This document shows, piece after piece, positions 1-64,000 of a DNA stretch of 64,000 nt. Every line of letters starts with the position of its first letter. Positions within the stretch are counted from its first letter, which is position 1. The position numbers were made by a program, and so were the translations under genes. The notes under the pieces were generated by a model that saw nothing but the letters and a program-made list of their open reading frames with translations, ran no database searches and was not told where the DNA came from. The stretch lies in assembly GCA_001798605.1 (NCBI GenBank), contig MGST01000016.1, positions 1,640 through 65,639 of the forward strand, in the 5' to 3' direction. The DNA comes from Deltaproteobacteria bacterium RIFOXYA12_FULL_58_15. Its GTDB lineage: Bacteria > Myxococcota > XYA12-FULL-58-9.

Positions 1-524
1 GTGAGAAGGATCCGCGCCCCGACTTTGATGCCGTGCTTTTGTGCGAAGCCGCCGATCACCTCGACGACATAGCGTGAGGGGGCGTGCACGGTGCGCATGG
101 ATTCGGTGAGGGGTTCTGCCCGCTCAACGATGCCGATGATCTCAAGATTTTCGCCGACGAAAAACATGTCGAGGGGGATCATAGTGTTCTTCATCCAGAA
201 GGGGTGCTCTTCGGTCTCGTCGAAAATGAAGATCATGCCGTGCAATGGCTCAAGCTTCTTGCGGTGCATCAAACCACGGGCGCGGGTGTCTGAATCGCGG
301 GCGATCTCCACAATCACGGGCACCTGGCCGCTGTCGGTCACGAACGTCACGAGCGGTGTTCTGTTGCTGGCGTCGGAGTCACTTCCCAAAACAGCGCCAG
401 AGGTAGCCGCACCGGCGGTGGCCGCACCGTCACGGCAAGCAAACGAGAGCGCGAAGATGCAGCAGGGCAATAGACGGTTGTGCGTCATCACTTGGGTTGG
501 CGTCATCACTTGGGTTGGCGTCAT
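1..524 (-). CDS. DUF192 family lipoprotein, 3' end cut by window edge
   Basis: The frame runs off the left edge. After a lipoprotein-like leader (RLLPCCIFALSFAC, with Cys as lipidation site) comes a typical DUF192 domain, with the segments RGLMHRKKLEPLHGMIFIF, HPFWMKNTMIPLDMFFV and a terminal GARILL strand; only the last few residues are probably missing. DUF192 proteins are small beta-rich extracytoplasmic proteins whose function is not settled. It is the third gene of a minus-strand operon. The ATG at 522-524 overlaps the upstream stop (TGATG), and in-frame ATGs also occur at 506 and 488, because an 18-bp unit carrying stop and start is repeated three times. The start at 488 gives the more usual short signal peptide, so the N-terminus is uncertain by up to 12 residues. 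The family call is secure. Confidence 0.85.
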   Translation of the reverse strand, partial: MTPTQVMTPTQVMTHNRLLPCCIFALSFACRDGAATAGAATSGAVLGSDSDASNRTPLVTFVTDSGQVPVIVEIARDSDTRARGLMHRKKLEPLHGMIFIFDETEEHPFWMKNTMIPLDMFFVGENLEIIGIVERAEPLTESMRTVHAPSRYVVEVIGGFAQKHGIKVGARILL

Positions 525-536
525 CACTTGGGTTGG
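483..536. repeat. Three tandem copies of an 18-bp unit at a gene junction
   Basis: The unit cgtcatcacttgggttgg occurs three times head to tail at 483-500, 501-518 and 519-536. Read on the minus strand it encodes the last codons of the cysteine-rich lipoprotein (QPK), its TGA stop and the overlapping ATG of the DUF192 gene, so the stop-start signal is triplicated. Confidence 0.95.
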
Positions 537-1465
537 CAAACGTTGAGCTTCTCCACCGTGCCAGCCGGCCACACCGCAGCGGTGCTGTCGGGTTGGCAAA
601 CCAGGTTGGCGTTAGGGCATCTCTCGATGTCGGAGCTCTGGTTTGCGCCGGTGCAATCGCAGCCGAGACCGCTGCGCGGCTCACAGACCAACCGATGAAA
701 CTGGCAATCGGGTCCAAGCGGCTCGCATTTGTCGAAACAGCCGGCGTCGATGCAACTCTGGACAGATGCGGAAGCGATGTGGTTGCCTGGGCAGTAGTGA
801 ACCTCGGGGGCGACCCGCGGACAGGGGGCATAGCACTCGAGGTCGACGCACGCCGAATTTGCGACCGTGCAGCTGTGGTAACCGCGCAGGCACGCGTCGA
901 AACAACCGAGCTTCTTGCAGCTCATGGTACTGAAGTCCTCGCAGTCGCCGTTCGCTTGGCAGCCTTCGCGGAAAACGCAGAAGCGTTGACCGGCGAGTGG
1001 CCCCACATCTTGAACGGTCTTGCACCAGTAACCTTCAGGGCAATCGTCGTCGCGGCAACGGCCATCGCTGCATTGCAGTGGATCGTCGCACTCTTCGTCC
1101 AATTCACAGGTGCATTTGCCCGCGACGCAATGACCAACCTGGCCGCTGGCAAACTCGCCACCTTTGCAATCGTCGTCCAGGGTGCAGGTTTTTTGTTTGT
1201 TGGGAGGCGTGTCGATCTCGCAAGTCTGGGTGCAGTAAGGTGACAGCCCACGGTGGGTGAGGCACTGAAAGGATTCACAATCTCCGTCCCGCTCCATACG
1301 GACTACCTCTATAGTGGGTACTTCGCCGCCAATGGGATCGGAGATCTCTGTGGGAACAGTGCCGCACGTCTTCCCGAGATCGCTCTTTTCACACGCGCTC
1401 GCGCCCCATGTCGCGGCTATCGCCGCCGTGGTGGTAAATGCCAGCCGGAAACGCCCTAGGGTCAT
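524..1465 (-). CDS. Cysteine-rich lipoprotein (313 aa)
   Basis: The protein starts MTLGRFRLAF, followed by a hydrophobic stretch and a lipobox (WGASAC), so it is predicted to be a lipoprotein. The mature part carries roughly 40 Cys in short spaced pairs (for example CKGGEF, CTCELDEECDD, CDACLRGYHSC), a pattern seen in secreted disulfide-rich myxobacterial proteins. No enzyme motif is visible. The ATG at 1465 overlaps the stop of the upstream gene (ATGA), which decides this start over an in-frame ATG five codons earlier. It shares its cysteine-rich style (Asp-Cys pairs, EKSDLGKTC near the lipid anchor) with the upstream gene product (ESHDIGMPC), so the two may be distant paralogues. Function unknown. 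Confidence 0.8.
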   Translation of the reverse strand: MTLGRFRLAFTTTAAIAATWGASACEKSDLGKTCGTVPTEISDPIGGEVPTIEVVRMERDGDCESFQCLTHRGLSPYCTQTCEIDTPPNKQKTCTLDDDCKGGEFASGQVGHCVAGKCTCELDEECDDPLQCSDGRCRDDDCPEGYWCKTVQDVGPLAGQRFCVFREGCQANGDCEDFSTMSCKKLGCFDACLRGYHSCTVANSACVDLECYAPCPRVAPEVHYCPGNHIASASVQSCIDAGCFDKCEPLGPDCQFHRLVCEPRSGLGCDCTGANQSSDIERCPNANLVCQPDSTAAVWPAGTVEKLNVCQPK

Positions 1466-1953
1466 TCTCTGAAGGTACAAAGCTTGACCTCCTCACCTGC
1501 CTCGGCGTGCAATCCTTCAGCCTTGCCACCGCATTGTGACGAGGTCTCTGGGTGGCAGCACCTGAAGTCGTCTTTGAGTCCGCAATCCTTGGGACGATCA
1601 CAATGTTTCCATGTGCAGAATTTGTCGTTGGCGAACTCGCCGATGACTTGCACTTGCCTGCACTCAAATCCCGCGGGGCAGCCAGCGTCTTCGCGACACT
1701 TCTTTGAACAGTAACCGCTGCGCCCGTCGGTGGCCACGCAGATGAGATCGTCGCATGGGAACTCGACGTTTTGCTCAACGACTTCTTGCGTCACCAATCG
1801 GGTACCGCCGGTTTGGGCCGCAGGTCCGTTGAGGAGCTGCTCGCATGGCATGCCGATGTCATGGGACTCACAGGCCGCGGCGCCAACCAGCAGCAAGAAC
1901 GAGGTCATGGGAGCAAGACGTGCGGACACACCCTTCGAGTAACATGACGCCAT
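1462..1953 (-). CDS. Cysteine-rich lipoprotein (163 aa)
   Basis: This is the first gene of the minus-strand lipoprotein operon. Translation from the ATG at 1953 gives MASCYSKGVSARLAPMTSFL and a lipobox ending AAAC. The mature protein has 14 to 16 Cys, including CDDLICVATDGRSGYCSKKC and FRCCHPETSSQC, which suggests a compact disulfide-bonded extracytoplasmic fold. An upstream in-frame extension lacks a signal-peptide character and was left out. The product resembles the N-terminal third of the next gene product in its motif order (DIGMPC / DLGKTC after the lipid Cys, then Cys-pair modules), suggesting common origin. Function unknown. Confidence 0.75.
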   Translation of the reverse strand: MASCYSKGVSARLAPMTSFLLLVGAAACESHDIGMPCEQLLNGPAAQTGGTRLVTQEVVEQNVEFPCDDLICVATDGRSGYCSKKCREDAGCPAGFECRQVQVIGEFANDKFCTWKHCDRPKDCGLKDDFRCCHPETSSQCGGKAEGLHAEAGEEVKLCTFRE

Positions 1954-2185
1954 GGTTCGCAGCAAGGACTCTGACGGGACCCTAATCCGTTGACAAGCAA
2001 CGTGGTTTGGGGCGGGCGAGCCCACATGTGACGAGTGCGGTGTACCCGCGCCAGTTTTCACCGCACGGTGGCACTCGTCACAACAACTTGAAGCTGACAA
2101 CGACATTCCGTCGGATGTTTTTCGCAGACAGCCCCAGAGCGCCGGTTTCGGCGCCGATGGTCAAACGACATTTGGTGGCTTGGAC
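1954..2185. other. Non-coding flank of the IS element with a 12-bp inverted repeat
   Basis: No credible gene is present in this 232-bp stretch. It holds a perfect inverted repeat, tgtgacgagtgc at 2027-2038 and gcactcgtcaca at 2071-2082, separated by 32 bases. It could be an IS end structure or part of a terminator region; no T-run follows it. Confidence 0.6.
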
Positions 2186-3607
2186 CTATGCGGCGGCTGG
2201 CTCTTTCAGAACCATGAGCAATTTGCGTCGCGCTTCGATGATGCCAGCCATCTTCTCGGCTTGTTCGCTGATTTGCACAACGAGACGGCCGGCGTGGCTG
2301 ATGATGCGTGCCGGTAAGGTCAGCACCATCGCGCGCAATTTCTTTGGTCGCGCCGATTCGTACTCGGCCCGTAAGGCCAAGCTCTTGAGCCCGCTCAAAA
2401 TATTGTACGTCAACGCGCTTAGGCGGTACCACGCCGCGTTGGCACCAAGCCTCGCGCAAGGCGGCACGCCGGCTCCCAGCTCGTTTTTCATCACATCATG
2501 GACCAACTCGATGGTCCCAGCCTTTTGCCAATGCCAACGGAGCAGAACTGCCACCTGGCCTTGGCGGTTGGTCACCACGGCCAGATATTTTGTATCGTTT
2601 CCCGCGGCGAACAGTAACCCCTGCCGTTTGCGGATGCGTACCGCCAAATAGCGCAAAGGCTGCGCTGTCTTCGACCATTTGTCCCCTGGTGTAAACTCCA
2701 CCTCAGTGCAGTACACAGTCTCATCAATGCGCTCTTCCAGAACCACCCATTGTTCCTCGGGAACTTTTTTGCACACTGCCTGCAGCGCCTCGGTCATGTC
2801 CGCCCCAATCGTAAAGCCGATATGGCCCTGCGGGCCGTTCGCGCGGTTTTCGTTTGCCAGCCATTTGAGCACGTCGATGTCGTAGCTGGCTGTGTCCGCG
2901 CGAAAATAGTACTCGCAGATCCATTTGGGCAGCATGGCAAAGCCTCGCTTGATCAGCGGCAGATTTTCCATGCCGGCGCCAACGTTGCCGTCGCGGTATT
3001 CATCGCCGACAACCTGGTCTGCCTCCACCCAATAAATAGCGGCTGGTTGATAGCCGCGGCCCTTTTTGTAGTGCGCCTTGGCTTGTTTCTTGTGCGACTC
3101 CTGAATCGTCGCATCATGGTCCAACGTCGCGCGTCGTAAACCAAGGTGTTTGGCGATGCGCCGTGTAAATTCCTCGTTGACCTTACCCAACCCGGCCAAC
3201 GCCGCGTTCTCCTCTACAATGTACGCCTCGCGGTCCTTCTGCTTGGCGTTTTCTTGCGCCGCCAGCAGAAGGCCATCGTCGTGAAACTCATAAAGAAGCT
3301 GCAATAGCGTTGATGCTGAAGCTGGCGTGCGGCCGAGCAAACGACAGAGTCCAGGGTCGGCGTGCAAAATCCGCACGTCATCCACGCAATCGCCGCCGGT
3401 GGCGAGGGTCAGCACGATGTCGGCTATTTTATCGAAGTCGCTATGACCCCCTTGTCGCTGTTGAATCCGCACATGTTTTGCCACGAGTTCTCGCAGGCCG
3501 AATACGCGCATCATCTCGTAGACCAATGTTGCGCCGGCACGAGCTGTGACACCGTCGCCGCCCGGAACCACTTCGATCGAGAAAGGCAGCAGAGACTGGA
3601 AGCACAT
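2186..3607 (-). CDS. IS1380 family transposase
   Basis: The 473-aa product has the layout of IS1380 DDE transposases: an N-terminal segment with the GDCVDDVRILHADPGLCRLL type of motif (residues about 85-110), the first catalytic Asp in LDHDATI (about residue 165), and the C-terminal WHWQKAGTIELVHDVMKN block, which contains the expected Glu. Length matches the family and no frameshift or internal stop is seen, so the gene looks intact. Its ATG overlaps the TAA of the upstream accessory gene, implying coupled translation. The family call is firm; present-day activity is not known. Confidence 0.88.
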   Translation of the reverse strand: MCFQSLLPFSIEVVPGGDGVTARAGATLVYEMMRVFGLRELVAKHVRIQQRQGGHSDFDKIADIVLTLATGGDCVDDVRILHADPGLCRLLGRTPASASTLLQLLYEFHDDGLLLAAQENAKQKDREAYIVEENAALAGLGKVNEEFTRRIAKHLGLRRATLDHDATIQESHKKQAKAHYKKGRGYQPAAIYWVEADQVVGDEYRDGNVGAGMENLPLIKRGFAMLPKWICEYYFRADTASYDIDVLKWLANENRANGPQGHIGFTIGADMTEALQAVCKKVPEEQWVVLEERIDETVYCTEVEFTPGDKWSKTAQPLRYLAVRIRKRQGLLFAAGNDTKYLAVVTNRQGQVAVLLRWHWQKAGTIELVHDVMKNELGAGVPPCARLGANAAWYRLSALTYNILSGLKSLALRAEYESARPKKLRAMVLTLPARIISHAGRLVVQISEQAEKMAGIIEARRKLLMVLKEPAAA

Positions 3608-3951
3608 TAGCGTTTCCCTCGTCGCCGTTTGCGAACTTCACGTCGTAACTCTGCCACCTCGCAGGCCGTCAGTTCTTCGACCAACTGCCAAAGTCGGTGG
3701 TACGCCTCAATGCGTTGCCGCACGGCATCAACATCTTCCGGCCGGATATGAATAGCGTGAGCGCGTCCCTCAACCTTAACCGAGAGGTAGATGCCCGGAT
3801 GGCGACGTTCCGGGTCGGTGGCGCAGCCACAATAGGAGTTGCCGCACTTGCGGCGGCGCTCGACCAACGAGCCACGCATCAAAGGCTCAAAGGTCAACGC
3901 ACGCAGTTTGTCTTTAGCTCGTCTTCGTCGGTCCTGGATGGCATCGCTCAT
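3607..3951 (-). CDS. DUF6788-like IS accessory protein (114 aa)
   Basis: This small basic protein has a core RGSLVERRRKCGNSYCGC followed by HPGIYLSVKVEGRAHAIHI, then a helical region rich in Arg and Glu. The CGNSYCGC cysteine knuckle followed by a YLS strand is characteristic of short proteins (DUF6788-like, from memory) found next to transposases. It lies immediately upstream of the IS1380 transposase, with TAATG overlap, so it is probably part of the element and may bind DNA or help the transposase. Its exact role is unknown. The ATG at 3951 is the only good start. Confidence 0.75.
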   Translation of the reverse strand: MSDAIQDRRRRAKDKLRALTFEPLMRGSLVERRRKCGNSYCGCATDPERRHPGIYLSVKVEGRAHAIHIRPEDVDAVRQRIEAYHRLWQLVEELTACEVAELRREVRKRRRGKR

Positions 3952-4104
3952 GTTGGTCTGTCTACCACCATGCCAGCCACGGTGCGAGCAAAATCCTCAC
4001 CCATTGGGTTAGAAAATCCTCAATCAGATCGATCGGCTCTGTAGTTGTCTACGGAACAGGGCGGGATGTCTCCCACCAGTTGCCTTTATCGACGCCCAGA
4101 ATGA

Positions 4105-4133
4105 TTGACACCGCCAGGGACCCCTAATAGCCT
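4105..4133 (+). promoter_or_regulatory. Possible sigma-70-type promoter of the Glt locus
   Basis: TTGACA at 4105-4110 is followed after 17 bases by TAGCCT at 4128-4133. This is 31 bases before the chosen GTG start of the first Glt gene. The -35 box is perfect; the -10 box matches at only three positions. Confidence 0.4.
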
Positions 4134-4163
4134 CTTGATTGGATCTTGAGCACTGGAGTGGCC

Positions 4164-5036
4164 GTGAATCGGTTACTGTTTTTTATCTCTGCCCTCTTCG
4201 TTGTGGGTGCGTTAGTCTCCGCACCCTCGCATGGTTGGGCGCAAGCTGATGACTCCCTTGACGACGAGCTGGATGCTCCCATCGGTGGTCCGCCACCTTC
4301 TAAGGAGCGCACCAACCCGCCTGCGGGTGATGATTTCCTCGACGACGAGCTCGAGGGCGGGGGCGGCTCCGGCAAACCCGCGGCAGCCCCGGCGGCCGCC
4401 GCGGCCAAAGTGACCGAAGAGGCGAGTGAGGAGAGCCCAGCAGCGCAGGACCGCATCAAAGCAGTGCCGCGCAAGGCTGTTCTCAAGATGGGGCGATTGG
4501 AGCTGGGTGCGTTCGCCACGTTCAGCGTCAATGACGCTTTTTGGCAACACTACGCTGCGAGCGGTTCGGTCATTTACTATCCCCATGATGCCTTCGGTAT
4601 CGGCCTCGGGGTCGACTACATGTATGCGCACGCACGTCAAAGCAATCTCGATGTGGTAAGGCAGACCTTGACGTCCGTGCCGGCCACCTTTGAGAAGCCA
4701 CGGCTTTTTGCGCATCTCGATTTCTACTGGGTGCCCATCTACGGCAAGATAAGCTTGTTCAATACTCAGATTGTTCACTTTGACTTCTACGCGACCGCCG
4801 GTGTCGGTTTCGCGACCTCGTTTGGTTCGGCGCAACCGCCCGCGGTCAACGGCGGCATTGGCCAGCGGTTCTTCGTGAGTGATTGGTTGGCGTTGCGCTT
4901 TGAAGTGCGCAGCCACTTGTTTGTCGACACTGCTGACGTTGAAGGCTTTGAACGTTCTGACGTGCAGAACTACGTCATGGCTATGGCAGGGGTGAGTTTC
5001 TATCTTCCACCTTCATTCGAGTACACCTACAGATGA
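4164..5036 (+). CDS. gltB: Outer-membrane beta-barrel, GltA/GltB-like, first copy
   Basis: The product has a signal peptide (MNRLLFFISALFVV, cleavage near HGWAQA), a low-complexity Asp/Pro/Ala linker with two DDELD-type repeats, and then about 190 residues of alternating aromatic strands ending in a C-terminal aromatic residue region (FEYTYR), typical of an outer-membrane barrel. It is clearly paralogous to the next gene product: both share GRLEL, VPIYGKISLF / SPIYGKLSLL and a C-terminal VSFYLPPSFE / VCFYLPPTFE. In M. xanthus, GltA and GltB are a pair of porin-like barrels in the gliding complex; which copy corresponds to which is not decided here. The GTG at 4164, with GGAG 5 bases upstream, is preferred over an in-frame TTG at 4146. 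Confidence 0.7.
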   Translation: MNRLLFFISALFVVGALVSAPSHGWAQADDSLDDELDAPIGGPPPSKERTNPPAGDDFLDDELEGGGGSGKPAAAPAAAAAKVTEEASEESPAAQDRIKAVPRKAVLKMGRLELGAFATFSVNDAFWQHYAASGSVIYYPHDAFGIGLGVDYMYAHARQSNLDVVRQTLTSVPATFEKPRLFAHLDFYWVPIYGKISLFNTQIVHFDFYATAGVGFATSFGSAQPPAVNGGIGQRFFVSDWLALRFEVRSHLFVDTADVEGFERSDVQNYVMAMAGVSFYLPPSFEYTYR

Positions 5037-5755
5037 TGCCCAAAATCATATTGCTGATTCTGTCACTGGCGTTGCCTGTCAATGCGTGGGCAGCAGAGGA
5101 CGAAGCGGTCCAGGAAGAGGATCTCGGTGCGCGAGCAGGCGCTGGCCCAGAGCGCAAGACCCTCGCCGAACGGATCCCGGCGGTCACCGGCAGAGTGTTC
5201 GCCAAGAGCGGCAGGTTGGAGCTCTCGCCAGGTTTCGGTTTGTCTCTGAACGATCCATTTTATGACCACATTGTGGCCTCTGGGGCGGTTGCCTACCACG
5301 TCACTGAGTGGTTGTGGATAGGTGGTTCGGCGGATTTCTACATTTCGCCATCGAGCACAATTGCCGTTGCCAATCGTGATCCAGAGCAGTTTGACTACAA
5401 CCGGCCTGTCTACACAGCTCGTCTCGAGGTCGGCTGGTCGCCCATTTACGGCAAGCTCAGCTTACTCGCCGAGCAGGTGTTCCATTTCGATACCTATGTC
5501 TCTGCTGGAGTCGGGGTCGTGGGGCCAAGCGAGACCGATGCGACCTTGGCGGGCACCTTTGCCATTGGCGAGCACTTTTTTATCAATGAATGGATGGCGT
5601 TCAAGCTTGAGCTACGGGATCAGATCTTCGGGTTGGCCCGCGCACCCGCAAAGAACAAAGACAAAGAGCTGCAGAACTTCCTGTCAGCAACTCTGGGAGT
5701 CTGTTTCTATCTGCCACCGACCTTTGAGGTTGAGGCAGCAGGTGCTAATCCATGA
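5033..5755 (+). CDS. gltA: Outer-membrane beta-barrel, GltA/GltB-like, second copy
   Basis: The 240-aa protein opens with a clean signal peptide (MMPKIILLILSLALPVNA, then WAAED). A short acidic linker precedes a barrel of similar length to that of its upstream paralogue, with matching motifs GRLELSPGFGLSLND, WSPIYGKLSLL, HFDTYVSAGVG and FYLPPTFEVE near the C-terminus. The ATG overlaps the previous stop by 4 bases (ATGATG), so the pair is translationally coupled and probably made in fixed ratio. Both are inferred to be outer-membrane parts of the Glt complex. The gltA/gltB assignment between the two copies is arbitrary; family membership is more secure than the individual symbol. Confidence 0.7.
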   Translation: MMPKIILLILSLALPVNAWAAEDEAVQEEDLGARAGAGPERKTLAERIPAVTGRVFAKSGRLELSPGFGLSLNDPFYDHIVASGAVAYHVTEWLWIGGSADFYISPSSTIAVANRDPEQFDYNRPVYTARLEVGWSPIYGKLSLLAEQVFHFDTYVSAGVGVVGPSETDATLAGTFAIGEHFFINEWMAFKLELRDQIFGLARAPAKNKDKELQNFLSATLGVCFYLPPTFEVEAAGANP

Positions 5756-8235
5756 TGTCGCGGAACACAGCAGGCGGAGGTGTCGTGACCTACTTGCGAT
5801 CCATCGGCTTGGTTCTGGCGCTGCTCTTCGTTCCCGCAGTGGGACTGCCGAGTGTCAGCGTCGATTCCCACGGACCCGTGCAAATCAAGGGCGACGAGGA
5901 CGGGTCCTCTCTTGTGGCAAAGCGCAAGCGCAGCAAAGGCAAGAACAAGCGCAAGGCCAAGAAACAGGCCAAGAAGACCGAAGCCGACACCGAAGCCGAA
6001 GAAGCGGCCGGTGCCCTCTTTGATACCCCTGCGCCTGTGGGGGAGGGTGGCACTTCTACGGCGCCTGGCCCCGATGCTGCTGTGGACGAGACGACGCTCG
6101 ATCTCAGTGGAGCTGGGACTGACACCGAGGAGGCGAAAAAAGAGCTGCTGATGCGGACGGAGGAGCCCAAAGCAGAGGAAGACACGGGCAAGGGCAAGCG
6201 GCGCAAGAAGAAGAAGCAAGACCCAGGCTCCTTCGATTTTGGTGGTGGCGTGCAGCTCGACTTTGGTGGTGAAGGAATCGACTTTGGTGAAGGCGACCTC
6301 GCCGACTTTGACCTTGAGTTCCAAGTCGATAGCGCTGAGCGGGAGCGATTCGATGAAGCCATGACGAAGATGTCCGATGAGGACTACCCCGAGGCTGCCT
6401 TGGCGTTTCGCACCTTCCTCGAGGATCCGAAATATGGCGAGTTCAAGGGGGAGTCCGAATACCAGCTGGCCAAGGCGCTTTATAAGATGGGATTTCTCGA
6501 TTCTTCGCTCACGCGCTTCAAGACCATCCTCGATCAAGGGCCCGCGCACCGTCGTTATCGCAAGTCGATTGAGTGGTTGTTTTTTATCTCCCGTAAGATG
6601 GCTGACGAGACGCCCGTCCTTGCGGAGCTCGCACAGTTTCGCAATGTCACCTTTCCTAAGGCCTACCGCAATGAGTACTTTTATCTACTGAGCAAGTACC
6701 TGTTCATCCAAGCTGAGGATTTCGAGGTCTCGCGGATGGAGCGGGCCATGATCGAACGGGCGAAGAAGTCGGGTGTCGACAAGCTCGATTTTGATGGCAT
6801 GGACGGCTTCATGGGTGAGGGAGCCTTTGACGCGGCGGGCGGCGGTATTGACTTTGGTGGCGGAGAAGGCGGCGGCTTTGACTTTGGTGGCGGAGAAAGC
6901 GGTGGTGGTGGTGACGACAGTGGCTTCGACTTTGGCTCGGGGGCCAGCGGATCCGACAGTGGCAGCAGCGATGGTGGCGGCGGTTTCGATTTCGGTGGCG
7001 GTGGCGCTGAGGGTGGTGGGGCTTTTGATTTTGGCGGCGGAGGCGAAACAGCGCCGCCCGAGGACGCGGTGGCGAAGGACGCCGGTCCCGTGCGCGAGGC
7101 CGCGCCACAGACCGCCTCTGAGGCGATTCGCCAGGGTCTTGAGCTCGTGGTGCAGGTAGAACAAGAGAGTAAGTTCTATCCCCGCGCCAAGTATCTCGAA
7201 GGGTTGCTCAACTACTTGCGTGGTGGGGCGGGCACAACCGAGGAGGAGCAGAAGGCGCACCAGGCGGCTGTGGCCGCCTTCCAGGAAGTGGTGCGGGTTC
7301 TCAACCCCCGTGAAGCCACGCGGCTCGATCCGCAGCTACGTGAGATGGCGTTTCTAAGCCTGGCGAGAATTCATTACGGCTACCGTCAGTTCAATCGCAG
7401 CGTTTACTACTTTGACTTGATTGATCGTGACTCAGAGAACTGGCTGACCGCTCTATTCGAGGCGTCGTGGGCCTATTATCGCCGTGGCGACTACGAGAAA
7501 GCGTTGGGCAATCTGTTGACCTTGCACTCGCCGTTCTTCGAGAAGGAGTATTTCCCCGAGTCGCAGCTGGTCAAAGCGATTATATACTTCGAAGCGTGTC
7601 GTTATCAGGAGACCCGCAGCATCGTCGATTCTTTCTATGGCCGATTCAAAGACGTCATGAAGGAAATCGAAAAGATCGCTGAGTCAAAGGAGGCACCCGA
7701 GCTTCTCTACGATCGCATTGTGGCGAAACAACAACTGGAATCACAAGAGGGTGCCGGCGACGACGTTGCCCAACGGTTGGTGTCATTGGCGCTCGCCGAT
7801 CCGACAATTCGCACCGCTCGCAATGTTGTGCAGCAGACAAAAGACGATATCGCGATGGCGAAAGAGATGGCAGCCGAATTCCGAGAAGCGCGAATTGGCC
7901 AAGAGGTCTACGACGAGCTGCAGGAGTTGTCGGCACAGAGGGCCCGGGCTGCAGGCGAAGCCACACGTCAAAAATTCGAACGTGAGCTCTTTGACCTCAA
8001 GGGGCTTCTGGCGCAAGCGTTGCGCATCAAGATTGAGGTGGTTTCTGCGGAGAAGGCAGTTCTGCAGGCCAAGATCAAGGGCGAGCCCCCTCCTGATCCG
8101 ATAGTTCCCGCAGTGGCACGTTCGGTGGTCGGGGACGAGCAACTCTACTGGCCCTACGAGGGTGAGTATTGGCGTGATGAACTCGGCACCTATGAGCTCG
8201 ATTTCAGCATGTGTCGGCCGCTGGCAGGTCCCTGA
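5752..8235 (+). CDS. gltC: TPR protein with FDFGGG repeats, GltC-like
   Basis: An 827-aa exported protein: signal peptide near the N-terminus (YLRSIGLVLALLFVPAVG), a Lys/Arg-rich segment (residues about 60-85), an acidic Gly/Asp segment (about 160-190), TPR-like helices (about 200-330), a Gly-rich insertion with FDFGGG-type repeats (about 355-440), and a second helical TPR region (about 455-680), ending in an alanine-rich coiled coil and a short WPYEGEYW motif. It overlaps the upstream barrel gene by 4 bases. Position directly after two GltA/B-like barrels, TPR content and export fit GltC of M. xanthus, a periplasmic TPR protein. The Gly-rich insertions make it longer than I expect for GltC, so the assignment is by context. 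Confidence 0.6.
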   Translation: MMSRNTAGGGVVTYLRSIGLVLALLFVPAVGLPSVSVDSHGPVQIKGDEDGSSLVAKRKRSKGKNKRKAKKQAKKTEADTEAEEAAGALFDTPAPVGEGGTSTAPGPDAAVDETTLDLSGAGTDTEEAKKELLMRTEEPKAEEDTGKGKRRKKKKQDPGSFDFGGGVQLDFGGEGIDFGEGDLADFDLEFQVDSAERERFDEAMTKMSDEDYPEAALAFRTFLEDPKYGEFKGESEYQLAKALYKMGFLDSSLTRFKTILDQGPAHRRYRKSIEWLFFISRKMADETPVLAELAQFRNVTFPKAYRNEYFYLLSKYLFIQAEDFEVSRMERAMIERAKKSGVDKLDFDGMDGFMGEGAFDAAGGGIDFGGGEGGGFDFGGGESGGGGDDSGFDFGSGASGSDSGSSDGGGGFDFGGGGAEGGGAFDFGGGGETAPPEDAVAKDAGPVREAAPQTASEAIRQGLELVVQVEQESKFYPRAKYLEGLLNYLRGGAGTTEEEQKAHQAAVAAFQEVVRVLNPREATRLDPQLREMAFLSLARIHYGYRQFNRSVYYFDLIDRDSENWLTALFEASWAYYRRGDYEKALGNLLTLHSPFFEKEYFPESQLVKAIIYFEACRYQETRSIVDSFYGRFKDVMKEIEKIAESKEAPELLYDRIVAKQQLESQEGAGDDVAQRLVSLALADPTIRTARNVVQQTKDDIAMAKEMAAEFREARIGQEVYDELQELSAQRARAAGEATRQKFERELFDLKGLLAQALRIKIEVVSAEKAVLQAKIKGEPPPDPIVPAVARSVVGDEQLYWPYEGEYWRDELGTYELDFSMCRPLAGP

Positions 8236-8410
8236 GCTGCACAGACCATTGTCCGTCTGGGGGCTTGCGATTCGATGTCATCGGTTGGCTGTGAAGCGTT
8301 TGTCTTTTGGGTTTGGAGTGGGCTGGGTCGCAGATGATGGCGGCCATTTGCGAGGAGTCGGTCGGTCACTCATGGCCGTTCGCGTTTAGGAGCTGAGAGT
8401 GGGAGCTTCA

Positions 8411-11400
8411 ATGTTGCGGTGCTTGCGGCACGCAGCTCTGGGATGGGCGTTGTGTGTCGGAGTGGGTGCGGTCCTGGTGATACCGGCGGTGCCCAATACC
8501 GCCGAGGCGCGGCGCAAAGGCAAGCGCAAAACCAACAAGCGGGGTGCGGACACCCAGAAGCGGGATATCGACAAGGGCTCGCTCGCCCCCAAAGAGGAGT
8601 TCGGCCTCGACGAGGACATTGGCAAGACCAAGAGCCTCAAACCCGCCGCTGAGGACAAGGGTCCTGGACTCGAGGATATCGAAATTGGCCGAGCGCGAAC
8701 TCTGGAAGACGTGGTCGGCGACAAGATCAACGAAGAGATTCGGGTTGCGCAAGAGCTATTGCAGCTGACACCTGGCTGTGATGAGGGAGCGCCGGTCCGT
8801 TTCAGGCTCGCCGATCTCTATTGGGAAAAATCAAAGCGCGCGTTCTTCAAGTCAGAGGACTTCAATTTGGCTGAGGAAAAGCGCAATCAATACATCGCGT
8901 TGATGCGCAAGCTGCAGGGCCAGACCATCGAGCATTATCAGCAAATTATCGACGACTGTCCCGAGTATCCTGACTACGCCCGGGTCCTGTTCTTTCAGGG
9001 ATCGGCCTACATGGAACTCGAAAAATCGTCCGACGGTGTCGGCTTTTTCAAACGGATCATCCAGGACTTTCCCAACTCGGAATGGGTTGGCAACGCTTGG
9101 TTTATGGTCGGCGAGTACTTCTTCAACGACGAGGATGATGCCAATCAGGCATTGCGCGCCTACAAGGAAGCGGAGAGGCACAAGGACTCGCAGACCTTCG
9201 GTTACGCGATTTACAAACAGGGATGGTGCTACGTCAACACGGGTGATTGGGACATGGCGCTCGAGCGGTTCCGTACTGTTGTGCAAACCAGTGAGGACCA
9301 ACGTCTCAATATGGACAAACGTGGCCGCATTGGCCTGCGGCGTGAAGGCCTGAAGGACTTCGTACGCGCTTACGCCAACATCGGTGACGCGAAACAGGCC
9401 TTCCGCAGCTTGCTCAAGGTTGGTGGCAAGGATGACGTTGAGTGGATGATGGAGGCCCTCGGCAAGTGGTACATTAACAATGATGCTCACAATGACATTA
9501 TCACCGTTTACAAGGAGCTCATCAAAAATTATCCGAAGTCTACGCGGCTGCCGCTGTTCCAGGGCCGCATTGTCAACGCAGTAAGCATTCTTGACAAGCG
9601 CGCGGTGGTAACGCAGTCGAAGCTTCTCACTGAGTATTTCGAGCGCACCCGTCAGCGATTGGCATCCGGCGAGTTCGACAAGGATCAAGAAGCCAAAAAG
9701 AGGGTCATCCGCGATATTAAAGAGGCTGAGGAGATTGCCGAAAACACTTTGCGTGGCCTGGCCATGGAGTTCAACAAGGACGCCAAGAAACTGTCGCGCG
9801 GCACCGCCAGGGATCGCACCTTCAAGATTGCCCATGATCTTTACAAGCACTATCTCGTGGTCTTTCCCGAACCGATACCAGGCGCAGAAGTCAACTACGT
9901 CTTCTACATGCGTTTCTACTATGCAGAGGTACTCTTCGAACTCGAGAATTTTGAAGAGGCGGCCAAGAATTACGACCTTGTCGTCGACATGGATCCGAAT
10001 CCACCAAAGAAGAAAGAGAAGGACATAGTCCTCGCCGCGGCCGAGAACTCGGTGCACGCCTATCGGGAGCTGGTGGAGGATCTAGACCGCAAGAATCCAC
10101 CACAGATCAGTGGCACAGAACCTAAGACGATTCCCGAGATTAAGTCGAAGTTGATCAACGCGTGCCAACGCTACATCAAGTATGTGGGCTCTGTGGGTGA
10201 CAAGATCGTTGAGATCCGTTACCTGGTTGCTTACATCTACTACACCTACAATCACTTCAGTGAGGCGGCGCCAGCCTTCAACGACATTGTCTCCAACCAC
10301 CCGGGCCACGACCGTGCGTGTTTTGCAGCCAACCTCACCTTGGACATTTACAATGGCGCCAAGAATTACCGCGCCCTCAAGGAAACCGCGCGCACCTACG
10401 TAGACAATAAGGCTCTCGCCTGCGGTGAAGGCGACCGCACAAAGTTTGCGCAGATTGAAGAGCGTTCGTCGTTTACTCTCATCAAAGTTGAGCTCGAAGA
10501 CAACCACAAGAATCTCCAGGCGGCGAAGGCGTATCTCGAGTTTTACAAGCAGTTCCCGAGCAGCGAGTCGGCTGATGACGCCGTCTACAATGCCGCGTAC
10601 AACTACGACGTGGCCCAACGACTCGACAAGGCCAATGAGGTACGTGAGTTCCTCGTTAACAAGATGCCGAATGCGGACAAGAACCTCGTACAGGAGACCC
10701 TATTCAACATTGCCGCGAGCTATGAGCGCATCGTCGACTTCGAGCGGGCCGCGCACTACTTGGAACTCTACGTGCAGAAGTATCCCGACGACAAAAAAAG
10801 CAAGGACGTCTTGTTTAACGCCGGCCTCTACCGCGCGACACTTCATGATTTCTCAGGCTCGCGGCGCAACCGCGACCAGTTCATACGCAAATACAAGGAC
10901 GACAAGGAGCTGGTTCAACAGGTGAGTTCCTCCATTTGTGAATCCTTTGAGAAGGAAGCTGAGCTCTTCGAGGCCGGCGAATCCGATCAACGTGCCGTTG
11001 TCAAAAAGTGGGAAGAGGTCAATGACTGCTACTTCAAGTATTCGAAGACCTATGAGGGCAAGGACGATGACGGCGTCTGCCACGCACAGTTCCGCCGCGG
11101 CGAGATCATGCGGACAAAGACCAAGTACGCCAAGGGGTATGCGGAACAGGCGAAGTTTCTGGTGAAGAACTGGCCAACGTGGAAACGGCGCAACAAGATG
11201 GAAGATCTTCCTCGGTGCGCTGCTGCCGTGGCAGAGATCGAGCTACGGGATTTAACGCCTGAGCTGAAGAAATACAAAGAGCTCCAAATTTCAGAGGTGA
11301 ACCCGAGCGAAAAAGGGATGGCGAAGTTCAAGGCATCAACAAAAGCAAAAATTGATGCGCGGGATGCCCTCATCAAGAAATATCAAGACGTCGCAGCCTA

Positions 11401-11971
11401 TGGGGAAGTGGTCTCCGCTGCGGAATGGGCGCTGGCTGCGCTTTACTATATTGGTGAGTCCTATCTGAATTCGGTGAAGGTGTTGTTAGACGCACCGATT
11501 GTCCAAAAGGTTCAAGGCGTCAAAGTGCCCGAGGAGATCAAGGCTGAGCTGACCGCTCAGCTCAAAGACCAATCATTGCCCATCGAGGAATCTGCCGTTG
11601 AGGCTTATCGAGTCTGTGTCAATACCGCCAACCGGCTCGGGGTTTACACGCAGTGGTCGGTCAAGGCTCTCAAGCGGCTCCAAGAGTTGCGACCGGAGGA
11701 GTTCCCACCAGCCGACGAGCGGTTGGTCGAAGTCAAATTCGTTGACGCACTCACGGTTGCTACCAACGACATCGTCATCTCAGACGGCGATTCGTGGAAA
11801 CCGTTGGGTGCGGTGGTGGCAGCCGATGGGATGAAGCCCGGCGACATGAAGAAGGAAGATCCCAAGAAGGAACCAAAGATTGACAAGGACGACGGCGGCG
11901 AAGAGAAAACTGACAAGGACACCAAAGCGGCCAAGGGTCAACGCGGGCGCAAGCGTGGTCGAGCGAGATGA
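8411..11971 (+). CDS. gltD: Large exported TPR protein, GltD-like
   Basis: The 1186-aa product starts MLRCLRHAALGWALCVGVGA with a signal peptide ending near TAEA, then a Lys-rich stretch, then almost continuous TPR/Sel1-like helical hairpins (for example YPDYARVLFFQGSAYMELE, NPGHDRACFAANLTLDIY, YPDDKKSKDVLFNAGLY) to about residue 1000, and a charged Lys/Asp tail. It is predicted periplasmic. It is the first gene of the block that matches gltD-E-F-G-H-I-J order. The ATG at 8411 has GGGAG 5 bases upstream, better than the GTG four codons earlier. It follows the GltC-like gene after 175 bp without a gene and overlaps the next gene by 4 bases. The symbol rests on order and architecture. Confidence 0.65.
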   Translation: MLRCLRHAALGWALCVGVGAVLVIPAVPNTAEARRKGKRKTNKRGADTQKRDIDKGSLAPKEEFGLDEDIGKTKSLKPAAEDKGPGLEDIEIGRARTLEDVVGDKINEEIRVAQELLQLTPGCDEGAPVRFRLADLYWEKSKRAFFKSEDFNLAEEKRNQYIALMRKLQGQTIEHYQQIIDDCPEYPDYARVLFFQGSAYMELEKSSDGVGFFKRIIQDFPNSEWVGNAWFMVGEYFFNDEDDANQALRAYKEAERHKDSQTFGYAIYKQGWCYVNTGDWDMALERFRTVVQTSEDQRLNMDKRGRIGLRREGLKDFVRAYANIGDAKQAFRSLLKVGGKDDVEWMMEALGKWYINNDAHNDIITVYKELIKNYPKSTRLPLFQGRIVNAVSILDKRAVVTQSKLLTEYFERTRQRLASGEFDKDQEAKKRVIRDIKEAEEIAENTLRGLAMEFNKDAKKLSRGTARDRTFKIAHDLYKHYLVVFPEPIPGAEVNYVFYMRFYYAEVLFELENFEEAAKNYDLVVDMDPNPPKKKEKDIVLAAAENSVHAYRELVEDLDRKNPPQISGTEPKTIPEIKSKLINACQRYIKYVGSVGDKIVEIRYLVAYIYYTYNHFSEAAPAFNDIVSNHPGHDRACFAANLTLDIYNGAKNYRALKETARTYVDNKALACGEGDRTKFAQIEERSSFTLIKVELEDNHKNLQAAKAYLEFYKQFPSSESADDAVYNAAYNYDVAQRLDKANEVREFLVNKMPNADKNLVQETLFNIAASYERIVDFERAAHYLELYVQKYPDDKKSKDVLFNAGLYRATLHDFSGSRRNRDQFIRKYKDDKELVQQVSSSICESFEKEAELFEAGESDQRAVVKKWEEVNDCYFKYSKTYEGKDDDGVCHAQFRRGEIMRTKTKYAKGYAEQAKFLVKNWPTWKRRNKMEDLPRCAAAVAEIELRDLTPELKKYKELQISEVNPSEKGMAKFKASTKAKIDARDALIKKYQDVAAYGEVVSAAEWALAALYYIGESYLNSVKVLLDAPIVQKVQGVKVPEEIKAELTAQLKDQSLPIEESAVEAYRVCVNTANRLGVYTQWSVKALKRLQELRPEEFPPADERLVEVKFVDALTVATNDIVISDGDSWKPLGAVVAADGMKPGDMKKEDPKKEPKIDKDDGGEEKTDKDTKAAKGQRGRKRGRAR

Positions 11972-13650
11972 TGGTTCTTAAAACTTTGAATAGATTCTGT
12001 CTCTGTTCACTTGCGTGGGCATGGGCGGGTGTCGGGTTTGTCGGGTGTGGTGGTGAGCAAGCATCAACAGGGCCGGCGCAAGTGGCAGCTGTGGTGGAAG
12101 AAGGCCCCAAGAAGAAGCCCCCGGAGGAAGGTCCAGAGGCCATCGCGGCTGCGCGCTTCGACAAGCTCGCCAAGGATCTCGAGGATCTCGGTCATGAGGG
12201 TTCCATCGACCGCAGTTGGTTGGAATCAGAGTTGCGGGCCGTGTTGAAATTGAACCCCGATCACTCCACCGCCCGTTTCAATCTTGCCATGCTGGAGGGC
12301 AAAGACGGCGGTGGTGACAAGTGTGCGGTCTACGAGGCCATACTCGACGACGATGACGGGTTTGCGCCTGCTGCTGAGAATCTGGCGGCCTGCAAGATTG
12401 AGAAAGGGGACGTGGACGGTGCCGCGGAGGTGTACCGCGAAATCATCAAGAAAGACCCCAAGGCGCTCACATCACGCATGGCCCTGGCGCGTATTCTGCA
12501 GCGGCGGGGCGAACACAAAGCGGCGATTGAGCTCTGCCGCAAGGTCCTTCAGCGCAAGGCGGACGCCATTGAGGCATTCCGCATTCTCGCGGAGAGCTAC
12601 TTCGCCATCAAAGATGTGTCGATGGCCGAGCTCATTATTGGCAAGGGCCTGACGATGAAGGAGGATGACGTCCAGTTGCACTACCTGGCCGCCCAGATTC
12701 TCCTGCAACGGGGGCAACTCGCAGGTGGAATCGCTAAGCTTCAGCACGTCCTCAAGCTCAAGCCCAAGTGGCTCAAGGTTCGCGGGGAGCTCGCGCAGTT
12801 GTTGGTCTCTAACGACGCCTGGGGCAATGCCATGCCGCACTTTGAGGCAATCCTCAAAGAGGCCCCCAACCACCGTCCCAGCCGTATCGGCTTCGCCGTG
12901 TGCGCCACTCACTTGGGACGGTACGACGAATCGGAGAAGATCTACAAAGATCTTCTTGCCAAAGACGCGAACGACGTCGATGGATTGTGGAACTACGGCT
13001 ATCTTCTCTGGCGGCATCTTAAGAAATATGATGACGCCATGGCCATGTTCACCCGATTCGAGAAGGCCGTCGGCGATGACAAGAAAGCCGCCGCAGTGGG
13101 TGCCATCGTCAAGAAGATCGACAACGAAAAGAAGAACATTGCGGCTCGCAAAGCTCGCGAAGAGCGAGACAACAAGAGACGTCAGTCTATTGATGCGGCA
13201 TGTGCCGCTGTGGCGTCGGGAGGCAAACCTGATGCCGCAGCTATTGGATCTGACGACGATCGCATTAAGGCAGCATGGGATCTGCTCCTGGTTACGGCGG
13301 TGGCAAAAGCGCAAGAGGGCGACACCGAAGGCTTCCGTAACTTCGGTGAATGTGCCTTGGCCATCATTCCCGAGACCCCGGGGCCCGGCATGGTTGCCTG
13401 TGCACAGATGCGGGTGAACTGGGTGCAGCTCCAGGACCAGGTGGGGTTGTTGGTATCCCCAGATGATTTGCGCCGTGCCAAGAAGACGATTGCCAAGGCA
13501 GTGGAGTGCGATCCTGAGAACCCAGATCCGCAAATATTCTTGGAGCAGATCGACGGCCTCATACTTCAAGCTGAGGAGGCGGCGAAAGGTGCCGAACAAA
13601 CTCCTGCTGACGAGACGCCCGCTGGCGGAGAGGAAGAGCTCTTGCCATGA
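11968..13650 (+). CDS. gltE: TPR lipoprotein, GltE (AglT)-like
   Basis: The 560-aa product has a lipoprotein signal (LAWAWAGVGFVGC, lipid Cys at about residue 27), a short Pro/Lys linker and then seven or more TPRs (AEVYREIIKKDPKALTSRMA, AIELCRKVLQRKADAIEAFR, PHFEAILKEAPNHRPSRIGF). A linker follows at about 380-420, then a last helical domain and an acidic tail. In M. xanthus, GltE (AglT) is a TPR lipoprotein encoded between gltD and gltF; this gene has the same position, export class and repeat type. The ATG overlaps the GltD-like stop (ATGATG). About 187 bp without a gene follow before the next start. Confidence 0.75.
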   Translation: MMVLKTLNRFCLCSLAWAWAGVGFVGCGGEQASTGPAQVAAVVEEGPKKKPPEEGPEAIAAARFDKLAKDLEDLGHEGSIDRSWLESELRAVLKLNPDHSTARFNLAMLEGKDGGGDKCAVYEAILDDDDGFAPAAENLAACKIEKGDVDGAAEVYREIIKKDPKALTSRMALARILQRRGEHKAAIELCRKVLQRKADAIEAFRILAESYFAIKDVSMAELIIGKGLTMKEDDVQLHYLAAQILLQRGQLAGGIAKLQHVLKLKPKWLKVRGELAQLLVSNDAWGNAMPHFEAILKEAPNHRPSRIGFAVCATHLGRYDESEKIYKDLLAKDANDVDGLWNYGYLLWRHLKKYDDAMAMFTRFEKAVGDDKKAAAVGAIVKKIDNEKKNIAARKAREERDNKRRQSIDAACAAVASGGKPDAAAIGSDDDRIKAAWDLLLVTAVAKAQEGDTEGFRNFGECALAIIPETPGPGMVACAQMRVNWVQLQDQVGLLVSPDDLRRAKKTIAKAVECDPENPDPQIFLEQIDGLILQAEEAAKGAEQTPADETPAGGEEELLP

Positions 13651-13782
13651 GTTTGGTGTGCAAAGATTCGCTGGTGCCAAGGTCCGGATCGGCAAGCCAC
13701 AAACGATGTTTGTATGTGGATCCGCCAGAATTGTGGGGACCTGTCGCACCCCGTTTTCGGAGTCCTGAGTGTGGTGGGGTTG

Positions 13783-13812
13783 TTGGGGCCAAAGTCGTCC
13801 ATGGTGTATACT
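13783..13812 (+). promoter_or_regulatory. Possible internal promoter before the GltF-like gene
   Basis: TTGGGG at 13783-13788 and TATACT at 13807-13812 are separated by 18 bases and lie 26 bases before the GltF-like ATG, in one of the longer gaps of the locus. Confidence 0.33.
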
Positions 13813-13837
13813 GGGACCCAACCAAGTGAGGAGTGCC

Positions 13838-14101
13838 ATGAGGAGAATAGCTGTTTTGATTCTGTTTGCGGCTCCGATCGCCTTGGCCCTGATGTTGGTC
13901 GGGGTGTCCGCGCACGCTCAAGAGGAAGTCATCTTCAAGAAACATACAGTGGTCGATTTTGGCGATGACACGATCGACGGCAACCTTTCAAAGCCCGACG
14001 GGGCGTACCTCGAGAGTCGCAAGACACAGCGACACCAGCGGCTGATCAAGGTGCGTGAGTCGTTCCGGCCCGAGATTCTGCAATCGGTTCGGGTGCTGTA
14101 A
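13838..14101 (+). CDS. gltF: Small exported protein, GltF/CglF-like
   Basis: An 87-aa product with a signal peptide (MRRIAVLILFAAPIALALML, cleavage near VSAHA) and a short mature part with the conserved-looking line FKKHTVVDFGDDTIDGNL, then RKTQRHQRLIKVRESFRPEI. Small proteins of this pattern sit between gltE and gltG in myxobacterial glt clusters (annotated GltF or CglF, from memory) and are periplasmic parts of the complex. The start at 13838 has GAGGAG 5 bases upstream. Size, export and exact position between GltE- and GltG-like genes support the call. Confidence 0.7.
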   Translation: MRRIAVLILFAAPIALALMLVGVSAHAQEEVIFKKHTVVDFGDDTIDGNLSKPDGAYLESRKTQRHQRLIKVRESFRPEILQSVRVL

Positions 14102-14135
14102 TGCTGGCAGCAGGGCTCGACAGCTCGAGGAAGCA

Positions 14136-16103
14136 ATGAGCGTAACGTTCAACGTTCAGGTGTTACAAGATGGACAGGTGGTCGCGCGGCACGAGTTTGA
14201 CTCGGAAACGCACCGAACGATCAAGATTGGGCGGCTTCCATCCGCTCAGATCAAGATCGAAGACCCGAAGGTTGCCCGAATCCATGCGGTGATTGAGTTT
14301 GCCGGTGATGAGATCTCACTGGTGGATATGGGCTCGACGACGGGGACGGCGGTCAATGGTGCCAAGGTACACAAGGTGAAGTTGGCCAACGGCGACCAGG
14401 TCTTGATTGGCAACGCTCTATTGATCATTGGCATTGGTGGGGCGCAGGCACAGGTTGCTGCAACTGCGAACATGCCCGCCCCCAGCATGGCTCCCGTGGG
14501 CCACCCGCCCGGCATGATGGCCGGTCAGCTGCCACCCATGGCCCCAATGGGGATGCCACACTTTGGAGGCCAACCGGCGCAACCACTTGCAGCCGTGGTA
14601 CCGGCTGGTCAGCCGATGCAGCCACGCTTTGATCCTGGATCCACCGGCAATGAGCCGATTCGCCGCATAACCAAAGAGCGTCTCCGCTCCGCGGCTGTGG
14701 AAAGCAAACCGCATCCCGCTCTGCCGCCCGAAGAAAAGATGGCGCGGGACAATCGCGTCATGGAGATGCGAGTGTATTGGGGGGAGATTCTCCTCGGTGT
14801 GCATCACTATCTGAAGCCGAAAAAGATCACCATCGGTGAGAGCAAGAACACTGACATCTTTCTTTCCAGTGAGGGCCTGCCGATTGAGGCATTCCCGCTG
14901 ATTCGGTACGTCGACGACGAGTATCTGCTGACCTTCACCACTCAGATGGAGGGCGAAGTCGAGATTGACGGCCAATTGCTGCCGTTGCAGAGCCTGCGGG
15001 GCTCCGCGGGTGCCAGAAAAGATCCCGACCTCGAGGGCAGCTATTTTGTGAAACTTCCGGAGAATGCTCGGGCAGTTGTGCATTGGGGCGGCGCAACCTT
15101 CGCCCTGCGGTTTACCGCACCGGCGCGACCGGTACCCAATCCTTTCTTCAAGAATCTCGATCTGCAGTACATCAACATGTTGCTGCTATCGATTTTTTTC
15201 CATGTGGCGACCATCGTGACTTTCATGGTCTACCCTTACGACACAGAGTCGCTCAGGGAGGACTTGTTCGACGAGCCGGATCGTTTTGCCAAACTGGTGC
15301 TCGAGCAGCCGCAGGAGACGGAATCCACCAAGAACATGCTCGACAAGCTGAAGAAGAAGGTCGAGCAAGAGAAGCAGAAAATCGAGGAGGAGAGGCCGCC
15401 AGACAAACGCGAGCAGCTCAAGATCGACACCAAAGAAGTCAAGAAACGGCCGCAGAAGACGGAGGCGCAGAAGTCTGCCGAGGTTAAGCAGAAGTTCACC
15501 AAGATGTTCTCCGGCAGCGGTGGCGGTGGCATGGGCAGCATTCTTGGTGGTGGTGGAGGTGGCACTCTTGCGGGGACCTTGTCGAACGTCATTGGCACGA
15601 CCGGGGCTGGATCCGCCACGGCGGGCCTCGCGGGCCTTGGTATTCGTGGTGGTGCGCTCACCGGTGGCGGCATTGGCACGAGTCGTGGCATCGCTGGCAT
15701 TGGGACATCTGGGCGTCTGGGCGGCGGCGGCATGCGGTACGGCTCGGGGGTCAATCTCGGCGACCGCAAGGATCGCAACCTCATCGGTTTCTCTACTCCG
15801 GTGGTGATGGGTGCCTTGGCCAAAGAGGTGATCCAGAAGGTCATCGACCAGCACAAGAATCAAATTCGCTACTGCTATGAAGTGCAGTTGCAGCGCAAAC
15901 AGGAGCTCGCAGGCAAGGTAGCCATGAAATGGGTTATCGCTGCGACAGGCGCTGTGGCGAAAGTCCTGGTGACCGAAACGACCCTGAACAACAGTGCCGT
16001 GGAGAATTGCATCAAGGAGAAGATCAAGACCTGGCAGTTTCCTGCGCCCGCAGGTGGTGGTATTGTTGAGGTCAATTATCCCTTCATATTCAAGGCGAGC
16101 TGA
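14136..16103 (+). CDS. gltG: FHA and TonB-like domain inner-membrane protein, GltG
   Basis: The 655-aa protein has an N-terminal FHA domain (about residues 5-100, with GRLPSAQIKI, ARIHAVI and GSTTGTAVNG, where the usual SxNGT is TTGT), a Pro/Met-rich linker, a conserved region typical of AgmX/PglI proteins (about 205-340), one membrane segment (about 347-367, NMLLLSIFFHVATIVTFMV), a charged coiled linker, a Gly-rich hinge and a C-terminal TonB-like AgmX/PglI domain (about 560-655, IRYCYEVQLQRK, VLVTETTLNN, WQFPAP). The FHA part would be cytoplasmic and the C-terminus periplasmic. This matches GltG (PglI) of the gliding complex. The ATG at 14136 has GAGGAAG upstream. The stop overlaps the next start. 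Confidence 0.85.
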   Translation: MSVTFNVQVLQDGQVVARHEFDSETHRTIKIGRLPSAQIKIEDPKVARIHAVIEFAGDEISLVDMGSTTGTAVNGAKVHKVKLANGDQVLIGNALLIIGIGGAQAQVAATANMPAPSMAPVGHPPGMMAGQLPPMAPMGMPHFGGQPAQPLAAVVPAGQPMQPRFDPGSTGNEPIRRITKERLRSAAVESKPHPALPPEEKMARDNRVMEMRVYWGEILLGVHHYLKPKKITIGESKNTDIFLSSEGLPIEAFPLIRYVDDEYLLTFTTQMEGEVEIDGQLLPLQSLRGSAGARKDPDLEGSYFVKLPENARAVVHWGGATFALRFTAPARPVPNPFFKNLDLQYINMLLLSIFFHVATIVTFMVYPYDTESLREDLFDEPDRFAKLVLEQPQETESTKNMLDKLKKKVEQEKQKIEEERPPDKREQLKIDTKEVKKRPQKTEAQKSAEVKQKFTKMFSGSGGGGMGSILGGGGGGTLAGTLSNVIGTTGAGSATAGLAGLGIRGGALTGGGIGTSRGIAGIGTSGRLGGGGMRYGSGVNLGDRKDRNLIGFSTPVVMGALAKEVIQKVIDQHKNQIRYCYEVQLQRKQELAGKVAMKWVIAATGAVAKVLVTETTLNNSAVENCIKEKIKTWQFPAPAGGGIVEVNYPFIFKAS

Positions 16104-16783
16104 TGGCGATGGCGCGTATCCTTCTTTCTTGTTTTTGCGGTGCCCTAATCTTTGCGGCAGCTGATGACGGTTTTGCCGAAGAGGCCACCGAGGTCATGGC
16201 CACTAAGGTTGGCGAGGGTGATGTTGCAGAGCCCACACCGACCGCCACAGGGCAGATCGAGCCAATCAAAGCAATTGTTCGCGGCTTCTACGTGGATGCT
16301 CGCATGGGCGGTGGTTTCACGTTGGTTAGCGCCGATATGAGCAAGGAGCTACAGCTAGCCTACCCCGACGCCGGTGTTTCAGAGGAGCTGGGAGCGGGGG
16401 CGCACGTTCACTTCTCTGCCGGATATGACATCAGTGAACAGATCGCTCTGCAGCTCTTGGGAGGAGCAACGCTGATTTCTGGGCGGCGCACAGCAGATCC
16501 GGTTCGGGACCTGAGCCTCGTGTTTGGTGGTGTTGGCGCTCGGTTGGCGATTGATCTGACGAATCGGCTCGATCTCGTCTCGGCGATCGGTGTTGCGTTC
16601 ATCAGCGCTAGCAATTCTGTGGACGAAGCAGAGTCGGGAGTCGGCATTCTGGGCAACGTTGGCCTCGAATATTATGTGCATATACGCCATTTTTCCGTTG
16701 GTGTTGACCTCTCTGTTCTTGCGCCGATGAGTCCGTTCAGGTTGTTTCTCGGCATCTCACCCACGGTGAAATATACCTTCTGA
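16103..16783 (+). CDS. gltH: Outer-membrane beta-barrel, GltH/CglE-like
   Basis: A 226-aa protein with a signal peptide (MARILLSCFCGALIFAAA), an acidic/Thr linker and about 170 residues of barrel-type strands (VDARMGGGFTLVS, GAHVHFSAGYDI, LFLGISPTVKYTF) ending in Phe, the usual terminal residue of outer-membrane barrels. It starts at an ATG that overlaps the GltG stop (TGATG) and is followed by a strong terminator. In myxobacteria, the gene after gltG encodes the small barrel GltH (also called CglE, from memory), so position and fold agree. Strand content is judged by eye. Confidence 0.75.
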   Translation: MAMARILLSCFCGALIFAAADDGFAEEATEVMATKVGEGDVAEPTPTATGQIEPIKAIVRGFYVDARMGGGFTLVSADMSKELQLAYPDAGVSEELGAGAHVHFSAGYDISEQIALQLLGGATLISGRRTADPVRDLSLVFGGVGARLAIDLTNRLDLVSAIGVAFISASNSVDEAESGVGILGNVGLEYYVHIRHFSVGVDLSVLAPMSPFRLFLGISPTVKYTF

Positions 16784-16858
16784 TCCCGCGTGGCCTTTAC
16801 ACCGGGGGATCAAGACCTACATTAACTTAGACGCCGTGGCCCCCCCCTTGGCGTCACT

Positions 16859-16899
16859 CGGCGGTAGGTGCCAGCCCCTTGGTGTCTACCGCCGTTTTT
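16859..16899 (+). terminator. Rho-independent terminator after the GltH-like gene
   Basis: Perfect 9-bp stem, cggcggtag (16859-16867) with ctaccgccg (16886-16894), an 18-base loop and then TTTTT (16895-16899). It lies in the 322-bp gap between GltH and GltI and divides the locus into two transcription units. The rest of the gap holds no gene I can support. Confidence 0.85.
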
Positions 16900-17105
16900 C
16901 TCCATCGTGATTGGCTTGAGAGCAAGACGGACCTTCAATTCGCGGTGGGGCTGGATCCGAATCGGCGAAGGCGTATAAGATTCCCGTTGATTTCTAGGTC
17001 TCTTGGCGGTGCCCATATATAGTGCAACGTGAGGATAGGTGCGGGCAATTTGCCCCGGGAGCGAGCCCAACTGCGAAAATCGATGGCGCGAGGATCTCCG
17101 AGTCC

Positions 17106-20100
17106 ATGAGCGACGTTCAAAACTACTTAGAAACCTTGGTCCAACAGCCGGGAGATGAGACTGCGCTGTCTGCAGTTGAATCGACGTATTCCACCGAAGG
17201 CCGTTGGGAAGAGTTATTGCGTGTCTACGAGGACAATGCATTGCGCGCGCAGTCCGAATTAGTGCCTGCATTATTGCGTAAGGCCGCTTCGCTATGTCTT
17301 GAGCAGATAGGTAGCGCGCCGCGCGCGGAGGCATACCTGTCACGGGCCATTGAGGTGGCACCCGCCGATCTCGAGTCGCTTGCCGCCTTGCGTGCCATCC
17401 ACATGGGCCGCGGTGAGTATGAACGCGGCCTGGCGGTGTATGAGAAAGAGCTTGCTCGTGTCGCCGACCCGACAGAGAAGGCGCTGGGGCTGGTCGAAGC
17501 AGCGAAGATCTGTCGCGAGAAGCTCGGCCGCGATGACAAGGCATTGGCGCTCCTGCGACAGGCTCAACGTGCCGACAAAGAGTTGCCGAGTGTGTTTGGG
17601 CTGATGGCGGAAATCTACGAGGGGCAAGGCCGCCTCGACCAAGCGAGAAAGACCCTGCTCGCCGAGATCGAAGTCGGCGGTCCCAATGACGACGTCCTGG
17701 CAAGGCTCGGTACCCTGGCCCAGCGATTGTTGGAACGACCAAAGTTCCACGACCTCGCAAAAGGGGCAGCGGACACCATTTTGCAGCACCGGCCCGATGA
17801 CGCTGCAGCATTGTCGGTTCGCCAAGAGCTCGATGCGGTGCGTGTCTCTTGGCAGACGCGGGCAATCGATTTGGAGAAACAGGCTGGCACGACGCAGGGT
17901 ATCAACAAAGAGAAAGCAGCGGCGTTGTGGCTTGCGGTAGGGGAGTTGCAGCTTGTTTATGGAGAAGACGCGGACACGGCGTTGCTTTCCTTGAACAAAG
18001 CGATCGCGTGCAAACCAGGCCAACCCGATGCGCTGCGGCTGCTCGAAGAGGTTTACGCCGCTCAGGATCGGTACGAGGATCTCGCGCTCAAGCTCGAGAT
18101 GATGGCTGCCTATGCACGCGAGCCGGCGTTGGCTGTAGAGCTTTATCTCAAGGCCGCCATGCATTACACCGTGCGGCTCGACAATCCCGAGGCCAGCGCG
18201 GGCATTCATCAACGAGTTCTCGAGCTCGATCCGGGCAACAAGGTATCGAGCAACGCCCTTGCGGAATACTTTCGCGAACGGCAGCAGTGGGACCAAGCTT
18301 TGTCGGTGTTGTCTGCGTGGGCCCAGCGGGCGACGCAGGTGGGTGACAAGGTCGCAGCACACTACGCCTGCTGTCGCATCTGGGAGGAAGAGGTCGGCGA
18401 TAAGTTGCGGGCGAGACCTCACTACGAAACGATTCTCGCTCTCGACCCAGAGAATCAGGCGGCAGCGTTGGCTCTCGAGGCGGTCTATCGTGACGCTTCT
18501 GACCACGAGGCTCTGGCGCGTGCTCTGCGTGGCAAGCTTGCGGGATTGCAGGGGGAGGATCGCATTACAGCTCTTCGCGAGCTGGGGGACCTCTATGCGG
18601 GACCCCTGGAGCGACCCAAGGAAGCGTTAGAAATCTTGGGTGAGCTCTATCAGCTGCAACCGAGCGCGGGTCTGCGCGAACGACTCGAGGAGTATGCCGC
18701 AGCCGCTGGGGCTTTTGCCGAGCTTGTTCACGTTCTGGAGGGTGGTTTCGAACACATTGTCGACGACGGCGACCGAATCGGGGCGCTGCATTCCCTGGCC
18801 GCCCTGTATGAGGGTGCGCGCGAAAGTCCGCTCGAAGCTCTGCGAGTGCATCGCCGCATCTTGACGATCAACGCCGAGGATCCACGAGCCAAGGAGTCGC
18901 TGGAGAGATTATTGCAGGCCGCCGCTGAGAGCGGCGACAAGCTCGCAATTTATCGCGAGCAAGCCGATGCAGCTGGCACCAAAGAAGAGAAGCTCTCCAT
19001 TCTCGAGAAGCTTGCGAAGGAGCTCGTCGACACGGCACGGGATTACATTAGGGCCATCGATGTCTTTCGTGAGATTCTCAAACTCGCTCCTGAGCACGTG
19101 AGAGCGATAGAGGGCCTTCTCAATTTGTACCGTCGCGACAACCGCTGGGCAGAGGTTGCCGACGTGTTGTTGCAGAAGGTGGACAAGCTGCCTGCCAGCC
19201 AGCGTATTCCAGTCCATCTCGAGCTCGGACAGATCAACGAACGACTCGGGGAGACCGACAGGGCCGTGGATTGGTATCTGGCGTGCTTGCGCGGTGATTC
19301 CAACAACGAACAAGCCGCTCTGGGTTTGGAGCGTTTGTTGTCCCGGGCCAAGCGAGTGGTTGTGATCGCTGAAGCGTTGCAACCGCGTTTCTCGAATGCC
19401 GGGCAATGGGACAAGACCGTAGCAATGTTGGAGATTCGCATCAAGGCAACGGAGGATCCCAAACAGCGGGCGGAGTTGTTGCGCAACGTTGGCACCATTG
19501 TCGAGAGCAAGCTCAACCAGCCACAGGCGGCACTTGCTGCGTTGTTGCGGGCATTTCAGTCCGACCCATCTGACTCAGGATTGCAGGTCGAGTTGGAGCG
19601 ATTGGCCGCACAGGTTGGTGACTTCGGCCCGGTCGCGCGCGCGTATCGAACGCTGGCATCTTCTCTCCACGGAGAAGATCGAGCACGCACCATCATTCGA
19701 GCGGCATCGGCGAGCCACAAGGCTAAGGATTTGACTGGAGCGACCGTCGACTACGTCACAGCGATTGGCGTTAGCGACAAGATCGATAAGTCGGCGTTTG
19801 ACGGCCTCAAGATGCTTCTTGGTGGCGGCATCAACGGACAGGATATCGTCGCGGCCGTGGGTAAGGTTGCTTCCGGGGTGGAACAGTCACAACAAGGGGC
19901 CTTTTGGCGCAAAGTGGCCCGTTTTTACGAGCAAGAGATGAACAGCACAACTGATGCAATTGAAGCCTGGAAGCAGGTTCTGGCCTCCCACGACGGTGAT
20001 GCCGAGGCGGCTGCCGAGATAGATCGCCTCTATGCGTCGGGTGCCGAGCCTGCCGATCTCGTTGCCCACCTGCGTACCAAGTTGGAGAGTGCACCCGACG

Positions 20101-23100
20101 ATGTGAGCCGCGCGGCGCTTGGCGGACAAATCGCCGAGGTGCTCGCCGATAGGATGCAGGATCTAGCCGGTGCCATCGCTGAGCTCACATCGGTGGCGAA
20201 GGTTGCCCCCGGTCAACGGCTGGTGTGGCAGCGCTTGTATGATCTGAATATGCGAGCCGCAAAGCCCCAAGAGGCCGCATTGGCGATGCACAAGGAACTC
20301 GGGCTGTTGCCGGAGGGTGACGATAGACAACGATGCCTCGTGACCTACGCAAACGTCGTTGGAATGCAACTCCACGACGTTGGAACTGCGGTGCAGGCGC
20401 TCAAGGGTGTTTTGCATAGCGACACCAAGCATGTCGAAGCCGTCGCCCTGTTGGAGCAATTGAGTCAGGCCGCGACCGATCCCGCGGTGGCGAACGAGAT
20501 AAGTGATCTACTCCTGCAGAGCTACCTGGCCATGGGAAAATGGGCTGAAGCGGTCATGGCCATTGCCGCACGGCTCGAGGTCGCCACGGACAAAGACGTG
20601 CGCATCGAGCTGTACAAACAGTCGGCGACCCTAAAAGCTGACAAACTCGATAACGCCGTCGGTGCCTACGCTGACCTAGAAAAAGCATTTCGTGACCAAC
20701 CCACAGACACCGATCTGCGTGCCCGTCTCGAGCGGTTGGCGGAAACTGGCAATGCCTGGGAACAGCTGGCCGAGGCCTACAATGCGGCACTCGGGGTGAT
20801 TGCGGATCTTGAGGCGCAAAAACCGATCCGCCGCAAGCTCGCCGAGGTCCTCGACAAGAGGCTCGGAAGGGGTGCCGAAGCCATCGAGCACATGCGCGCG
20901 GCGACTGGAGGCGCGCTGCCAGAGGATCTTCCATCCCTGGAGTCAATGGAGCGGTTGTTGCGTGAGCAGGGACGTCAAGCCGAACTCGCCGATGTGCTCT
21001 ATGCCATAGTCATACAGCTTGGCGCAGAGCAAACCCAACGCCGACAGACAGTGCTGCTCGACCTCGCCGGGTTGTGCGAGACGGTTCTCGCCGACAAACA
21101 ACGAGCCGTCGAGACATATCGTGCCCTCTTGGAAATCGACGCCAAGGATGAGCGGGCGTTGCGTCCACTCGATCCACTTCTCGAGGAGCTTGGCCGCCTG
21201 CAGGAGAGGGCGGATGTGCTCGAGGTCATGGTTGCTAAAGGTGCACAGAACCCGTCCCTGATTGATGACCTGATCAAGCTCGCCAGGGTGCAGGTGCATC
21301 TCGACAAACCCGAGGAAGCCGTCAAACATTTTCGCGCTGTGCTACTCAAGCGCCGCGAGCAGCCTGATGCGATAGAGGGATTGGAAACCCTGCTCGACAC
21401 CGCGACCAACAAATTGGAGATCGCACAGATTCTCGAGCCGATTTACACGGCAAAACAAAATCACGAGAAGCTAGCGATGGTGTTGGAGGCGCGTCTCACA
21501 GCGACTGAGGACAAGGTCCAGCGCAAGGGCCTGCTGCGACGGATTGGCGACATTTTTGAGAATCGCCTCAATCAAAAAGAGCGTGCCTTTGCCATGGCCC
21601 GCCGATCTCTCCATGAAGACCCGTCCGACATGGGCGTGCGCATGTGGATCGAGAAACTCTCAGGTGAAACAGGAGCGTTGAGTGACCTCGCAGAAGCCTA
21701 TGTGGAAGAAGCGCAGTCCGCAGAACCACAACTGGCGTTACAGTTCCATCGCCGTGCCGCAGCCATTTACCACGAGAAGCTCAACGACGTGAATGCGGCG
21801 GTGCGAGAGTACAACGCCATCCTCGATGTGGAAGGCAGAGATGAGAAGGCGCTGACCGGCCTCGAAGGCATCTACCGCGCCAGCGAAAATTGGGTTGATC
21901 TCATTGTGTTGTTGCGTCGCCGGTTGGATATGACAGCGGGTTTGGAACGCAAGCGCGAGTATCTGACGGAGATCGCCGAACTCCAAATCGGCAAGCTCAA
22001 TGAGGGGCTCGACGCGGTGGCGACCTATCGCGAGATCCTCGAGATATCACCCGATGACACGGTTGCATTTGGACGCATTGAGCAGACTCTGGCGCAGATG
22101 GGACAATGGGAGAAACTCGCCGGAGTGTACGAGGCAGAGGTGCAGCGCCTTGGCGAGAAGCGCGGCCGCGATGTTGCTGCCCGTCGGCTCGAGTTCACTT
22201 ACCGCCGCGGTCGAGTGCTCGACGAGCAGTTCAATGAACGTGAACAGGCCCGTGAGATCTTCGAAGGAATTCTCGGCGAAGAGGCGACGCACGGGTCGAC
22301 GATCCATTACCTTGAGGCGCGGGCCAATCAGGGGGTGCTTGAGGCAATAGAAATACTCGAGTCGGTCTACCAGAATGCCGAAGCGTGGCAGAAATTTGTC
22401 GCGCTGCTCGAGGTCAAGCTCAACAACACGGCGGAGACTGAGCGTCGCCGGGCGATCTATGTTGCCTTGTCCGAGACTTACGACGACAAGTTGCATGTCG
22501 GCGACATGGCTTTTCAGGCTCTCACCCGAGCGCACCAGGAAGACCGCACCAACTTTGAGATCGTAGAAAGGCTCGAAGAACTCGCCGGCCGTTACAACGC
22601 CTGGCGGAATCTTGTGGCGGTACTCAGCCCTGACATTGACGCCATTCCAGATCCGAAGGTGCGACAGCACATTCTGCGTCGCATCGGTGCCATAAGCGGC
22701 GAACATCTTGGCGACGTGCAGACTGCTGTGCAGTACTTCCAGGCCGCTCTGCAATACGATCCAAACGACGATGACTCCCTGGCGGCACTCGACAGCCTTC
22801 TCGAGAAGAATGAGATGTGGGCAGCACTCGCAGATCTTCTCGAGCGTCGCATCGATTTGGCCACCGAGCCTGGGGTGAAGAGTCGGCTTTTGGAGCGCCT
22901 CGCCGAAGTCTGGTCCGATCGGATGATGGATGCCGAAGCGGCATTGCGTTGCCATCAGCAGATCCTTGAGATCGATCCTGACCACCCAATCTCGCTCAAG
23001 TCGATGCAGAAGCTCTACGCAGAGGTCCAGGACTGGGACTCGTTGGCCAAGAACTTGGCTCGTCAGATTGAGGTTCTAACCGACGACGAAGACCAGGTTC

Positions 23101-26100
23101 GCATTCACGCCGCCGCCGGTCAGCTCTATGCCGAAGAGTTGTCCGACTACGATGCCGCCATTGAGCACTGGAAGGCGGTTGTTGACCTAGATCCGACTCA
23201 TGTTGAGGGCAACGATTCGTTGCGTGTCCTACTCAATACTGAGGAACGTTGGGAGGAACTGGCCGAGCTCTATCACAAACAACTGGCACACGCCCAGGAT
23301 CCGCTTGCCAAGTCGGAGATCAATCAAGCACTCGGTGTCATCCTTGGTGAGAAACTGGGCCGCACGGACGACGCCCTCACCAGTTGGCTGGATGTTTTGG
23401 TCTCCGACGCGAAGAATGTCGGTGCACTGCGAGCCCTTTTGGGCCTCTACACCGAACGGGCGATGTGGGAGGAGTTCGTGGATGTCGCTCGGCGGATGAT
23501 TCCCCTGACTGATCCGGTCGAAGCCAAGGAGGTTCGTTTCCTGCTTGCCAAAGCGTTGGGGGAGAACCTCGGTGAGAAGGATGAGGCAGTGAAGCTTGCT
23601 CGGGAAGTGCGGGCAACGGAGCCTCACACCGCCAACCAGATGACCCGGTTAGCGGAGATGCTCAAGAACATCGAGGTCTTCGATGAGGCGGTCATAGCCT
23701 TGGAGAAGGCGGCCTCTCTCGAGGAGAACACCGACGTCAAGGTCGCGCTGTTTTACGAATCTGCCGAGATTCATCGGGAAAAGCTCAGCAAACCCAACGA
23801 TGCACGTGTTGCCTATGAGGCCATTCGAGAGGCCGTTCCGGAAGATGGGGCCGCCTTCACGGCTCTCGCAGAGATTTATCGAAACACCGAGTCGTGGCGC
23901 AAGCTCGTGGCGCTCGACGAAGACTTTGTTCCCTACGCCGATGACGCTCTGCGATTGACGATTCTCACCGAGATTCGTGACGTTCAAGATCAGAAGCTCG
24001 GCGAGAAGGAGCTCGCATTCATTGCAGCCTGCCGGGTGTACAAGGAATCACCAGATGATTCGGCGGCGGCGGATGCTCTCGAACGCCTAGGAATTGAAAC
24101 CGATGGGGCCGAGGAACTGGTTGCGGTCCTCGAGGATGAGATCGAGCACATTGTCAGTCCTGACGCCAAGGTGGCGGTATTCAGACGGGTGGCGCGGATC
24201 TATGCCAAGAATCTGGACGACACACCATCAGCGGAGGGGACTCTCAATCGCATTCTTGAGATCGATCCGGGTGATCTCACAGCACTGGATGAGCTTGCTT
24301 CCCTTGGCGCTGTTGAAGAACGCTTCGACAAACAGGCTCAAGCCCTAGAGAAGAAGCTGCAACATGTGGTTGAGGACACTGACCGCAAAAGCGTGCTCTT
24401 TGAGATCGCCCGCATTTGGGAAGAGCAAATCGGCGAAATTGACGAGGCCATTGGGGCCATGCAACGAGTACTCGAGATCGACGGTGCCGATCTCAAAGCC
24501 CTTGATGGTTTAGTCCGACTCTATGACCAGGAATCCCGTTGGTCAGAACTGGCTTATACGCTCACTCGCAAAGTCGAACTAGCCAAAGATACGTCAGACA
24601 ATGTCGAACTGCGCATGCGGGTCGCGGCTCTCTGCGAGGGAGATCTTGGCGATCCAGAGGCTGCGGTCCAGTGGTATCGCGGTGTTCTCGATTTCGACGC
24701 GGGTCACGTTGGGGCACTGTCGGCGCTCGAGCGACTCTACACTGGCCAAGAGGCCTGGAGTGAGTTGATCCAGACCTTCGAGTTGCAGTTGGCCAATACT
24801 GTCAATGTTGATCACAAGATAGCAATCTTGGCCAAAATGGCGTCGATCTACGAGGAGGAGTTTGAGAGCGCCAAGGATGCAGCCGCTAGCTACGAACGCG
24901 TTTTTGAGTGCGACTCGACAAACATATCGGGGATCAAAAACCTTGAGCGGCTGTTGCGTGCTCTTGGCGAGTGGCAGCGACTCATCGAGGTATTGCAGCA
25001 CCACATCTCTCTCGCGAAGGAGGCTGAGGAGATCACCGAACTGTATCTTCAGGTGGGTGAGGTCTACTACCACGAGCTGTCGCAAGTCGATAAGGCGGAG
25101 CAGATTTACAATGCTGCTCGTGACTTCAACCCGAACAGCGCTGCAGCGCTGCATGCGCTCGGCCAGCTCTATGAGCGCAGCGGCAACTGGTTCCAATCAC
25201 TGGAGATGTTGCAGAAGGAATCTGAAGCTCTCGGGGCCGTTGATGCCGCCCTGCCAGTCCTGTTGCGGATAGGCAAGATCAACGAGGACATGTTGATGGA
25301 TATGGGTGCCGCGCAAACCGCATATCAGCGGGCCCTCGAAATCGATCGCAACTACGGGCCAGCTCTGCAGGCGATGAAGGAGATCGCCCGGGCTGCCGAG
25401 GATTGGGACACTTACGCAGAGCATCTCATCGCGGAAGCTGAGAGCTCCGATGACGCAGAGGACAAAACGGAGCTCTTCTACGAAGCGGCCAAGTTCTACA
25501 CGGACGTTCGCGAGGACGAACAATTGGCCATTCGCTACTTCCAAAGGTCGCTGGAGATAACTCCTGGGCACTTCGACAGTGCGCGGGCCCTTGCTGAGAT
25601 CTATTTCCGCAATGAAATGTGGCAGGAGGCTGGCGATCTTTACGAGATAGTGGTCTCCAAGCTCGACAAGGCCGACGATCCCAAGGAGTACTGCCAAAAG
25701 AACTATCGACTTGGTTATGTTGCAGAGAAGCTGGGTGAGGTGGATACGGCGCTTGCTTTCTATCGCGAAGCCTTCGAAGCTGACGCGACGTACCTGCCAG
25801 CCCTCGAAGGTTTGGGCCAAGCGTTATTGGGAGCCGAGGAGTGGGAGGAGGCGCAGAGGGTTTTCGGCACCATTCTTGTGCATCATCGCGATTCACTCAC
25901 GGAGTCTGAGATCGTGGATGTGCAGTGGCAGTTGGGCGACATATGCTTGAAGCAGGACCAACCTGACCGCGCTTACAAACAGTTCGAGAAGGCCCTAGAG
26001 ATCGACCCCGATCACAGTCCTTCGTTGTCGGCGCTGTCGCAGCTCGACCAACGTATGGAAAATTGGGAGGGGGCGCATGAGAAGTTGAGTCGACTGGCGG

Positions 26101-27752
26101 ATGCTGTGGCAGGGACTGAGCGAGGCGAGGTCCTGCTCCAACTCTCCGACATCGCCCGCAACCGCCTCGGCGATATTCGCAGGGCGGTTGAAGCTCTGGA
26201 GCGGGCGCGGCGCATGGGCCAACCACCCGTGGCGGTGCTCGATCTGCTAGCCGATGCGTATCTGGAAACTCATCAGGCTCCCAAGGCCGTCGAGGTTCTG
26301 GAGCAGGCTTTGACTGCGACCACGGACCATGAGGTTCTCTCTGATTTGAGCTTCAAGCTCGGTCGAGTGTACCAGACCGAGATCAAGCACGAACCATTGG
26401 CGGTACAGAAATACAACGCTGCGCTCGATCATTCGCCGAAGAACGTCAAAGCGTTTGAGGCGGTGGAGAAGATTCTCTCCGCTCGTCAAGAATGGGGTCT
26501 GTTGGAACAGAATTATCGTGCCATGATTGCCCGTGCGAAGGATCTCAATCCACAGATTCGACTGGTCTTGTGGCGCAATCTGGCTGAGCTGTATCGCCGT
26601 GTCATGAAGTCGGTCGACAATGCGATTATGGCCTACGAAGTCATTCAGAAGTTGGAGCCGGGCAAACCAGAAGATGTGGCGATCCTGGCTGAGCTCTACG
26701 CCGAGAAGCCAGAACATCGTGCCAAGGCGATCCAGATGGAGCACGACGTGCTTACGTCGGTTGAGAATCCGGTGGGGCCAATTCACAAGCTGCGTAAGCT
26801 CTACCATGCGCAACGCGAGTTTGATGCGGTCTATGTTCTGTGCAGCGTGCTTTCGTTCCTCAAGGAGGCTGATGCCGAGGAACAAAAGATCCGAGAGTAT
26901 CTCGCCCAGGGTGTGCCACCGAAGGCCACGCAGCGTCTGATCGACGATCAGTGGCAGCTGCTCTACCACAAGGATCTGATGAACCCTGTGGGGACCTTGG
27001 CGACCTGGCTGTATCGCAGTGTTCCGGAACAGTTTACCTCACCCGCAAAAAACCTCGGGTTACGCCCTAAAGATCAGGTCGATTGGCGTTCATCAACTCT
27101 GCTCTTTGCCAACATGATGCGGTACGCGGCGAAGATGCTCAATGTGCAGGCGGTGGAGCTGTTCTTCAAACCCGGCTCCATGGAGGCCATGCAGATAGCG
27201 CCATCCCAGCCGCCAGCGTTGGTGGTTGGGGAGAAGAGCGAGTTGCGGCAAGGGGCGACGCAGCAGGCTGTTCTCTATCATGCGGGTAGAGCCTTGGCCT
27301 ATGTGCGTCCTGAGATGTTCCTGCCGCGGGTCATTCCTGGGGACGACCTACGCGACGTACTTCTGGGTATGTGTTTGGTCTACAATCGCGGGCTGCAACA
27401 CAACGGAGATCCGCAGGCCGTGGAAAAGTGGACACAGCAATTCGAGCGGTTGCCGTCGCAGATTCTCAAACGGCTGCAACAGCCAGCCCGTTTGGCCTAT
27501 CCTGAGCTGGTACAGGGGCGGGGCCTGGAGGCTTACGCTGCTGCGGTGGAGATCACCGCGTCACGAGCGGGGCTTGTGGCTTGCGGGGATCTCGCCTCGG
27601 CAGTCCAGGGTGTGACTGAAGGGGGGCCTGGGGCATCCAGTTTGCCAACGCGGACGCGAGTCAAGGAGTTGGTACTCTATGCTGTCTCCAGGGAGCATCT
27701 GCAGATTCGCAAGATTATTGGAGCTGCTTTGGTTGAGCAACAGCAAGGGTGA
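17106..27752 (+). CDS. gltI: Giant TPR protein, GltI (AgmK)
   Basis: The product is about 3548 residues, nearly all degenerate TPR-type helical hairpins of 34-40 residues (for example AAYERVFECDSTNISGIKNL, YKQFEKALEIDPDHSPSLSA), repeated several dozen times, with many units ending LEIDP or similar. It ends in a non-repeat domain (about residues 3290-3548, with LRPKDQVDW, HAGRALAYVRPEMFLPRV, TASRAGLVACGDLASAV), which has a zincin-free, helix-rich look and is unlike the repeats. There is no signal peptide, so it should be cytoplasmic. GltI (AgmK) of M. xanthus is likewise a giant TPR protein, of about 3800 residues, encoded just before gltJ. The ATG at 17106 (MSDVQNYLETL) is chosen over an in-frame upstream ATG that would add unstructured sequence. 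No frameshift is seen over more than 10 kb. Confidence 0.85.
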   Translation: MSDVQNYLETLVQQPGDETALSAVESTYSTEGRWEELLRVYEDNALRAQSELVPALLRKAASLCLEQIGSAPRAEAYLSRAIEVAPADLESLAALRAIHMGRGEYERGLAVYEKELARVADPTEKALGLVEAAKICREKLGRDDKALALLRQAQRADKELPSVFGLMAEIYEGQGRLDQARKTLLAEIEVGGPNDDVLARLGTLAQRLLERPKFHDLAKGAADTILQHRPDDAAALSVRQELDAVRVSWQTRAIDLEKQAGTTQGINKEKAAALWLAVGELQLVYGEDADTALLSLNKAIACKPGQPDALRLLEEVYAAQDRYEDLALKLEMMAAYAREPALAVELYLKAAMHYTVRLDNPEASAGIHQRVLELDPGNKVSSNALAEYFRERQQWDQALSVLSAWAQRATQVGDKVAAHYACCRIWEEEVGDKLRARPHYETILALDPENQAAALALEAVYRDASDHEALARALRGKLAGLQGEDRITALRELGDLYAGPLERPKEALEILGELYQLQPSAGLRERLEEYAAAAGAFAELVHVLEGGFEHIVDDGDRIGALHSLAALYEGARESPLEALRVHRRILTINAEDPRAKESLERLLQAAAESGDKLAIYREQADAAGTKEEKLSILEKLAKELVDTARDYIRAIDVFREILKLAPEHVRAIEGLLNLYRRDNRWAEVADVLLQKVDKLPASQRIPVHLELGQINERLGETDRAVDWYLACLRGDSNNEQAALGLERLLSRAKRVVVIAEALQPRFSNAGQWDKTVAMLEIRIKATEDPKQRAELLRNVGTIVESKLNQPQAALAALLRAFQSDPSDSGLQVELERLAAQVGDFGPVARAYRTLASSLHGEDRARTIIRAASASHKAKDLTGATVDYVTAIGVSDKIDKSAFDGLKMLLGGGINGQDIVAAVGKVASGVEQSQQGAFWRKVARFYEQEMNSTTDAIEAWKQVLASHDGDAEAAAEIDRLYASGAEPADLVAHLRTKLESAPDDVSRAALGGQIAEVLADRMQDLAGAIAELTSVAKVAPGQRLVWQRLYDLNMRAAKPQEAALAMHKELGLLPEGDDRQRCLVTYANVVGMQLHDVGTAVQALKGVLHSDTKHVEAVALLEQLSQAATDPAVANEISDLLLQSYLAMGKWAEAVMAIAARLEVATDKDVRIELYKQSATLKADKLDNAVGAYADLEKAFRDQPTDTDLRARLERLAETGNAWEQLAEAYNAALGVIADLEAQKPIRRKLAEVLDKRLGRGAEAIEHMRAATGGALPEDLPSLESMERLLREQGRQAELADVLYAIVIQLGAEQTQRRQTVLLDLAGLCETVLADKQRAVETYRALLEIDAKDERALRPLDPLLEELGRLQERADVLEVMVAKGAQNPSLIDDLIKLARVQVHLDKPEEAVKHFRAVLLKRREQPDAIEGLETLLDTATNKLEIAQILEPIYTAKQNHEKLAMVLEARLTATEDKVQRKGLLRRIGDIFENRLNQKERAFAMARRSLHEDPSDMGVRMWIEKLSGETGALSDLAEAYVEEAQSAEPQLALQFHRRAAAIYHEKLNDVNAAVREYNAILDVEGRDEKALTGLEGIYRASENWVDLIVLLRRRLDMTAGLERKREYLTEIAELQIGKLNEGLDAVATYREILEISPDDTVAFGRIEQTLAQMGQWEKLAGVYEAEVQRLGEKRGRDVAARRLEFTYRRGRVLDEQFNEREQAREIFEGILGEEATHGSTIHYLEARANQGVLEAIEILESVYQNAEAWQKFVALLEVKLNNTAETERRRAIYVALSETYDDKLHVGDMAFQALTRAHQEDRTNFEIVERLEELAGRYNAWRNLVAVLSPDIDAIPDPKVRQHILRRIGAISGEHLGDVQTAVQYFQAALQYDPNDDDSLAALDSLLEKNEMWAALADLLERRIDLATEPGVKSRLLERLAEVWSDRMMDAEAALRCHQQILEIDPDHPISLKSMQKLYAEVQDWDSLAKNLARQIEVLTDDEDQVRIHAAAGQLYAEELSDYDAAIEHWKAVVDLDPTHVEGNDSLRVLLNTEERWEELAELYHKQLAHAQDPLAKSEINQALGVILGEKLGRTDDALTSWLDVLVSDAKNVGALRALLGLYTERAMWEEFVDVARRMIPLTDPVEAKEVRFLLAKALGENLGEKDEAVKLAREVRATEPHTANQMTRLAEMLKNIEVFDEAVIALEKAASLEENTDVKVALFYESAEIHREKLSKPNDARVAYEAIREAVPEDGAAFTALAEIYRNTESWRKLVALDEDFVPYADDALRLTILTEIRDVQDQKLGEKELAFIAACRVYKESPDDSAAADALERLGIETDGAEELVAVLEDEIEHIVSPDAKVAVFRRVARIYAKNLDDTPSAEGTLNRILEIDPGDLTALDELASLGAVEERFDKQAQALEKKLQHVVEDTDRKSVLFEIARIWEEQIGEIDEAIGAMQRVLEIDGADLKALDGLVRLYDQESRWSELAYTLTRKVELAKDTSDNVELRMRVAALCEGDLGDPEAAVQWYRGVLDFDAGHVGALSALERLYTGQEAWSELIQTFELQLANTVNVDHKIAILAKMASIYEEEFESAKDAAASYERVFECDSTNISGIKNLERLLRALGEWQRLIEVLQHHISLAKEAEEITELYLQVGEVYYHELSQVDKAEQIYNAARDFNPNSAAALHALGQLYERSGNWFQSLEMLQKESEALGAVDAALPVLLRIGKINEDMLMDMGAAQTAYQRALEIDRNYGPALQAMKEIARAAEDWDTYAEHLIAEAESSDDAEDKTELFYEAAKFYTDVREDEQLAIRYFQRSLEITPGHFDSARALAEIYFRNEMWQEAGDLYEIVVSKLDKADDPKEYCQKNYRLGYVAEKLGEVDTALAFYREAFEADATYLPALEGLGQALLGAEEWEEAQRVFGTILVHHRDSLTESEIVDVQWQLGDICLKQDQPDRAYKQFEKALEIDPDHSPSLSALSQLDQRMENWEGAHEKLSRLADAVAGTERGEVLLQLSDIARNRLGDIRRAVEALERARRMGQPPVAVLDLLADAYLETHQAPKAVEVLEQALTATTDHEVLSDLSFKLGRVYQTEIKHEPLAVQKYNAALDHSPKNVKAFEAVEKILSARQEWGLLEQNYRAMIARAKDLNPQIRLVLWRNLAELYRRVMKSVDNAIMAYEVIQKLEPGKPEDVAILAELYAEKPEHRAKAIQMEHDVLTSVENPVGPIHKLRKLYHAQREFDAVYVLCSVLSFLKEADAEEQKIREYLAQGVPPKATQRLIDDQWQLLYHKDLMNPVGTLATWLYRSVPEQFTSPAKNLGLRPKDQVDWRSSTLLFANMMRYAAKMLNVQAVELFFKPGSMEAMQIAPSQPPALVVGEKSELRQGATQQAVLYHAGRALAYVRPEMFLPRVIPGDDLRDVLLGMCLVYNRGLQHNGDPQAVEKWTQQFERLPSQILKRLQQPARLAYPELVQGRGLEAYAAAVEITASRAGLVACGDLASAVQGVTEGGPGASSLPTRTRVKELVLYAVSREHLQIRKIIGAALVEQQQG

Positions 27753-27789
27753 GGTCGAGGTCAAATGTTGAAAATTCGGGACCATGAAT

Positions 27790-27819
27790 TTGACGTGACC
27801 GAGTCGGGTACGCTAACCT
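27790..27819 (+). promoter_or_regulatory. Possible promoter before the GltJ gene
   Basis: TTGACG at 27790-27795 and TAACCT at 27814-27819 with an 18-base spacer lie 49 bases before the GltJ ATG, in the 116-bp gap after GltI. The -10 box is weak. Confidence 0.28.
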
Positions 27820-27868
27820 CAGCTCCAGTAGTCTTTTTGACGAACCGGGGAAGAGACATCTTTTTCAT

Positions 27869-29806
27869 ATGAAGTTTACATGTGATCAGTGCAACGCCCA
27901 ATACATGATTGCCGACGAGAAGGTCGGCGCCAAGGGTGTTAAGGTCAAGTGCAAGAAGTGTGCACACATCATCATTGTCAAGCCAGCAACCGCTGAAGAG
28001 CTCAAGGCAGAGAAGTTCGAGTCAAATGTGGGCGGATTCGGTGGGTTCAATGAGCCTACCCAAGCAATGTCCGCAGATCAGCTCGCGGCACTCAAGGATT
28101 CCTCTGGTGAGGGAAATGGTGGTGACCTGTTTGGAAATGATCCGTTTGCGGCGTCTGGCGATCAAGCGCCTGTAAGTGATGCCCGATTCGGTGGTGCCGC
28201 AGGTTTTGGCGGCGCGAGCCCAAGTTTCGGTGGTGACGCTCCGAGCTTTGGTGGTAACGCTCCGAGCTTTGGTGGCGTTGCGAGCGAATCGTCCATCTTT
28301 GGTGGTGATACGGGTTTTGGCCAAGCCCCAAGTTTTGGTAACGCCTCTGCCGGTTCGCAAGTACCTGCCGACGAACCAGGAAGTGCTTTTGGTGCCAATT
28401 TTGGTGCAGGCTTTGGCGACAGCGCCAACGCCTTTGCTGGTGGTTTTGGCGGTGCCAATCCCTCTTTTGGTGGGCACCAAAGCGGCGAAACGGCGTTGGA
28501 TTCACTAGGGGCGGATACCTCCGCCCTGGCGCCTTCGATGAGGGCACCGGGTGAGAAGGAATGGTATGTGGCTGTCGATGAGGCTCAGATCGGCCCTGTC
28601 GATATCGCAGAAATAGAGCAGCGCTGGGATGCCTTGGAAGTAGACGAGGACACCCTAGCCTGGAAGTCGGGAATGCAGGACTGGGTTCCCGTGGCAGAGA
28701 TTGCTGATCTCGCCTATCTGGTGACCGAGCGGCCGCAGAGGAAAGCCGCTCTTGGTGCCGTGCCGAGCGCGACTTCAGGTGGATCTCTTGGTGCCATCGC
28801 CTCCACCGGTCTCGGGCCGGTAAGCTTTGGCGGCGAGACGGGGGGTGGTGGTAATCGCGGTGGGGATGTGTCCTGGACTCCGTCTGCTGCCAGTGCTCTG
28901 TCGTCGTTGGTCCAAGACGAGTTGACCACGAGTCCCGCCCAGCCAGCGGCAGTGCCTGCACCGACTCCCTCAGACATGGGAATGCCGAGCTTTGGTGCCA
29001 GTGACCTATTTGGCGGTGCCAGTGGCGGTGCTGCTATGGCCATGCCAGCACCAATGCCCGCGGCAGATCCCTTTGCCGGTGGTGGTGGCGGTTGGTCGGT
29101 TCCCAAGCCAGAAGCAAAATCGAGCGGCCTCAAGCCCATTCACTTGGCTCTCGCCGGAATGGCGGTGCTGTTGGTGGGCTTGGTCGTTGTTGTTGTGTTG
29201 GTGGTCCTGCGGCCTCCGGTAACAGTGCCAGGTGAGCCCATCAGAAACCCAGAACCGGTGGGAATGTTGGCAGCCAACGATCCAAAGCCCGTCCCGGATC
29301 CGCAGCCCGAAAAGCCAGTTACGGAGTCCAAGGTCGAAGATCCCGGACCAGGCTCTTCTGACGATGAGTTGGGCAAGGGACGACGCAAGAGGAAAGGCGG
29401 CTCGGTTAATCCAAGCCCTGCACCGTCTCCGACGCCCCCGAAGGTTACGCCAACCAAGCCGCCTAAGGGTCCCGCAGACGACATCTTCAAGAGCGCGGCG
29501 AAGGCCTCGCTGTCCAAGGCCGACATTATGAGTGGCGTCAAGAATGGCATGGGGGCAGTGAAGGACTGCATTCAGGGTGCCCGTGGCAAGGGCGAGCTGA
29601 CCCCAGGTAAGCACACTCTGGTGCTCAAGTGGACCATCAAGGCCAATGGCAAAGTCGTGGATCCTTCAGTCATAGGTCCCAATTACGTTCTTGGCACCTC
29701 GTTGCCTGCGTGTTTTGCTCGGGGCATGCGCACGTGGACATTCCCGGCGTCACAGAGCGACTCGCCAGTTAAGAACTTCCCCTTCGGTCCATTCAACATC
29801 CACTAA
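27869..29806 (+). CDS. gltJ: Zinc-ribbon, GYF and TonB-like domain protein, GltJ (AgmX)
   Basis: A 645-aa protein with domains in the order of GltJ. An MJ0042-type zinc ribbon uses Cys 5, 8, 28 and 31. A Phe-Gly-rich linker with SFGG/GFGG repeats covers about 50-210. A GYF-type domain (about 229-285) carries EWYVAVDEAQIGPVD and WKSGMQDWVPV. A Pro/Gly linker follows, then one membrane helix (about 421-447, LALAGMAVLLVGLVVVVVLV), a Pro-rich periplasmic spacer and a C-terminal AgmX/PglI TonB-like domain (about 540-645, KDCIQGARGKG, LVLKWTIKANG, RTWTFPA). In M. xanthus the cytoplasmic part of GltJ is reported to engage the MglA GTPase. It is the last gene of the locus. All expected domains are present. 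Confidence 0.9.
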   Translation: MKFTCDQCNAQYMIADEKVGAKGVKVKCKKCAHIIIVKPATAEELKAEKFESNVGGFGGFNEPTQAMSADQLAALKDSSGEGNGGDLFGNDPFAASGDQAPVSDARFGGAAGFGGASPSFGGDAPSFGGNAPSFGGVASESSIFGGDTGFGQAPSFGNASAGSQVPADEPGSAFGANFGAGFGDSANAFAGGFGGANPSFGGHQSGETALDSLGADTSALAPSMRAPGEKEWYVAVDEAQIGPVDIAEIEQRWDALEVDEDTLAWKSGMQDWVPVAEIADLAYLVTERPQRKAALGAVPSATSGGSLGAIASTGLGPVSFGGETGGGGNRGGDVSWTPSAASALSSLVQDELTTSPAQPAAVPAPTPSDMGMPSFGASDLFGGASGGAAMAMPAPMPAADPFAGGGGGWSVPKPEAKSSGLKPIHLALAGMAVLLVGLVVVVVLVVLRPPVTVPGEPIRNPEPVGMLAANDPKPVPDPQPEKPVTESKVEDPGPGSSDDELGKGRRKRKGGSVNPSPAPSPTPPKVTPTKPPKGPADDIFKSAAKASLSKADIMSGVKNGMGAVKDCIQGARGKGELTPGKHTLVLKWTIKANGKVVDPSVIGPNYVLGTSLPACFARGMRTWTFPASQSDSPVKNFPFGPFNIH

Positions 29807-30033
29807 CCCTGTGTCGCCGTTCGCTTTGCGGCGGCAACTGGGCACGCTCGGTTCCGCCTCCAAAGACTCTCGTCTCGATTGAGCGCATCACTTCGGCGGC
29901 TTCCTTGTTCTCTGTGAATACCGCGCGCCCCGTTGCCACCGCAGGCGCTCGCTTGGGCACAGGGTCTGTCCCGTTTCTCTCATGAACGATCCCGACGCCG
30001 CGGGCGGCCGGAGGCGGGCGGATCATAACCAGC

Positions 30034-30231
30034 TCATCTACGTATCGTGAAGTGATTGCAGGTGAGTTTGGGTGTCAAGAACTGCTGATGGACGATGCAC
30101 AACCCCTGGTTGCCGCGGGTGTCGCCCCATGCGGAGCTCAGTATCGTCAGTCCCACAAAAGCTTGTTCGACAGCATGGGGGTCGTCGACGAAATAGCGAC
30201 AGCGCCTGCAGACTCTTTCGCTCGTCGTCAT
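30034..30231 (-). CDS. Small Cys-containing protein (65 aa), overlaps the transporter gene
   Basis: The frame MTTSERVCRRCRYFVDDPHA ... LTCNHF encodes 65 residues with a CxxC near the N-terminus (CRRC), a central GLTILSSAWGDTRGNQGLC and a final Cys-containing CNHF. Four Cys arranged this way suggest a small metal-binding fold, and the pattern resembles an uncharacterised conserved family I recall but cannot name. The ATG at 30231 overlaps the stop of the UPF0324 transporter by 4 bases (ATGA), indicating coupled translation. The gene would be easily missed because of its size. Function unknown. The 227 bp between its stop and GltJ hold no other gene I can support. Confidence 0.65.
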   Translation of the reverse strand: MTTSERVCRRCRYFVDDPHAVEQAFVGLTILSSAWGDTRGNQGLCIVHQQFLTPKLTCNHFTIRR

Positions 30232-31868
30232 TGGAGGCCGCGCCAGTAGTCGACGAACACCTTGGTGGTGAGAATGAATCCGAGCGGCACATTGACGATG
30301 ACCCCGATCGTGAAAGCCCAAAAGGGTTTGAGGCCAAATGTCATCAAATCTCTGAAGCGGGTCGATAGACCGATACACAGAAAACAGAGGACGAACGCCC
30401 ACGAGCGCAGTGTCTTGATTGGGTCGATCACCTTGGGCAGCAGAACACTCTCGTACCAGTCCGACTCGTGATGTAGGCTCTTGAGTGCCCACGCTTGGTC
30501 AGAGTTCGCCGTTTTCAGAATCTCCCGGAGGTCCGGGAGAGACATCTTGCCAACAAAGGAAATGGTTCCCGAACCCGTGTCGATGATGAAACGGTCAGCG
30601 AGATTTTGGGGAACGACGAATGACGAAAAGTCTGCGTCATAATTGGCCTTCTGAGCCTTTGATTTGAACGTGCCCTTCATTGGAGCCATGCCCCGGCGAT
30701 CTTCGGGTGCCTGTGCCGCGATTATTGACATGAGGATGGTCGCGGCGAAAAATCCGAGCACGAACTTGGGGAATCGTTCCCAAATTACCGTGGCTGCCAC
30801 GCGACCGTGCGGACTGTTGACGTCATCTTTCTTCTCCCAATAGACCACTGACACAATGGATAGGACAAATGCCCAAATGCCTATCCAGATGTCGCGACCA
30901 ATGACCTTCATCAGAGTGAACGCATAGATGGCCGCGTCACCGTGCTCTTCGGCGATCTCGGCGACGACCGCGAACCCCGCAGCATCGGCATATTCAGAAG
31001 TGCCAACCCATGCACCGGCCTCCGCAGGACTTAGTTCCCACGCGCCCGTCGGTGTGACCTGTGCAGGCGTGCCTGCTATTCCCACCGTCGGCAGCGGGAT
31101 CATCATCTTGGTCAAGATGGCGAGAGTAAAAATCATGACGATAGCCCAGACAGAAACCACGCCGATACCGATGGCGATGTGATCTTTATCTGCGCGGACT
31201 GCGCCACCGATGGCGATCGAGCCTGACACGCCACAAACCGCACCTCCGGTGCCGAGGACCGCACCGAAGCGTGGGTCGAGCTTGAAGAGCCGGGTCGCGG
31301 CAAGATAGATGGTCAACCAGGTCGTCACCGACACGATGGTTGCCTGTAGAAAAGCAATGGGGCCAGCTTCCGCAATGAGTGTCAGCGGCAAAGTGGCACC
31401 AAGGAGGACGATGCCGGTCTTGATGTAATACTCAGTCCGCAGAGACGCTGCGATCCAATGGGGCATCGCCTTGATGTTGCCAATGACCAATCCCACCAGA
31501 AGCGCCAACAGGGGTGCCCCAAGGTCGGCTTTTTGCATGATCGACCAACCGGCGAGGTAAAAAATGGCGAGGGCACCAGCGAACAAAACGACGAAACCGA
31601 GGAGGAACTGCCGCACATCGCGGCCCATCACCTTCATGCTGAGGGCGAACACCGCACCGAAACCAAACAGAATGGCAACGTAGCCGCCGGCGTGTTTGGC
31701 GAAATCACTTCCGAGCTCCGCCAAAGTCGACCAAGATCCAGGCTTCACTACCCACGGCTTCAAGGTCGATCCCGACCAGAAAAAGGCCACCGCAATCACA
31801 ATGACCAATAGACCGAGCCATATGGCCCAATAGTCTTCTGTCTTAAATAGGTTGAGTCCCCGTTTCAT
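30228..31868 (-). CDS. UPF0324 (YeiH-type) putative sulfate exporter
   Basis: The 546-aa protein has about 11 to 12 membrane segments and the hallmark GTGGAVCGVSGSIAIGGAV in its middle, followed by IAIGIGVVSVWAIVMIF, which are characteristic of the YeiH/UPF0324 family; LAGWSIMQKADLGAPLLALL and IKTGIVLLGATLPL also fit. The family is annotated as putative sulfate exporters, but its substrates are not well established. It is longer than the usual 330-350 residues: the N-terminus has extra membrane segments, and there is an insertion of about 60 hydrophilic residues near 380-470 (KAQKANYDADFSSFVVPQNL). The ATG at 31868 is preferred over an in-frame TTG four codons upstream. It lies downstream of mtnP in the same orientation. 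Confidence 0.82.
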   Translation of the reverse strand: MKRGLNLFKTEDYWAIWLGLLVIVIAVAFFWSGSTLKPWVVKPGSWSTLAELGSDFAKHAGGYVAILFGFGAVFALSMKVMGRDVRQFLLGFVVLFAGALAIFYLAGWSIMQKADLGAPLLALLVGLVIGNIKAMPHWIAASLRTEYYIKTGIVLLGATLPLTLIAEAGPIAFLQATIVSVTTWLTIYLAATRLFKLDPRFGAVLGTGGAVCGVSGSIAIGGAVRADKDHIAIGIGVVSVWAIVMIFTLAILTKMMIPLPTVGIAGTPAQVTPTGAWELSPAEAGAWVGTSEYADAAGFAVVAEIAEEHGDAAIYAFTLMKVIGRDIWIGIWAFVLSIVSVVYWEKKDDVNSPHGRVAATVIWERFPKFVLGFFAATILMSIIAAQAPEDRRGMAPMKGTFKSKAQKANYDADFSSFVVPQNLADRFIIDTGSGTISFVGKMSLPDLREILKTANSDQAWALKSLHHESDWYESVLLPKVIDPIKTLRSWAFVLCFLCIGLSTRFRDLMTFGLKPFWAFTIGVIVNVPLGFILTTKVFVDYWRGLQ

Positions 31869-31924
31869 AAATGGGGACAATAAATGACTGCGTGACGTCG
31901 ATCAACGCGATCAGATTACGTGGG

Positions 31925-32809
31925 TTACGTGGTTACGTACTTGCCAATGATCGGCTGCAGCACCTCTTTGCGCTCCTTTGGTATTGCGCCCTCGTGGGTG
32001 AGGATTGCTGAGGCGAGGGCAGTGGCGCAGCCACAGTGGGCATGTTCGGCGTGTTGTTTGTCCATTGCGTCCATACCGGGCAGCGCGTGTTCCAAGACTC
32101 GTCGTACGTTGGCGGCATTGCGTTTGAGGATCTCGACAACGGCGCTGGCGCTGACATCCTTTTCGCTTTGGTGCCAGCAATCGTAGTCGGTTACCAACGC
32201 GAGGGTGGCGTAATGCATCTCGGCTTCACGTGCCAATTTGCATTCTGGAATGGCGGTCATGCCGATGACGTCGACTTCCCAGCTGCGATAGATGCTCGAC
32301 TCAGCACGAGTTGAGAACGCCGGGCCTTCCATGCAGACGTATGTACCTTTGGGATGGCACTGCACCCCGCACGCAACGACACTTGCCGCCAGGTGCTCAG
32401 CGAGGGGAGAGCAGACGGGATCCCCGAGGCCCACGTGTGCAACGATGCCCTCACCGAAGAAGGTGCTGGGACGTTGGCCGTGGGTCCGGTCGACAAATTG
32501 TGATGGTACGACGAAGTCTCCAGGATTGATATCCTCTCGCATCGACCCGACCGCTGACACAGAGATCAACCACTCCACACCGAGGCTCTTGAGGGCGAAG
32601 ACATTGGCTCTGTATGGCACCTCGGTTGGCAGTAGACTGTGCCCCCGTCCATGGCGTGGGACGAACACCAAGTGAACACTCTCGAGGTCGCCAGTGACCA
32701 ACACATCTGATGGGCTGCCAAATGGCGTGTCGACTTTGATTTCCCGTGCAAAAGAGAGCCCATCGAGGGCGTACAGCCCTGTACCCCCTATGATGCCTAC
32801 TGTTGTCAT
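31925..32809 (-). CDS. mtnP: 5'-Methylthioadenosine phosphorylase
   Basis: The 294-aa product matches the MTAP family: N-terminal IGGTGLYALDGL, the phosphate and ribose region VPRHGRGHSLLPTEVPYRAN, LISVSAVGSMREDINPGDFVVP, CMEGPAFSTRAES and the purine-site DVIGMTAIPECKLAREAEM followed by ALVTDYDCW. It would convert 5'-methylthioadenosine (from polyamine or related metabolism) and phosphate to adenine and methylthioribose 1-phosphate in the methionine salvage route. Length is normal and all motifs are intact. No other methionine salvage gene is nearby; the upstream neighbour is a 58-aa membrane peptide and the downstream one a putative anion exporter. Confidence 0.93.
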   Translation of the reverse strand: MTTVGIIGGTGLYALDGLSFAREIKVDTPFGSPSDVLVTGDLESVHLVFVPRHGRGHSLLPTEVPYRANVFALKSLGVEWLISVSAVGSMREDINPGDFVVPSQFVDRTHGQRPSTFFGEGIVAHVGLGDPVCSPLAEHLAASVVACGVQCHPKGTYVCMEGPAFSTRAESSIYRSWEVDVIGMTAIPECKLAREAEMHYATLALVTDYDCWHQSEKDVSASAVVEILKRNAANVRRVLEHALPGMDAMDKQHAEHAHCGCATALASAILTHEGAIPKERKEVLQPIIGKYVTT

Positions 32810-32864
32810 GTGATACCGCTTCGTTTGTGTCGTCGGCGATGTAAGTGCACCATGAATCTGTGGC

Positions 32865-33041
32865 TTAGTTCAACTGGTCGCCCTGTTTCTCGATGGCCTT
32901 GCCTGCCTTCTCTACGGACTTGCCGACCTGTTTTGTCGTGTCGGCAACTCCGCCGAGAATTTGATCGCCGAAGGTCAAGAGTGCCCCAGTGGCCAGAGCC
33001 GCGCCAATGAGTACGCCGATGAATAATGACTTGAGATGCAT
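32865..33041 (-). CDS. Membrane-anchored small protein (58 aa), YtxH-like
   Basis: The minus strand encodes MHLKSLFIGVLIGAALATGA and continues as one N-terminal membrane helix, then an amphipathic Lys/Glu helix (KQVGKSVEKAGKAIEKQ) and ends LN. The layout of one short TM near the N-terminus plus a charged helix resembles small YtxH-type envelope stress proteins, but no family motif is secure. The ATG at 33041 has a purine-rich GAGCGAGG upstream. It lies 24 bp after the outer-membrane protein gene and 55 bp before mtnP in the same direction, so it is probably cotranscribed. Function unknown. Confidence 0.65.
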   Translation of the reverse strand: MHLKSLFIGVLIGAALATGALLTFGDQILGGVADTTKQVGKSVEKAGKAIEKQGDQLN

Positions 33042-33065
33042 GGAACCTCGCTCCAGTGTTGGGGA

Positions 33066-34469
33066 TCAGAAGGTGAAGATCAATGAGGCGAACCAGCTGA
33101 AAACCACGTGCTGCTCGTCTTTGAAGCGGAAGCCTACCTGATCGTACGATGGCAGATTTTTTTCAGAGCAGACGTCACCGCTCGAGTTGTGGCAGAAGTA
33201 GGGGTTGATGACGTCTTTTTCGGTGTTCAAATCAGAATCGGGGGGGAGTACTTGGTTGTCGCCGTTTTCGTCGCTCCCCACCTCCTCATAGGTGACAAAG
33301 TGCTCATTCATGTAACCGAATGAGAGACCTGCCTGGAAGCGCAGAAACTCTGCCGCTTGAATATAAAGGCCCAACAAACCCCGGACTCCAAATGCCTGCT
33401 CGACGTAGGTCATCTCCCCCAGGGCGTCGCTGAGCAAACCATAGCTGCGGCCCTCGCTATAAAATGCCGTGCGGATGCCGAGATCGATGGCGACCTTGCG
33501 GCTGTTCTTCAGATCCTCGACCGCCACAATCTCCATGCCAGCATTGAGCTCGGCACGGTGGGGGGGCTTGCGACCAAAGTCTTCATAGGAGCGGGTCAGG
33601 GCCTTGGGGGCCTGAGCTGAGGGAACCGGCAGTGTGTAAGTGAATTCCATGTAGGGGTCGATGTAACCGCGGCGATTTTCATTGGGGTCGATGCCGATGA
33701 GACCAAAATTGCCAATGCGTTTCGACAGTGCTGTGCCGAAAGTGAGGTAGTGTACGCCATCACCTACTGAACCGGGTTTGTCCTCGCTGGCTCGTTTGCT
33801 AAATGAGAACGCATCGGCGAGCCAAGGATTGGACCAAATGAACGATAGCTGCCACATGGGCTTGCTCTCGTCGCGTTCGTCGCTCAGGGCTGCCCATTTG
33901 AGCCCGAAGTCCATACCCCCAGTTCGGTAGCCGAACTCGTCGATGTTGCCCCAACCAGTGTGCTTGCTGCGGAAACCATCGTCGAACGTCTCGCCGAGCA
34001 CGAACAGGGAATCGTTGGCGTCCCCTGTCTTGGGATCGATCGAGCTGGTGTCAGGAGTGACTCCCTTTGCGTATTTGAGCGCCGTGGTGTCACCAAGCAC
34101 GTAATGAAAATTGAGCACGGCGGCGAGGTCGTGAAAAATGCCGATCTGGGACTTGATGTCGAGGACATTGACTCCCCGTTCCCACTCGGCCTCATCCACC
34201 GGCAGGCAATCGCGACTGTTGCCCTCCTCACAGCCGTCAGATGACAACCCCTGGCGAACGAGAGGCTCGCGAGTGATCTTGCCGTTGGACAGGTGCATCC
34301 TGAAGGCGACGCCCATGTACAAATCGAAAGGATCAGGACGCTCGGTGTCGCCAATGATGATGGTGTCGGCTGCGTCCGCCACGTCTGTTATCTCTGCCGC
34401 CGACGCCACGCTGCCAAGGGCCACCAAAACGAGGATCAGCAAAAAGTGCAAACACAACCGTTTAGGCAT
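33066..34469 (-). CDS. Outer-membrane beta-barrel protein (467 aa), unknown role
   Basis: The protein begins MPKRLCLHFLLILVLVALGS with signal peptidase cleavage near ASAAE, and ends in ASLIFTF, with terminal Phe, as outer-membrane proteins do. Between these are long stretches of alternating strands (PFDLYMGVAFRMHL, HYLTFGTALSKRIG, FLRFQAGLSFGYMN), loop segments with Asp/Gly, and a Cys-containing loop near the C-terminus (NPYFCHNSSGDVCSE). No known porin or transporter motif is visible. The ATG at 34469 is preferred over an upstream in-frame start that would precede the signal peptide with 19 extra residues. It sits 99 bp downstream of an NtrC-type regulator gene. Function unknown. Confidence 0.7.
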   Translation of the reverse strand: MPKRLCLHFLLILVLVALGSVASAAEITDVADAADTIIIGDTERPDPFDLYMGVAFRMHLSNGKITREPLVRQGLSSDGCEEGNSRDCLPVDEAEWERGVNVLDIKSQIGIFHDLAAVLNFHYVLGDTTALKYAKGVTPDTSSIDPKTGDANDSLFVLGETFDDGFRSKHTGWGNIDEFGYRTGGMDFGLKWAALSDERDESKPMWQLSFIWSNPWLADAFSFSKRASEDKPGSVGDGVHYLTFGTALSKRIGNFGLIGIDPNENRRGYIDPYMEFTYTLPVPSAQAPKALTRSYEDFGRKPPHRAELNAGMEIVAVEDLKNSRKVAIDLGIRTAFYSEGRSYGLLSDALGEMTYVEQAFGVRGLLGLYIQAAEFLRFQAGLSFGYMNEHFVTYEEVGSDENGDNQVLPPDSDLNTEKDVINPYFCHNSSGDVCSEKNLPSYDQVGFRFKDEQHVVFSWFASLIFTF

Positions 34470-34568
34470 CGCTGCTCCCGATGGCTTGAGCCGTGGATAT
34501 CTCCCAACCCTTGAGAAACAATCCAAAATCGAGCTCGGCGGCTAGGCTAGACGCGAGCGGTTAGAAGG

Positions 34569-35951
34569 TCAAGTCCTTTCCCCGTTGCGCAAGTCAAACT
34601 CCTTCATCTTGTTCTGCAAGCCTTTGCGGCTGATGCGCAAGAGGTGGGCGGCCCGAGTAACGTTTCCCCCGGTTGTTTCCAGTGCCTTGACGATGAGATC
34701 GCGCTCCAGCTCTTCGGTTGCTTGCCTGACGATCTCTTTCATGGACGCATTGGTTGTGTCGAGGGATCGCCCAAGGTGTCCACCGGTGATAGGAGATCGC
34801 AAGGGCTCGGGAAGATCTGCCAACTCGACGACGTCGCTCTCTGCGAACAGAGAAGTTCGTTCGATGACGTTCTCAAGCTCACGGATGTTGCCTGGCCACG
34901 CATAGGATCTCAAAGCGGCGATGGCGGTCTCTGAGAGTCCCGTGATGTTCTTCTGCAACCGCTCATTGTACTTGGTGACGAATGCTTTCACCAACAACGG
35001 GATGTCGTCAGTGCGATCCCGCAACGGTGGCAGTCGTATGGGAACAACATTGAGTCGATAATAGAGGTCTTCCCGGAACCGACCGGCTGCAATCTCTTCC
35101 GCGAGGTTTCGGTTGGTGGCGGCGACGACGCGCACGTCGACTCGGATCGTCCGGATGCCACCCACCCGCTCCAACTCATTCTCTTGCAGGGCGCGCAAGA
35201 GCTTGACCTGCATCTCGTTGGGGATTTCTGCGATCTCGTCAAGAAACAGCGTGCCGGTATCGGCGAGCTCGAACCTACCTGGTTTGGAACTCACGGCCCC
35301 AGTGAATGCGCCCTTTTCGTAACCGAAGAATTCACTTTCCATGAGGTCTTTAGGGATGGCGGCGCAATTGACCTTGATCAGTGGTTGTTCCCGTCGCTTG
35401 CTGTTCTGGTGCAATGCAGTTGCGACGAGCTCTTTGCCTGTGCCAGATTCCCCAGTGATGAGTACCGTCGACGGTGTGGCAGCGACCTTTTCGATGATCG
35501 AGTAGACCTCTTGCATGGGCGACGCCTGTCCGATCATGCCGAAGCGGCCCGTGCCTTCGTGTGTGAGTGGGGGCTCTCGACGGGATTCCTTCCCTACAGA
35601 CGACGCCTTGCGAACGGCAAGGCGAAGCTCATCCTTGTCGAACGGTTTGGTGATGTAGTCAAACGCTCCAGTTTTCAACGCTGTGACTGCGGTGTCGACA
35701 GTGCCATGTGCGGTGATAACAATAACCGGAAGTCCGGGCTCGATCGCGTTGACCTCGCTTAGCAGCTCGAGTCCTGTCATCTTGGGCATCTTGAGATCGG
35801 TGATGAGGATGTCGATGCCACCCCCTTTGATAACCTGCAAAGCCTGCTCGCCATCGGCCACAGCCATGGTTTCATGACCATCTCGCTCTAGCAGCGCGCA
35901 TAGGACCTTGCGCAGGTTGGCTTCGTCGTCGGCTATGAGTACGGTTGACAC
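34569..35951 (-). CDS. NtrC-family sigma-54 response regulator
   Basis: The 460-aa protein has a receiver domain (acidic D8-D9, phospho-acceptor D52 in ITDLKMPKM, Thr in VITAHG, Lys in YITKPF), a sigma-54 AAA+ domain with Walker A GESGTGKE, the GAFTGA loop ([10 protein letters not shown]) and Walker [10 protein letters not shown], and a C-terminal Fis-type helix-turn-helix ([20 protein letters not shown]). It is a complete activator of sigma-54 promoters. The GTG at 35951 is the start. No sensor kinase gene is adjacent, so its partner lies elsewhere. It precedes the outer-membrane protein gene in the same orientation and may regulate it, but I saw no clear -24/-12 site in front of that gene. 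Confidence 0.93.
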
Positions 35952-36065
35952 GGGGACAACCTATCAGAGGTTGCGGCGAGATGGGAGGGACGGTTTGTCG
36001 TCTAAACCCGTTCCCGTTGTCCAATGCACCTTTCAATCCGTATCCGTATAGAATTTGCATTGAAG

Positions 36066-36095
36066 TTGGGTCTTTTGTCGATCGGGTGCTATGAT
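36066..36095 (+). promoter_or_regulatory. Possible extended -10 promoter
   Basis: TTGGGT at 36066-36071 and TATGAT at 36090-36095 with an 18-base spacer, preceded by TGC directly before the -10 box (extended -10 element). It lies 49 bases before the zinc-ribbon/TPR gene. Confidence 0.5.
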
Positions 36096-36144
36096 TTCAC
36101 CAATCCTGGGGTGGATTCTCAGGGTGCGGGCTCCGAGCGGAAAC

Positions 36145-37776
36145 ATGTTGATCACCTGTTTGAAGTGCAAAAAGCCGGTCTTCGTCAGCTCGTCCATTGT
36201 GGCTGCCGGAGAGGCCACAATCCCCTGCAATGCGTGCAGTGCGGCGTTGATCGTTTCGAGCGGGGGATCAGTGCGCTTGGAAACCGAAATGCCGGCCGAC
36301 GATCCGTTGGAATCTGAGCCCCCACGGATTGAGGTTCCTGAGTTCGAGTCACCGCCTCAGGTTGAGCCGCTGGCGCACGCTGGGTTGCCGCCACACATTG
36401 GGGTAGCGCCACAGCCACCATCAGAGCCGCCGTACATTGAGGCAGAACCACAGCCACCCTCTGAGCCGGTGTACATTGAGGCAGCACCCGGGCCACCGTC
36501 AGGGCCGCCCCCTCTACCGCCTGTGCAGACCAGTTTAGTTGATGAGGTAGGAGCCGGGGAAACAGACCTGTGGGAGACAGCGCCCATTGAGTCATTCATG
36601 GAGGCACCCCTCGATATACCGGTGCCGACGATGGGGACGGGCTCGGACGGTGCTGACCAAAACGACTGCCATGGCAACACTCAGTGGACTGCACTGGCGG
36701 AGACGGCCGCTGTGCAACCTGTGCAACCTGCCCATGCGATTTATGCGCAAGATATGCATCAGCCAGAGATGCATGGGATCGTTCCACCTCCCGAGTATCA
36801 ACCTGAACCGCCCGTTCCAAAGTCCGTAATGAGGGTTGAGCCGCGGCCCATCATTCCAGAACCAATAGGAATCGCTGTCGAGCCCACGCCGGTTGTTGCG
36901 CCTCGCGATACAGAGCCGCGCACCCAAGTCGAGTCGACTGCCGAGATGGACTGGTCTGTCAATTCTTTGCCAGGCAGGGGGTATGGGGGTCGAGCCGGTA
37001 CGGTGCCCATGGACGAGGCGGTCTTTCGCCGGGAGGCCCGAAGCGGTCGCATGCCTATGGTTGTTGCGGCACTGGCTTTGTTTCTGACCGGGACGGCGTT
37101 GTGGGCCGCGGGAATTGTCCGCATCCCTGGTCTCCCGGTTCCCGGTGCTGCGCGTGAACCGGTCGAAATCGCTCAGCTGTCGCCGATACCCGAGCCGGTG
37201 CCTACTATTGATTCAACGTCAACCACCGGAGCCGTGCCGACCACCGGAAGAGTGCCCACCGCCGATATTGAGCCGTCGCAGCCAATTTCCGACGACGGGC
37301 AGCCGTACAACGATGTGGCTCTTGACGGCAATCGCGGCAAGCGACAAAAACAGAAGAAAGGTCGCCGCAAGGGAAAAGGGCGAGAGGATGATGTCGACCC
37401 GGCTGATGACCGCCCTTTGCGTCCCGCACCTACCGTCGAGTCCGGGGTGCCACAGTCCCCCGCAGTTCCGCCGCCACCCGTGGCGCCATCTGCGCCAAGC
37501 AAAGATGCCGCAGCGGACCTGCATTACAAGCAGGGTAATCTGTATCTAAGAGAGAAAAAGGTCGCATTGGCAATCGATGAGCTCAAAGAGTGCTTGGCCG
37601 CCAATCCGCAGTATGGCCTGGCATATCGCTCACTGGGAGTGGCCTACATGCTACTCGGTCGCGAGAAGAGCGCTGTGCAAGCCTACGAGCAGTTCGTGAA
37701 GGTATCGCCAAGCCACCGCGACACCCCGAAGGTCAAACAGATCATTTCTGACTACTACGCCCGCAACCCACGTTGA
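36145..37776 (+). CDS. Zinc-ribbon, proline-rich, TM and TPR protein
   Basis: The 543-aa product has an N-terminal zinc ribbon with Cys 5, 8, 28 and 31, the same spacing as in the GltJ protein of this window. A long Pro/Glu-rich linker (about 55-290) carries tandem PPYIEAE / PVYIEAA units and PPSGPPPLPP, then one membrane helix (about 303-325, VVAALALFLTGTALWAAGIV), a second Pro/Thr linker, a Lys-rich patch and a C-terminal TPR pair (about 455-543, LHYKQGNLYLREKKVALAID). The topology is zinc ribbon in the cytoplasm and TPR in the periplasm. The ATG at 36145 is preferred over an earlier in-frame ATG at 36091, which overlaps the promoter-like site. It is divergent from the NtrC gene. Function unknown. 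Confidence 0.75.
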   Translation: MLITCLKCKKPVFVSSSIVAAGEATIPCNACSAALIVSSGGSVRLETEMPADDPLESEPPRIEVPEFESPPQVEPLAHAGLPPHIGVAPQPPSEPPYIEAEPQPPSEPVYIEAAPGPPSGPPPLPPVQTSLVDEVGAGETDLWETAPIESFMEAPLDIPVPTMGTGSDGADQNDCHGNTQWTALAETAAVQPVQPAHAIYAQDMHQPEMHGIVPPPEYQPEPPVPKSVMRVEPRPIIPEPIGIAVEPTPVVAPRDTEPRTQVESTAEMDWSVNSLPGRGYGGRAGTVPMDEAVFRREARSGRMPMVVAALALFLTGTALWAAGIVRIPGLPVPGAAREPVEIAQLSPIPEPVPTIDSTSTTGAVPTTGRVPTADIEPSQPISDDGQPYNDVALDGNRGKRQKQKKGRRKGKGREDDVDPADDRPLRPAPTVESGVPQSPAVPPPPVAPSAPSKDAAADLHYKQGNLYLREKKVALAIDELKECLAANPQYGLAYRSLGVAYMLLGREKSAVQAYEQFVKVSPSHRDTPKVKQIISDYYARNPR

Positions 37777-37857
37777 CATCGGAGTCTGTCGATCAAAGTA
37801 CTGGCGTCTCAAATCGGGGACGTATCGAACCGGCGCGGGGTAACTGCTGGATTCGGG

Positions 37858-39558
37858 TCAAAGCTCCAGGCGATAACCAACGGCGGCCATGACCGCACCA
37901 GGGTCGAGGCCGTCGATGTTATCCGATGACCATGGTATTCCGCTGGTGACGTAGACGCGCGCGAGCACGCAGCCCGGCCCAACTCGGTATCCAGCCCCTG
38001 CGAGCACATTAAGTGCTGGCGTGACATTCGGGCCTGAGTCGGCGTCCACTCGACGATACCGCGTTTTCGCCCACGTCAAGATGGCACCCCCCGAAGCGCC
38101 CACCTCCAGAAGTAATCCCGATGCAGGGGTCGGAGCGGACCAAGTTGCGCCGAGCAGCACCGGGACAGTCGTGAGCCCGATGCGGACACGGCTCACGCCT
38201 TCGGGGCTGTTGAAATCGGCCACCTGGCGCGAAGCGTCGGCCATGCCATAACCTGCGACGAAGTGGATCAACAATTGCGAGCTAGAGATCGGAATGGCGA
38301 AATTGGCTTCGAACAGTCCCGCGCCTCCCACTTCAGCGAAAGCGTTTGGGGCCCAGGTGCCACCCAGTATTGCGAAGCTGACTCCTCCCTGTGGGCGCTC
38401 CGATGTCCTCAGATCCCCTTTGCGAGCGGCGTCAATGCCGAGGATCGGGGGCTCCTCGTTTCCGACAGCGACAAAATCAGGACGAACTGACGCGCCCAAA
38501 ACCGCGGTATCAGAGAGCGACATCTGCAGCTTGTGCGCGCCCACGGGAATCGGCACGCGCACCGCGACTGGCTGCGACAATTGATAGTTCGGGTCTGGAG
38601 TGCGAAAATCCTCTGAGGCTGGCTGATCGAGGGCAAGGGTCTGCACCAACACGTCATCGAGCAAGATCCCCAGAACCACGGATGAGAGAGTTTGCGGTTG
38701 CATCTGCGAGCGGTGGGCATGGATGGTCAAGAGCACAGTGCCCGGGCCAACGACGTTGAGCGCCAAACCTGGATCAATAGCCACCTGGTAATACTCGTTG
38801 GAACCGCCGGCCGCCGTGATGGTGTGCCGCTTGAGCACTCCAGCGATCTCGAGTCCCGGTTCGGCGGACGTCACTGTCACGGGACTGGAAACCAGACCCG
38901 GCTCGGCCTGCGGCCGGTTCGTCTCCGCGGTGGGGGATGGTTCTGCGATAGCCAGGTCGGGCCCTGCATCAACCATGTCGGGATCTGATACTGCCGGTTT
39001 CGGCTCTCCTGCAACGAGAGTGGGCTCGCCCGCGTCGGAAGGGTGCCCCACCTCGCCAGCGTTGGACTGAGCGAGATTGGGTTGGGTGCCATCCGTGGGA
39101 GGTTCCACGGTTGGAACGTCAACCTGCACCAACAGAGCGTAGCCGATCGCCCCCTTTTTGTTCTGATGCAGAATCGAAACCGTGTGTGTCCCCTCAGTGA
39201 TGGGGAAGCTGAGCTCTCGTTCCTCTCCGACGCGCCAGCGTGGTTTTCCCGTGACAGACACGTCATCCAACGCCTTGTCAGACAGCGCTAGAGTCATCCG
39301 CCGCACGGTCCCTACCCACACCCTCAATGAGCCAGGGGCCGAGAGGCTGTGCCCCGATTTCTTCATCAGTCCCCAGGCACGCACCCGCAGAATGCCCGGC
39401 CCTTGGACCTCGAGACTCGTCTTTCGTTTGGCGGGGATGATCACCGCTTCGGAAGGAACCGCACCAGCCAGCCGGGTCTCGTCGGGTTGGGGTTTGAGTT
39501 GCATTTGTGTGGCCCACTGCGGGGCCGCACCCAATGAGGCAACAAGTAGGAGGATCAT
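37858..39558 (-). CDS. Exported protein of a tandem paralogous pair, copy A
   Basis: A 566-aa protein with an N-terminal signal (MILLLVASLGAAPQW). Repeated beta-rich modules follow: a first module with VQGPGILRVRAWGLMKKSG and GTHTVSILHQNKKGAIGYALLVQVD, a linker rich in Pro/Glu/Asp, a second similar module (VVGPGTVLLTIHAHRSQMQP, PVGAHKLQMSLSDTAVLGASV), and a C-terminal barrel-like part ending VGYRLEL. The next gene upstream encodes a clear paralogue with the same order of modules (TDGPGKITLRFIGLRQRSNG, HTVIVRVRKNARIGLGLIVEVD). No catalytic or binding motif is recognised. The order of modules suggests carbohydrate-binding or adhesion-like sheets plus a barrel, but this is a guess. Confidence 0.65.
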   Translation of the reverse strand: MILLLVASLGAAPQWATQMQLKPQPDETRLAGAVPSEAVIIPAKRKTSLEVQGPGILRVRAWGLMKKSGHSLSAPGSLRVWVGTVRRMTLALSDKALDDVSVTGKPRWRVGEERELSFPITEGTHTVSILHQNKKGAIGYALLVQVDVPTVEPPTDGTQPNLAQSNAGEVGHPSDAGEPTLVAGEPKPAVSDPDMVDAGPDLAIAEPSPTAETNRPQAEPGLVSSPVTVTSAEPGLEIAGVLKRHTITAAGGSNEYYQVAIDPGLALNVVGPGTVLLTIHAHRSQMQPQTLSSVVLGILLDDVLVQTLALDQPASEDFRTPDPNYQLSQPVAVRVPIPVGAHKLQMSLSDTAVLGASVRPDFVAVGNEEPPILGIDAARKGDLRTSERPQGGVSFAILGGTWAPNAFAEVGGAGLFEANFAIPISSSQLLIHFVAGYGMADASRQVADFNSPEGVSRVRIGLTTVPVLLGATWSAPTPASGLLLEVGASGGAILTWAKTRYRRVDADSGPNVTPALNVLAGAGYRVGPGCVLARVYVTSGIPWSSDNIDGLDPGAVMAAVGYRLEL

Positions 39559-39650
39559 CGGCCCATGTTACAGCGTTGGTCGAGACCGATACACCCTTGT
39601 GATGCTTTTTTGTGTTTGCCCCGTCGATCGGCGATGGGCCCAGCAGGCGA

Positions 39651-41327
39651 CTATTCGCCGCCAAAAATCCAGCGGTAACCGAGGCCAAAGGAAGCGCCAC
39701 TGGGATCAACCAGGCCGATCTGTCTTGCGGCAAACGGATGCGCCAGAATGAAGTCGCTTCGCAATAGCACCTGACCGGGACCCATATGGAGCGTCCAGGT
39801 GAGTTGGGCGACGGCCGCCGCGGTGACACTGTTGTCCGAAATGGTTACGCCCCCAGCTCGCAATTCCATCCAGCCGAGCAAGGCACCGCCGCCGATGCCG
39901 ATCTCGAGACCCAAGGGTGATGGCATGGCCGCCGACCATTTTGCCTCCGCCAAAACTGGCATTGAGGTGAGTGTCGAGCTCATCCTCGCGATGCCATTGG
40001 CGGCCCTGGGGTCGGCGTAGGTGCGGGGATCATGAACTCGGGCCATGGACACGCCGAGTCCGATGGAAAAATGCGGGCCCGCCACGGGCACTGCGAAAGC
40101 GGTCTCGGCACGGACGGCGAATCCCAAGTGGGACAATTCGAGTGGGAGAAAACCGGCACCCAGCATCGCGACCGAGACATCACCGGAAACCTCTGGCGGT
40201 GGCGCTTCGATGTGGAGATCGTCAGAGCGTGCAACCTCGGCACTCAGTAACCCCGGCTCGTCGAAGCGGCCTGTGCCGGCGAACTGCGGCCGCACAGATG
40301 CACCAGCACTCGCCGTGTCGGAGAGAGTCAGCCGGATTTTGTGGGAGCCTGCATTGATAGGCACTCGTTGTGTCGTTCGGGCGGAAAGCGAAAACACGGC
40401 ACCATCAATGGTGTAGGCCGAGCCTGCGGCCTCGCCAATGGCCAGAGACTTGAGAAGCACTTCGTCGAGCATGACCCCGACAATCAGGGTTTTGAGAGTG
40501 TCAGGGGTGTCCGACTGGCGGTGCGCATGGATGTCCAACGAAAGCAAGCCTGGGCCCATCGCATCGAGGCTGAGACCCTCGTCGATGGTCGCCAGATAGA
40601 ACTTTTCGTCTCCGCTCGGACCGTGAATGGTGTGTGTGGATGGTGCGCCGCTCACAGCGATTCCTGGCTCTGAGACAATTCGAATCGGGCTGCTCGCAAT
40701 TGCGCGGGATGGCTCTGGCAACTGTGGCGGGGTGTCTGCAGCCATGAGGGGCGTTTTGGGCTCGGTCCCGCTTTCGGAACTCGAGCTCGCAGACTTGGTG
40801 GATGCGCTGTGGGCGAGATCGCTTTGGGTGGACTCGGTTCCACCAGGCTCAGTGGCTGAAACGTTGACTGCGGGGGGCGCGGAAGGATTGTCGACCTCGA
40901 CAATGAGCCCGAGGCCAATGCGGGCGTTTTTGCGCACGCGGACGATGACGGTGTGTGTGCCTGGCTTGAGTGGAATCGAGATCTGGCGTTCACGTGTGGG
41001 GATCCAGCGTTTCTTTCCGCTCACCCGCCACCCACTTTGGCGTTTGTTGCGCAGCTGGACCTTCTTGTGGAGTTTGCCGTCCACCCACACGACAGCCATG
41101 CCCGGCTTCGAGAGTCGGCCATTGCTGCGTTGACGCAGGCCGATGAATCGCAGGGTGATCTTGCCGGGCCCATCGGTATGGATTGTGAGTGCCTCAAGCG
41201 GTCGGAGGTGAGCTGCCTCGCTTGGGATACCTGTGCCTTCGAGCGCGAGCTCACTCGGCGTCGGATCAATATCGAGCTCGACGCCCCACGCCGGTGCCGC
41301 GACGACCAAAAGTGCGAGAGTCCACAT
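39651..41327 (-). CDS. Exported protein of a tandem paralogous pair, copy B
   Basis: A 558-aa protein with a signal peptide (MWTLALLVVAAPAWG), paralogous to the downstream gene product along its whole length. Shared features include the first module (GPGKITLRFIGLRQRSNG), a Ser/Thr/Pro linker (about 170-240), the second module (MGPGLLSLDIHAHRQSDTPD; INAGSHKIRLTLSDTASAGASVRP) and a C-terminal barrel-like stretch ending FGLGYRWIFG. The genes are separated by 92 bp and read the same way, so they probably form one operon and arose by duplication. Sequence identity between the copies looks moderate, not recent. Function unknown. Confidence 0.65.
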   Translation of the reverse strand: MWTLALLVVAAPAWGVELDIDPTPSELALEGTGIPSEAAHLRPLEALTIHTDGPGKITLRFIGLRQRSNGRLSKPGMAVVWVDGKLHKKVQLRNKRQSGWRVSGKKRWIPTRERQISIPLKPGTHTVIVRVRKNARIGLGLIVEVDNPSAPPAVNVSATEPGGTESTQSDLAHSASTKSASSSSESGTEPKTPLMAADTPPQLPEPSRAIASSPIRIVSEPGIAVSGAPSTHTIHGPSGDEKFYLATIDEGLSLDAMGPGLLSLDIHAHRQSDTPDTLKTLIVGVMLDEVLLKSLAIGEAAGSAYTIDGAVFSLSARTTQRVPINAGSHKIRLTLSDTASAGASVRPQFAGTGRFDEPGLLSAEVARSDDLHIEAPPPEVSGDVSVAMLGAGFLPLELSHLGFAVRAETAFAVPVAGPHFSIGLGVSMARVHDPRTYADPRAANGIARMSSTLTSMPVLAEAKWSAAMPSPLGLEIGIGGGALLGWMELRAGGVTISDNSVTAAAVAQLTWTLHMGPGQVLLRSDFILAHPFAARQIGLVDPSGASFGLGYRWIFGGE

Positions 41328-41478
41328 GGATGAACCACTCCGGCCACAAGTCTACGCGGTGATGGTAGGTTTTCGCCATTTTTGCGCGGTAGATAAGGCG
41401 GACCGTTTGACACCAGTCCCCTGCGGTGTGATATCGGCCGAGCCCAAAGGAAGAGAACGCGAACGAGATGAGTGCGAG

Positions 41479-41841
41479 ATGAGTACGACGATTATTCGGG
41501 AGATGCGTTTTGAGGCGGCCCATTTTTTGCCCAAGACACCCGAGGGGCACAAATGCCGCAGACTTCATGGCCACAGCTATGTCATCGAAATTCACGTGAC
41601 TGGCGAAGTGGATCCCGAAACCGGCTGGGTGTGCGACTTCGACGAGCTACGTCAGGCCTTCTTGCCGCTACGTGTGCAGCTGGATCACCACACCCTCAAT
41701 GAGGTCGGAGGATTGGAGAACCCTACCAGTGAGGTTTTGGCAGGGTGGCTGTGGGAGCGAATGATTTTGTTATTGCCGGGCCTGACGGCAGTTGTGGTGC
41801 ACGAGACGTGCACCTCACGTTGTGTATACACCGGGCCTTGA
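41479..41841 (+). CDS. queD: 6-Carboxytetrahydropterin synthase (QueD)
   Basis: The 120-aa product fits the QueD/PTPS family: zinc ligands in FEAAHFL and LHGHSY, the catalytic Cys in GHKCRRLHGH, the second His in QLDHHTLN, and the Glu in VVVHETCTSRC near the C-terminus. It would make 6-carboxy-5,6,7,8-tetrahydropterin in 7-deazaguanine (queuosine) synthesis. Length and motifs are normal. The ATG at 41479 is chosen because an ATG 11 bases earlier is out of frame and soon stops. QueC, QueE and QueF are not in the window. It reads divergently from the exported pair and upstream of the J-domain gene. Confidence 0.9.
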   Translation: MSTTIIREMRFEAAHFLPKTPEGHKCRRLHGHSYVIEIHVTGEVDPETGWVCDFDELRQAFLPLRVQLDHHTLNEVGGLENPTSEVLAGWLWERMILLLPGLTAVVVHETCTSRCVYTGP

Positions 41842-41937
41842 GCCGGTGGCGGCCCTCGCTCGGATCCGTCGGATCCGTATCATCAACGCACTTGACCGCG
41901 GTGGGGCGCCGATCGACACTCCTCTGGGTGTCTAGAA

Positions 41938-43278
41938 ATGGTTGAGTTGGGAAGAGAATCGTTGTTGACGCTCGCGCCTGTTCTCCGGGCCGATAGCGAC
42001 CTGAAGTCGTTGCAGCTGAACGCGCAAGAGGGTTTTATCATCTCTCAGGTGGATGGCCTGACTCCGGCGGGCGTGTTGTGCGATCTGCTCGCCATGGACG
42101 AAACCACCCTGATCATTGCTCTTTTGCGCCTTGAGAAGCTGGGTGTTGTTCGTTGGGCACGGCGAAACACAGGCCCCAAGGGAGTCCGGCAGTCGGCGGA
42201 CGATACCGCGGCGCAGCGGGTGATCGCGGATAGCGTTGCCGAGGATCCAGCTCTGACCGAAGCGTGTGATCTCTCCCGCGATGAACGCCTCTTGATTCTC
42301 AAGGCTGAGGGTAGTCTCGCTGGCACTCATTGGGAAGTTCTGGGAATCGGTGGCGACGCGACTGGAGCTGAAGTCAAGCGTGCCTACTTTGTTGCGTCCA
42401 AGTCGTTTCATCCGGATCGCTTCTTTGGCCGGGACCTAGGTTCGTTCCGGGGGCGTTTGGATAAGATCTTCCGCGGCGTGAAGTTGGCCTACGACACGCT
42501 CAGTCGCGAGGAGAGCCGCAAGAGCTATCATGCCGCCCACCCACCACCAGTTGAGTTGAATCAGAAATCCGAGGGCATCTCGGGGGCCGTCCAGAGTCCT
42601 GCACCGTCATCCACGAGGGCAACAACAGTACCTCGGGGAGAAAGCGCTGACGACAAGGCGGCACGGCTTGAAAAACGTCGTCAGCAGATTCTTGAAGAAC
42701 GGCGCTCGAAACGTCTGAGCAAACACGCCTCTTCTGCCGGCCAAGCGGCTGGTGGAAGAAAGCGAAAGGCCGAGGAGATCTACCAGTTGGGTCTCGCTCA
42801 GTTAAACAGAGGCAACGTTTTCGCCGCGGTCGCGAGCTTCAAGTTGGCCATGACCTACGACGAGACCAATGAACGGTATCAAAACGCATTTGCGGAAGCC
42901 AACGGCGGCGCTCTGCTTGAGAGGGCGCGTCAGGTTGCCGGGGAGGCAGAGGACGCCGTTGCTTCGGGCAAGTCAGGCGATGCGGGTCGGCTCTTCTCCC
43001 GGGCATTTGAGATGGTGCCGCATAGAGCCGAGTATGCGGTGCGAGCAGCTGAACAGCTGCTCGCAGCCGGCAAAACCAGCGAGGCGTTGCGGTTCGCCAC
43101 CCAGGCTGTCGAAGTGTCTCCCAACCGGCCAAGTGCTCATGTCGCAAAGGCAGCGGTGTTGGAAAACACCGGAGATCTTCGGGCAGCGCTCGTGGCGTTG
43201 GAGAAAGCCCAGACCTTGGATGCCAGTGACAGCCATGTTACAAAATCCATCAAACGCCTGATGAAGAGACTGAGATAA
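41938..43278 (+). CDS. J-domain TPR protein with N-terminal winged-helix-like domain
   Basis: The 446-aa product has three parts. The first (about 20-80) is a small domain with GFIISQVDGLTPAGVLCDLL and LLRLEKLGVVRW, which looks like a winged helix. The second is a J-domain-like segment (about 125-201) with the HPD signature in SFHPDRFF (about residues 158-160) and a LAYDTLSREESRKSYHA helix. The third is a C-terminal TPR region (about 280-446), with a charged linker before it. It lies upstream of a DnaK paralogue, suggesting it is the dedicated co-chaperone. The same N-terminal small domain recurs at the C-terminus of the protein encoded after DnaK. J-domain protein is a confident call; partners are inferred. 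Confidence 0.82.
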   Translation: MVELGRESLLTLAPVLRADSDLKSLQLNAQEGFIISQVDGLTPAGVLCDLLAMDETTLIIALLRLEKLGVVRWARRNTGPKGVRQSADDTAAQRVIADSVAEDPALTEACDLSRDERLLILKAEGSLAGTHWEVLGIGGDATGAEVKRAYFVASKSFHPDRFFGRDLGSFRGRLDKIFRGVKLAYDTLSREESRKSYHAAHPPPVELNQKSEGISGAVQSPAPSSTRATTVPRGESADDKAARLEKRRQQILEERRSKRLSKHASSAGQAAGGRKRKAEEIYQLGLAQLNRGNVFAAVASFKLAMTYDETNERYQNAFAEANGGALLERARQVAGEAEDAVASGKSGDAGRLFSRAFEMVPHRAEYAVRAAEQLLAAGKTSEALRFATQAVEVSPNRPSAHVAKAAVLENTGDLRAALVALEKAQTLDASDSHVTKSIKRLMKRLR

Positions 43279-43411
43279 GTGGACAGCAACAGTGGGGGCA
43301 TTGACTGCAGGCGCTGTCTGTCCCATGCCAACTGCCGGTTTCGGAAACCTCGAGGGGCTGTCTCGGGTCCGAGCGGCATTGATGGGGCCAAGTGGCCCTG
43401 ATGTGGGTAAT

Positions 43412-45238
43412 ATGGGCAAGGTAATTGGTATAGACCTCGGTACCACCAACTCCTGCGTGGCGATTGTCGACCATGACGGACCCAGGGTGATTCCGAGCCG
43501 CACGGGTCAGCACACCATGCCGTCGGTCGTGGCGATCACGGAAAGTGGCAAACAGCTGGTTGGCCATCTGGCGAAGCGTCAGGCGATCACGAATCCCCGC
43601 AATACCATTTACGGTGCCAAGCGCTTGATTGGTCGGCGTTGGGATTCGAGGGACGTTCAGAAGTCCATATCGCTGGTGTCCTTCGACATGTCGAAGGGCC
43701 CTCACGACGACGTCCGATTGAGCATGGGCGGCAAGGAATACGCTATCCCAGAGATCTCTTCCCTGGTGCTACATGAGATGCGTGTCGTCGCCGAGGAGAA
43801 TTTGGGCGAATCCGTTGGGCAGGCCGTGATTACTGTGCCTGCCTATTTCAATGACAACCAGCGGCAAGCGACCAAGGATGCCGGTCGGATCGCTGGTCTC
43901 GACGTCTTGCGCATCATCAATGAGCCAACTGCTGCGGCTTTGGCCTATGGTTATGGCAAGGGATTGGAGCAGAAAGTCGCCATCTATGACCTCGGTGGCG
44001 GCACTTTTGATATTTCCATATTGGAAATCGGCCAGGGGGTTTTCGAGGTTCTATCCACCGGTGGAGATACCTTCCTTGGTGGTGAGGATTTCGATGAGCG
44101 TATCATCGCCTGGCTTATCGAAGATTTCCAAGGGCAGCACGGCATCGATCTGCGACAGGACAAGATGGCTGTGCAACGGTTGCGTGACGCCGCTGAGAAG
44201 GCAAAGATAGAGCTCTCGTCATTGAATGAAGTCGATATCAATCTGCCGTTCATTTTCTCCAAGGGCAAAGGGGAGGCGTTGCATCTGCAAAAACAGCTCA
44301 CCCGAGCGGCACTCGACGGATTGGTGGGCGATCTCATTGAGCGGACCGTCGCGATCTGCGAGCAAGCGCTCGACGATGCCGGGATGAAGAAGTCGGATAT
44401 TGCCGCGGTGATTCTTGTCGGTGGTATGACTCGGATGCCGAGGGTACAGCGCACGGTCAACGATTTTTTCGGCATTCCTCCGTCCAAGGGGGTCCATCCT
44501 GACGAGGTCGTTGCATGTGGGGCGGCAATTCAAGCGCATCTGCTGTCCACCGGGTCCATTGACACCTTGCTCCTCGACGTGACGCCCCATCATCTTGGCA
44601 TCATGGTGGCAGGTGGGCTCTTCGACGTCATCATTCACAAGGACACCACGATACCCACGAGCGCCACCAAAGTTTTCACCACAGTTCGCGACGGGCAGCC
44701 GCAGGTACGCATCATGGTGTTGCAGGGAGAGTCGAGCCAAGCCGAGGAGAACGAGCTTCTCGGTGAGTTCGTCCTCGATGGATTGCGTGCGGCGCCACGG
44801 GGCGAAGTCCGCGTCGAGGTGACCTTTGACATTACAGCTGATGGCATCGTCGGGGTCTCGGCGAAGGACGTCGAGACAGGGCGCGAACAGACCATCATGG
44901 TCACGGCGTCGAGTGGTCTCACTGAAGATGAGATCCGCGAGATGGCAGCACGCAATCAGGATTTCTTGGTGAAATCAGATAGCGCAGGGGGGAACGATGA
45001 GGTTCGCCAAAAAGTGCAGAACCTGCTCAACGAGATCGACAAGTTTCTACCGCAGGCGCGGCCAATCATTGATGGCACCGATTTTGGTGTTGATGCACTG
45101 AACAAGGCTGAGCAAACCCTCGAGCGGGCCCGTCATGCGATGTTGCAGAAGGACACCAAAGAGCTGTCAGACTGCATCAAACCGTTGGAACGCACCTTGT
45201 CTCTGCTCAACAATGTGATCCAGAAACTTGGCGGATAG
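43412..45238 (+). CDS. dnaK: DnaK (Hsp70) paralogue with short C-terminus
   Basis: The 608-aa protein begins MGKVIGIDLGTTNSCVAIVD, the phosphate-1 motif of Hsp70, and has the connect and phosphate-2 motifs (EPTAAALAYG, IYDLGGGTFDISIL), the adenosine motif (VGGMTRMPRVQ) and a substrate-binding domain ending in TASSGLTEDEIREM. The lid region is shorter than in canonical DnaK (about 638 residues) and the tail ends QKLGG, without the usual acidic EEVD-like end. The ATG at 43412 is chosen over upstream in-frame codons because it gives the standard N-terminus. No grpE or standard dnaJ is nearby; instead a J-domain TPR protein precedes it. It may be specialised for envelope or motility factors, but that is inference. 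Confidence 0.9.
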   Translation: MGKVIGIDLGTTNSCVAIVDHDGPRVIPSRTGQHTMPSVVAITESGKQLVGHLAKRQAITNPRNTIYGAKRLIGRRWDSRDVQKSISLVSFDMSKGPHDDVRLSMGGKEYAIPEISSLVLHEMRVVAEENLGESVGQAVITVPAYFNDNQRQATKDAGRIAGLDVLRIINEPTAAALAYGYGKGLEQKVAIYDLGGGTFDISILEIGQGVFEVLSTGGDTFLGGEDFDERIIAWLIEDFQGQHGIDLRQDKMAVQRLRDAAEKAKIELSSLNEVDINLPFIFSKGKGEALHLQKQLTRAALDGLVGDLIERTVAICEQALDDAGMKKSDIAAVILVGGMTRMPRVQRTVNDFFGIPPSKGVHPDEVVACGAAIQAHLLSTGSIDTLLLDVTPHHLGIMVAGGLFDVIIHKDTTIPTSATKVFTTVRDGQPQVRIMVLQGESSQAEENELLGEFVLDGLRAAPRGEVRVEVTFDITADGIVGVSAKDVETGREQTIMVTASSGLTEDEIREMAARNQDFLVKSDSAGGNDEVRQKVQNLLNEIDKFLPQARPIIDGTDFGVDALNKAEQTLERARHAMLQKDTKELSDCIKPLERTLSLLNNVIQKLGG

Positions 45239-45248
45239 GGGAACTCCT

Positions 45249-46286
45249 GTGGGTGGAGATTTGCTGAATGCGGGGTTGGAGCTATTTGCCAGAGGTGATC
45301 TGGAAGGAGCAGCGCGCAAGTGGCTGGAGGCCAAGGAACACGGCGCAGCGGATCCACAGATTGAAGACTATTTGTACCATGTAGCCAGCGTCGCGCCGGC
45401 CATCATTGAGAAGATCAACGCGGAGAAGGGTGTTGGTCAATCACCGCAAGCGGTTGAGCTCACCGCGCCAACTCTCGAGCCCATCGCGCCGACTCTCGAG
45501 CCCATCGCGCCTGGTATGAGTTCGGTCAGTTTCCCCACTCCGATTGAGCTCCCTTTGGCACCGCAAGCCCAGGCACCTTTGATGCCGTCCGCAGCGATCG
45601 ATCCACCAACAGTTGTGCAGGTGCATTCTTCTTCTTTGGTGCCATCGATTCCGACCGTCAGAACCGATTCGCCCATTGCTCTGCCTGGCGTGACGGAACG
45701 GTCTCCTACCTTGGCACAGGCTGCAGTGTTGCAGGCTCCGATTGCCGTGCCCCCGTCACCAAGTGCTGTGCCCCGGTCACCAGATGACGGCCCTTGGGGA
45801 GGGGCAACGGCATTGGGGCCGGCGATCGAGGTGGCGCAGAGCTCCGGGGGGCTCGATCTTGTGCTGGTGCCGACTTCCGAGCGGAGCCAGACATCTTTGC
45901 CGCCTGCCGAGATCGTTCAAGGGGAGAATCGCCTCAAGGAATTCTTGAACTTGGACGACTTCACGGGGGCGCTCGCCGTTGCGGATGAGCTCCTGCAGAG
46001 AGATTCAGGTCACGAATTGGCGCTTGTCGCGCGGGCACGTTGTCGCGACGTCTTGAAGGGGATGTACGAGTCGAAGATTGGTGACCTTTTGGGAGTGCCG
46101 CGAGTGTTGGTGCCACCGGAGCAAGTGATTTGGCTGGACTTGGACCACCGCTCTGGTTTCATTTTGGCCCAAGTCGATGGCGTATCAACCTACGATGAGC
46201 TCATGGAGTTGTCGGGGATGGATCGGCTTGAGGCGCTGCGCATCATTTCGCAGCTGGTGCAGAAGGGTGTGATCGGTAAGGGCTGA
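45249..46286 (+). CDS. TPR-fragment protein with C-terminal winged-helix-like domain
   Basis: The 345-aa product starts with a TPR-like helix pair (LLNAGLELFARGDLEGAARKW), followed by a Pro/Ser/Ala linker (about 65-210) that contains an exact in-frame repeat LEPIAPTLEPIAP (21-bp unit). A second short helical region (about 225-275) follows, then a C-terminal domain (about 294-343: GFILAQVDGVSTYDELMEL, ALRIISQLVQKGVI) that matches the N-terminal domain of the J-domain protein encoded two genes upstream. The GTG at 45249, with AGGGGAA upstream, lies 11 bp after the DnaK stop, so the genes are likely cotranscribed. Function unknown; context suggests a chaperone-system adaptor. Confidence 0.65.
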   Translation: MGGDLLNAGLELFARGDLEGAARKWLEAKEHGAADPQIEDYLYHVASVAPAIIEKINAEKGVGQSPQAVELTAPTLEPIAPTLEPIAPGMSSVSFPTPIELPLAPQAQAPLMPSAAIDPPTVVQVHSSSLVPSIPTVRTDSPIALPGVTERSPTLAQAAVLQAPIAVPPSPSAVPRSPDDGPWGGATALGPAIEVAQSSGGLDLVLVPTSERSQTSLPPAEIVQGENRLKEFLNLDDFTGALAVADELLQRDSGHELALVARARCRDVLKGMYESKIGDLLGVPRVLVPPEQVIWLDLDHRSGFILAQVDGVSTYDELMELSGMDRLEALRIISQLVQKGVIGKG

Positions 46287-46461
46287 TAGGTTCTCGCTAT
46301 TCTTCTAGCATCGATGCGGCGCTTTGTTTCGCTGGCGTCAAGGCAGGGTGTCGATTTGTTTCGGCACGATATCGGATCAGTTGACATTCTCGTCCGTGTG
46401 TCGTTATCAACCGGCCTCTTACGTTAAGCACGTCACGGACCCGTACCTGGAGGTACGAAGC

Positions 46462-48507
46462 ATGATAAAGGTCGTCGTCAAACAGACGCTGGTCGCAGTG
46501 TTAGTGGCGGTAATCCTTGGCGGTTGCGCCGTTCGCGAGCATCTCAAACGTGGTGAGCGTTTTCTGAAGGCCGGTGAGCACGACAAGGCGATCGCCGCCT
46601 ACGAGGAAGCGTTGCGGATTTCTCCCGGGCACGAGAGAGCCCACGAGGGAATCCGCACGGCTCGACGGGCCGCGGTCCGCGACAAGCTCAAAGTGGCGGA
46701 TGAGGCCCTCTCCGCCGGTGAGCTCGCAGCGGCGTTGCGCCACGCCATGCAAGCACGCCGTATGCCCCTGGATCTCGAGGACACCGAGTTGGTGCGCAGG
46801 ATCGATGGAACCGTTGACGAGGCAGCGAAGCTCGCCGGCGAAACGGTCAACCAATACATTCACAAGGGGCATTTCCTTTCGGCCGTGGAGCTCAGCGAGC
46901 AAATTGTCGAGGCTTCTGCGGGAGCCATGGCCCGTGAGGACTGGGCCGCCAACGTCAAAAAGTCTGCGATTGAGTACTACACATCTCAGGCACAGGAACT
47001 CGGCAGCAAAGGTTTCGCAGGCAGTGCGGCGATCCAGTTGGCCATGGCCAAGCGTTTGGGCGCCGAAGTCGAGGTGACAGACATACAACAACTGTGGAAT
47101 CGATTTGCCGAGCCCACCTGTTTTGCCGAGCCCGCTATTGATGTGGTCGCTAAATCGGACCAAGCGAAAGGATTGTCGGCGAAAATCGAGACCACCGCAC
47201 GACGCGAGCTCGAGACTTTGCGCGCTCAGTGTGGCGAGGGGATGCGACCCTTGGGCGTCGAGATTGCACTTTCCAAAGTCGAGATTGTCGATGACCAGAA
47301 TACGACCCGTGCCTACAAGCCGTTGCCGGGGGTGGAGCTGAAAACCGAGGAAGAATACTTCGTCGAGGAGCCGTACACCGTTGTTGAGGAGGTGACCGAG
47401 TACGACGTCAAAATGGAGCAGAAAGAACGACGCGACTGCGCGCCGCTGCCGGGGCAACCGCGGGGCTGTCGCACCTGGGTTGAAGATGTCGAGGTGAAGA
47501 TACCCAAGACGGTCAAGAAGGAGGTCGAGAAGGTTCGACGCATCCGCAAGACCCGTCCCGTCACAGATCCTTTGCCGCCAGAGAAGGTGCTCAGCTACGA
47601 CGTGACGACTGTGTCGCGGCAGGTGTCATACGAGGGAGTTGTGGAGCTTAACGGTGAGGCCGAGACCAAGCGGTCGTTCACCGTCAGCCGCGAATCAACA
47701 GACGCAAGCAATGATGCGGCTAGCAAACAGGGTTTGACGATTCCCGCAGATCCTCTCGACGCAAAAAGTGTATCAGCGCTCGCAGCCGAGGCCGCTGAAG
47801 GGGTTGCGCAAGAGGTACAGGCCTCGGTGGCAGCGGCGGTCACGAAGTGGGCCGCAGATTACGAAGCGCAAGCCCGCGAACGCGTAGTGAACGGTAGCAT
47901 GGCACTGGCGGAAGAGACTTACCTCAAACTGTTGGCGTTGGGCGCGGAGGGAAGTGAGAATCTTTCGCGCTTCTTTGATGATCGCTACGGCAGACCGGTA
48001 GGTGACGTGATGTTCACCCTGGCAGTTGGTCTTGGACGCCAGTCCTCGGAGCGAGCAGCGGTTGGCGGACCGACTGGGAGGGAACGGACTCGTTTCCCGA
48101 CTCGGGGTCCTGAGCCTGATACCGTGGCGCAGCCGGCCGAGGCGAAACCTGAAACGACGCCAGAAGCGACAAAAGTGCCCGATGCTGTTGCGACCCCCGA
48201 GAAACCGGCAACTCCAATGATCTCCGATGACGAGCTTGCCGATTTGGAAAAGGCATCCATGGATGTTCTCGTCAAACCGAAGCCCAAAGCGGTCACCGGC
48301 GAAGGTGAGACGAAGGAAATAGCTGGTGAAGTGAAAAAAGGCGACGGCGTTGGCGAAGGCGAACTCGAGGCCGCAGCCAGCGATGATGAAAAAGAAGGTG
48401 CAGAGTCTGAGGTGAACGCAACGACGGAAGATGAAGTGAAGCCTGCGGATGGGAAGGCCGACGATAAAGCTGGTTCCAAGTCTCGCGGTCCCGTCAAACC
48501 CAAGTAA
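46462..48507 (+). CDS. TPR lipoprotein with acidic tail (681 aa)
   Basis: The product has a lipoprotein signal (LVAVLVAVILGGC, lipid Cys at residue 22), followed directly by a TPR (EHDKAIAAYEEALRISPGHE). A long helical region follows, then a central segment with charged KxxxDCAPLPG and PKTVKKEVEKVRRIRK patches (about 320-370), a beta-type stretch, and a low-complexity Glu/Lys/Ala/Pro tail to the C-terminus. The ATG at 46462 has GGAGG 7 bases before it. It is followed by the enolase gene, 21 bp after its stop. Function unknown; lipid anchor and TPR suggest an outer-membrane-attached scaffold in the envelope. Confidence 0.72.
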   Translation: MIKVVVKQTLVAVLVAVILGGCAVREHLKRGERFLKAGEHDKAIAAYEEALRISPGHERAHEGIRTARRAAVRDKLKVADEALSAGELAAALRHAMQARRMPLDLEDTELVRRIDGTVDEAAKLAGETVNQYIHKGHFLSAVELSEQIVEASAGAMAREDWAANVKKSAIEYYTSQAQELGSKGFAGSAAIQLAMAKRLGAEVEVTDIQQLWNRFAEPTCFAEPAIDVVAKSDQAKGLSAKIETTARRELETLRAQCGEGMRPLGVEIALSKVEIVDDQNTTRAYKPLPGVELKTEEEYFVEEPYTVVEEVTEYDVKMEQKERRDCAPLPGQPRGCRTWVEDVEVKIPKTVKKEVEKVRRIRKTRPVTDPLPPEKVLSYDVTTVSRQVSYEGVVELNGEAETKRSFTVSRESTDASNDAASKQGLTIPADPLDAKSVSALAAEAAEGVAQEVQASVAAAVTKWAADYEAQARERVVNGSMALAEETYLKLLALGAEGSENLSRFFDDRYGRPVGDVMFTLAVGLGRQSSERAAVGGPTGRERTRFPTRGPEPDTVAQPAEAKPETTPEATKVPDAVATPEKPATPMISDDELADLEKASMDVLVKPKPKAVTGEGETKEIAGEVKKGDGVGEGELEAAASDDEKEGAESEVNATTEDEVKPADGKADDKAGSKSRGPVKPK

Positions 48508-48528
48508 AAAGAGAACAAGGAGATACAG

Positions 48529-49812
48529 ATGAAGGAGCTACAACTCGAAGCCAAGAAAATTGCGGACTCACGTGGTCGGCCCACCGTTCAAGTGACAGCG
48601 CGCTTCGGCGGAGTCGAGACGGTGGGTGATGTTCCTGCCGGCGCATCGAAAGGTGTCGACGAGGCGGCGACGGTAGATGTCGAGCAGGCCATCAAGAACG
48701 TGCACGAGATACTCTTGCCGTTATTGCGCGATTCTGGTCTCGACATTCGCAAACACGCTGATCTTGTGGCAGCGGATCACAAGATGACGAAGCGCTCCGG
48801 TGCTAATTACAAAGACATAGGTGCCAACGCAGTGCTTCCCGTATCGCGGGCATTGTGGCAGGCGGCGGCCAAGCTCAAGGGCGTTGAGTTGTGGAAGTAC
48901 ATTCGTGACGCAGAGCCAGATCTCGCCTCCGACAATCGAGTGTTCTTTTACATGAATATCTTCAACGGTGGGTTGCACGCGTTGAAAAAGGACAAGGGCG
49001 AGAAACTAGGGCGCGATCGCATCGATGTTCAGGAAATCATGGTCGTCCCGGTCGCTGCCAAGTCCTACAAAGAGGAACTCGAGATTGGCGAGAAGATTGA
49101 CGCAGCCCTCAAAAAGAGTCTGATTGAGAAGTTCGGTGCAAACGCGGTTACTCGCGCCGATGAAGCTGGTTTCTCAGTCAAGGGACTTGGGGATTCAACC
49201 GAGGCATTTGGTTACGTCTTCGATGCCATTGTCGCGGCCGGATATAAGCCAGGCAAAGACGTCAAGCTCGCTCTCGATGTTGCGGCTGCTTCGTTCTACA
49301 AAGATGGCAAGTATGCGTTTGGAGGAAAGACCATCTCGACCGATGGCATGATTGATTACCTCGTGGGGCTGGTCGACAAGTATCCAGGCAAGATTTTGTC
49401 CATCGAGGATGGACTCGACGAGAACGACTGGGACGGATGGACCAAATTGTCGGCCAAGCTCAAAGAGCGCGGTGTGTTGACCATCGGCGACGACCTATTT
49501 GTGACGCAGATGCCGCGTTTGAATCAGGGCATCGACAAGAGGGCGGCGCACGCCATTCTCATCAAGGTCAATCAGAATGGGTCCGTAACGGGTACCCTCG
49601 AAGTCATGAAGCACGCACGCAGGCATGACATGCAGTGCGTTGTGTCGCACCGCTCCGGAGAGACCCTCGATGACAGCATAGCCGACATCGCAGTTGGAAC
49701 AGGCGCGCTTGGCCTCAAGACCGGGGATCCCCAACCTGTGTCAGATTTTCCGGACAAGAACACCTGGGTGCGCCGGGTGAAGTACTTGCGCATGGTTGCC
49801 ATTGAGGGCTGA
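48529..49812 (+). CDS. eno: Divergent enolase
   Basis: The 427-aa protein aligns by eye with enolase throughout: an N-terminal domain with SRGRPTVQVTARF, the loop PAGASKG (residues 36-42; usual form SGAST), GANAVLPVSRALWQAAAKLKG, then the barrel with SIEDGLDENDWDGW, IGDDLFVT, ILIKVNQNGSVTGTL, VSHRSGET (His at about 375) and LKTG (Lys at about 397). Metal-binding and catalytic His/Arg/Ser/Lys positions look intact, but the usual KTGSxSRxxRxxKYN line is changed to KTGDPQPVSDFPDKNTW. AAGGAG lies before the ATG. It should convert 2-phosphoglycerate to phosphoenolpyruvate, or act on a related substrate. Neighbours are not glycolytic. Confidence 0.82.
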   Translation: MKELQLEAKKIADSRGRPTVQVTARFGGVETVGDVPAGASKGVDEAATVDVEQAIKNVHEILLPLLRDSGLDIRKHADLVAADHKMTKRSGANYKDIGANAVLPVSRALWQAAAKLKGVELWKYIRDAEPDLASDNRVFFYMNIFNGGLHALKKDKGEKLGRDRIDVQEIMVVPVAAKSYKEELEIGEKIDAALKKSLIEKFGANAVTRADEAGFSVKGLGDSTEAFGYVFDAIVAAGYKPGKDVKLALDVAAASFYKDGKYAFGGKTISTDGMIDYLVGLVDKYPGKILSIEDGLDENDWDGWTKLSAKLKERGVLTIGDDLFVTQMPRLNQGIDKRAAHAILIKVNQNGSVTGTLEVMKHARRHDMQCVVSHRSGETLDDSIADIAVGTGALGLKTGDPQPVSDFPDKNTWVRRVKYLRMVAIEG

Positions 49813-49947
49813 GAACGGTCATTCTCATGCGACCCCATGCGACGCGCGAGGTGCGACGCGCGAGGTTGAGTGCCGCCGCAGGACGTGGCAGAGTCATCCA
49901 ATCCTGGACCCCTTTGGGTTCAGGGCAGTTGTCAGAGGATTGAATCT

Positions 49948-50298
49948 GTGAACCCTTCGAGTCGACGAGAGCACAAAAGAGTCAGTGCGATTATCGGGGT
50001 CAAGGTGCGTTCGCCTGATGGTCGCCGTTCGTCTGCTGAGCAGATTCGCAACGTGAGTCTCGGTGGCGTTTTCATCGAGATGAAAGATCCGCTTCCGTTC
50101 GGCACCGACATTGATCTGGAATTCTCTCTCCCCGTGGATCCTCGAGTGATCAAGTGCAAAGGTTTTGTTGTTTGGTCGACGAAGGATTCCCCCGAACGAG
50201 GGCAAGGCAAGGAAGGCATTGGCGTACGCCTTATGGAAATCGGCGTGCGTGAGATGCGGCTGCTCAATGAATTCATTGAACGTCAGATCTCAGAGTAA
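49948..50298 (+). CDS. PilZ domain protein (116 aa)
   Basis: The product begins MNPSSRREHKR and has the PilZ signature: an N-terminal RxxxR-like REHKR followed, about 35 residues on, by NVSLGGVFIE (D/NxSxxG), then the strand EFSLPVDPRVIKCKGFVVW and a closing helix. PilZ domains bind c-di-GMP, and this one has both motifs. The single domain, without partners, suggests a small adaptor. The GTG at 49948 has AGAGGA about 8 bases upstream and puts the RxxxR motif right at the N-terminus, which favours it over an upstream start at 49870 that would add 26 unstructured residues. Convergent to the bactofilin gene across a strong inverted repeat. Confidence 0.82.
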   Translation: MNPSSRREHKRVSAIIGVKVRSPDGRRSSAEQIRNVSLGGVFIEMKDPLPFGTDIDLEFSLPVDPRVIKCKGFVVWSTKDSPERGQGKEGIGVRLMEIGVREMRLLNEFIERQISE

Positions 50299-50454
50299 TC
50301 GCGCCGTTACCCGAAATCTTTACCGGTCGCAGATGTCTGTGAGTAGTTGTGTCGTTGCGCCTTGTGGAGGTGGACCCCAAATCCACCATCAAATGCTATC
50401 CGAATCGCCAGATGTGCCGTTAGGTCGAGGAGCAGCGAGGATTTGCGCGCAATT

Positions 50455-50527
50455 CCGAAATGTTTTGTGTGAAGCGTACTTTGACGTACGTCGAGCAGCA
50501 AATCCGGCCTCACACAAAACATTTCGG
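50455..50527. repeat. 18-bp perfect inverted repeat in a convergent gap
   Basis: The arms ccgaaatgttttgtgtga (50455-50472) and its reverse complement (50510-50527) are perfect over 18 bp, separated by 37 bases. It lies between a plus-strand PilZ gene and a minus-strand bactofilin gene. The T-tract expected of an intrinsic terminator is missing on both sides, although GTTTTG lies inside each arm. The remaining 280-bp gap holds no gene. Confidence 0.85.
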
Positions 50528-50576
50528 GAGCTGCGACGAAGAGATAACGGTGCAGATGGTGATTCGGGGTGGACGA

Positions 50577-50909
50577 TCAGGACTTGACGCGCATCTCGAT
50601 GTGACCCTTGAACTTGGCCCCATCCTCGATAACGACCCGTGGCGCAACGATATCGCCGACGACGCGTGCTTCCGAGTGGATTGCGACTTTGTCCGTGGCG
50701 GACATGTTGCCGCGCATTTCGCCTTTGATGGTGATGTTCTCGGTTTGGATGTCTGCGAGAATAATGCCGGTCGACTCGATCACCAGGTGCTTCTTGAGGG
50801 TGATCTCTCCCTCAACGCGACCTTCAATGATCAGGTCTTCCTCGCCGTGAAGCTCGCCTTTGATGAACAAGCCACGTCCGATGACTCCTGCCGTATCCAT
50901 ATCAGCCAT
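50577..50909 (-). CDS. Bactofilin
   Basis: The 110-aa product starts MADMDTAGVIGRGLFIKGEL and continues as a short-period beta-helix: LIIEGRVEGEITLK, HLVIESTGIILADI, ITIKGEMRGNMSATD, VAIHSEARVVGDIVAPR, VVIEDGAKFKGHIEM. This right-handed beta-solenoid of about 17-residue turns is the bactofilin core, which polymerises into cytoskeletal filaments in myxobacteria and others. The N-terminal flank is very short, and the C-terminal tail is minimal (RVKS). The start at 50909 has GGGAG upstream. It is a single gene in its orientation, downstream of a ChaN-like gene by 180 bp. Confidence 0.9.
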   Translation of the reverse strand: MADMDTAGVIGRGLFIKGELHGEEDLIIEGRVEGEITLKKHLVIESTGIILADIQTENITIKGEMRGNMSATDKVAIHSEARVVGDIVAPRVVIEDGAKFKGHIEMRVKS

Positions 50910-51089
50910 AGATGGTCTCCCGAGCAACGTGCCAGGTGGATCGATGCCTTCTGGCCAAAGACTAAGCGGTAGCATCATGCATGGGGTTGGACAGTGAATC
51001 AAGTATGATTGCCACGTCGCCACATCGGCCGCATAGGCACATCGGCGCTCCCACAGGTGAAGAGCAAAGACTCTATTCAAAAACGCTCG

Positions 51090-52742
51090 TCAAAAACGCT
51101 CGGGCAGTTTGACTGATGCCGTGGCGGACACGAAATACAAATAGGTTGCCAAAGCAGCGCCCTCCTCTTCGAGATTGTCGAAGAAGAGATTGCGAATTTC
51201 TTTCTTTTCGATGATGCCGGCGAGCAAACCGTAATAGAGTCGTTCTCCGAGGCGATAGCCGAGCACATGTGTAACCGCGTTGAACATTTCGGCACCACAT
51301 TCATAGACTTGAGAAATGTTTCGCACACGGCGACCGGCTTCCAGGGAAATATGTTTGCGAGCGAGTCGTAGGAGCTCGCGGGTTTCGCTGTCACCAGTCT
51401 TCTTTGCCTGGCGCTCCATTCTCTGGAGCCGAGGCGGTTTGCGTTTGTGGTTGATGAGCTTCGAGCCGAGAAAACCCACCGCCTCTTCGATTGTTCGGCT
51501 GTAGAAGGCGTCGACGAGCAGACGCGGGTCCTGCGACCCCGAGCAGCGATGACGAAGGAAATGGGTGGCCTCCTCCGCGGCGTGATTTACCGAGAGGTTG
51601 CCGAGGTACACAGTGTTGGCTCGTGGAATGTAATAGCTTTCTGAACGGAGGATCTGTTCACGGATCTTTTTCATGTCACCGGTAGAAAAATCCCCGCGTC
51701 GTCGCAATCGTGCGAGAAACGAAAGGTCAGCAACGGTGGTGATGTCGACGTCGTCGAGGGCGTCGCCCAGAGGGACGTCAAAGAACTGCGCTATGAGTCG
51801 GGCGTAATGTTTGAAAATCTCTTCTGGCGCTTCGAGGGCCGGTGTCGAATCGTTGATGTCGAGCCAATTGAGGAATGATTGCTGACAGACGATGGGGGGC
51901 GTATTCATCAAGCAGTAGCGTCCGTGCTCGATCTTGACGAGCTCAACTTCGTGCTCGAGGCCGCGGCTCTCCAATTGGCAGAAGAGCTCGTGACAGTTCT
52001 GGTAGATAATAAGGTTGTTGGCCCGGATGTTCTTCTTCTCGAGAATATCGTCTACCTCCTTGGGAAGGTGACTCGGACAGATGTGTAGCTCACCCATGAG
52101 GACCATCACCAGGCGCTCGGGATCATCTGTGAGCTCATCGGCAATTCGGCGAGCGGCGTACCGATCGCGATTCTTCAATGATTGTCCGGCGGGCCCACGG
52201 CCGGCCATGTCGATGCCTATGGCTCGCCAACTGCAGCCGCGTGCGAGTTCGAGGATTTCGCGGAAATTTCCCCAACCACCAAACTGCCAATGGGTTTCGT
52301 GCTCAACGGCCCGCAAGAAGGCCGTTTGCGACAAGCGGCCACGCATGTATGCGTCCAGGTGTTTTTGATGTCGTCCCTGGATCATTTCCAACGCCACGGT
52401 CACGGGGCGATTGGCGGGCAATCGTTTGAGGAGGCGAAGAAACGCGCGTTGCGCCTGTGGTAATGTATGGTAATCACCGACATAGGCGACGGTGGCTCGC
52501 GCCAGCTCGAGATCCAGTTCTTCTAATTTCGCTCTTCTCTGGTATTTTCTCACCCCGCGGGCGTATTCTTCCTCATAGCGTTGAAATGCCGGACTGTACC
52601 CGAATACGGAGTGATTGATTCGCGTCCTATTGTCGCGGAATATGGCGCGATGCATGGCGAGGATTTCAGCGCGAAACGCCTTGCCAGGCTGTTTTCGCCG
52701 TGTGGAGACGTGGGGTTGAGGTACTCGTTTTTCGTGGGGCAT
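51090..52742 (-). CDS. ChaN-like protein with C-terminal extension
   Basis: The 550-aa product has a ChaN-type (haem-binding Cofac_haem_bdg) core at about 80-260: ATVAYVGDYHTLPQAQRAFL, VTVALEMIQGRHQKHLDAYM, WGNFREILELARG, GIDMAGRG and MVLMGELHICPSHLP. ChaN proteins are iron-regulated lipoproteins that bind haem, but this protein has no lipobox or clear signal peptide and starts with a charged stretch, so it looks cytoplasmic or membrane-peripheral. The remaining 290 residues (about 260-550) are an additional helical domain with LRRRGDFSTGDMKKIREQIL and LGSKLINHKRKPPRLQ that I do not recognise. The ATG at 52742 lacks a good ribosome-binding site; ATG at residue 30 is an alternative. Confidence 0.72.
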   Translation of the reverse strand: MPHEKRVPQPHVSTRRKQPGKAFRAEILAMHRAIFRDNRTRINHSVFGYSPAFQRYEEEYARGVRKYQRRAKLEELDLELARATVAYVGDYHTLPQAQRAFLRLLKRLPANRPVTVALEMIQGRHQKHLDAYMRGRLSQTAFLRAVEHETHWQFGGWGNFREILELARGCSWRAIGIDMAGRGPAGQSLKNRDRYAARRIADELTDDPERLVMVLMGELHICPSHLPKEVDDILEKKNIRANNLIIYQNCHELFCQLESRGLEHEVELVKIEHGRYCLMNTPPIVCQQSFLNWLDINDSTPALEAPEEIFKHYARLIAQFFDVPLGDALDDVDITTVADLSFLARLRRRGDFSTGDMKKIREQILRSESYYIPRANTVYLGNLSVNHAAEEATHFLRHRCSGSQDPRLLVDAFYSRTIEEAVGFLGSKLINHKRKPPRLQRMERQAKKTGDSETRELLRLARKHISLEAGRRVRNISQVYECGAEMFNAVTHVLGYRLGERLYYGLLAGIIEKKEIRNLFFDNLEEEGAALATYLYFVSATASVKLPERF

Positions 52743-52846
52743 GGCACATTTAGGTTGCCTGAGGTTGGCCTAAGGTGCCAGATTTTGGCCAGGTCAAAGA
52801 GTTTGTGTTTTTGTTGGCAGGGGTCGAGGGGCAAGAGGAGCTGAGT

Positions 52847-53452
52847 GTGTTGTTACGCTTTTTTGTGATCGCCGCTGTTCTCGGGGGAGCGTTTCCAGCT
52901 GGTGCCAAGGGACCGGAGATCTCACCCGAAGAGTTCTCGATGTACTCTGATTGGAAAGAGGGGTGCGAGGACCCACGCCTAGAGAAGTTCGACGAAGCTG
53001 CCAAGCTAAAGAAGATTGCCAAGAATCTTGGAGTTAGCAGCAAACAGCTGCAGGCCAACATCGATAAGGTTGAACCGCTTCTGGTCGAGCTCAAGGCTGG
53101 GACAGAGGCAGGTATCAAGGAGGAATTGGAGCAGACCCCGATTGGTAAGCAGGTCGTATCGGTCGAGCTCAACCTTGATTCGGGACATGCCGTGGCATGG
53201 GTCAAGTGGCGGTGTGGCGATGAGCGAGATCGGGACAAAGAGGCTGCACATGTGGCTTGGGCCACTTCCCAAGGAGGCCCGGTTGTGAAGATCCTTGGGC
53301 TATGGTGTGTGAACGAGATCGACACCAAGTTGTTTTCTGCAAAGATTGGCAGGCCCGCCCTGGATCGGATAAACAAGGCCACGATCGAGCGATTTGCCAC
53401 GTCTCGCTACATCAAACTGTTTGAGGAGGTCAGACGCGGTCCACACCGTTGA
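52847..53452 (+). CDS. Exported protein, unknown (201 aa)
   Basis: The product starts MLLRFFVIAAVLGGAFPAGA, a signal peptide, and continues with a helical, Glu/Lys-rich mature part (EKFDEAAKLKKIAKNLGVSS) and then a beta-type stretch (VVSVELNLDSGHAVAWVKWR). One mature Cys pair (CGDERDRD and LWCVNE) and one earlier Cys are visible. The GTG at 52847 with GAGGAG 6 bases upstream is the best start; an in-frame ATG at 52775 would put extra residues before the signal peptide. It is divergent from the ChaN-like gene and lies upstream of the PqqD-HlyD fusion. No family recognised. Confidence 0.65.
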   Translation: MLLRFFVIAAVLGGAFPAGAKGPEISPEEFSMYSDWKEGCEDPRLEKFDEAAKLKKIAKNLGVSSKQLQANIDKVEPLLVELKAGTEAGIKEELEQTPIGKQVVSVELNLDSGHAVAWVKWRCGDERDRDKEAAHVAWATSQGGPVVKILGLWCVNEIDTKLFSAKIGRPALDRINKATIERFATSRYIKLFEEVRRGPHR

Positions 53453-53562
53453 CAATATTCCACGAAAATTCGTATCGGATCCTTTGCAGCCGCCCTGGTT
53501 TCCGCCATATACTCCAGACGTTTGTGGTTTTGTAGCAATTGCGTTTTGGCCCCAAACCGACC

Positions 53563-55482
53563 ATGACACCAACCTTCCGAAGTGACCTTACTTGCTCGCG
53601 CGAGGAACAACAGGGTGTCGTTTTCTATAGGATTGACGACCCCAAGGCCCAGACGAGCTTTCGTCTTTATGAAATCGAGTATCTGATTGCCAAGAAGCTC
53701 GACGGCACTCGCACACTTCTCGAGGTCATCGCAGCGGTCAAAAAGGAATTCAATTTCGATATCTCCGAGCCAGACTTGCAGCGGTTCGTCAATCAGTTAG
53801 AGTCAATGGGTTTTCTCCTCGGTGGCCGTGATGGCGAAGCTTCTGTGGAACAGGAGACCGCCGTTATGGCGCGCCCGAGCAAGGCTCCTGCTGCCGCACC
53901 GGAGTCCCTTGACTTGCTCGATGATGCAGGTGGCGCTGAGCCCCACCTTGATCAGGCCGAGTTCGACCGACTCCTGCGGTCTGCTTTCATGCACGTGAAG
54001 CAGGGGTATATCGTCCACGCGCGGGACTATTTTCTTGCTGCAAAGGAACTCAATCCCACCGACGACCGATTGGCAAAATTGGTCCATCATTTAGAAATCA
54101 TTGGCGACGCGAGCGGCCCAGCTGAGGTGGAGTACCTGTGGAACCAGGCCACTGAGCTGTTCCCTGATGTGGCGGCTAGGTTGGGCCCCTTCGTTGACGC
54201 CCATTCCGGCGGCACACAGGTGGACAGCGATGAAGGTGAGACCACCGGATCTGGTGGTGAGGACATTCGATCGCGGTTGGTATGGGCTGTCGTCGCCCTC
54301 GTCGTGCTCGCAGGTGGAATTGCCGGCTTGGTCTTCGTGTTCATGGAATATGGCAATCACATCTTTGGAACGGCGGAGCGGGTGCGTGTGGCCGCGGTCA
54401 AGGCCGAGCGGATTCCCATCTTCCATGATGGGAAGGCCACCGCCGTGGAGCCACTCAATGAGAAATGGCTGAAGATCGGCGGCGATGGTGTCGTCGACAA
54501 GGTTCATGTTGCAATCTCCAATCGCGTGAGCGCTGGCGATGTGTTGGTGTCGCTTGAGCTTCCTGATCGGGCCACCGAGCAGCTTGCCAAGGCACAGAAG
54601 GCCGTCGACAAGAACACAGTGGTCTACAACAAGGCGATGGAGAAGCTCGGCAAGATCACCGATGAAATGGAAGGAGTGCAAACTGAGCGCACTGTCGCCG
54701 AAGAAAAGCTCAAGGGGCTGCTTCGTCCTCAGAGTGTTCTCAAGCAAGGTGGAGTGTCAAAACGGGACATCGAAAAGTGGAAAACGGTCAAAGTCGAGGC
54801 CAACAAGAAACTGTCGAAGCTCACCAAGAAGGCGCGAGGGCCGAAGAAACAGGTCGCCAATGCAGAAAAGAAGCTAGTTGCGGCCCAAAAACGATTCGAG
54901 AGCCTGCAACAACAACTGGGGGACAATTTCATCCGTGCTCCATTTGATGGCAGAGTGGTCGCGCTCAATGCTGCTGTGGGTAAAACAGTCAAAGCCGGTG
55001 AACAGTTGGTGCAGCTCCGGGATGTTGATGGCGTCAGGCTCACCTTCGAGGTTGGTACGGCCGCGGAGCTGCAGACTGGAGGTGAGGCACATGTTGCCCT
55101 TGGGCGTGGTGCCCCCAATCGCGCCAAGGTGCTGGAAGTGGGTGAAGGGGGCCGTGTCGTGCTGAAACTGGAGGACCCCTCTGGGGGGTTTGTCGACATT
55201 GCACCGGAAGAGTTTGGTTTGGTGAAGCAGTTTGTGGAGCCAGCGTTTCGGATTCCCACGGGCGGCTTGACGGGGGCCGAAGGTGCTCCTTACGTCATTG
55301 AGGCTCTGCAAAACAGTGCACATTGGCGCAACGTTGAAGTTCTCAGCCGTGATGCTTCGAGCGTGGTGATCCGTGATGGCACTGGTACACTGCGAGACGG
55401 AGCTGCGATTGTTGTCGGTCACCTCGAGGGTGGCAACCTGGCCAACATCCCGGATGGTTCGTCCCTTGTCATAGAGAATTAG
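53563..55482 (+). CDS. PqqD-like plus HlyD-type membrane fusion protein
   Basis: The 639-aa product has an N-terminal PqqD-like domain (about 18-85, RLYEIEYLIAKKLDGTRTLL, EKEF-type helix, VNQLESMGFLLGG), then a helical region with TPR-like spacing (about 130-200), an acidic Gly linker, one membrane helix (about 240-263, WAVVALVVLAGGIAGLVFVF), and a HlyD-type periplasmic part: a lipoyl-like half (KWLKIGGDGVVDKVHVAI), a long Lys-rich coiled coil (about 340-455) and the second lipoyl half (FIRAPFDGRVVALNAAVGKT). A final beta domain follows. It looks like an adaptor that links a cytoplasmic peptide-handling domain to a membrane export route. No ABC transporter or site-2 protease gene is nearby. 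The ATG at 53563 lacks a clear ribosome-binding site. Confidence 0.75.
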   Translation: MTPTFRSDLTCSREEQQGVVFYRIDDPKAQTSFRLYEIEYLIAKKLDGTRTLLEVIAAVKKEFNFDISEPDLQRFVNQLESMGFLLGGRDGEASVEQETAVMARPSKAPAAAPESLDLLDDAGGAEPHLDQAEFDRLLRSAFMHVKQGYIVHARDYFLAAKELNPTDDRLAKLVHHLEIIGDASGPAEVEYLWNQATELFPDVAARLGPFVDAHSGGTQVDSDEGETTGSGGEDIRSRLVWAVVALVVLAGGIAGLVFVFMEYGNHIFGTAERVRVAAVKAERIPIFHDGKATAVEPLNEKWLKIGGDGVVDKVHVAISNRVSAGDVLVSLELPDRATEQLAKAQKAVDKNTVVYNKAMEKLGKITDEMEGVQTERTVAEEKLKGLLRPQSVLKQGGVSKRDIEKWKTVKVEANKKLSKLTKKARGPKKQVANAEKKLVAAQKRFESLQQQLGDNFIRAPFDGRVVALNAAVGKTVKAGEQLVQLRDVDGVRLTFEVGTAAELQTGGEAHVALGRGAPNRAKVLEVGEGGRVVLKLEDPSGGFVDIAPEEFGLVKQFVEPAFRIPTGGLTGAEGAPYVIEALQNSAHWRNVEVLSRDASSVVIRDGTGTLRDGAAIVVGHLEGGNLANIPDGSSLVIEN

Positions 55483-55518
55483 ACGCGGTCTTCCGGGCGC
55501 AGAAACGCTTTCATCGGA

Positions 55519-56229
55519 TCACTTGCCGCCTATTTTGCCTAAGTCGACGGGCTCCGCGCTCGGAGCGCTTGGCGCTTCCCGTGTGGAGGTCGGCGCGATC
55601 GGAGTGGCAGTTGTCTTGGCGGGGCCCCCTACGGGCACAGGTACGACAATGCCGTTCATGAGTGCCTCAATGGATTCAGCGAGAGGATGAAAGAGCTCGG
55701 TCCGCCCCGCGGCGACGACTGCTACGCCACGTCCGTCGATGACCAGGAGCGTCGATATTTGCGTAACGGCAATGGGATTTGAGGTTGGGTTGGTCGTTAA
55801 GGTGTAGTCGTGTTTCACGCGGAACCCGCGCCGCGGGCCGATGGTTATGGGCCGCTGCTCGACGCTGGCTATTCGCAGTGAGCCATCCTTCTCATGTGCA
55901 GCCATGTCTCTGAGATTCTCGGTGAAAAATTCCTCCAGCCGGGTCGCTTGCAAGCCTTGGGGTTGAACGAGCACGTCGATTCGCGGTGAGAGCGGTACCG
56001 GGCTTTCGCGGGTGAGTCGGAAAACCACGCCGCCGGATTTTGGATCCGACGGTCCAATAGAAGCATCCACAACCCACCCGGGTAGCGCTGGAAGGGCGAT
56101 TCCCGCTTCGGGGATCTGGAATGTGGGTTGTTTGCTGCTCTCGTCACAACTGCAGCCTAGAGTTGCAGCGACGAAGGCCACCCATGTGTACATTGCACCA
56201 GAACTTGCAGGGGCGCGGTATCGCAACAT
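55519..56229 (-). CDS. Lipoprotein, unknown (236 aa)
   Basis: The product has a lipoprotein signal with lipobox AATLGC (lipid Cys at about residue 26, followed by SCDES). The mature part is beta-rich, with [38 protein letters not shown] and [20 protein letters not shown], then a Pro/Thr/Ala linker ending GGK. The N-terminal start [19 protein letters not shown] keeps two Arg before the hydrophobic stretch, which favours the start at 56229 over the internal ATG at 56193. It is convergent to the PqqD-HlyD gene (36 bp gap). No family recognised; a plausible role is an outer-membrane-attached envelope component. Confidence 0.68.
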
Positions 56230-56283
56230 TGTGGAGCGAGGGTAGCACGACCGAGCGAGAATGTTCCAGTGATGCGTCGCTAC

Positions 56284-56898
56284 CTACTTCTTCTTGGCCG
56301 CCTTCTTCTTGGCCGTCTTCTTCTTGGCCGTCTTCTTCTTGGCCGTCTTCTTCTTGGCCGTCTTCTTCTTGGCCAAAGGAGCTGCCGTTTGGGCGATGAT
56401 CGCACCTATTTCAGGGCCAATAGCGTGGCCAAGGAGCTGCATCATCCGGGTGATGTGAATCAGATGCAGATAGAACGCCGTCATATGTGAAGCGCTCGAC
56501 ACGTGTGTTACGCAATCGGCGACAAAGCTCTGCAGCTCGGGAAAGCCGTCGGTCATCACGTCGAGGCGTTCTGCGATGCGTTGGCGATGGCTGGGGCCAA
56601 ATTGTGAGCTGCCGTGCATTAATGGATCAGCAATGACAACGAGTGAGCGAACTTTGAGTGCAACGCGCAACACCAGGCGGATTGGTACACCCGAGCGCAA
56701 AAGCGTACCCGCAATGTCGATGGCACCATCGATTACCTCGGTACGCAAACGAGCTCGTCCTGCTTTTGAGTACCACCCGCCTTCCAGATAGCTGGTCATG
56801 GTTTGGGACGTTAGCGCCAACGCCTCGACCACTGCAAGGGTTGATTCTGTCCGGCTTTCGTCAAAGATGGCCTGGGGTCTGTTGGCGGCTGGTGGCAA
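56284..56898 (-). CDS. Helical protein with Lys/Ala repeat tail (204 aa)
   Basis: The product begins [16 protein letters not shown] and continues as a mostly helical domain of about 170 residues ([60 protein letters not shown]), which may be globular with several buried helices. It ends in a tail of repeated [10 protein letters not shown] units encoded by tandem 15-bp copies at about 56287-56375. Such Lys tails often bind nucleic acid or membranes. The start is uncertain: the TTG at 56898 is the first codon, and internal starts at later GTG or ATG codons are possible. It is divergent from the class IV aminotransferase gene. Function unknown. Confidence 0.55.
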
Positions 56899-56917
56899 TC
56901 GGCAGTAGGATATTTTT

Positions 56918-57790
56918 GTGAAACCAAAGATCTACATCAGAGGTCAGCTCATGGAGCCTGAGGACGCGCGAATTAGCGTTCTCGACCGGGGTTTTCTTTA
57001 CGGTGACTCGATTTACGAGGTTGCCCGTGTCTACAATGGCGTACCATTTGCCCTCGAGGCACACCTTGAGCGGTTCTACGCGTCTGGAGAACGGATAGGT
57101 TTTGCACTGCCGTGGTCTCGCAACGAGTTACGGAACGTAATCAAGGAGACGTTGGAGGCAGCAGCGGCCACTGATGCCTATCTGCGAGTCATTGCGACGC
57201 GTGGATGCGGACCCCTCGATTTGGCACCGCAGGCAGCCATTGATCCCCAGCTCATCGTCATGGCTCTCGCGCCAACTGTGCCGTCAAAGGAGACCTACGA
57301 GCGTGGGCGAAGCGCATGGACAGTGTCGGTTCGGCGCAATCTCAAAAGAGCTATCGATCCGCAAGCGAAGACCGGCAACTATATGAATAACGTTCTCGCG
57401 GTGGCAGATGCACGCAGGCACGGCGCTGACGAAGCAATCATGCTCGATGTCGAAGGCCGGGTGGCAGAGGGCAGCTCGGCCAATGTCTGGGCGCTCATTG
57501 ATGGCGTGTGGGTGACCCCCCCGCTGGAGGTTGGGATCCTCGGAGGCATCACGCGTCACACCTTGTTGTCCATTTGTGGTACGGCCAAAGTTGCAGCGGA
57601 AGAGAGAATGATCTGGCCTGAGGATTTGGCGGCGGCATCCGAGGTCTGTATCTGCAGCTCAATGCGTGAGATCGTTCCTATTGTCCTACTCAATGGCAAA
57701 CCGATTGGTACGGGCAACGTCGGAAGAAATGTCGCTCGCCTGCACGAGCTCTATCGGGCTGAGGTATCAGCGCAGACAAAGTCGTGGTGA
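56918..57790 (+). CDS. Class IV PLP aminotransferase (IlvE-like)
   Basis: The 290-aa product is a fold-type IV PLP enzyme: N-terminal ISVLDRGFLYGDSIYEVARV, the catalytic Lys in KTGNYMNNVLA (about residue 152), the Glu in VAEGSSANVW (about 186) and GGITRHTLLSIC for the phosphate region. It could be a branched-chain amino acid aminotransferase, a D-amino acid aminotransferase or a 4-amino-4-deoxychorismate lyase; the motifs alone do not settle the substrate. Length is close to the D-amino acid aminotransferase type (about 280-290). GTG start at 56918. The stop lies 17 bp before the GTG of the NYN-domain gene. Confidence 0.82.
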   Translation: MKPKIYIRGQLMEPEDARISVLDRGFLYGDSIYEVARVYNGVPFALEAHLERFYASGERIGFALPWSRNELRNVIKETLEAAAATDAYLRVIATRGCGPLDLAPQAAIDPQLIVMALAPTVPSKETYERGRSAWTVSVRRNLKRAIDPQAKTGNYMNNVLAVADARRHGADEAIMLDVEGRVAEGSSANVWALIDGVWVTPPLEVGILGGITRHTLLSICGTAKVAAEERMIWPEDLAAASEVCICSSMREIVPIVLLNGKPIGTGNVGRNVARLHELYRAEVSAQTKSW

Positions 57791-57809
57791 CAACGCAAAC
57801 GGAGTCGTG

Positions 57810-59297
57810 GTGAGCAAGGGAACTGCCAAACCGGGTGGCGTGACCAATCGAGAGCTTCTTGAGCTATTGCCCCGGCTCCGTTCGATCTTCGACCCAGCCT
57901 CCTTGCGAGTTGTGACCACTGGTGCCTACGACAGAACCCGTGCCGAGAAGCTCATCGCCAAGGTTTTCAAACGCCCCAAGGGGATGTTAAGGAACACTCC
58001 GCGCCTCGAGCTTATGACTACCTTGGCGGCCGCGTTCTTCGAGCGGGATGACATCGCCAAGGAGATGGTGCGCGACTTGGACCGGGCCACACATGCGGAA
58101 TGTTCATTGGTGTCCTCCCTGGATGTGAGCACCATCCGTGAGCAGATGGGTTCGTTCGAGGCGCTGCGTCTCCGGCGCCACGGTGCCAAATTATTTTGGG
58201 CGCTGGCACGTGATGAGCGCGAGATTATCTCCAGTATGGCGAGGGATGTGGTTCGCGAATACGTTGAGCGTGCGGACAAGCTCGATCGTGCTCGCAAAGT
58301 GGTACGCGAGAAGGGCGCAGAGGCCGAGCTCAATGAGTTCGAGAACCTGTTTCAGAGCGCCGCCAAACGAGCGCATTTTCTCGAGGCGGAAGTGTCGGCT
58401 GTGGAAAAGGAGAGGGCAACTCTCTTGGTTGAGGTCGGTCGTCAGAAGGCTGAACTGCGTAAGGAGATGGAGCGCCGTCGGGAACTGGCGGCCCAATTGG
58501 CCGAGGTGCAGAAGTCTTCTACGCCCCACGTATCGCCCCCACCCGAGCAGAACACCGCTGAGCTAGAGCGGCATCGACACAAATTGCAGAAGCGCCTCGC
58601 CGCCGTGGAGCGGGAGCGGGATGGCTTGCGAAAGATTTGTGATCGGGTGCCCGATCTCGAAGCCGACAATGAGCGCTTGCGCCGAACCATTGAGATGCTG
58701 CGCAAACACCGGGAAAAAGACAACGGTCGCCACAACGCCGATCCCATCGAGACAACCGTGTCGGGCGCGCCGTTGGTTGAGTCACCGCGGCGTCATCAGG
58801 TGCTAAAGGGGAACAAACGAGTCGGTGTGTTTGTCGATGTGGCCAATCTCGCTGGCGCGGCCCGGCGCGTCTACGGCGGTGCCGTTGACTACCGCCGTTT
58901 GCTGCATTTGGTCGTTGCCGGCAAAAACCTATCTGGGGCATTCGCTTTTGCCATCGACAAAGGGACCAGCGGCTATGATGCCTTTGCTGTTGCTCTGAGA
59001 GAAGCCGGCTACAAGGTTTTCACCAAGAGACCCAAGACATTCGCAGACGGATCTGTGAAGGCCGACTGGGATGTGGGCATTACTGTCGAGATGCTCTCGA
59101 TGCAGAGCAAGCTGGACGTCGTCGTGCTTGGATCTGGAGATGGAGATTTCGTTCCTGCAGTTCATCATCTGCGGCAGAAGGGTCTCAGGGTGGAGGTGGC
59201 GGCGTTTACCGAGCGCAGCGCCAAGGAACTGTTGGCGGCTGCCGATGGATTCATCGAGCTCGACGAATCAGTCCTCGAAGACCCATCCAAGAACTAG
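57810..59297 (+). CDS. NYN-domain protein with coiled coil (495 aa)
   Basis: The N-terminal region (about 1-130) is basic and helical, followed by a coiled coil (about 155-300, KERATLLVEVGRQKAELRKE, RRELAAQLAEVQKS). The C-terminus (about 335-490) is an NYN (LabA/DUF88) domain with VGVFVDVANLAGAAR, IDKGTSGYDAFAVALREAGY, KADWDVGITVEML and VVVLGSGDGDFVPAVHHLRQ, which carries the Asp positions expected of this PIN-like nuclease fold. The GTG at 57810 has CGGAG upstream; a longer in-frame frame from 57666 overlaps the aminotransferase gene and was rejected. Function is probably RNA cleavage or binding; target unknown. Its stop is only 10 bp from that of a convergent small gene. Confidence 0.8.
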   Translation: MSKGTAKPGGVTNRELLELLPRLRSIFDPASLRVVTTGAYDRTRAEKLIAKVFKRPKGMLRNTPRLELMTTLAAAFFERDDIAKEMVRDLDRATHAECSLVSSLDVSTIREQMGSFEALRLRRHGAKLFWALARDEREIISSMARDVVREYVERADKLDRARKVVREKGAEAELNEFENLFQSAAKRAHFLEAEVSAVEKERATLLVEVGRQKAELRKEMERRRELAAQLAEVQKSSTPHVSPPPEQNTAELERHRHKLQKRLAAVERERDGLRKICDRVPDLEADNERLRRTIEMLRKHREKDNGRHNADPIETTVSGAPLVESPRRHQVLKGNKRVGVFVDVANLAGAARRVYGGAVDYRRLLHLVVAGKNLSGAFAFAIDKGTSGYDAFAVALREAGYKVFTKRPKTFADGSVKADWDVGITVEMLSMQSKLDVVVLGSGDGDFVPAVHHLRQKGLRVEVAAFTERSAKELLAAADGFIELDESVLEDPSKN

Positions 59298-59307
59298 GTA
59301 CGGCGAA

Positions 59308-59451
59308 TCACCGATCGACCTCGTCAGTTAGCTCGACAGGCGAGCCCTCGTCATCGAACTCCAGTGGGTCAAAGCCATCGAAGAACGTGGCGAGCTCCTC
59401 CGAATCGAAGGTTACCCGCATCTCATCCTGCCAATCATCTATTCGTGCCAT
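59308..59451 (-). CDS. Acidic small protein (47 aa), putative
   Basis: The frame encodes MARIDDWQDEMRVTFDSEEL followed by an acidic, hydrophobic stretch (ATFFDGFDPLEFDDEG) and ends EVDR. The ATG at 59451 is preceded by GAGG at a good distance (gacgaggcaccca) and lies 13 bp after the stop of the upstream gene, consistent with an operon. There is no recognised motif. Confidence is limited because short acidic frames arise by chance. Confidence 0.45.
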   Translation of the reverse strand: MARIDDWQDEMRVTFDSEELATFFDGFDPLEFDDEGSPVELTDEVDR

Positions 59452-59464
59452 TGGGTGCCTCGTC

Positions 59465-59812
59465 TCAACAATCGCCGTCGATGCCATGGGGGCCTGGACT
59501 CTGGAGGTTACTGACCATGCGGACCATGGCCTCATCCACAATCTGCTCGACGAAGCTCCAACGTCCATTGATGTTGTTGCCGTGGCGCTCAAAGAGGTCA
59601 CGACTGCCGGAGTCGAGGTGTTGGATGCCGAGGAGGAAAGATTTGCCGTTGAACGCCGCCACACGAACCTCCAATGCCGAGAAGAAAATTCTCAGGGAAC
59701 GCGCATCCCCAATTCGATCCCGTGTATCCCACGATCCTGATCCCGTCAAAAAATCGGCAACAAACGAGAGGAAAGCGACAAAGGGTTCAGCCGTCGCCAT
59801 AGAATAACGCAT
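59465..59812 (-). CDS. Small protein, unknown (115 aa)
   Basis: The product reads MRYSMATAEPFVAFLSFVAD, continues LTGSGSWDTRDRIGDA, then RIFFSALEVRVAAFNGKSFL and ends SPGPHGIDGDC. It has one hydrophobic N-terminal region, and the composition is that of a real protein in the second half. ATG at 59812 and 59800 are both possible starts and neither has a good ribosome-binding site; upstream in-frame sequence looks non-coding. It is upstream of the 47-aa acidic gene. No family recognised. A confident call would need a comparative search. Confidence 0.5.
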   Translation of the reverse strand: MRYSMATAEPFVAFLSFVADFLTGSGSWDTRDRIGDARSLRIFFSALEVRVAAFNGKSFLLGIQHLDSGSRDLFERHGNNINGRWSFVEQIVDEAMVRMVSNLQSPGPHGIDGDC

Positions 59813-59895
59813 TGCGTCATGGCGATGTCGAATTCCGCACCGCCGCCGGTCGATGCGCGATTGTTTGCCATGGGTTGAGCCAGGCCATCGTAACG

Positions 59896-60648
59896 TCACT
59901 GTCGGCGGAGAATGACCGTTTGGTCGCTGCCATCGGGTGCGGCACGGCGAATCCTTACTGCACCGCGATGCAACTTGATTTGCCCACCGCCTTCGAGTCG
60001 AGTTCGATGTTTGAACCATTGAGCACCATCGTCGGCAATGAGCAAGGTGAGCAGTCCGGCACCGCCAACGCGATAAAGAAGGGTGAGGTCGCCGATCGCA
60101 AGGGTTCCGTGCACGCGTTCGAGAATGATGTTGTTCGGGTCGACAGATTGATGGTCCAAAAGTACGGCCGCTTGGGGCTTGGGCATCGCGCTCAAAGCGA
60201 TAGGCTCGACCCCAGGAGGCAAGATTGGCGCGGGAGGCGGGGGAGGGTCAGGCGGTGGCACGTTCCTGCTGGGTGTGGGCGCGACTTTGCGCTCAGCGGG
60301 GGAGATAGCCCGCGGTAAGAGCTTGACCGGGACAGTTACGAGTTGTCGGTTCTCAAGATGGACTGGCAAGGTTAACGATTGAAACCCCATGCCACGAACC
60401 TCGAGGCGGTGCGTGCCAGCGGTAAGACTCTCATTGACATAGGGTGACTCGGTGGCCACCCGGTCGCCGTCCAACAAAATGGTGATTCCCGTTTCTGGCT
60501 CGACATCGACCCGAAGTCCAGCCTTGCCAACCTTGTCCGGCTGTTGTTCCTCCGGATGGAACATTGCCCGCAGGTTGGCGATTGCATCGCAGCCTGTCAT
60601 GCTGCCAACGGCAAGTGCGATCGCCCACAATGTCGGTTTGTGCCTCAC
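59896..60648 (-). CDS. PEGA-domain lipoprotein (250 aa)
   Basis: From the GTG at 60648 the product has a lipobox (ALAVGSMTGC) and then a short linker and a PEGA-like module (GLRVDVEPETGITILLDGD, SPYVNESLTAGTHRLEVRGM). A Pro-rich linker (about 130-165, with PPPDPPPPPAPILPP) follows, then a C-terminal beta domain (about 170-250) with GTLAIGDLTLLYRVGGAGLL and ends VILRRQ. PEGA modules are small envelope-binding folds. The start is chosen to place the lipobox about 20 residues in; a longer frame upstream looks non-coding. Function unknown; likely periplasmic or outer-membrane attached. Confidence 0.72.
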   Translation of the reverse strand: MRHKPTLWAIALAVGSMTGCDAIANLRAMFHPEEQQPDKVGKAGLRVDVEPETGITILLDGDRVATESPYVNESLTAGTHRLEVRGMGFQSLTLPVHLENRQLVTVPVKLLPRAISPAERKVAPTPSRNVPPPDPPPPPAPILPPGVEPIALSAMPKPQAAVLLDHQSVDPNNIILERVHGTLAIGDLTLLYRVGGAGLLTLLIADDGAQWFKHRTRLEGGGQIKLHRGAVRIRRAAPDGSDQTVILRRQ

Positions 60649-60787
60649 GAACCGAATTGTAGCTAGAATCGGACTCGAGTCCACATCTCGGTCAGTGATG
60701 ATTTTAGTGGTCTCGAGCCGTTTGGGCGAGTATACGGTGCGCGGCCCGTAACCCAATTGAAAGTACTTTTCAACGCAGGAGAGATAA

Positions 60788-61156
60788 GTGAATCTCAAAT
60801 ACAAATCTCATGTGGAGAATCAAAGGCAGACTGTGGCGACCGAATTGGCTGCTCGGACGGCCATCCTCAAGGAGAAGGGTCTCGACGACGCAGCTGTGCG
60901 TCGCAACCCGACGATCAGAAAACTCAAGGCCGCGATTCGCACCTCCGCAGTCAGACTTCGCCGCATCAAAGACATCGAAACGGCCAACGAAGAACACATC
61001 AAGGTGAAGGCCGAAAAGCATGCTGCCGAGAAGCAGGCGCACGAGAAGGGCAAAGAAAAGACCAAAGAAAAGGCCAAAGAAAAGACCAAAGAAAAGACCA
61101 AAGAAAAGACCAAAGACATCGTTGCCAAGAAGTCCAAGAAAGACGCGACCGACTGA
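60788..61156 (+). CDS. Lys/Glu-rich protein with KEKT repeat tail (122 aa)
   Basis: The GTG at 60788 has AGGAGA 4 bases upstream. The product begins MNLKYKSHVENQRQTVATEL, has a helical N-terminal domain (about 1-75, rich in Ala/Arg/Lys), and then tandem KEKTKEKA-type units (12-bp DNA unit, about 61051-61118) before ending KKSKKDATD. It is highly basic and mostly helical, so it may bind nucleic acid, as small Lys-rich histone-like proteins do, but there is no recognised fold. It is divergent from the PEGA lipoprotein gene. Confidence 0.7.
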   Translation: MNLKYKSHVENQRQTVATELAARTAILKEKGLDDAAVRRNPTIRKLKAAIRTSAVRLRRIKDIETANEEHIKVKAEKHAAEKQAHEKGKEKTKEKAKEKTKEKTKEKTKDIVAKKSKKDATD

Positions 61157-61264
61157 GTCCTCCAATCATTCGTTCGCGCGAGGCCGATGGTTCTTGCAAC
61201 TAGCTTGCAGAACCAACCTCAGCAAAGACATTCGTCGCCCTCCAAAAACGCACTGGCACACATG

Positions 61265-61293
61265 TTGCCGTTGAGGTGACGATGTTTTAGATT
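61265..61293 (+). promoter_or_regulatory. Possible promoter of a PilZ gene
   Basis: TTGCCG at 61265-61270 and TAGATT at 61288-61293 with a 17-base spacer. The -10 box ends only 7 bases before the GTG start at 61301, so the transcript might begin at or near the start codon (leaderless). Confidence 0.35.
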
Positions 61294-61300
61294 CGCAGAC

Positions 61301-61939
61301 GTGGCTAACGCAAAGATCGATCGAGAGGTCCTCACCTTTGCCAATCGCAATGCGTTCTTGGCAAGCTATGTTGAGAAACAGGGCCAACCTGGCGGTTTGA
61401 TGCTGCCAGACCGCCCGCACCTGGGTGTTGGGGACGCGGTTCATCTCGAAGTGGTTTTTGCAGACAGGCTGATGATCTTTCAAGTGCGTGGTGTCGTCGG
61501 CGAGCATTTTTCCATGGCTTCTCCCGCGATGATGCGGGTTGACCTGCCGAGCTCAGTGGACCCGTCATGCAAGATTGTCTTGGAGTATGTGAATGGAACC
61601 CTCTCCCAGGAGGTGCAACGGCGAGGGCGACGTTTTCCAGTGGATATGGAGCTCGAATACGCCACCGACGAGGTGTTCACTCGCGCCACCACCGAAGACC
61701 TCAACAAGACGGGTGCGTTTCTTGTTACCGATGACCTGCTAGAGGCGGGAACCCTGCTGGCTATCCGCATTCAACCGCCTGGGGGTGGGCCTGCAGTCAT
61801 ATTCAATGCCGAGGTCGCGTGGCAACGAAAGCGCGAGCCCCGGGGATTCGGTGTGCTTTTTCTGAGCGGTGATCCGAAGCGACAAAAACAGATCGGTGAC
61901 TTGGTGGAAGCGCTCGTTCGGCAACAGACCGCGAAATGA
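61301..61939 (+). CDS. PilZ domain protein (212 aa)
   Basis: The product has an N-terminal region (about 1-100) with a PilZ-like sheet (GDAVHLEVVFADRLMIFQVR) and a C-terminal PilZ domain (about 105-205). The second has the RxxxR-type motif QRRGRRF (about 107-113), the NKTGAFLV strand (D/NxSxxG variant) and a closing strand with GFGVLFL. This two-part layout is common in myxobacterial PilZ proteins. Whether it binds c-di-GMP is unclear, because the second motif is NKTG, not NxSxxG. The GTG at 61301 has no obvious ribosome-binding site. It is convergent to an NRDE gene, 11 bp away. Confidence 0.75.
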   Translation: MANAKIDREVLTFANRNAFLASYVEKQGQPGGLMLPDRPHLGVGDAVHLEVVFADRLMIFQVRGVVGEHFSMASPAMMRVDLPSSVDPSCKIVLEYVNGTLSQEVQRRGRRFPVDMELEYATDEVFTRATTEDLNKTGAFLVTDDLLEAGTLLAIRIQPPGGGPAVIFNAEVAWQRKREPRGFGVLFLSGDPKRQKQIGDLVEALVRQQTAK

Positions 61940-61950
61940 ATGTCGCAAAC

Positions 61951-62727
61951 TCAGGACCAAAGTGCCTGTGCAACCAAAGGGGTCGTACAGGGCGGTCCTT
62001 CCGCATGCCAAAGGAGAGGGCGTCCGTCATTGTTTGCCATGATGATGGACGCAGAGCGGGTGCCGTAGGGGCCCGCATGCACACATGCGGCTTCGGTTGC
62101 GGTGGGTCGCCAGGCCTCGCTGCGTTGGTCGGGAGCGGCCAACACCGTCTCGGGAATCGTGTGACTACCGAGAATCTTCGCCAGACCCTCTACCAATACT
62201 TCGCCGTGCCAGCTTGCGGCGTTGTCGAGAGCGCCTCTTACCCAACTTGCTTTGGCCGAATCGGCGTCGACGGGACGATTTTCGAGCACTGTGATGCCAG
62301 GAGTGAGTTCTCTGACGAGAGGGCGGTCGCCGGTCGTCATGTCGATATAAAACAGTCTGTGGGTGTCGCCGACCAAGACCCAGCAAGGGTTGAAATCAGT
62401 CGGGCACAACGCGGCGGCCAACGCCATAGTGGCATCCACCGCAGTTGAATGGTGGGTGCACAACAAGGGCAACTCACCTCGTGAGCGCTTTGATTTGTCG
62501 GCACCGTCGAGCAGCGGTTTGTTGGTGAGGCCAGCGATGACGCCGTGCTCGTTGACGGCGAGCCACGTGCCGTTGGCTACATGATCGCGCCCGCCGAGGA
62601 TGCGGGGGGACGCACGACGCAGGACACCCAATGGGCTTGCAGGCCGGTTCAGCCACTCGTCACGATTGGCCGCGATGACAAGCGGGGCGTCCGGATGGAC
62701 GTGGAATAAGGCTGTCAACAAACACAT
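61951..62727 (-). CDS. NRDE family protein (TANGO2-like)
   Basis: The 258-aa product begins MCLLTALFHVHPDAPLVIAA, and the name-giving NRDE follows (ANRDEWLNRPASPLG), with N-terminal Met-Cys. GTWLAVNEHGVIAGLTN, RGELPLL, PCWVLVGDTHRLFYIDM and the closing segment of Ser/Thr/Ala are in order, as in bacterial NRDE/TANGO2 proteins of about 250 residues. Family members are associated with haem trafficking or N-terminal nucleophile hydrolase-like activity; the bacterial role is not settled. The ATG at 62727 is the start, and it lies 22 bp after the stop of the SppA gene on the same strand. Confidence 0.85.
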   Translation of the reverse strand: MCLLTALFHVHPDAPLVIAANRDEWLNRPASPLGVLRRASPRILGGRDHVANGTWLAVNEHGVIAGLTNKPLLDGADKSKRSRGELPLLCTHHSTAVDATMALAAALCPTDFNPCWVLVGDTHRLFYIDMTTGDRPLVRELTPGITVLENRPVDADSAKASWVRGALDNAASWHGEVLVEGLAKILGSHTIPETVLAAPDQRSEAWRPTATEAACVHAGPYGTRSASIIMANNDGRPLLWHAEGPPCTTPLVAQALWS

Positions 62728-62749
62728 GGCATGGGGTGGCGGCGATATC

Positions 62750-64000
62750 TCATCGGATTTGCAGACCGATTGGCATGCTCAACAGGCCCGGCTCTCGTCC
62801 CGCTCGAACCGACTCGACAAATTGTGCACCTCGGTGCAGCGTCTCCACCGCGTGGGCAGTTTGCGAAAAAGCTTCTGTGAGGATTTCGAAAGTCGTCTTA
62901 GGAGCTGGGAAGACGCGAAGGTTGACGTCGGCATCGGGTGCCTTGATGAGATTCTTCAGCTCCGCGATAGCAACCTGCATATCGCCGATGCTGTCAACCA
63001 ATCCCAGCTCTTTTGCCGCGGCCCCGGTCCAGACGCGGCCTCGCGCGAGCGGCTCAAGGGTGTCACGCTCCATGCTTCGGCCGGCAGCGGCTTTGGTCAC
63101 GAAGTCGTCGTAGACCCGATCGAGAAATTCATCGACGCGCTTCTGATTGACCTCGCTGGGATCTTCAAGCCAGGAATAAAAAGCCGCGTTGTCGGTTGTC
63201 TCGTAGCCGTCGAAGGTGACACCAAACCAGTGATTCCAGAATTCCTTAAGGTTGAATCTACCGGCATAGACACCAATGGAGCCGGTGAGAGTCCCAGGTT
63301 GGGCGACAATGTGGTTGGCCTCCATGGCGACGAAATAGCCACCCGAGGCCGCCAGGTCTCCCATGGAAACGACGACAGGGATGCCCGCATCCCGCGTTAC
63401 TCGCACTTCACGACGAATCAAATCGCTAGCGATGTAAGAGCCGCCAGGACTGTTGACGCGAAAGAGCACACCGGCGACCTTTTCTTTGCGAGCCTCACGA
63501 AACGCATCGGCAACGGTGTCGGATCCCATCACCCCCTTTGCGCTCTCTCCGCGGACGACTTGGCCATCGCCATAAATTAGGGCCACAGTGGGACCGACGT
63601 TGCCGATTGATTCACTCTCCGCATATTGGGACAGCGGTACGACCGGCTCGTCACGACCAGTCATCTTGGTCAGCTGGCTCAGGATCTCGTCCGAGTACGC
63701 GAGATGATCAACAAGGCCGAGCTCAAGCGCGGCGGACGCGAGGTGCGGCCCGGTCTTTAGCCAATCGGTGGCCTTGGTGACGTCAACCTTGCGCCGGGTT
63801 GCAATATGCGAGGTCAACCAGGTTTGCAGCTGGTCCACCATCGCCACCGTTGACTCACGATGGGCCTCGGTCATCTTTGTTTCGGTGAATTGGTTGGCAG
63901 CGGTTTTGTACTCGTACCGCTTATCGAAGTGGACACCGATCTTGAGTTTGTCGGCCACGCCCTTGAGGAACGGGATACGCGCTCCGAGGCCGACGAGGTT
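62750..64000 (-). CDS. sppA: Signal peptide peptidase SppA, 5' end cut by window edge
   Basis: The frame is open at the right edge, so the N-terminus is missing. The visible part has a first-half SppA-type region (KGVADKLKIGVHFDKRYEYK, LELGLVDHLAYSDEIL) and the second S49 domain with VALIYGDGQVV, GVLFRVNSPGGSYIASDLIR, the nucleophile Ser in GDLAASGGYFVAM, the TLTGSIGVYAG strand and the TAAKELGLVDSIGD-type end. The Ser in AASGGY and the Lys of the first domain (not fully visible) make the catalytic dyad of the long form. It would degrade cleaved signal peptides in the membrane. In-frame GTG at 63958 is an internal codon, not the start. Confidence 0.85.
   Translation of the reverse strand, partial: NLVGLGARIPFLKGVADKLKIGVHFDKRYEYKTAANQFTETKMTEAHRESTVAMVDQLQTWLTSHIATRRKVDVTKATDWLKTGPHLASAALELGLVDHLAYSDEILSQLTKMTGRDEPVVPLSQYAESESIGNVGPTVALIYGDGQVVRGESAKGVMGSDTVADAFREARKEKVAGVLFRVNSPGGSYIASDLIRREVRVTRDAGIPVVVSMGDLAASGGYFVAMEANHIVAQPGTLTGSIGVYAGRFNLKEFWNHWFGVTFDGYETTDNAAFYSWLEDPSEVNQKRVDEFLDRVYDDFVTKAAAGRSMERDTLEPLARGRVWTGAAAKELGLVDSIGDMQVAIAELKNLIKAPDADVNLRVFPAPKTTFEILTEAFSQTAHAVETLHRGAQFVESVRAGREPGLLSMPIGLQIR

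Follow-up and report, generated by a model that had tools for sequence, protein, structure and literature searches.

A contiguous gltB-to-gltJ locus in a Myxococcota genome, orthologous to the Myxococcus Glt gliding transducer and probably ancestral in layout

The Glt gliding transducer of Myxococcus xanthus is encoded in two clusters, G1 (gltD-J, MXAN_4870-4862) and G2 (gltK-B-A-C, MXAN_2538-2541), the first gene of G2, MXAN_2538, being known both as gltK and as cglC (PMC4488436). A related machine, the Nfs spore-coat system (nfsA-H), occupies one contiguous cluster of GltA-H paralogs that contains no GltI, GltJ or GltK. Homologs of G1 and G2 have been described as grouped in four Anaeromyxobacter genomes (Luciano et al. 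2011, PMC3169522). In the Anaeromyxobacter loci compared in the present study (L084, G026, G040), gltB-A-C-D-E-F-G-H are contiguous and gltI-J lie nearby.

The window analyzed here, a stretch of 64,000 nucleotides on contig C16 of a 6.37-Mb Myxococcota metagenome-assembled genome (MAG; 381 contigs, 92.6% complete), carries ten genes on the forward strand between positions 4164 and 29806, in the order gltB-A-C-D-E-F-G-H-I-J. NCBIfam, Pfam and HMMs built from relatives bear out the original prediction that ten genes in one orientation match the Glt complex in both type and order. If a divergent gltK-like gene upstream of gltB is counted, the locus shares with M. xanthus Glt eleven components, together with the internal orders B-A-C and D-E-F-G-H-I-J and the domain layouts. 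The two blocks, separate in M. xanthus, are adjacent here, and an IS1380 element separates the gltK-like gene from gltB. The most probable reading, to which we assign a probability of roughly 85%, is that the locus is an ortholog of the Myxococcus Glt gliding transducer, with a one-piece layout that is most likely ancestral and was broken up in the Myxococcaceae.

Gene identities were established by two kinds of model. Profile HMMs made from relatives, with one Myxococcus genome included and the window's own proteins among the training rows, were run as a six-frame search and ranked every one of the ten genes top as its own Glt family (GltD 1426, GltG 851 and GltI 4534 bits). This ranking places the Glt identities far beyond chance, and the independent curated models concur: GltC, GltH and both barrels (TIGR04565) score above the NCBIfam cut-offs, and GltE, GltF, GltG and GltJ match below them. 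The two outer-membrane beta-barrels are told apart by the HMMs of relatives, gltB (4164-5036, +; TIGR04565 105.7 bits, cut-off 60) scoring 325 as GltB versus 184 as GltA, and gltA (5033-5755, +; TIGR04565 114.7 bits, cut-off 60) 306 as GltA versus 188 as GltB. They are followed by gltC (5752-8235, +), a periplasmic TPR protein that matches the equivalog model NF033756 at 476.3 bits (cut-off 450). These NCBIfam matches exclude an origin of the 4164-8235 products in unrelated outer-membrane or TPR families.

The second block opens with gltD (about 8411-11971, +), a TPR protein with a signal sequence, and continues with gltE (11968-13650, +), a TPR lipoprotein with the lipobox FVGC (NF033758 129.9 bits, below the cut-off of 225; HMM of relatives 548 bits), and gltF/cglF (13838-14101, +), an 87-residue exported protein (NF033764 83.2 bits, below the cut-off of 90; HMM of relatives 114 bits). 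For gltE and gltF, positions in the Glt order and the HMMs of relatives agree. The gltG product (14136-16103, +) has the expected architecture of an FHA domain (PF00498), a transmembrane helix and a TonB-like C-terminal tail (NF033768, 116.9 bits), and matches NF033760 over its full length at 476.7 bits, below the cut-off of 650. The outer-membrane barrel gene gltH/cglE (16103-16783, +) scores 121.9 bits against NF033755 (cut-off 70). Overlaps of 1-4 bases at the B/A, A/C, D/E and G/H junctions favor co-transcription.

Downstream, gltI (17106-27752, +) encodes a cytoplasmic TPR protein of 3548 residues that, besides its 4534-bit HMM match, reaches 1254 bits by phmmer against GltI of a Myxococcus genome. 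The final gene, gltJ (27869-29806, +), combines a zinc ribbon and a GYF domain, both detected by Pfam, with a transmembrane helix and a TonB-like C-terminus (NF033761 222.9 bits, below the cut-off of 450). Its zinc ribbon and GYF domain match the PDB entries 7z3c (7.5e-17) and 7zok (2.9e-14), both of the M. xanthus Adventurous gliding motility protein X (AgmX). Domain architecture, phmmer and PDB matches uphold the strong calls that had been made for GltG, GltI and GltJ. The 322-base gap between gltH and gltI contains a strong intrinsic terminator (16859-16894, +), with a 16-pair stem followed by TTTTT and an RNA-fold z of -4.17; a terminator sought at the same junction in relatives was for the most part not detected and is not clearly common to them. 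Because of this terminator, gltB-H and gltI-J probably form two transcription units in this genome, as judged from sequence features. The view of gltA/B/C as fused in front of gltD-J therefore stands for gene order and gives way for a single transcription unit, gltI-J being probably separate. In the Anaeromyxobacter-type genome G026, the corresponding interval holds ∼8 kb of other sequence.

Upstream of the ten genes lies an eleventh gene that was absent from the original list, a gltK/cglC-like gene for a cysteine-rich outer-membrane lipoprotein (1462-1908, -), divergent from gltB and matching the CglC model NF033754 at 25.7 bits, short of its cut-off of 60. Relatives, too, have a divergent gltK-type gene at this position ahead of gltB, as does a Myxococcus genome (L048:3869-4387, 198.9 bits). 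The gltK-like gene is adjoined in tandem by a second gene whose translation is a cysteine-rich lipoprotein (524-1480, -); this product matched no NCBIfam model, and similar genes in the same tandem order are kept in the nearest relatives (G172, G168, G169). It is a candidate additional gliding component. The IS1380-family insertion, the one copy in the genome, carries a transposase gene (2186-3607, -; NF033539 233 bits, cut-off 180) and a companion ORF (3607-3951, -), which together cover 2186-3951; a search for terminal repeats of the element found none. Like the terminator between gltH and gltI, this insertion had not been on the original list. It occupies the gltK-gltB divergent region, the expected place of a shared promoter. 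Elsewhere in the window, a TPR lipoprotein (46462-48507, +) weakly matches the outer-membrane-exchange protein TraC (39 bits, cut-off 500).

Since no curated GltD model exists, the orthology of GltD was addressed with a paralog tree of GltD-like proteins gathered from six genomes. The tree has four deep clades, which correspond to the M. xanthus Glt (G1), Nfs (G3), G4 and G5 systems; these labels rest on the Myxococcus genome G122, whose GltD copies were assigned by inference to the published clusters from their relative order and neighbors, the mglB-linked copy, for example, being taken as G4. The window GltD falls in the Glt clade together with Myxococcus and Anaeromyxobacter GltD (100/99 support). 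GltC and GltD, the calls that had leaned more on context, are accordingly confirmed, the former by its equivalog score and the latter by this tree. Each of the other clades contains one member from the same genome, on contigs C245 (Nfs-like), C277 (G4) and C271 (G5), and C245 carries a separate Nfs-like cluster in the order B-A-C-D-E-F-G-H. The GltD tree excludes that this locus is itself the Nfs cluster, and so do its GltI and GltJ genes.

Genes for mglA, mglB and AglRQS-type motors are found elsewhere in the genome. Contig C277 encodes MglB (PF03259, 63.5 bits) with an adjoining mglA-like gene, recognized on visual inspection from sequence and position, beside a G4-type core (GltC', D', E', F') that comes with an R-Q-S motor of its own, plus genes for a GltG-like protein and a CRP-like regulator. 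In the relative G172, mglB likewise adjoins GltC'/D', and in the Myxococcus genome G122 it lies ∼4 kb from the G4 GltD. A second AglRQS-like motor lies on contig C327, with GltF-like and GltG-like genes behind it and periplasmic TPR genes absent. The genome thus has two paralogous R-Q-S motors, one of them beside mglBA.

Orthologs of the dedicated motor and of the adhesin were not found in this assembly. In a tree of ExbB-like subunits, each of five comparison genomes contributes one protein to a clear AglR clade, and this 92.6%-complete MAG contributes none; the ExbB and ExbD matches in the MAG are all explained by other systems, with no AglRQS ortholog. The best CglB match in this incomplete MAG reaches 32.5 bits against a cut-off of 200; Anaeromyxobacter is also reported to lack CglB (Luciano 2011, PMC3169522). 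Given the completeness of the assembly, these absences are not proof of true absence. They nonetheless weigh against the gliding reading, as do the sub-cut-off scores of GltE, GltF, GltG and GltJ, and relatives in the same family and order possess an AglR ortholog. It is improbable, on our estimate, that the dedicated AglRQS was lost and that the full Glt transducer is driven by a paralogous motor (C277 or C327) through a re-pairing of modules. The description of the locus as complete holds for the envelope part, where the gltK/cglC-like gene had additionally been overlooked, and is overstated for AglRQS and CglB, whose orthologs were not found in this incomplete assembly.

The missing AglR and CglB orthologs would also fit a Glt-derived machine with a non-gliding role, for example moving or depositing surface polymer, comparable to that of Nfs in spore-coat assembly, in which an almost identical set of genes works in sporulation (PMC3169522). 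Such a role is nevertheless unlikely: the window GltD clusters with Myxococcus GltD and not with NfsD, orthologs of Nfs, G4 and G5 exist separately in the same genome, and the locus includes GltI, GltJ and a gltK-like gene, all of which are missing from Nfs. The locus is real and orthologous to Glt, and by analogy with M. xanthus, gliding is likely in this organism.

The layout was compared across 174 Myxococcota genomes by joining the best GltC and GltG hits in each genome. In 32 genomes, representing 14 families, gltC and gltG lie ≤16 kb apart on the same strand. Named contigs suggest that family f18 corresponds to the Myxococcaceae group; within f18, the two genes are 0.6 to 8.3 Mb apart in 20/20 genomes with both on one contig. 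The GltC and GltG hits of many further genomes fall on separate contigs and are scarcely informative for either layout. Gene-by-gene maps reveal full B-to-J runs in families f7, f14, f17, f28 and f29, and in f11 with one barrel, so that the same order recurs in other families of the phylum. Among named contigs, those of Anaeromyxobacter have gltC directly before gltD, and those of Myxococcus xanthus AM003, Corallococcus, Archangium and others have no gltC upstream of gltD. The separation of gltA-C from gltD-J that had been stated for M. xanthus agrees with a distance of ∼3.2 Mb in the Myxococcus genome G122. The suggestion that contiguity might be a new arrangement fails, the Anaeromyxobacter grouping having already been described (PMC3169522) and B-to-J runs occurring in several families: the arrangement is already known, and outside the Myxococcus family it is common across the phylum. 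Its occurrence in 14 families supports the idea, also part of the original prediction, that the layout may be ancestral.

The nearest relatives (G172, G168, G169) keep gltB-H in one stretch, in G169 with ∼7 kb between gltC and gltD. In none of the three was gltI-J found beside gltH, and G169 has gltI-J on another contig. This displacement would be expected if the contiguous order of the window had arisen by secondary joining in this lineage. We consider that history unlikely: the identical order is present in numerous distantly related families of the phylum, and a history with one split in the Myxococcaceae, and with gltI-J relocated in some relatives, requires fewer events than repeated identical joining. 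With the split clusters being a feature of the Myxococcaceae, contiguity is probably ancestral; the simplest reading is that it was broken in the Myxococcaceae and that gltI-J moved in some other lineages.

By extension from the M. xanthus model, the products of the locus would form a path for force from the inner membrane to the substrate, and force transmission, coupling and gliding itself are attributed to this organism on that basis. GltK/CglC would aid the insertion of the GltA and GltB barrels into the outer membrane, GltC, GltD and GltE would span the periplasm, and GltH and GltF would complete the envelope path. Inner-membrane GltG would couple to an AglRQS-type proton-driven motor, while cytoplasmic GltI and inner-membrane GltJ, with its zinc ribbon and GYF domain on the cytoplasmic side, may link the complex to the cell interior that MglA controls, and MglA would engage the machine from its cytoplasmic face. 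The motor would then drive GltG, and the periplasmic TPR proteins would relay the force to the barrels in the outer membrane, from which it would reach the substrate at adhesion sites that stay fixed.

The one-piece Glt locus described for Anaeromyxobacter is now extended to many uncultured Myxococcota families, and against this background the separate clusters of M. xanthus appear to be derived. The four paralogous systems of that species (Glt, Nfs, G4 and G5) are ancient and occur far outside the genus Myxococcus.

Follow-up and report, generated by a model that had tools for sequence, protein, structure and literature searches.

The window analysed here, a 64,000-nucleotide stretch of DNA, comes from a draft genome of the Myxococcota (6.37 Mb in 381 contigs; G000 below). 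It carries gliding genes and, further downstream, genes for chaperones, and a gene at 36145-37776 lies between the two. The gliding proteins named by NCBIfam in the window are GltC, GltG, GltJ, and CglE (GltG and GltJ score under the curated cut-offs), and we take the 3,576-residue product of 17022-27752 to be GltI from its place ahead of GltJ. A DDE transposase gene (PF13701; 2186-3607, minus strand) lies close to the start of the gliding cluster, and the protein encoded at 56284-56898 (minus strand) has a lysine repeat of the TAKKK type at its end, a feature of histone-like tails. The main features of the locus are listed below.

27869-29806, plus strand: GltJ, with a zinc ribbon, GYF_2, and an AgmX/PglI C-terminal domain (NF033761, 222.9 bits, below the curated 450)
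33066-34526, minus strand: probable outer-membrane barrel, read by eye, with no Pfam or NCBIfam match
34569-35951, minus strand: NtrC-type response regulator, divergent
36145-37776, plus strand: gene for a ribbon/TM/TPR protein of 543 residues, with orthologues in G001, G002, G004, and G005
36145-36279, plus strand: zinc ribbon (aa 1-45) of the MJ0042/ZitP/AgmX type, with C5, C8, C28, and C31, presumably cytoplasmic
36280-37050, plus strand: Pro-rich acidic arm (aa 46-302), predicted to be disordered (pLDDT mostly <50)
37051-37119, plus strand: single transmembrane helix (aa ~303-325), from hydrophobicity and predicted structure
37333-37392, plus strand: Lys/Arg-rich patch (aa 397-416; 11 K/R of 20) in the putative periplasmic linker
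37507-37773, plus strand: TPR tail (aa 455-543), common to PilZ and PilZ-kinase proteins, from Pfam and tail comparisons
41938-43278, plus strand: J-domain and TPR protein, MXAN_3015-like by family match and locus comparison
43292-45238, plus strand: Hsp70, MXAN_3016-like, with a likely start near 43412
45228-46286, plus strand: third gene of the chaperone trio, whose product has a C-terminal domain resembling the N-terminal domain of the J protein

The mechanical open reading frame of the 36145 protein opens at an ATG at 36091, and 36145 is preferred as the start because three orthologues begin MLVTC or MLVPC. The anatomy of the protein (ribbon, Pro-rich arm, one membrane helix, C-terminal TPR tail) is nearly certain. 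Pfam finds a TPR at aa 457-524 and nothing else, so that neither GYF_2 nor the periplasmic domain DUF3426 is detected, and NCBIfam does not find the AgmX/PglI C-terminal domain (NF033761). The first 45 and last 85 residues are strongly conserved in the three orthologues while the arm between them is not. The 19-residue stretch of highest hydrophobicity is aa 307-325, with four K/R among the 20 preceding residues and two on the other side; the charge balance around the helix is ambiguous in the G004 and G007 proteins. The predicted structure (mean pLDDT 47.7, from four sequences) comprises a confident ribbon (block pLDDT 73-92 over aa 1-50), a long arm of low confidence, one helix at aa 291-321, and tail helices. 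Foldseek with the full model gave zero matches at E<=0.001. From the charge balance and from paralogues with PilZ or kinase heads, we infer that the ribbon and arm lie inside the cell and the tail in the periplasm. A literature search found no paper on a ribbon/TM/TPR protein of this type, which is not proof of absence.

The N-terminal ribbon has the form CxxC-x19-CxxC. The earlier note had pointed out that its cysteines (5, 8, 28, and 31) stand at the same four positions as those of GltJ (27869-29806), and reading both sequences bears this out. The note had gone on to propose a common partner or a link to gliding, and for this the spacing itself offers little, since it is generic and not special to GltJ. 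It occurs in seven of the nine ribbon proteins found in the source genome (seven proteins, with eight matches, above the TIGR02098 cut-off, plus the 36145 protein and its paralogue C125), the exceptions being C199 (gap of 17) and C233 (gap of 20), and according to the available part of PMC5182065, Caulobacter ZitP likewise has C5, C8, C28, and C31. The same source, as far as available, describes the AgmX (GltJ) ribbon placed in Caulobacter as not localizing to the pole in the manner of ZitP; two ribbons spaced alike therefore need not have the same partners, and the observation guards against tying any ribbon protein to gliding on this ground.

The ribbons of the 36145 protein and the GltJ of the window share 10 of 40 residues, Cys included, as against 25 of 36 for the window GltJ and Myxococcus xanthus AgmX. 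There are eight basic residues in the GltJ ribbon and three in that of the 36145 protein, from which the conserved basic residues of GltJ are missing and whose net charge is low. BLASTP of the whole 36145 protein against the whole of GltJ gave nothing significant. The ribbon is missed by Pfam at E<=0.01 (the cut-offs of PF13717 and PF13719 are not reached), by NCBIfam at E<=0.1, and by the TIGR02098 profile in the source genome at E<=10; C125 scores 19.5 bits against a curated cut-off of 30.3. A single profile-profile comparison of the 36145 ribbon with GltJ-type ribbons (hhalign) gave 94.7% and E 5.6e-8, and the two types are thus distant homologues by profile. Because it is kept in six genomes, the 36145 ribbon is more than a chance resemblance. 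Zinc ribbons often bind nucleic acid, and the 36145 ribbon has a weak match to the ribosomal ribbon S27e (E 0.071) in the PDB. It is nevertheless very improbable that the ribbon has nucleic acid as its target, or simply senses metal, with the remainder of the protein as a membrane tether, given its low charge and its first matches, which are the AgmX (GltJ) ribbon by sequence (E 0.039) and the protein-binding ZitP ribbon by structure (Foldseek E 0.09; E 0.14 by PDB sequence), although none of these matches is significant.

The second route from the 36145 protein to the gliding complex suggested in the earlier note was its arm, as a possible ligand of the GYF domain of GltJ. Taken as aa 46-312, the arm has 267 residues, 52 of which are Pro (19.5%). 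The motif of known GYF ligands is PPG-x, and the 36145 arm has none. The G001 and G002 orthologues contain PPGP once each and the G004 orthologue contains PPGP and PPGA, none of these copies preceding a bulky hydrophobic residue, and PPG is absent from the G005 and G007 proteins. From one protein to the next, the arm differs widely in sequence and in Pro content, and Pro makes up 5% of the entire G007 protein. A literature search on GltJ, GYF, and MglA binding found no paper.

The distribution of the gene bears on the same question. Of the 195 Myxococcota genomes, 10 have a match to a profile of seven ribbons (A2) at E<=0.001. Six of these are among the eight genomes of the window's order (G000, G001, G002, G004, G005, and G007; E<=5.2e-6), the G007 protein being a related ribbon-TPR protein, and the other four lie outside the order (E 4e-4 to 7e-4). 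GltJ, sought in the order alone, is found in seven of the eight genomes, all except G006. The earlier note had named wide occurrence in genomes without glt genes as an argument against its proposal, and no such occurrence is seen in the order, as all six ribbon genomes have a GltJ match. Co-occurrence was the check that it had suggested, and this agreement says little because GltC (NF033756) is found in 177 of the 195 genomes at E<=1e-20 (148 above the cut-off) as against six with the order's ribbon protein. A link to gliding is supported by the place of the gene, and also by that of its nearest paralogue (below). The gene lies near gltJ in four of the six readable order genomes, which belong to three families, at 6.3 kb in G000, ~4.6 kb in G001, 13.6 kb in G004, and 2.4 kb in G005. 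It is not beside gltJ in G003 or G007; the G002 contig ends too early for the distance to be read, and G006 has neither the ribbon gene nor GltJ. On the other side of the G005 ribbon gene are GltC/GltA/B-like genes. Beyond the chaperone trio in G004 lies another set of GltC/GltD/GltG-like genes, which has diverged (~25-38% identity; L232, G004:C10:242001-262000).

The probable barrel at 33066-34526 stays beside the nucleoside phosphorylase (MTAP-like) gene at 31925-32809, named by eye, and near gltJ in G000, G001, G003, G004, G005, and G007 (in G004, gltJ is ~10 kb from the barrel), and it is a candidate for an extra gliding-related envelope protein of the order. The conservation of the phosphorylase-type gene at the same place means that the closeness of the ribbon gene to gltJ may be plain synteny. 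An accessory role in the gliding complex, in which the ribbon would bind MglA like that of GltJ or the arm would bind the GltJ GYF domain, could draw on this closeness, on the GltC/GltA/B-like neighbors in G005, on the constant company of GltJ, on the AgmX ribbon as the best, nonsignificant PDB match, and on a paralogue that follows a gene with an AgmX/PglI tail in G001 and G002. It is distinctly unlikely given the generic spacing (shared with ZitP), the loss of the basic ribbon residues, the poorly conserved arm, and the many genomes with glt genes and without the ribbon protein. A GltJ-like binding role for the 36145 protein is thus held with low confidence, and the protein may have a direct, as yet hypothetical role in gliding. 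The common partner proposed in the earlier note is partly supported by the positions found, in four of six genomes for gltJ and two of three for the paralogue, and the inference drawn from the ribbon is weak.

The other neighbors of the gene are of several kinds. The NtrC-type regulator at 34569-35951 adjoins the gene in G001, G002, and G004 with ~70% identity, and it is also present in G003, which lacks the gene. The possibility that the regulator acts via sigma-54 was rejected, as no -24/-12 site scoring at least 9 was found in five intergenic stretches with a consensus taken from general knowledge. Two barrel-like proteins encoded in tandem at 37858-39558 and 39651-41327 (minus strand) are related to each other (35% identity) and match no family. 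The pair is found only in family f1, and the two were rejected as ancestral partners of the tail since they are present in just G000, G001, and G002 of the eight order genomes.

The most constant neighbors are the three chaperone genes. The place of the ribbon gene next to trio genes is conserved in G000, G001, G002, G004, and G005, the J-domain/TPR, Hsp70, and 45228 genes all being found beside the orthologues in G001, G002, and G004. In G004 and G005, which represent two families, the J-domain gene is the very next gene after the ribbon gene and has the same orientation. The two are kept apart in G000-G002 by one or two barrel genes of opposite orientation and by a pterin synthase (PTPS) gene; since two reverse-strand genes intervene in the window, the ribbon gene and the J-domain gene do not form one operon here. 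Nor is the pairing obligatory, as G003 has a locus with the trio and without the ribbon gene, and in G007 the trio and the ribbon protein are on separate contigs. The trio itself extends beyond the order: among eight compared loci outside it (L120-L123 and L129-L132; the 3.5-kb contig L128 was left out), the full trio stands together in seven and the J-domain and Hsp70 genes alone in L123. The J-domain/TPR protein at its N terminus (~55 residues; 41938-42160) and the third protein at its C terminus (~55 residues; ~46098-46283) appear to carry one and the same small domain (hhalign 97.7%).

A scan of named genomes covered at least 80 loci, among which the AM003 locus of M. xanthus was read and L135, L136, and L147 served for the structure alignment. 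In AM003 the J-domain gene adjoins the Hsp70 gene in the same J-TPR/Hsp70/third-gene order, and no ribbon-TPR gene adjoins the trio. The four best Hsp70s of an M. xanthus-like genome map at 3.213, 3.556, 3.774, and 7.926 Mb, which fits MXAN_2747, 3016, 3192, and 6671 (assigned by map position, not by locus tag), and the Hsp70 of the trio is that at 3.556 Mb. By the available portion of PMC11019930, the J-domain protein MXAN_3015 binds MxDnaK1 and not MxDnaK2; deletion of MXAN_3016 lowers sporulation and oxidative resistance and leaves swarming normal (PMC8265645, available in part). The identification of the trio Hsp70 with SglK was rejected, as sglK pairs with a GrpE-like gene (PMC11019930, same portion) and the trio member maps to the position of MXAN_3016. 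The StkA locus was likewise rejected as a model for the chaperone genes, StkA being described in the accessible text of PMC4319316 as a protein of 540 residues with other neighbors. In a tree of 16 rows, the DnaK/SglK-like rows stand apart together with C102 of the source genome (four rows, starred, 98/97), and the 11 trio Hsp70s require one label change, an arrangement present in 44% of bootstrap trees; monophyly of the trio Hsp70s is weakly supported.

The tail of the 36145 protein is found in the source genome behind other heads, namely PilZ joined to a Ser/Thr kinase (PilZ-kinase; C32 and C14), PilZ (C7 and C167), and ribbon (C125) heads. The tail profile A5 has 13 matches in this genome at E<=1e-9, of which six reach at least 105 bits, and the 36145 tail scores 136.7 bits (the row from the window is inside the profile). 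Among the matches listed, all those of at least 90 bits fall within the order (15, mostly rows of A5 itself), and the next, at 88 bits, is in G189; some A5 match at 1e-9 is present in 168 of 195 genomes, as expected of TPRs. The proteins with one tail and exchangeable heads (zinc ribbon, PilZ, and PilZ-kinase) thus form a set confined to the order. In all 11 tail proteins tested, a clear hydrophobic stretch is followed by a basic patch (5-11 K/R in 20) before the tail. Because heads of the PilZ and kinase types have to be in the cytoplasm, the tail is expected on the periplasmic side. Lys/Arg-rich linker patches are also seen in many other single-pass proteins of the source genome, such as the C terminus of the L057 protein and, by eye, GltJ near aa 500.

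In two of three genomes (G001 and G002), the gene for the second ribbon protein of the order, the nearest paralogue of the 36145 protein, comes on the same strand after a gene whose product combines FHA with an AgmX/PglI tail. The AgmX/PglI C-terminal domains of these FHA proteins score 72.5 and 76.1 bits against a cut-off of 40. In G000 a different gene lies upstream of C125, and the FHA gene is not between. In G002 the paralogue is followed by MlaC and outer-membrane efflux genes (Pfam), with similar genes by eye in G001, and both rows (L061:4069-8147 and L063:6011-12214; Pfam calls for MlaC and efflux in L063 only) look like operons of FHA/TM/AgmX-PglI-tail, ribbon/TM/TPR paralogue, MlaC, and efflux genes. 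From this setting, the protein type serves more than one envelope system. Two further ribbon proteins of the source genome stand nearer to GltJ in their N-terminal half than the 36145 protein does: C233 (L066:5379-6647, minus strand) has an N-terminal ribbon like that of the 36145 protein but also a GYF_2 domain, and C61 (L056:8025-9806, plus strand) has a ribbon, TPRs, and, by eye, a transmembrane segment, as the 36145 protein does, but also a GYF-like stretch by eye.

The exchange of heads on one tail, the company of the paralogue, and the G007 ribbon protein that lies away from the trio could all be read as signs of a general trans-envelope adaptor with no special tie to chaperones or gliding, in which varied heads sense signals and the tail docks on a common periplasmic protein or on other tails. 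This is somewhat unlikely, as it leaves the conserved place beside the trio genes in G000, G001, G002, G004, and G005 out of account. The account preferred here, tentatively and as close to an even call, is that the 36145 protein is a ZitP-like trans-envelope adaptor that works with the chaperone set near the gliding machinery, its partners being putative. The protein would be a single-pass adaptor of the inner membrane, with the ribbon and a long flexible arm inside the cytoplasm and the tail on a basic flexible linker in the periplasm. Throughout the set, the common tail most likely would meet periplasmic partners of one kind, and the head would select the cytoplasmic signal or protein that is linked to the tail; if the set is as it looks, this would be a simple coupling of one periplasmic contact to several cytoplasmic inputs. 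The ribbon member is likely to be the ancestral first gene of the J-domain/Hsp70/third-gene operon beside gltI-gltJ, and from this place it most likely would draw the chaperones to the envelope, the site at which Glt and other large machines are put together.

Confidence in the chaperone link of the 36145 protein is moderate. The fuller claim that the order has a tail-sharing trans-envelope set whose ribbon member is a membrane receptor bringing a dedicated J-protein and Hsp70 to the envelope where Glt is built is unlikely as it stands. If the tail set is real, a paralogous Hsp70 system of myxobacteria would gain, in the 36145 protein, a first candidate for its receptor at the membrane.

Three known systems offer a comparison. 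The M. xanthus MXAN_3015/3016 locus has the trio order seen beside the 36145 gene but has no adjoining ribbon-TPR gene. GltJ/AgmX, an MglA effector by the available portion of PMC12288465, resembles the 36145 protein in its N-terminal ribbon of equal Cys spacing, its long arm, its one transmembrane helix, and its basic periplasmic stretch, but it has the GYF_2 and AgmX/PglI C-terminal domains that the 36145 protein lacks. ZitP is a bitopic protein (a topology that the 36145 protein would share) with an N-terminal ribbon holding C5, C8, C28, and C31 and one transmembrane helix, although its periplasmic part is DUF3426 and its arm is short, whereas the 36145 protein has a TPR tail and an arm of ~260 residues. 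The cytoplasmic partner of ZitP, bound through the ribbon, is PopZ, and its envelope partner, recruited by the periplasmic domain, is CpaM (PMC5182063, in the part available). The 36145 protein may follow the same logic, in which the ribbon would bind a cytoplasmic partner and the periplasmic domain would recruit a partner in the envelope.
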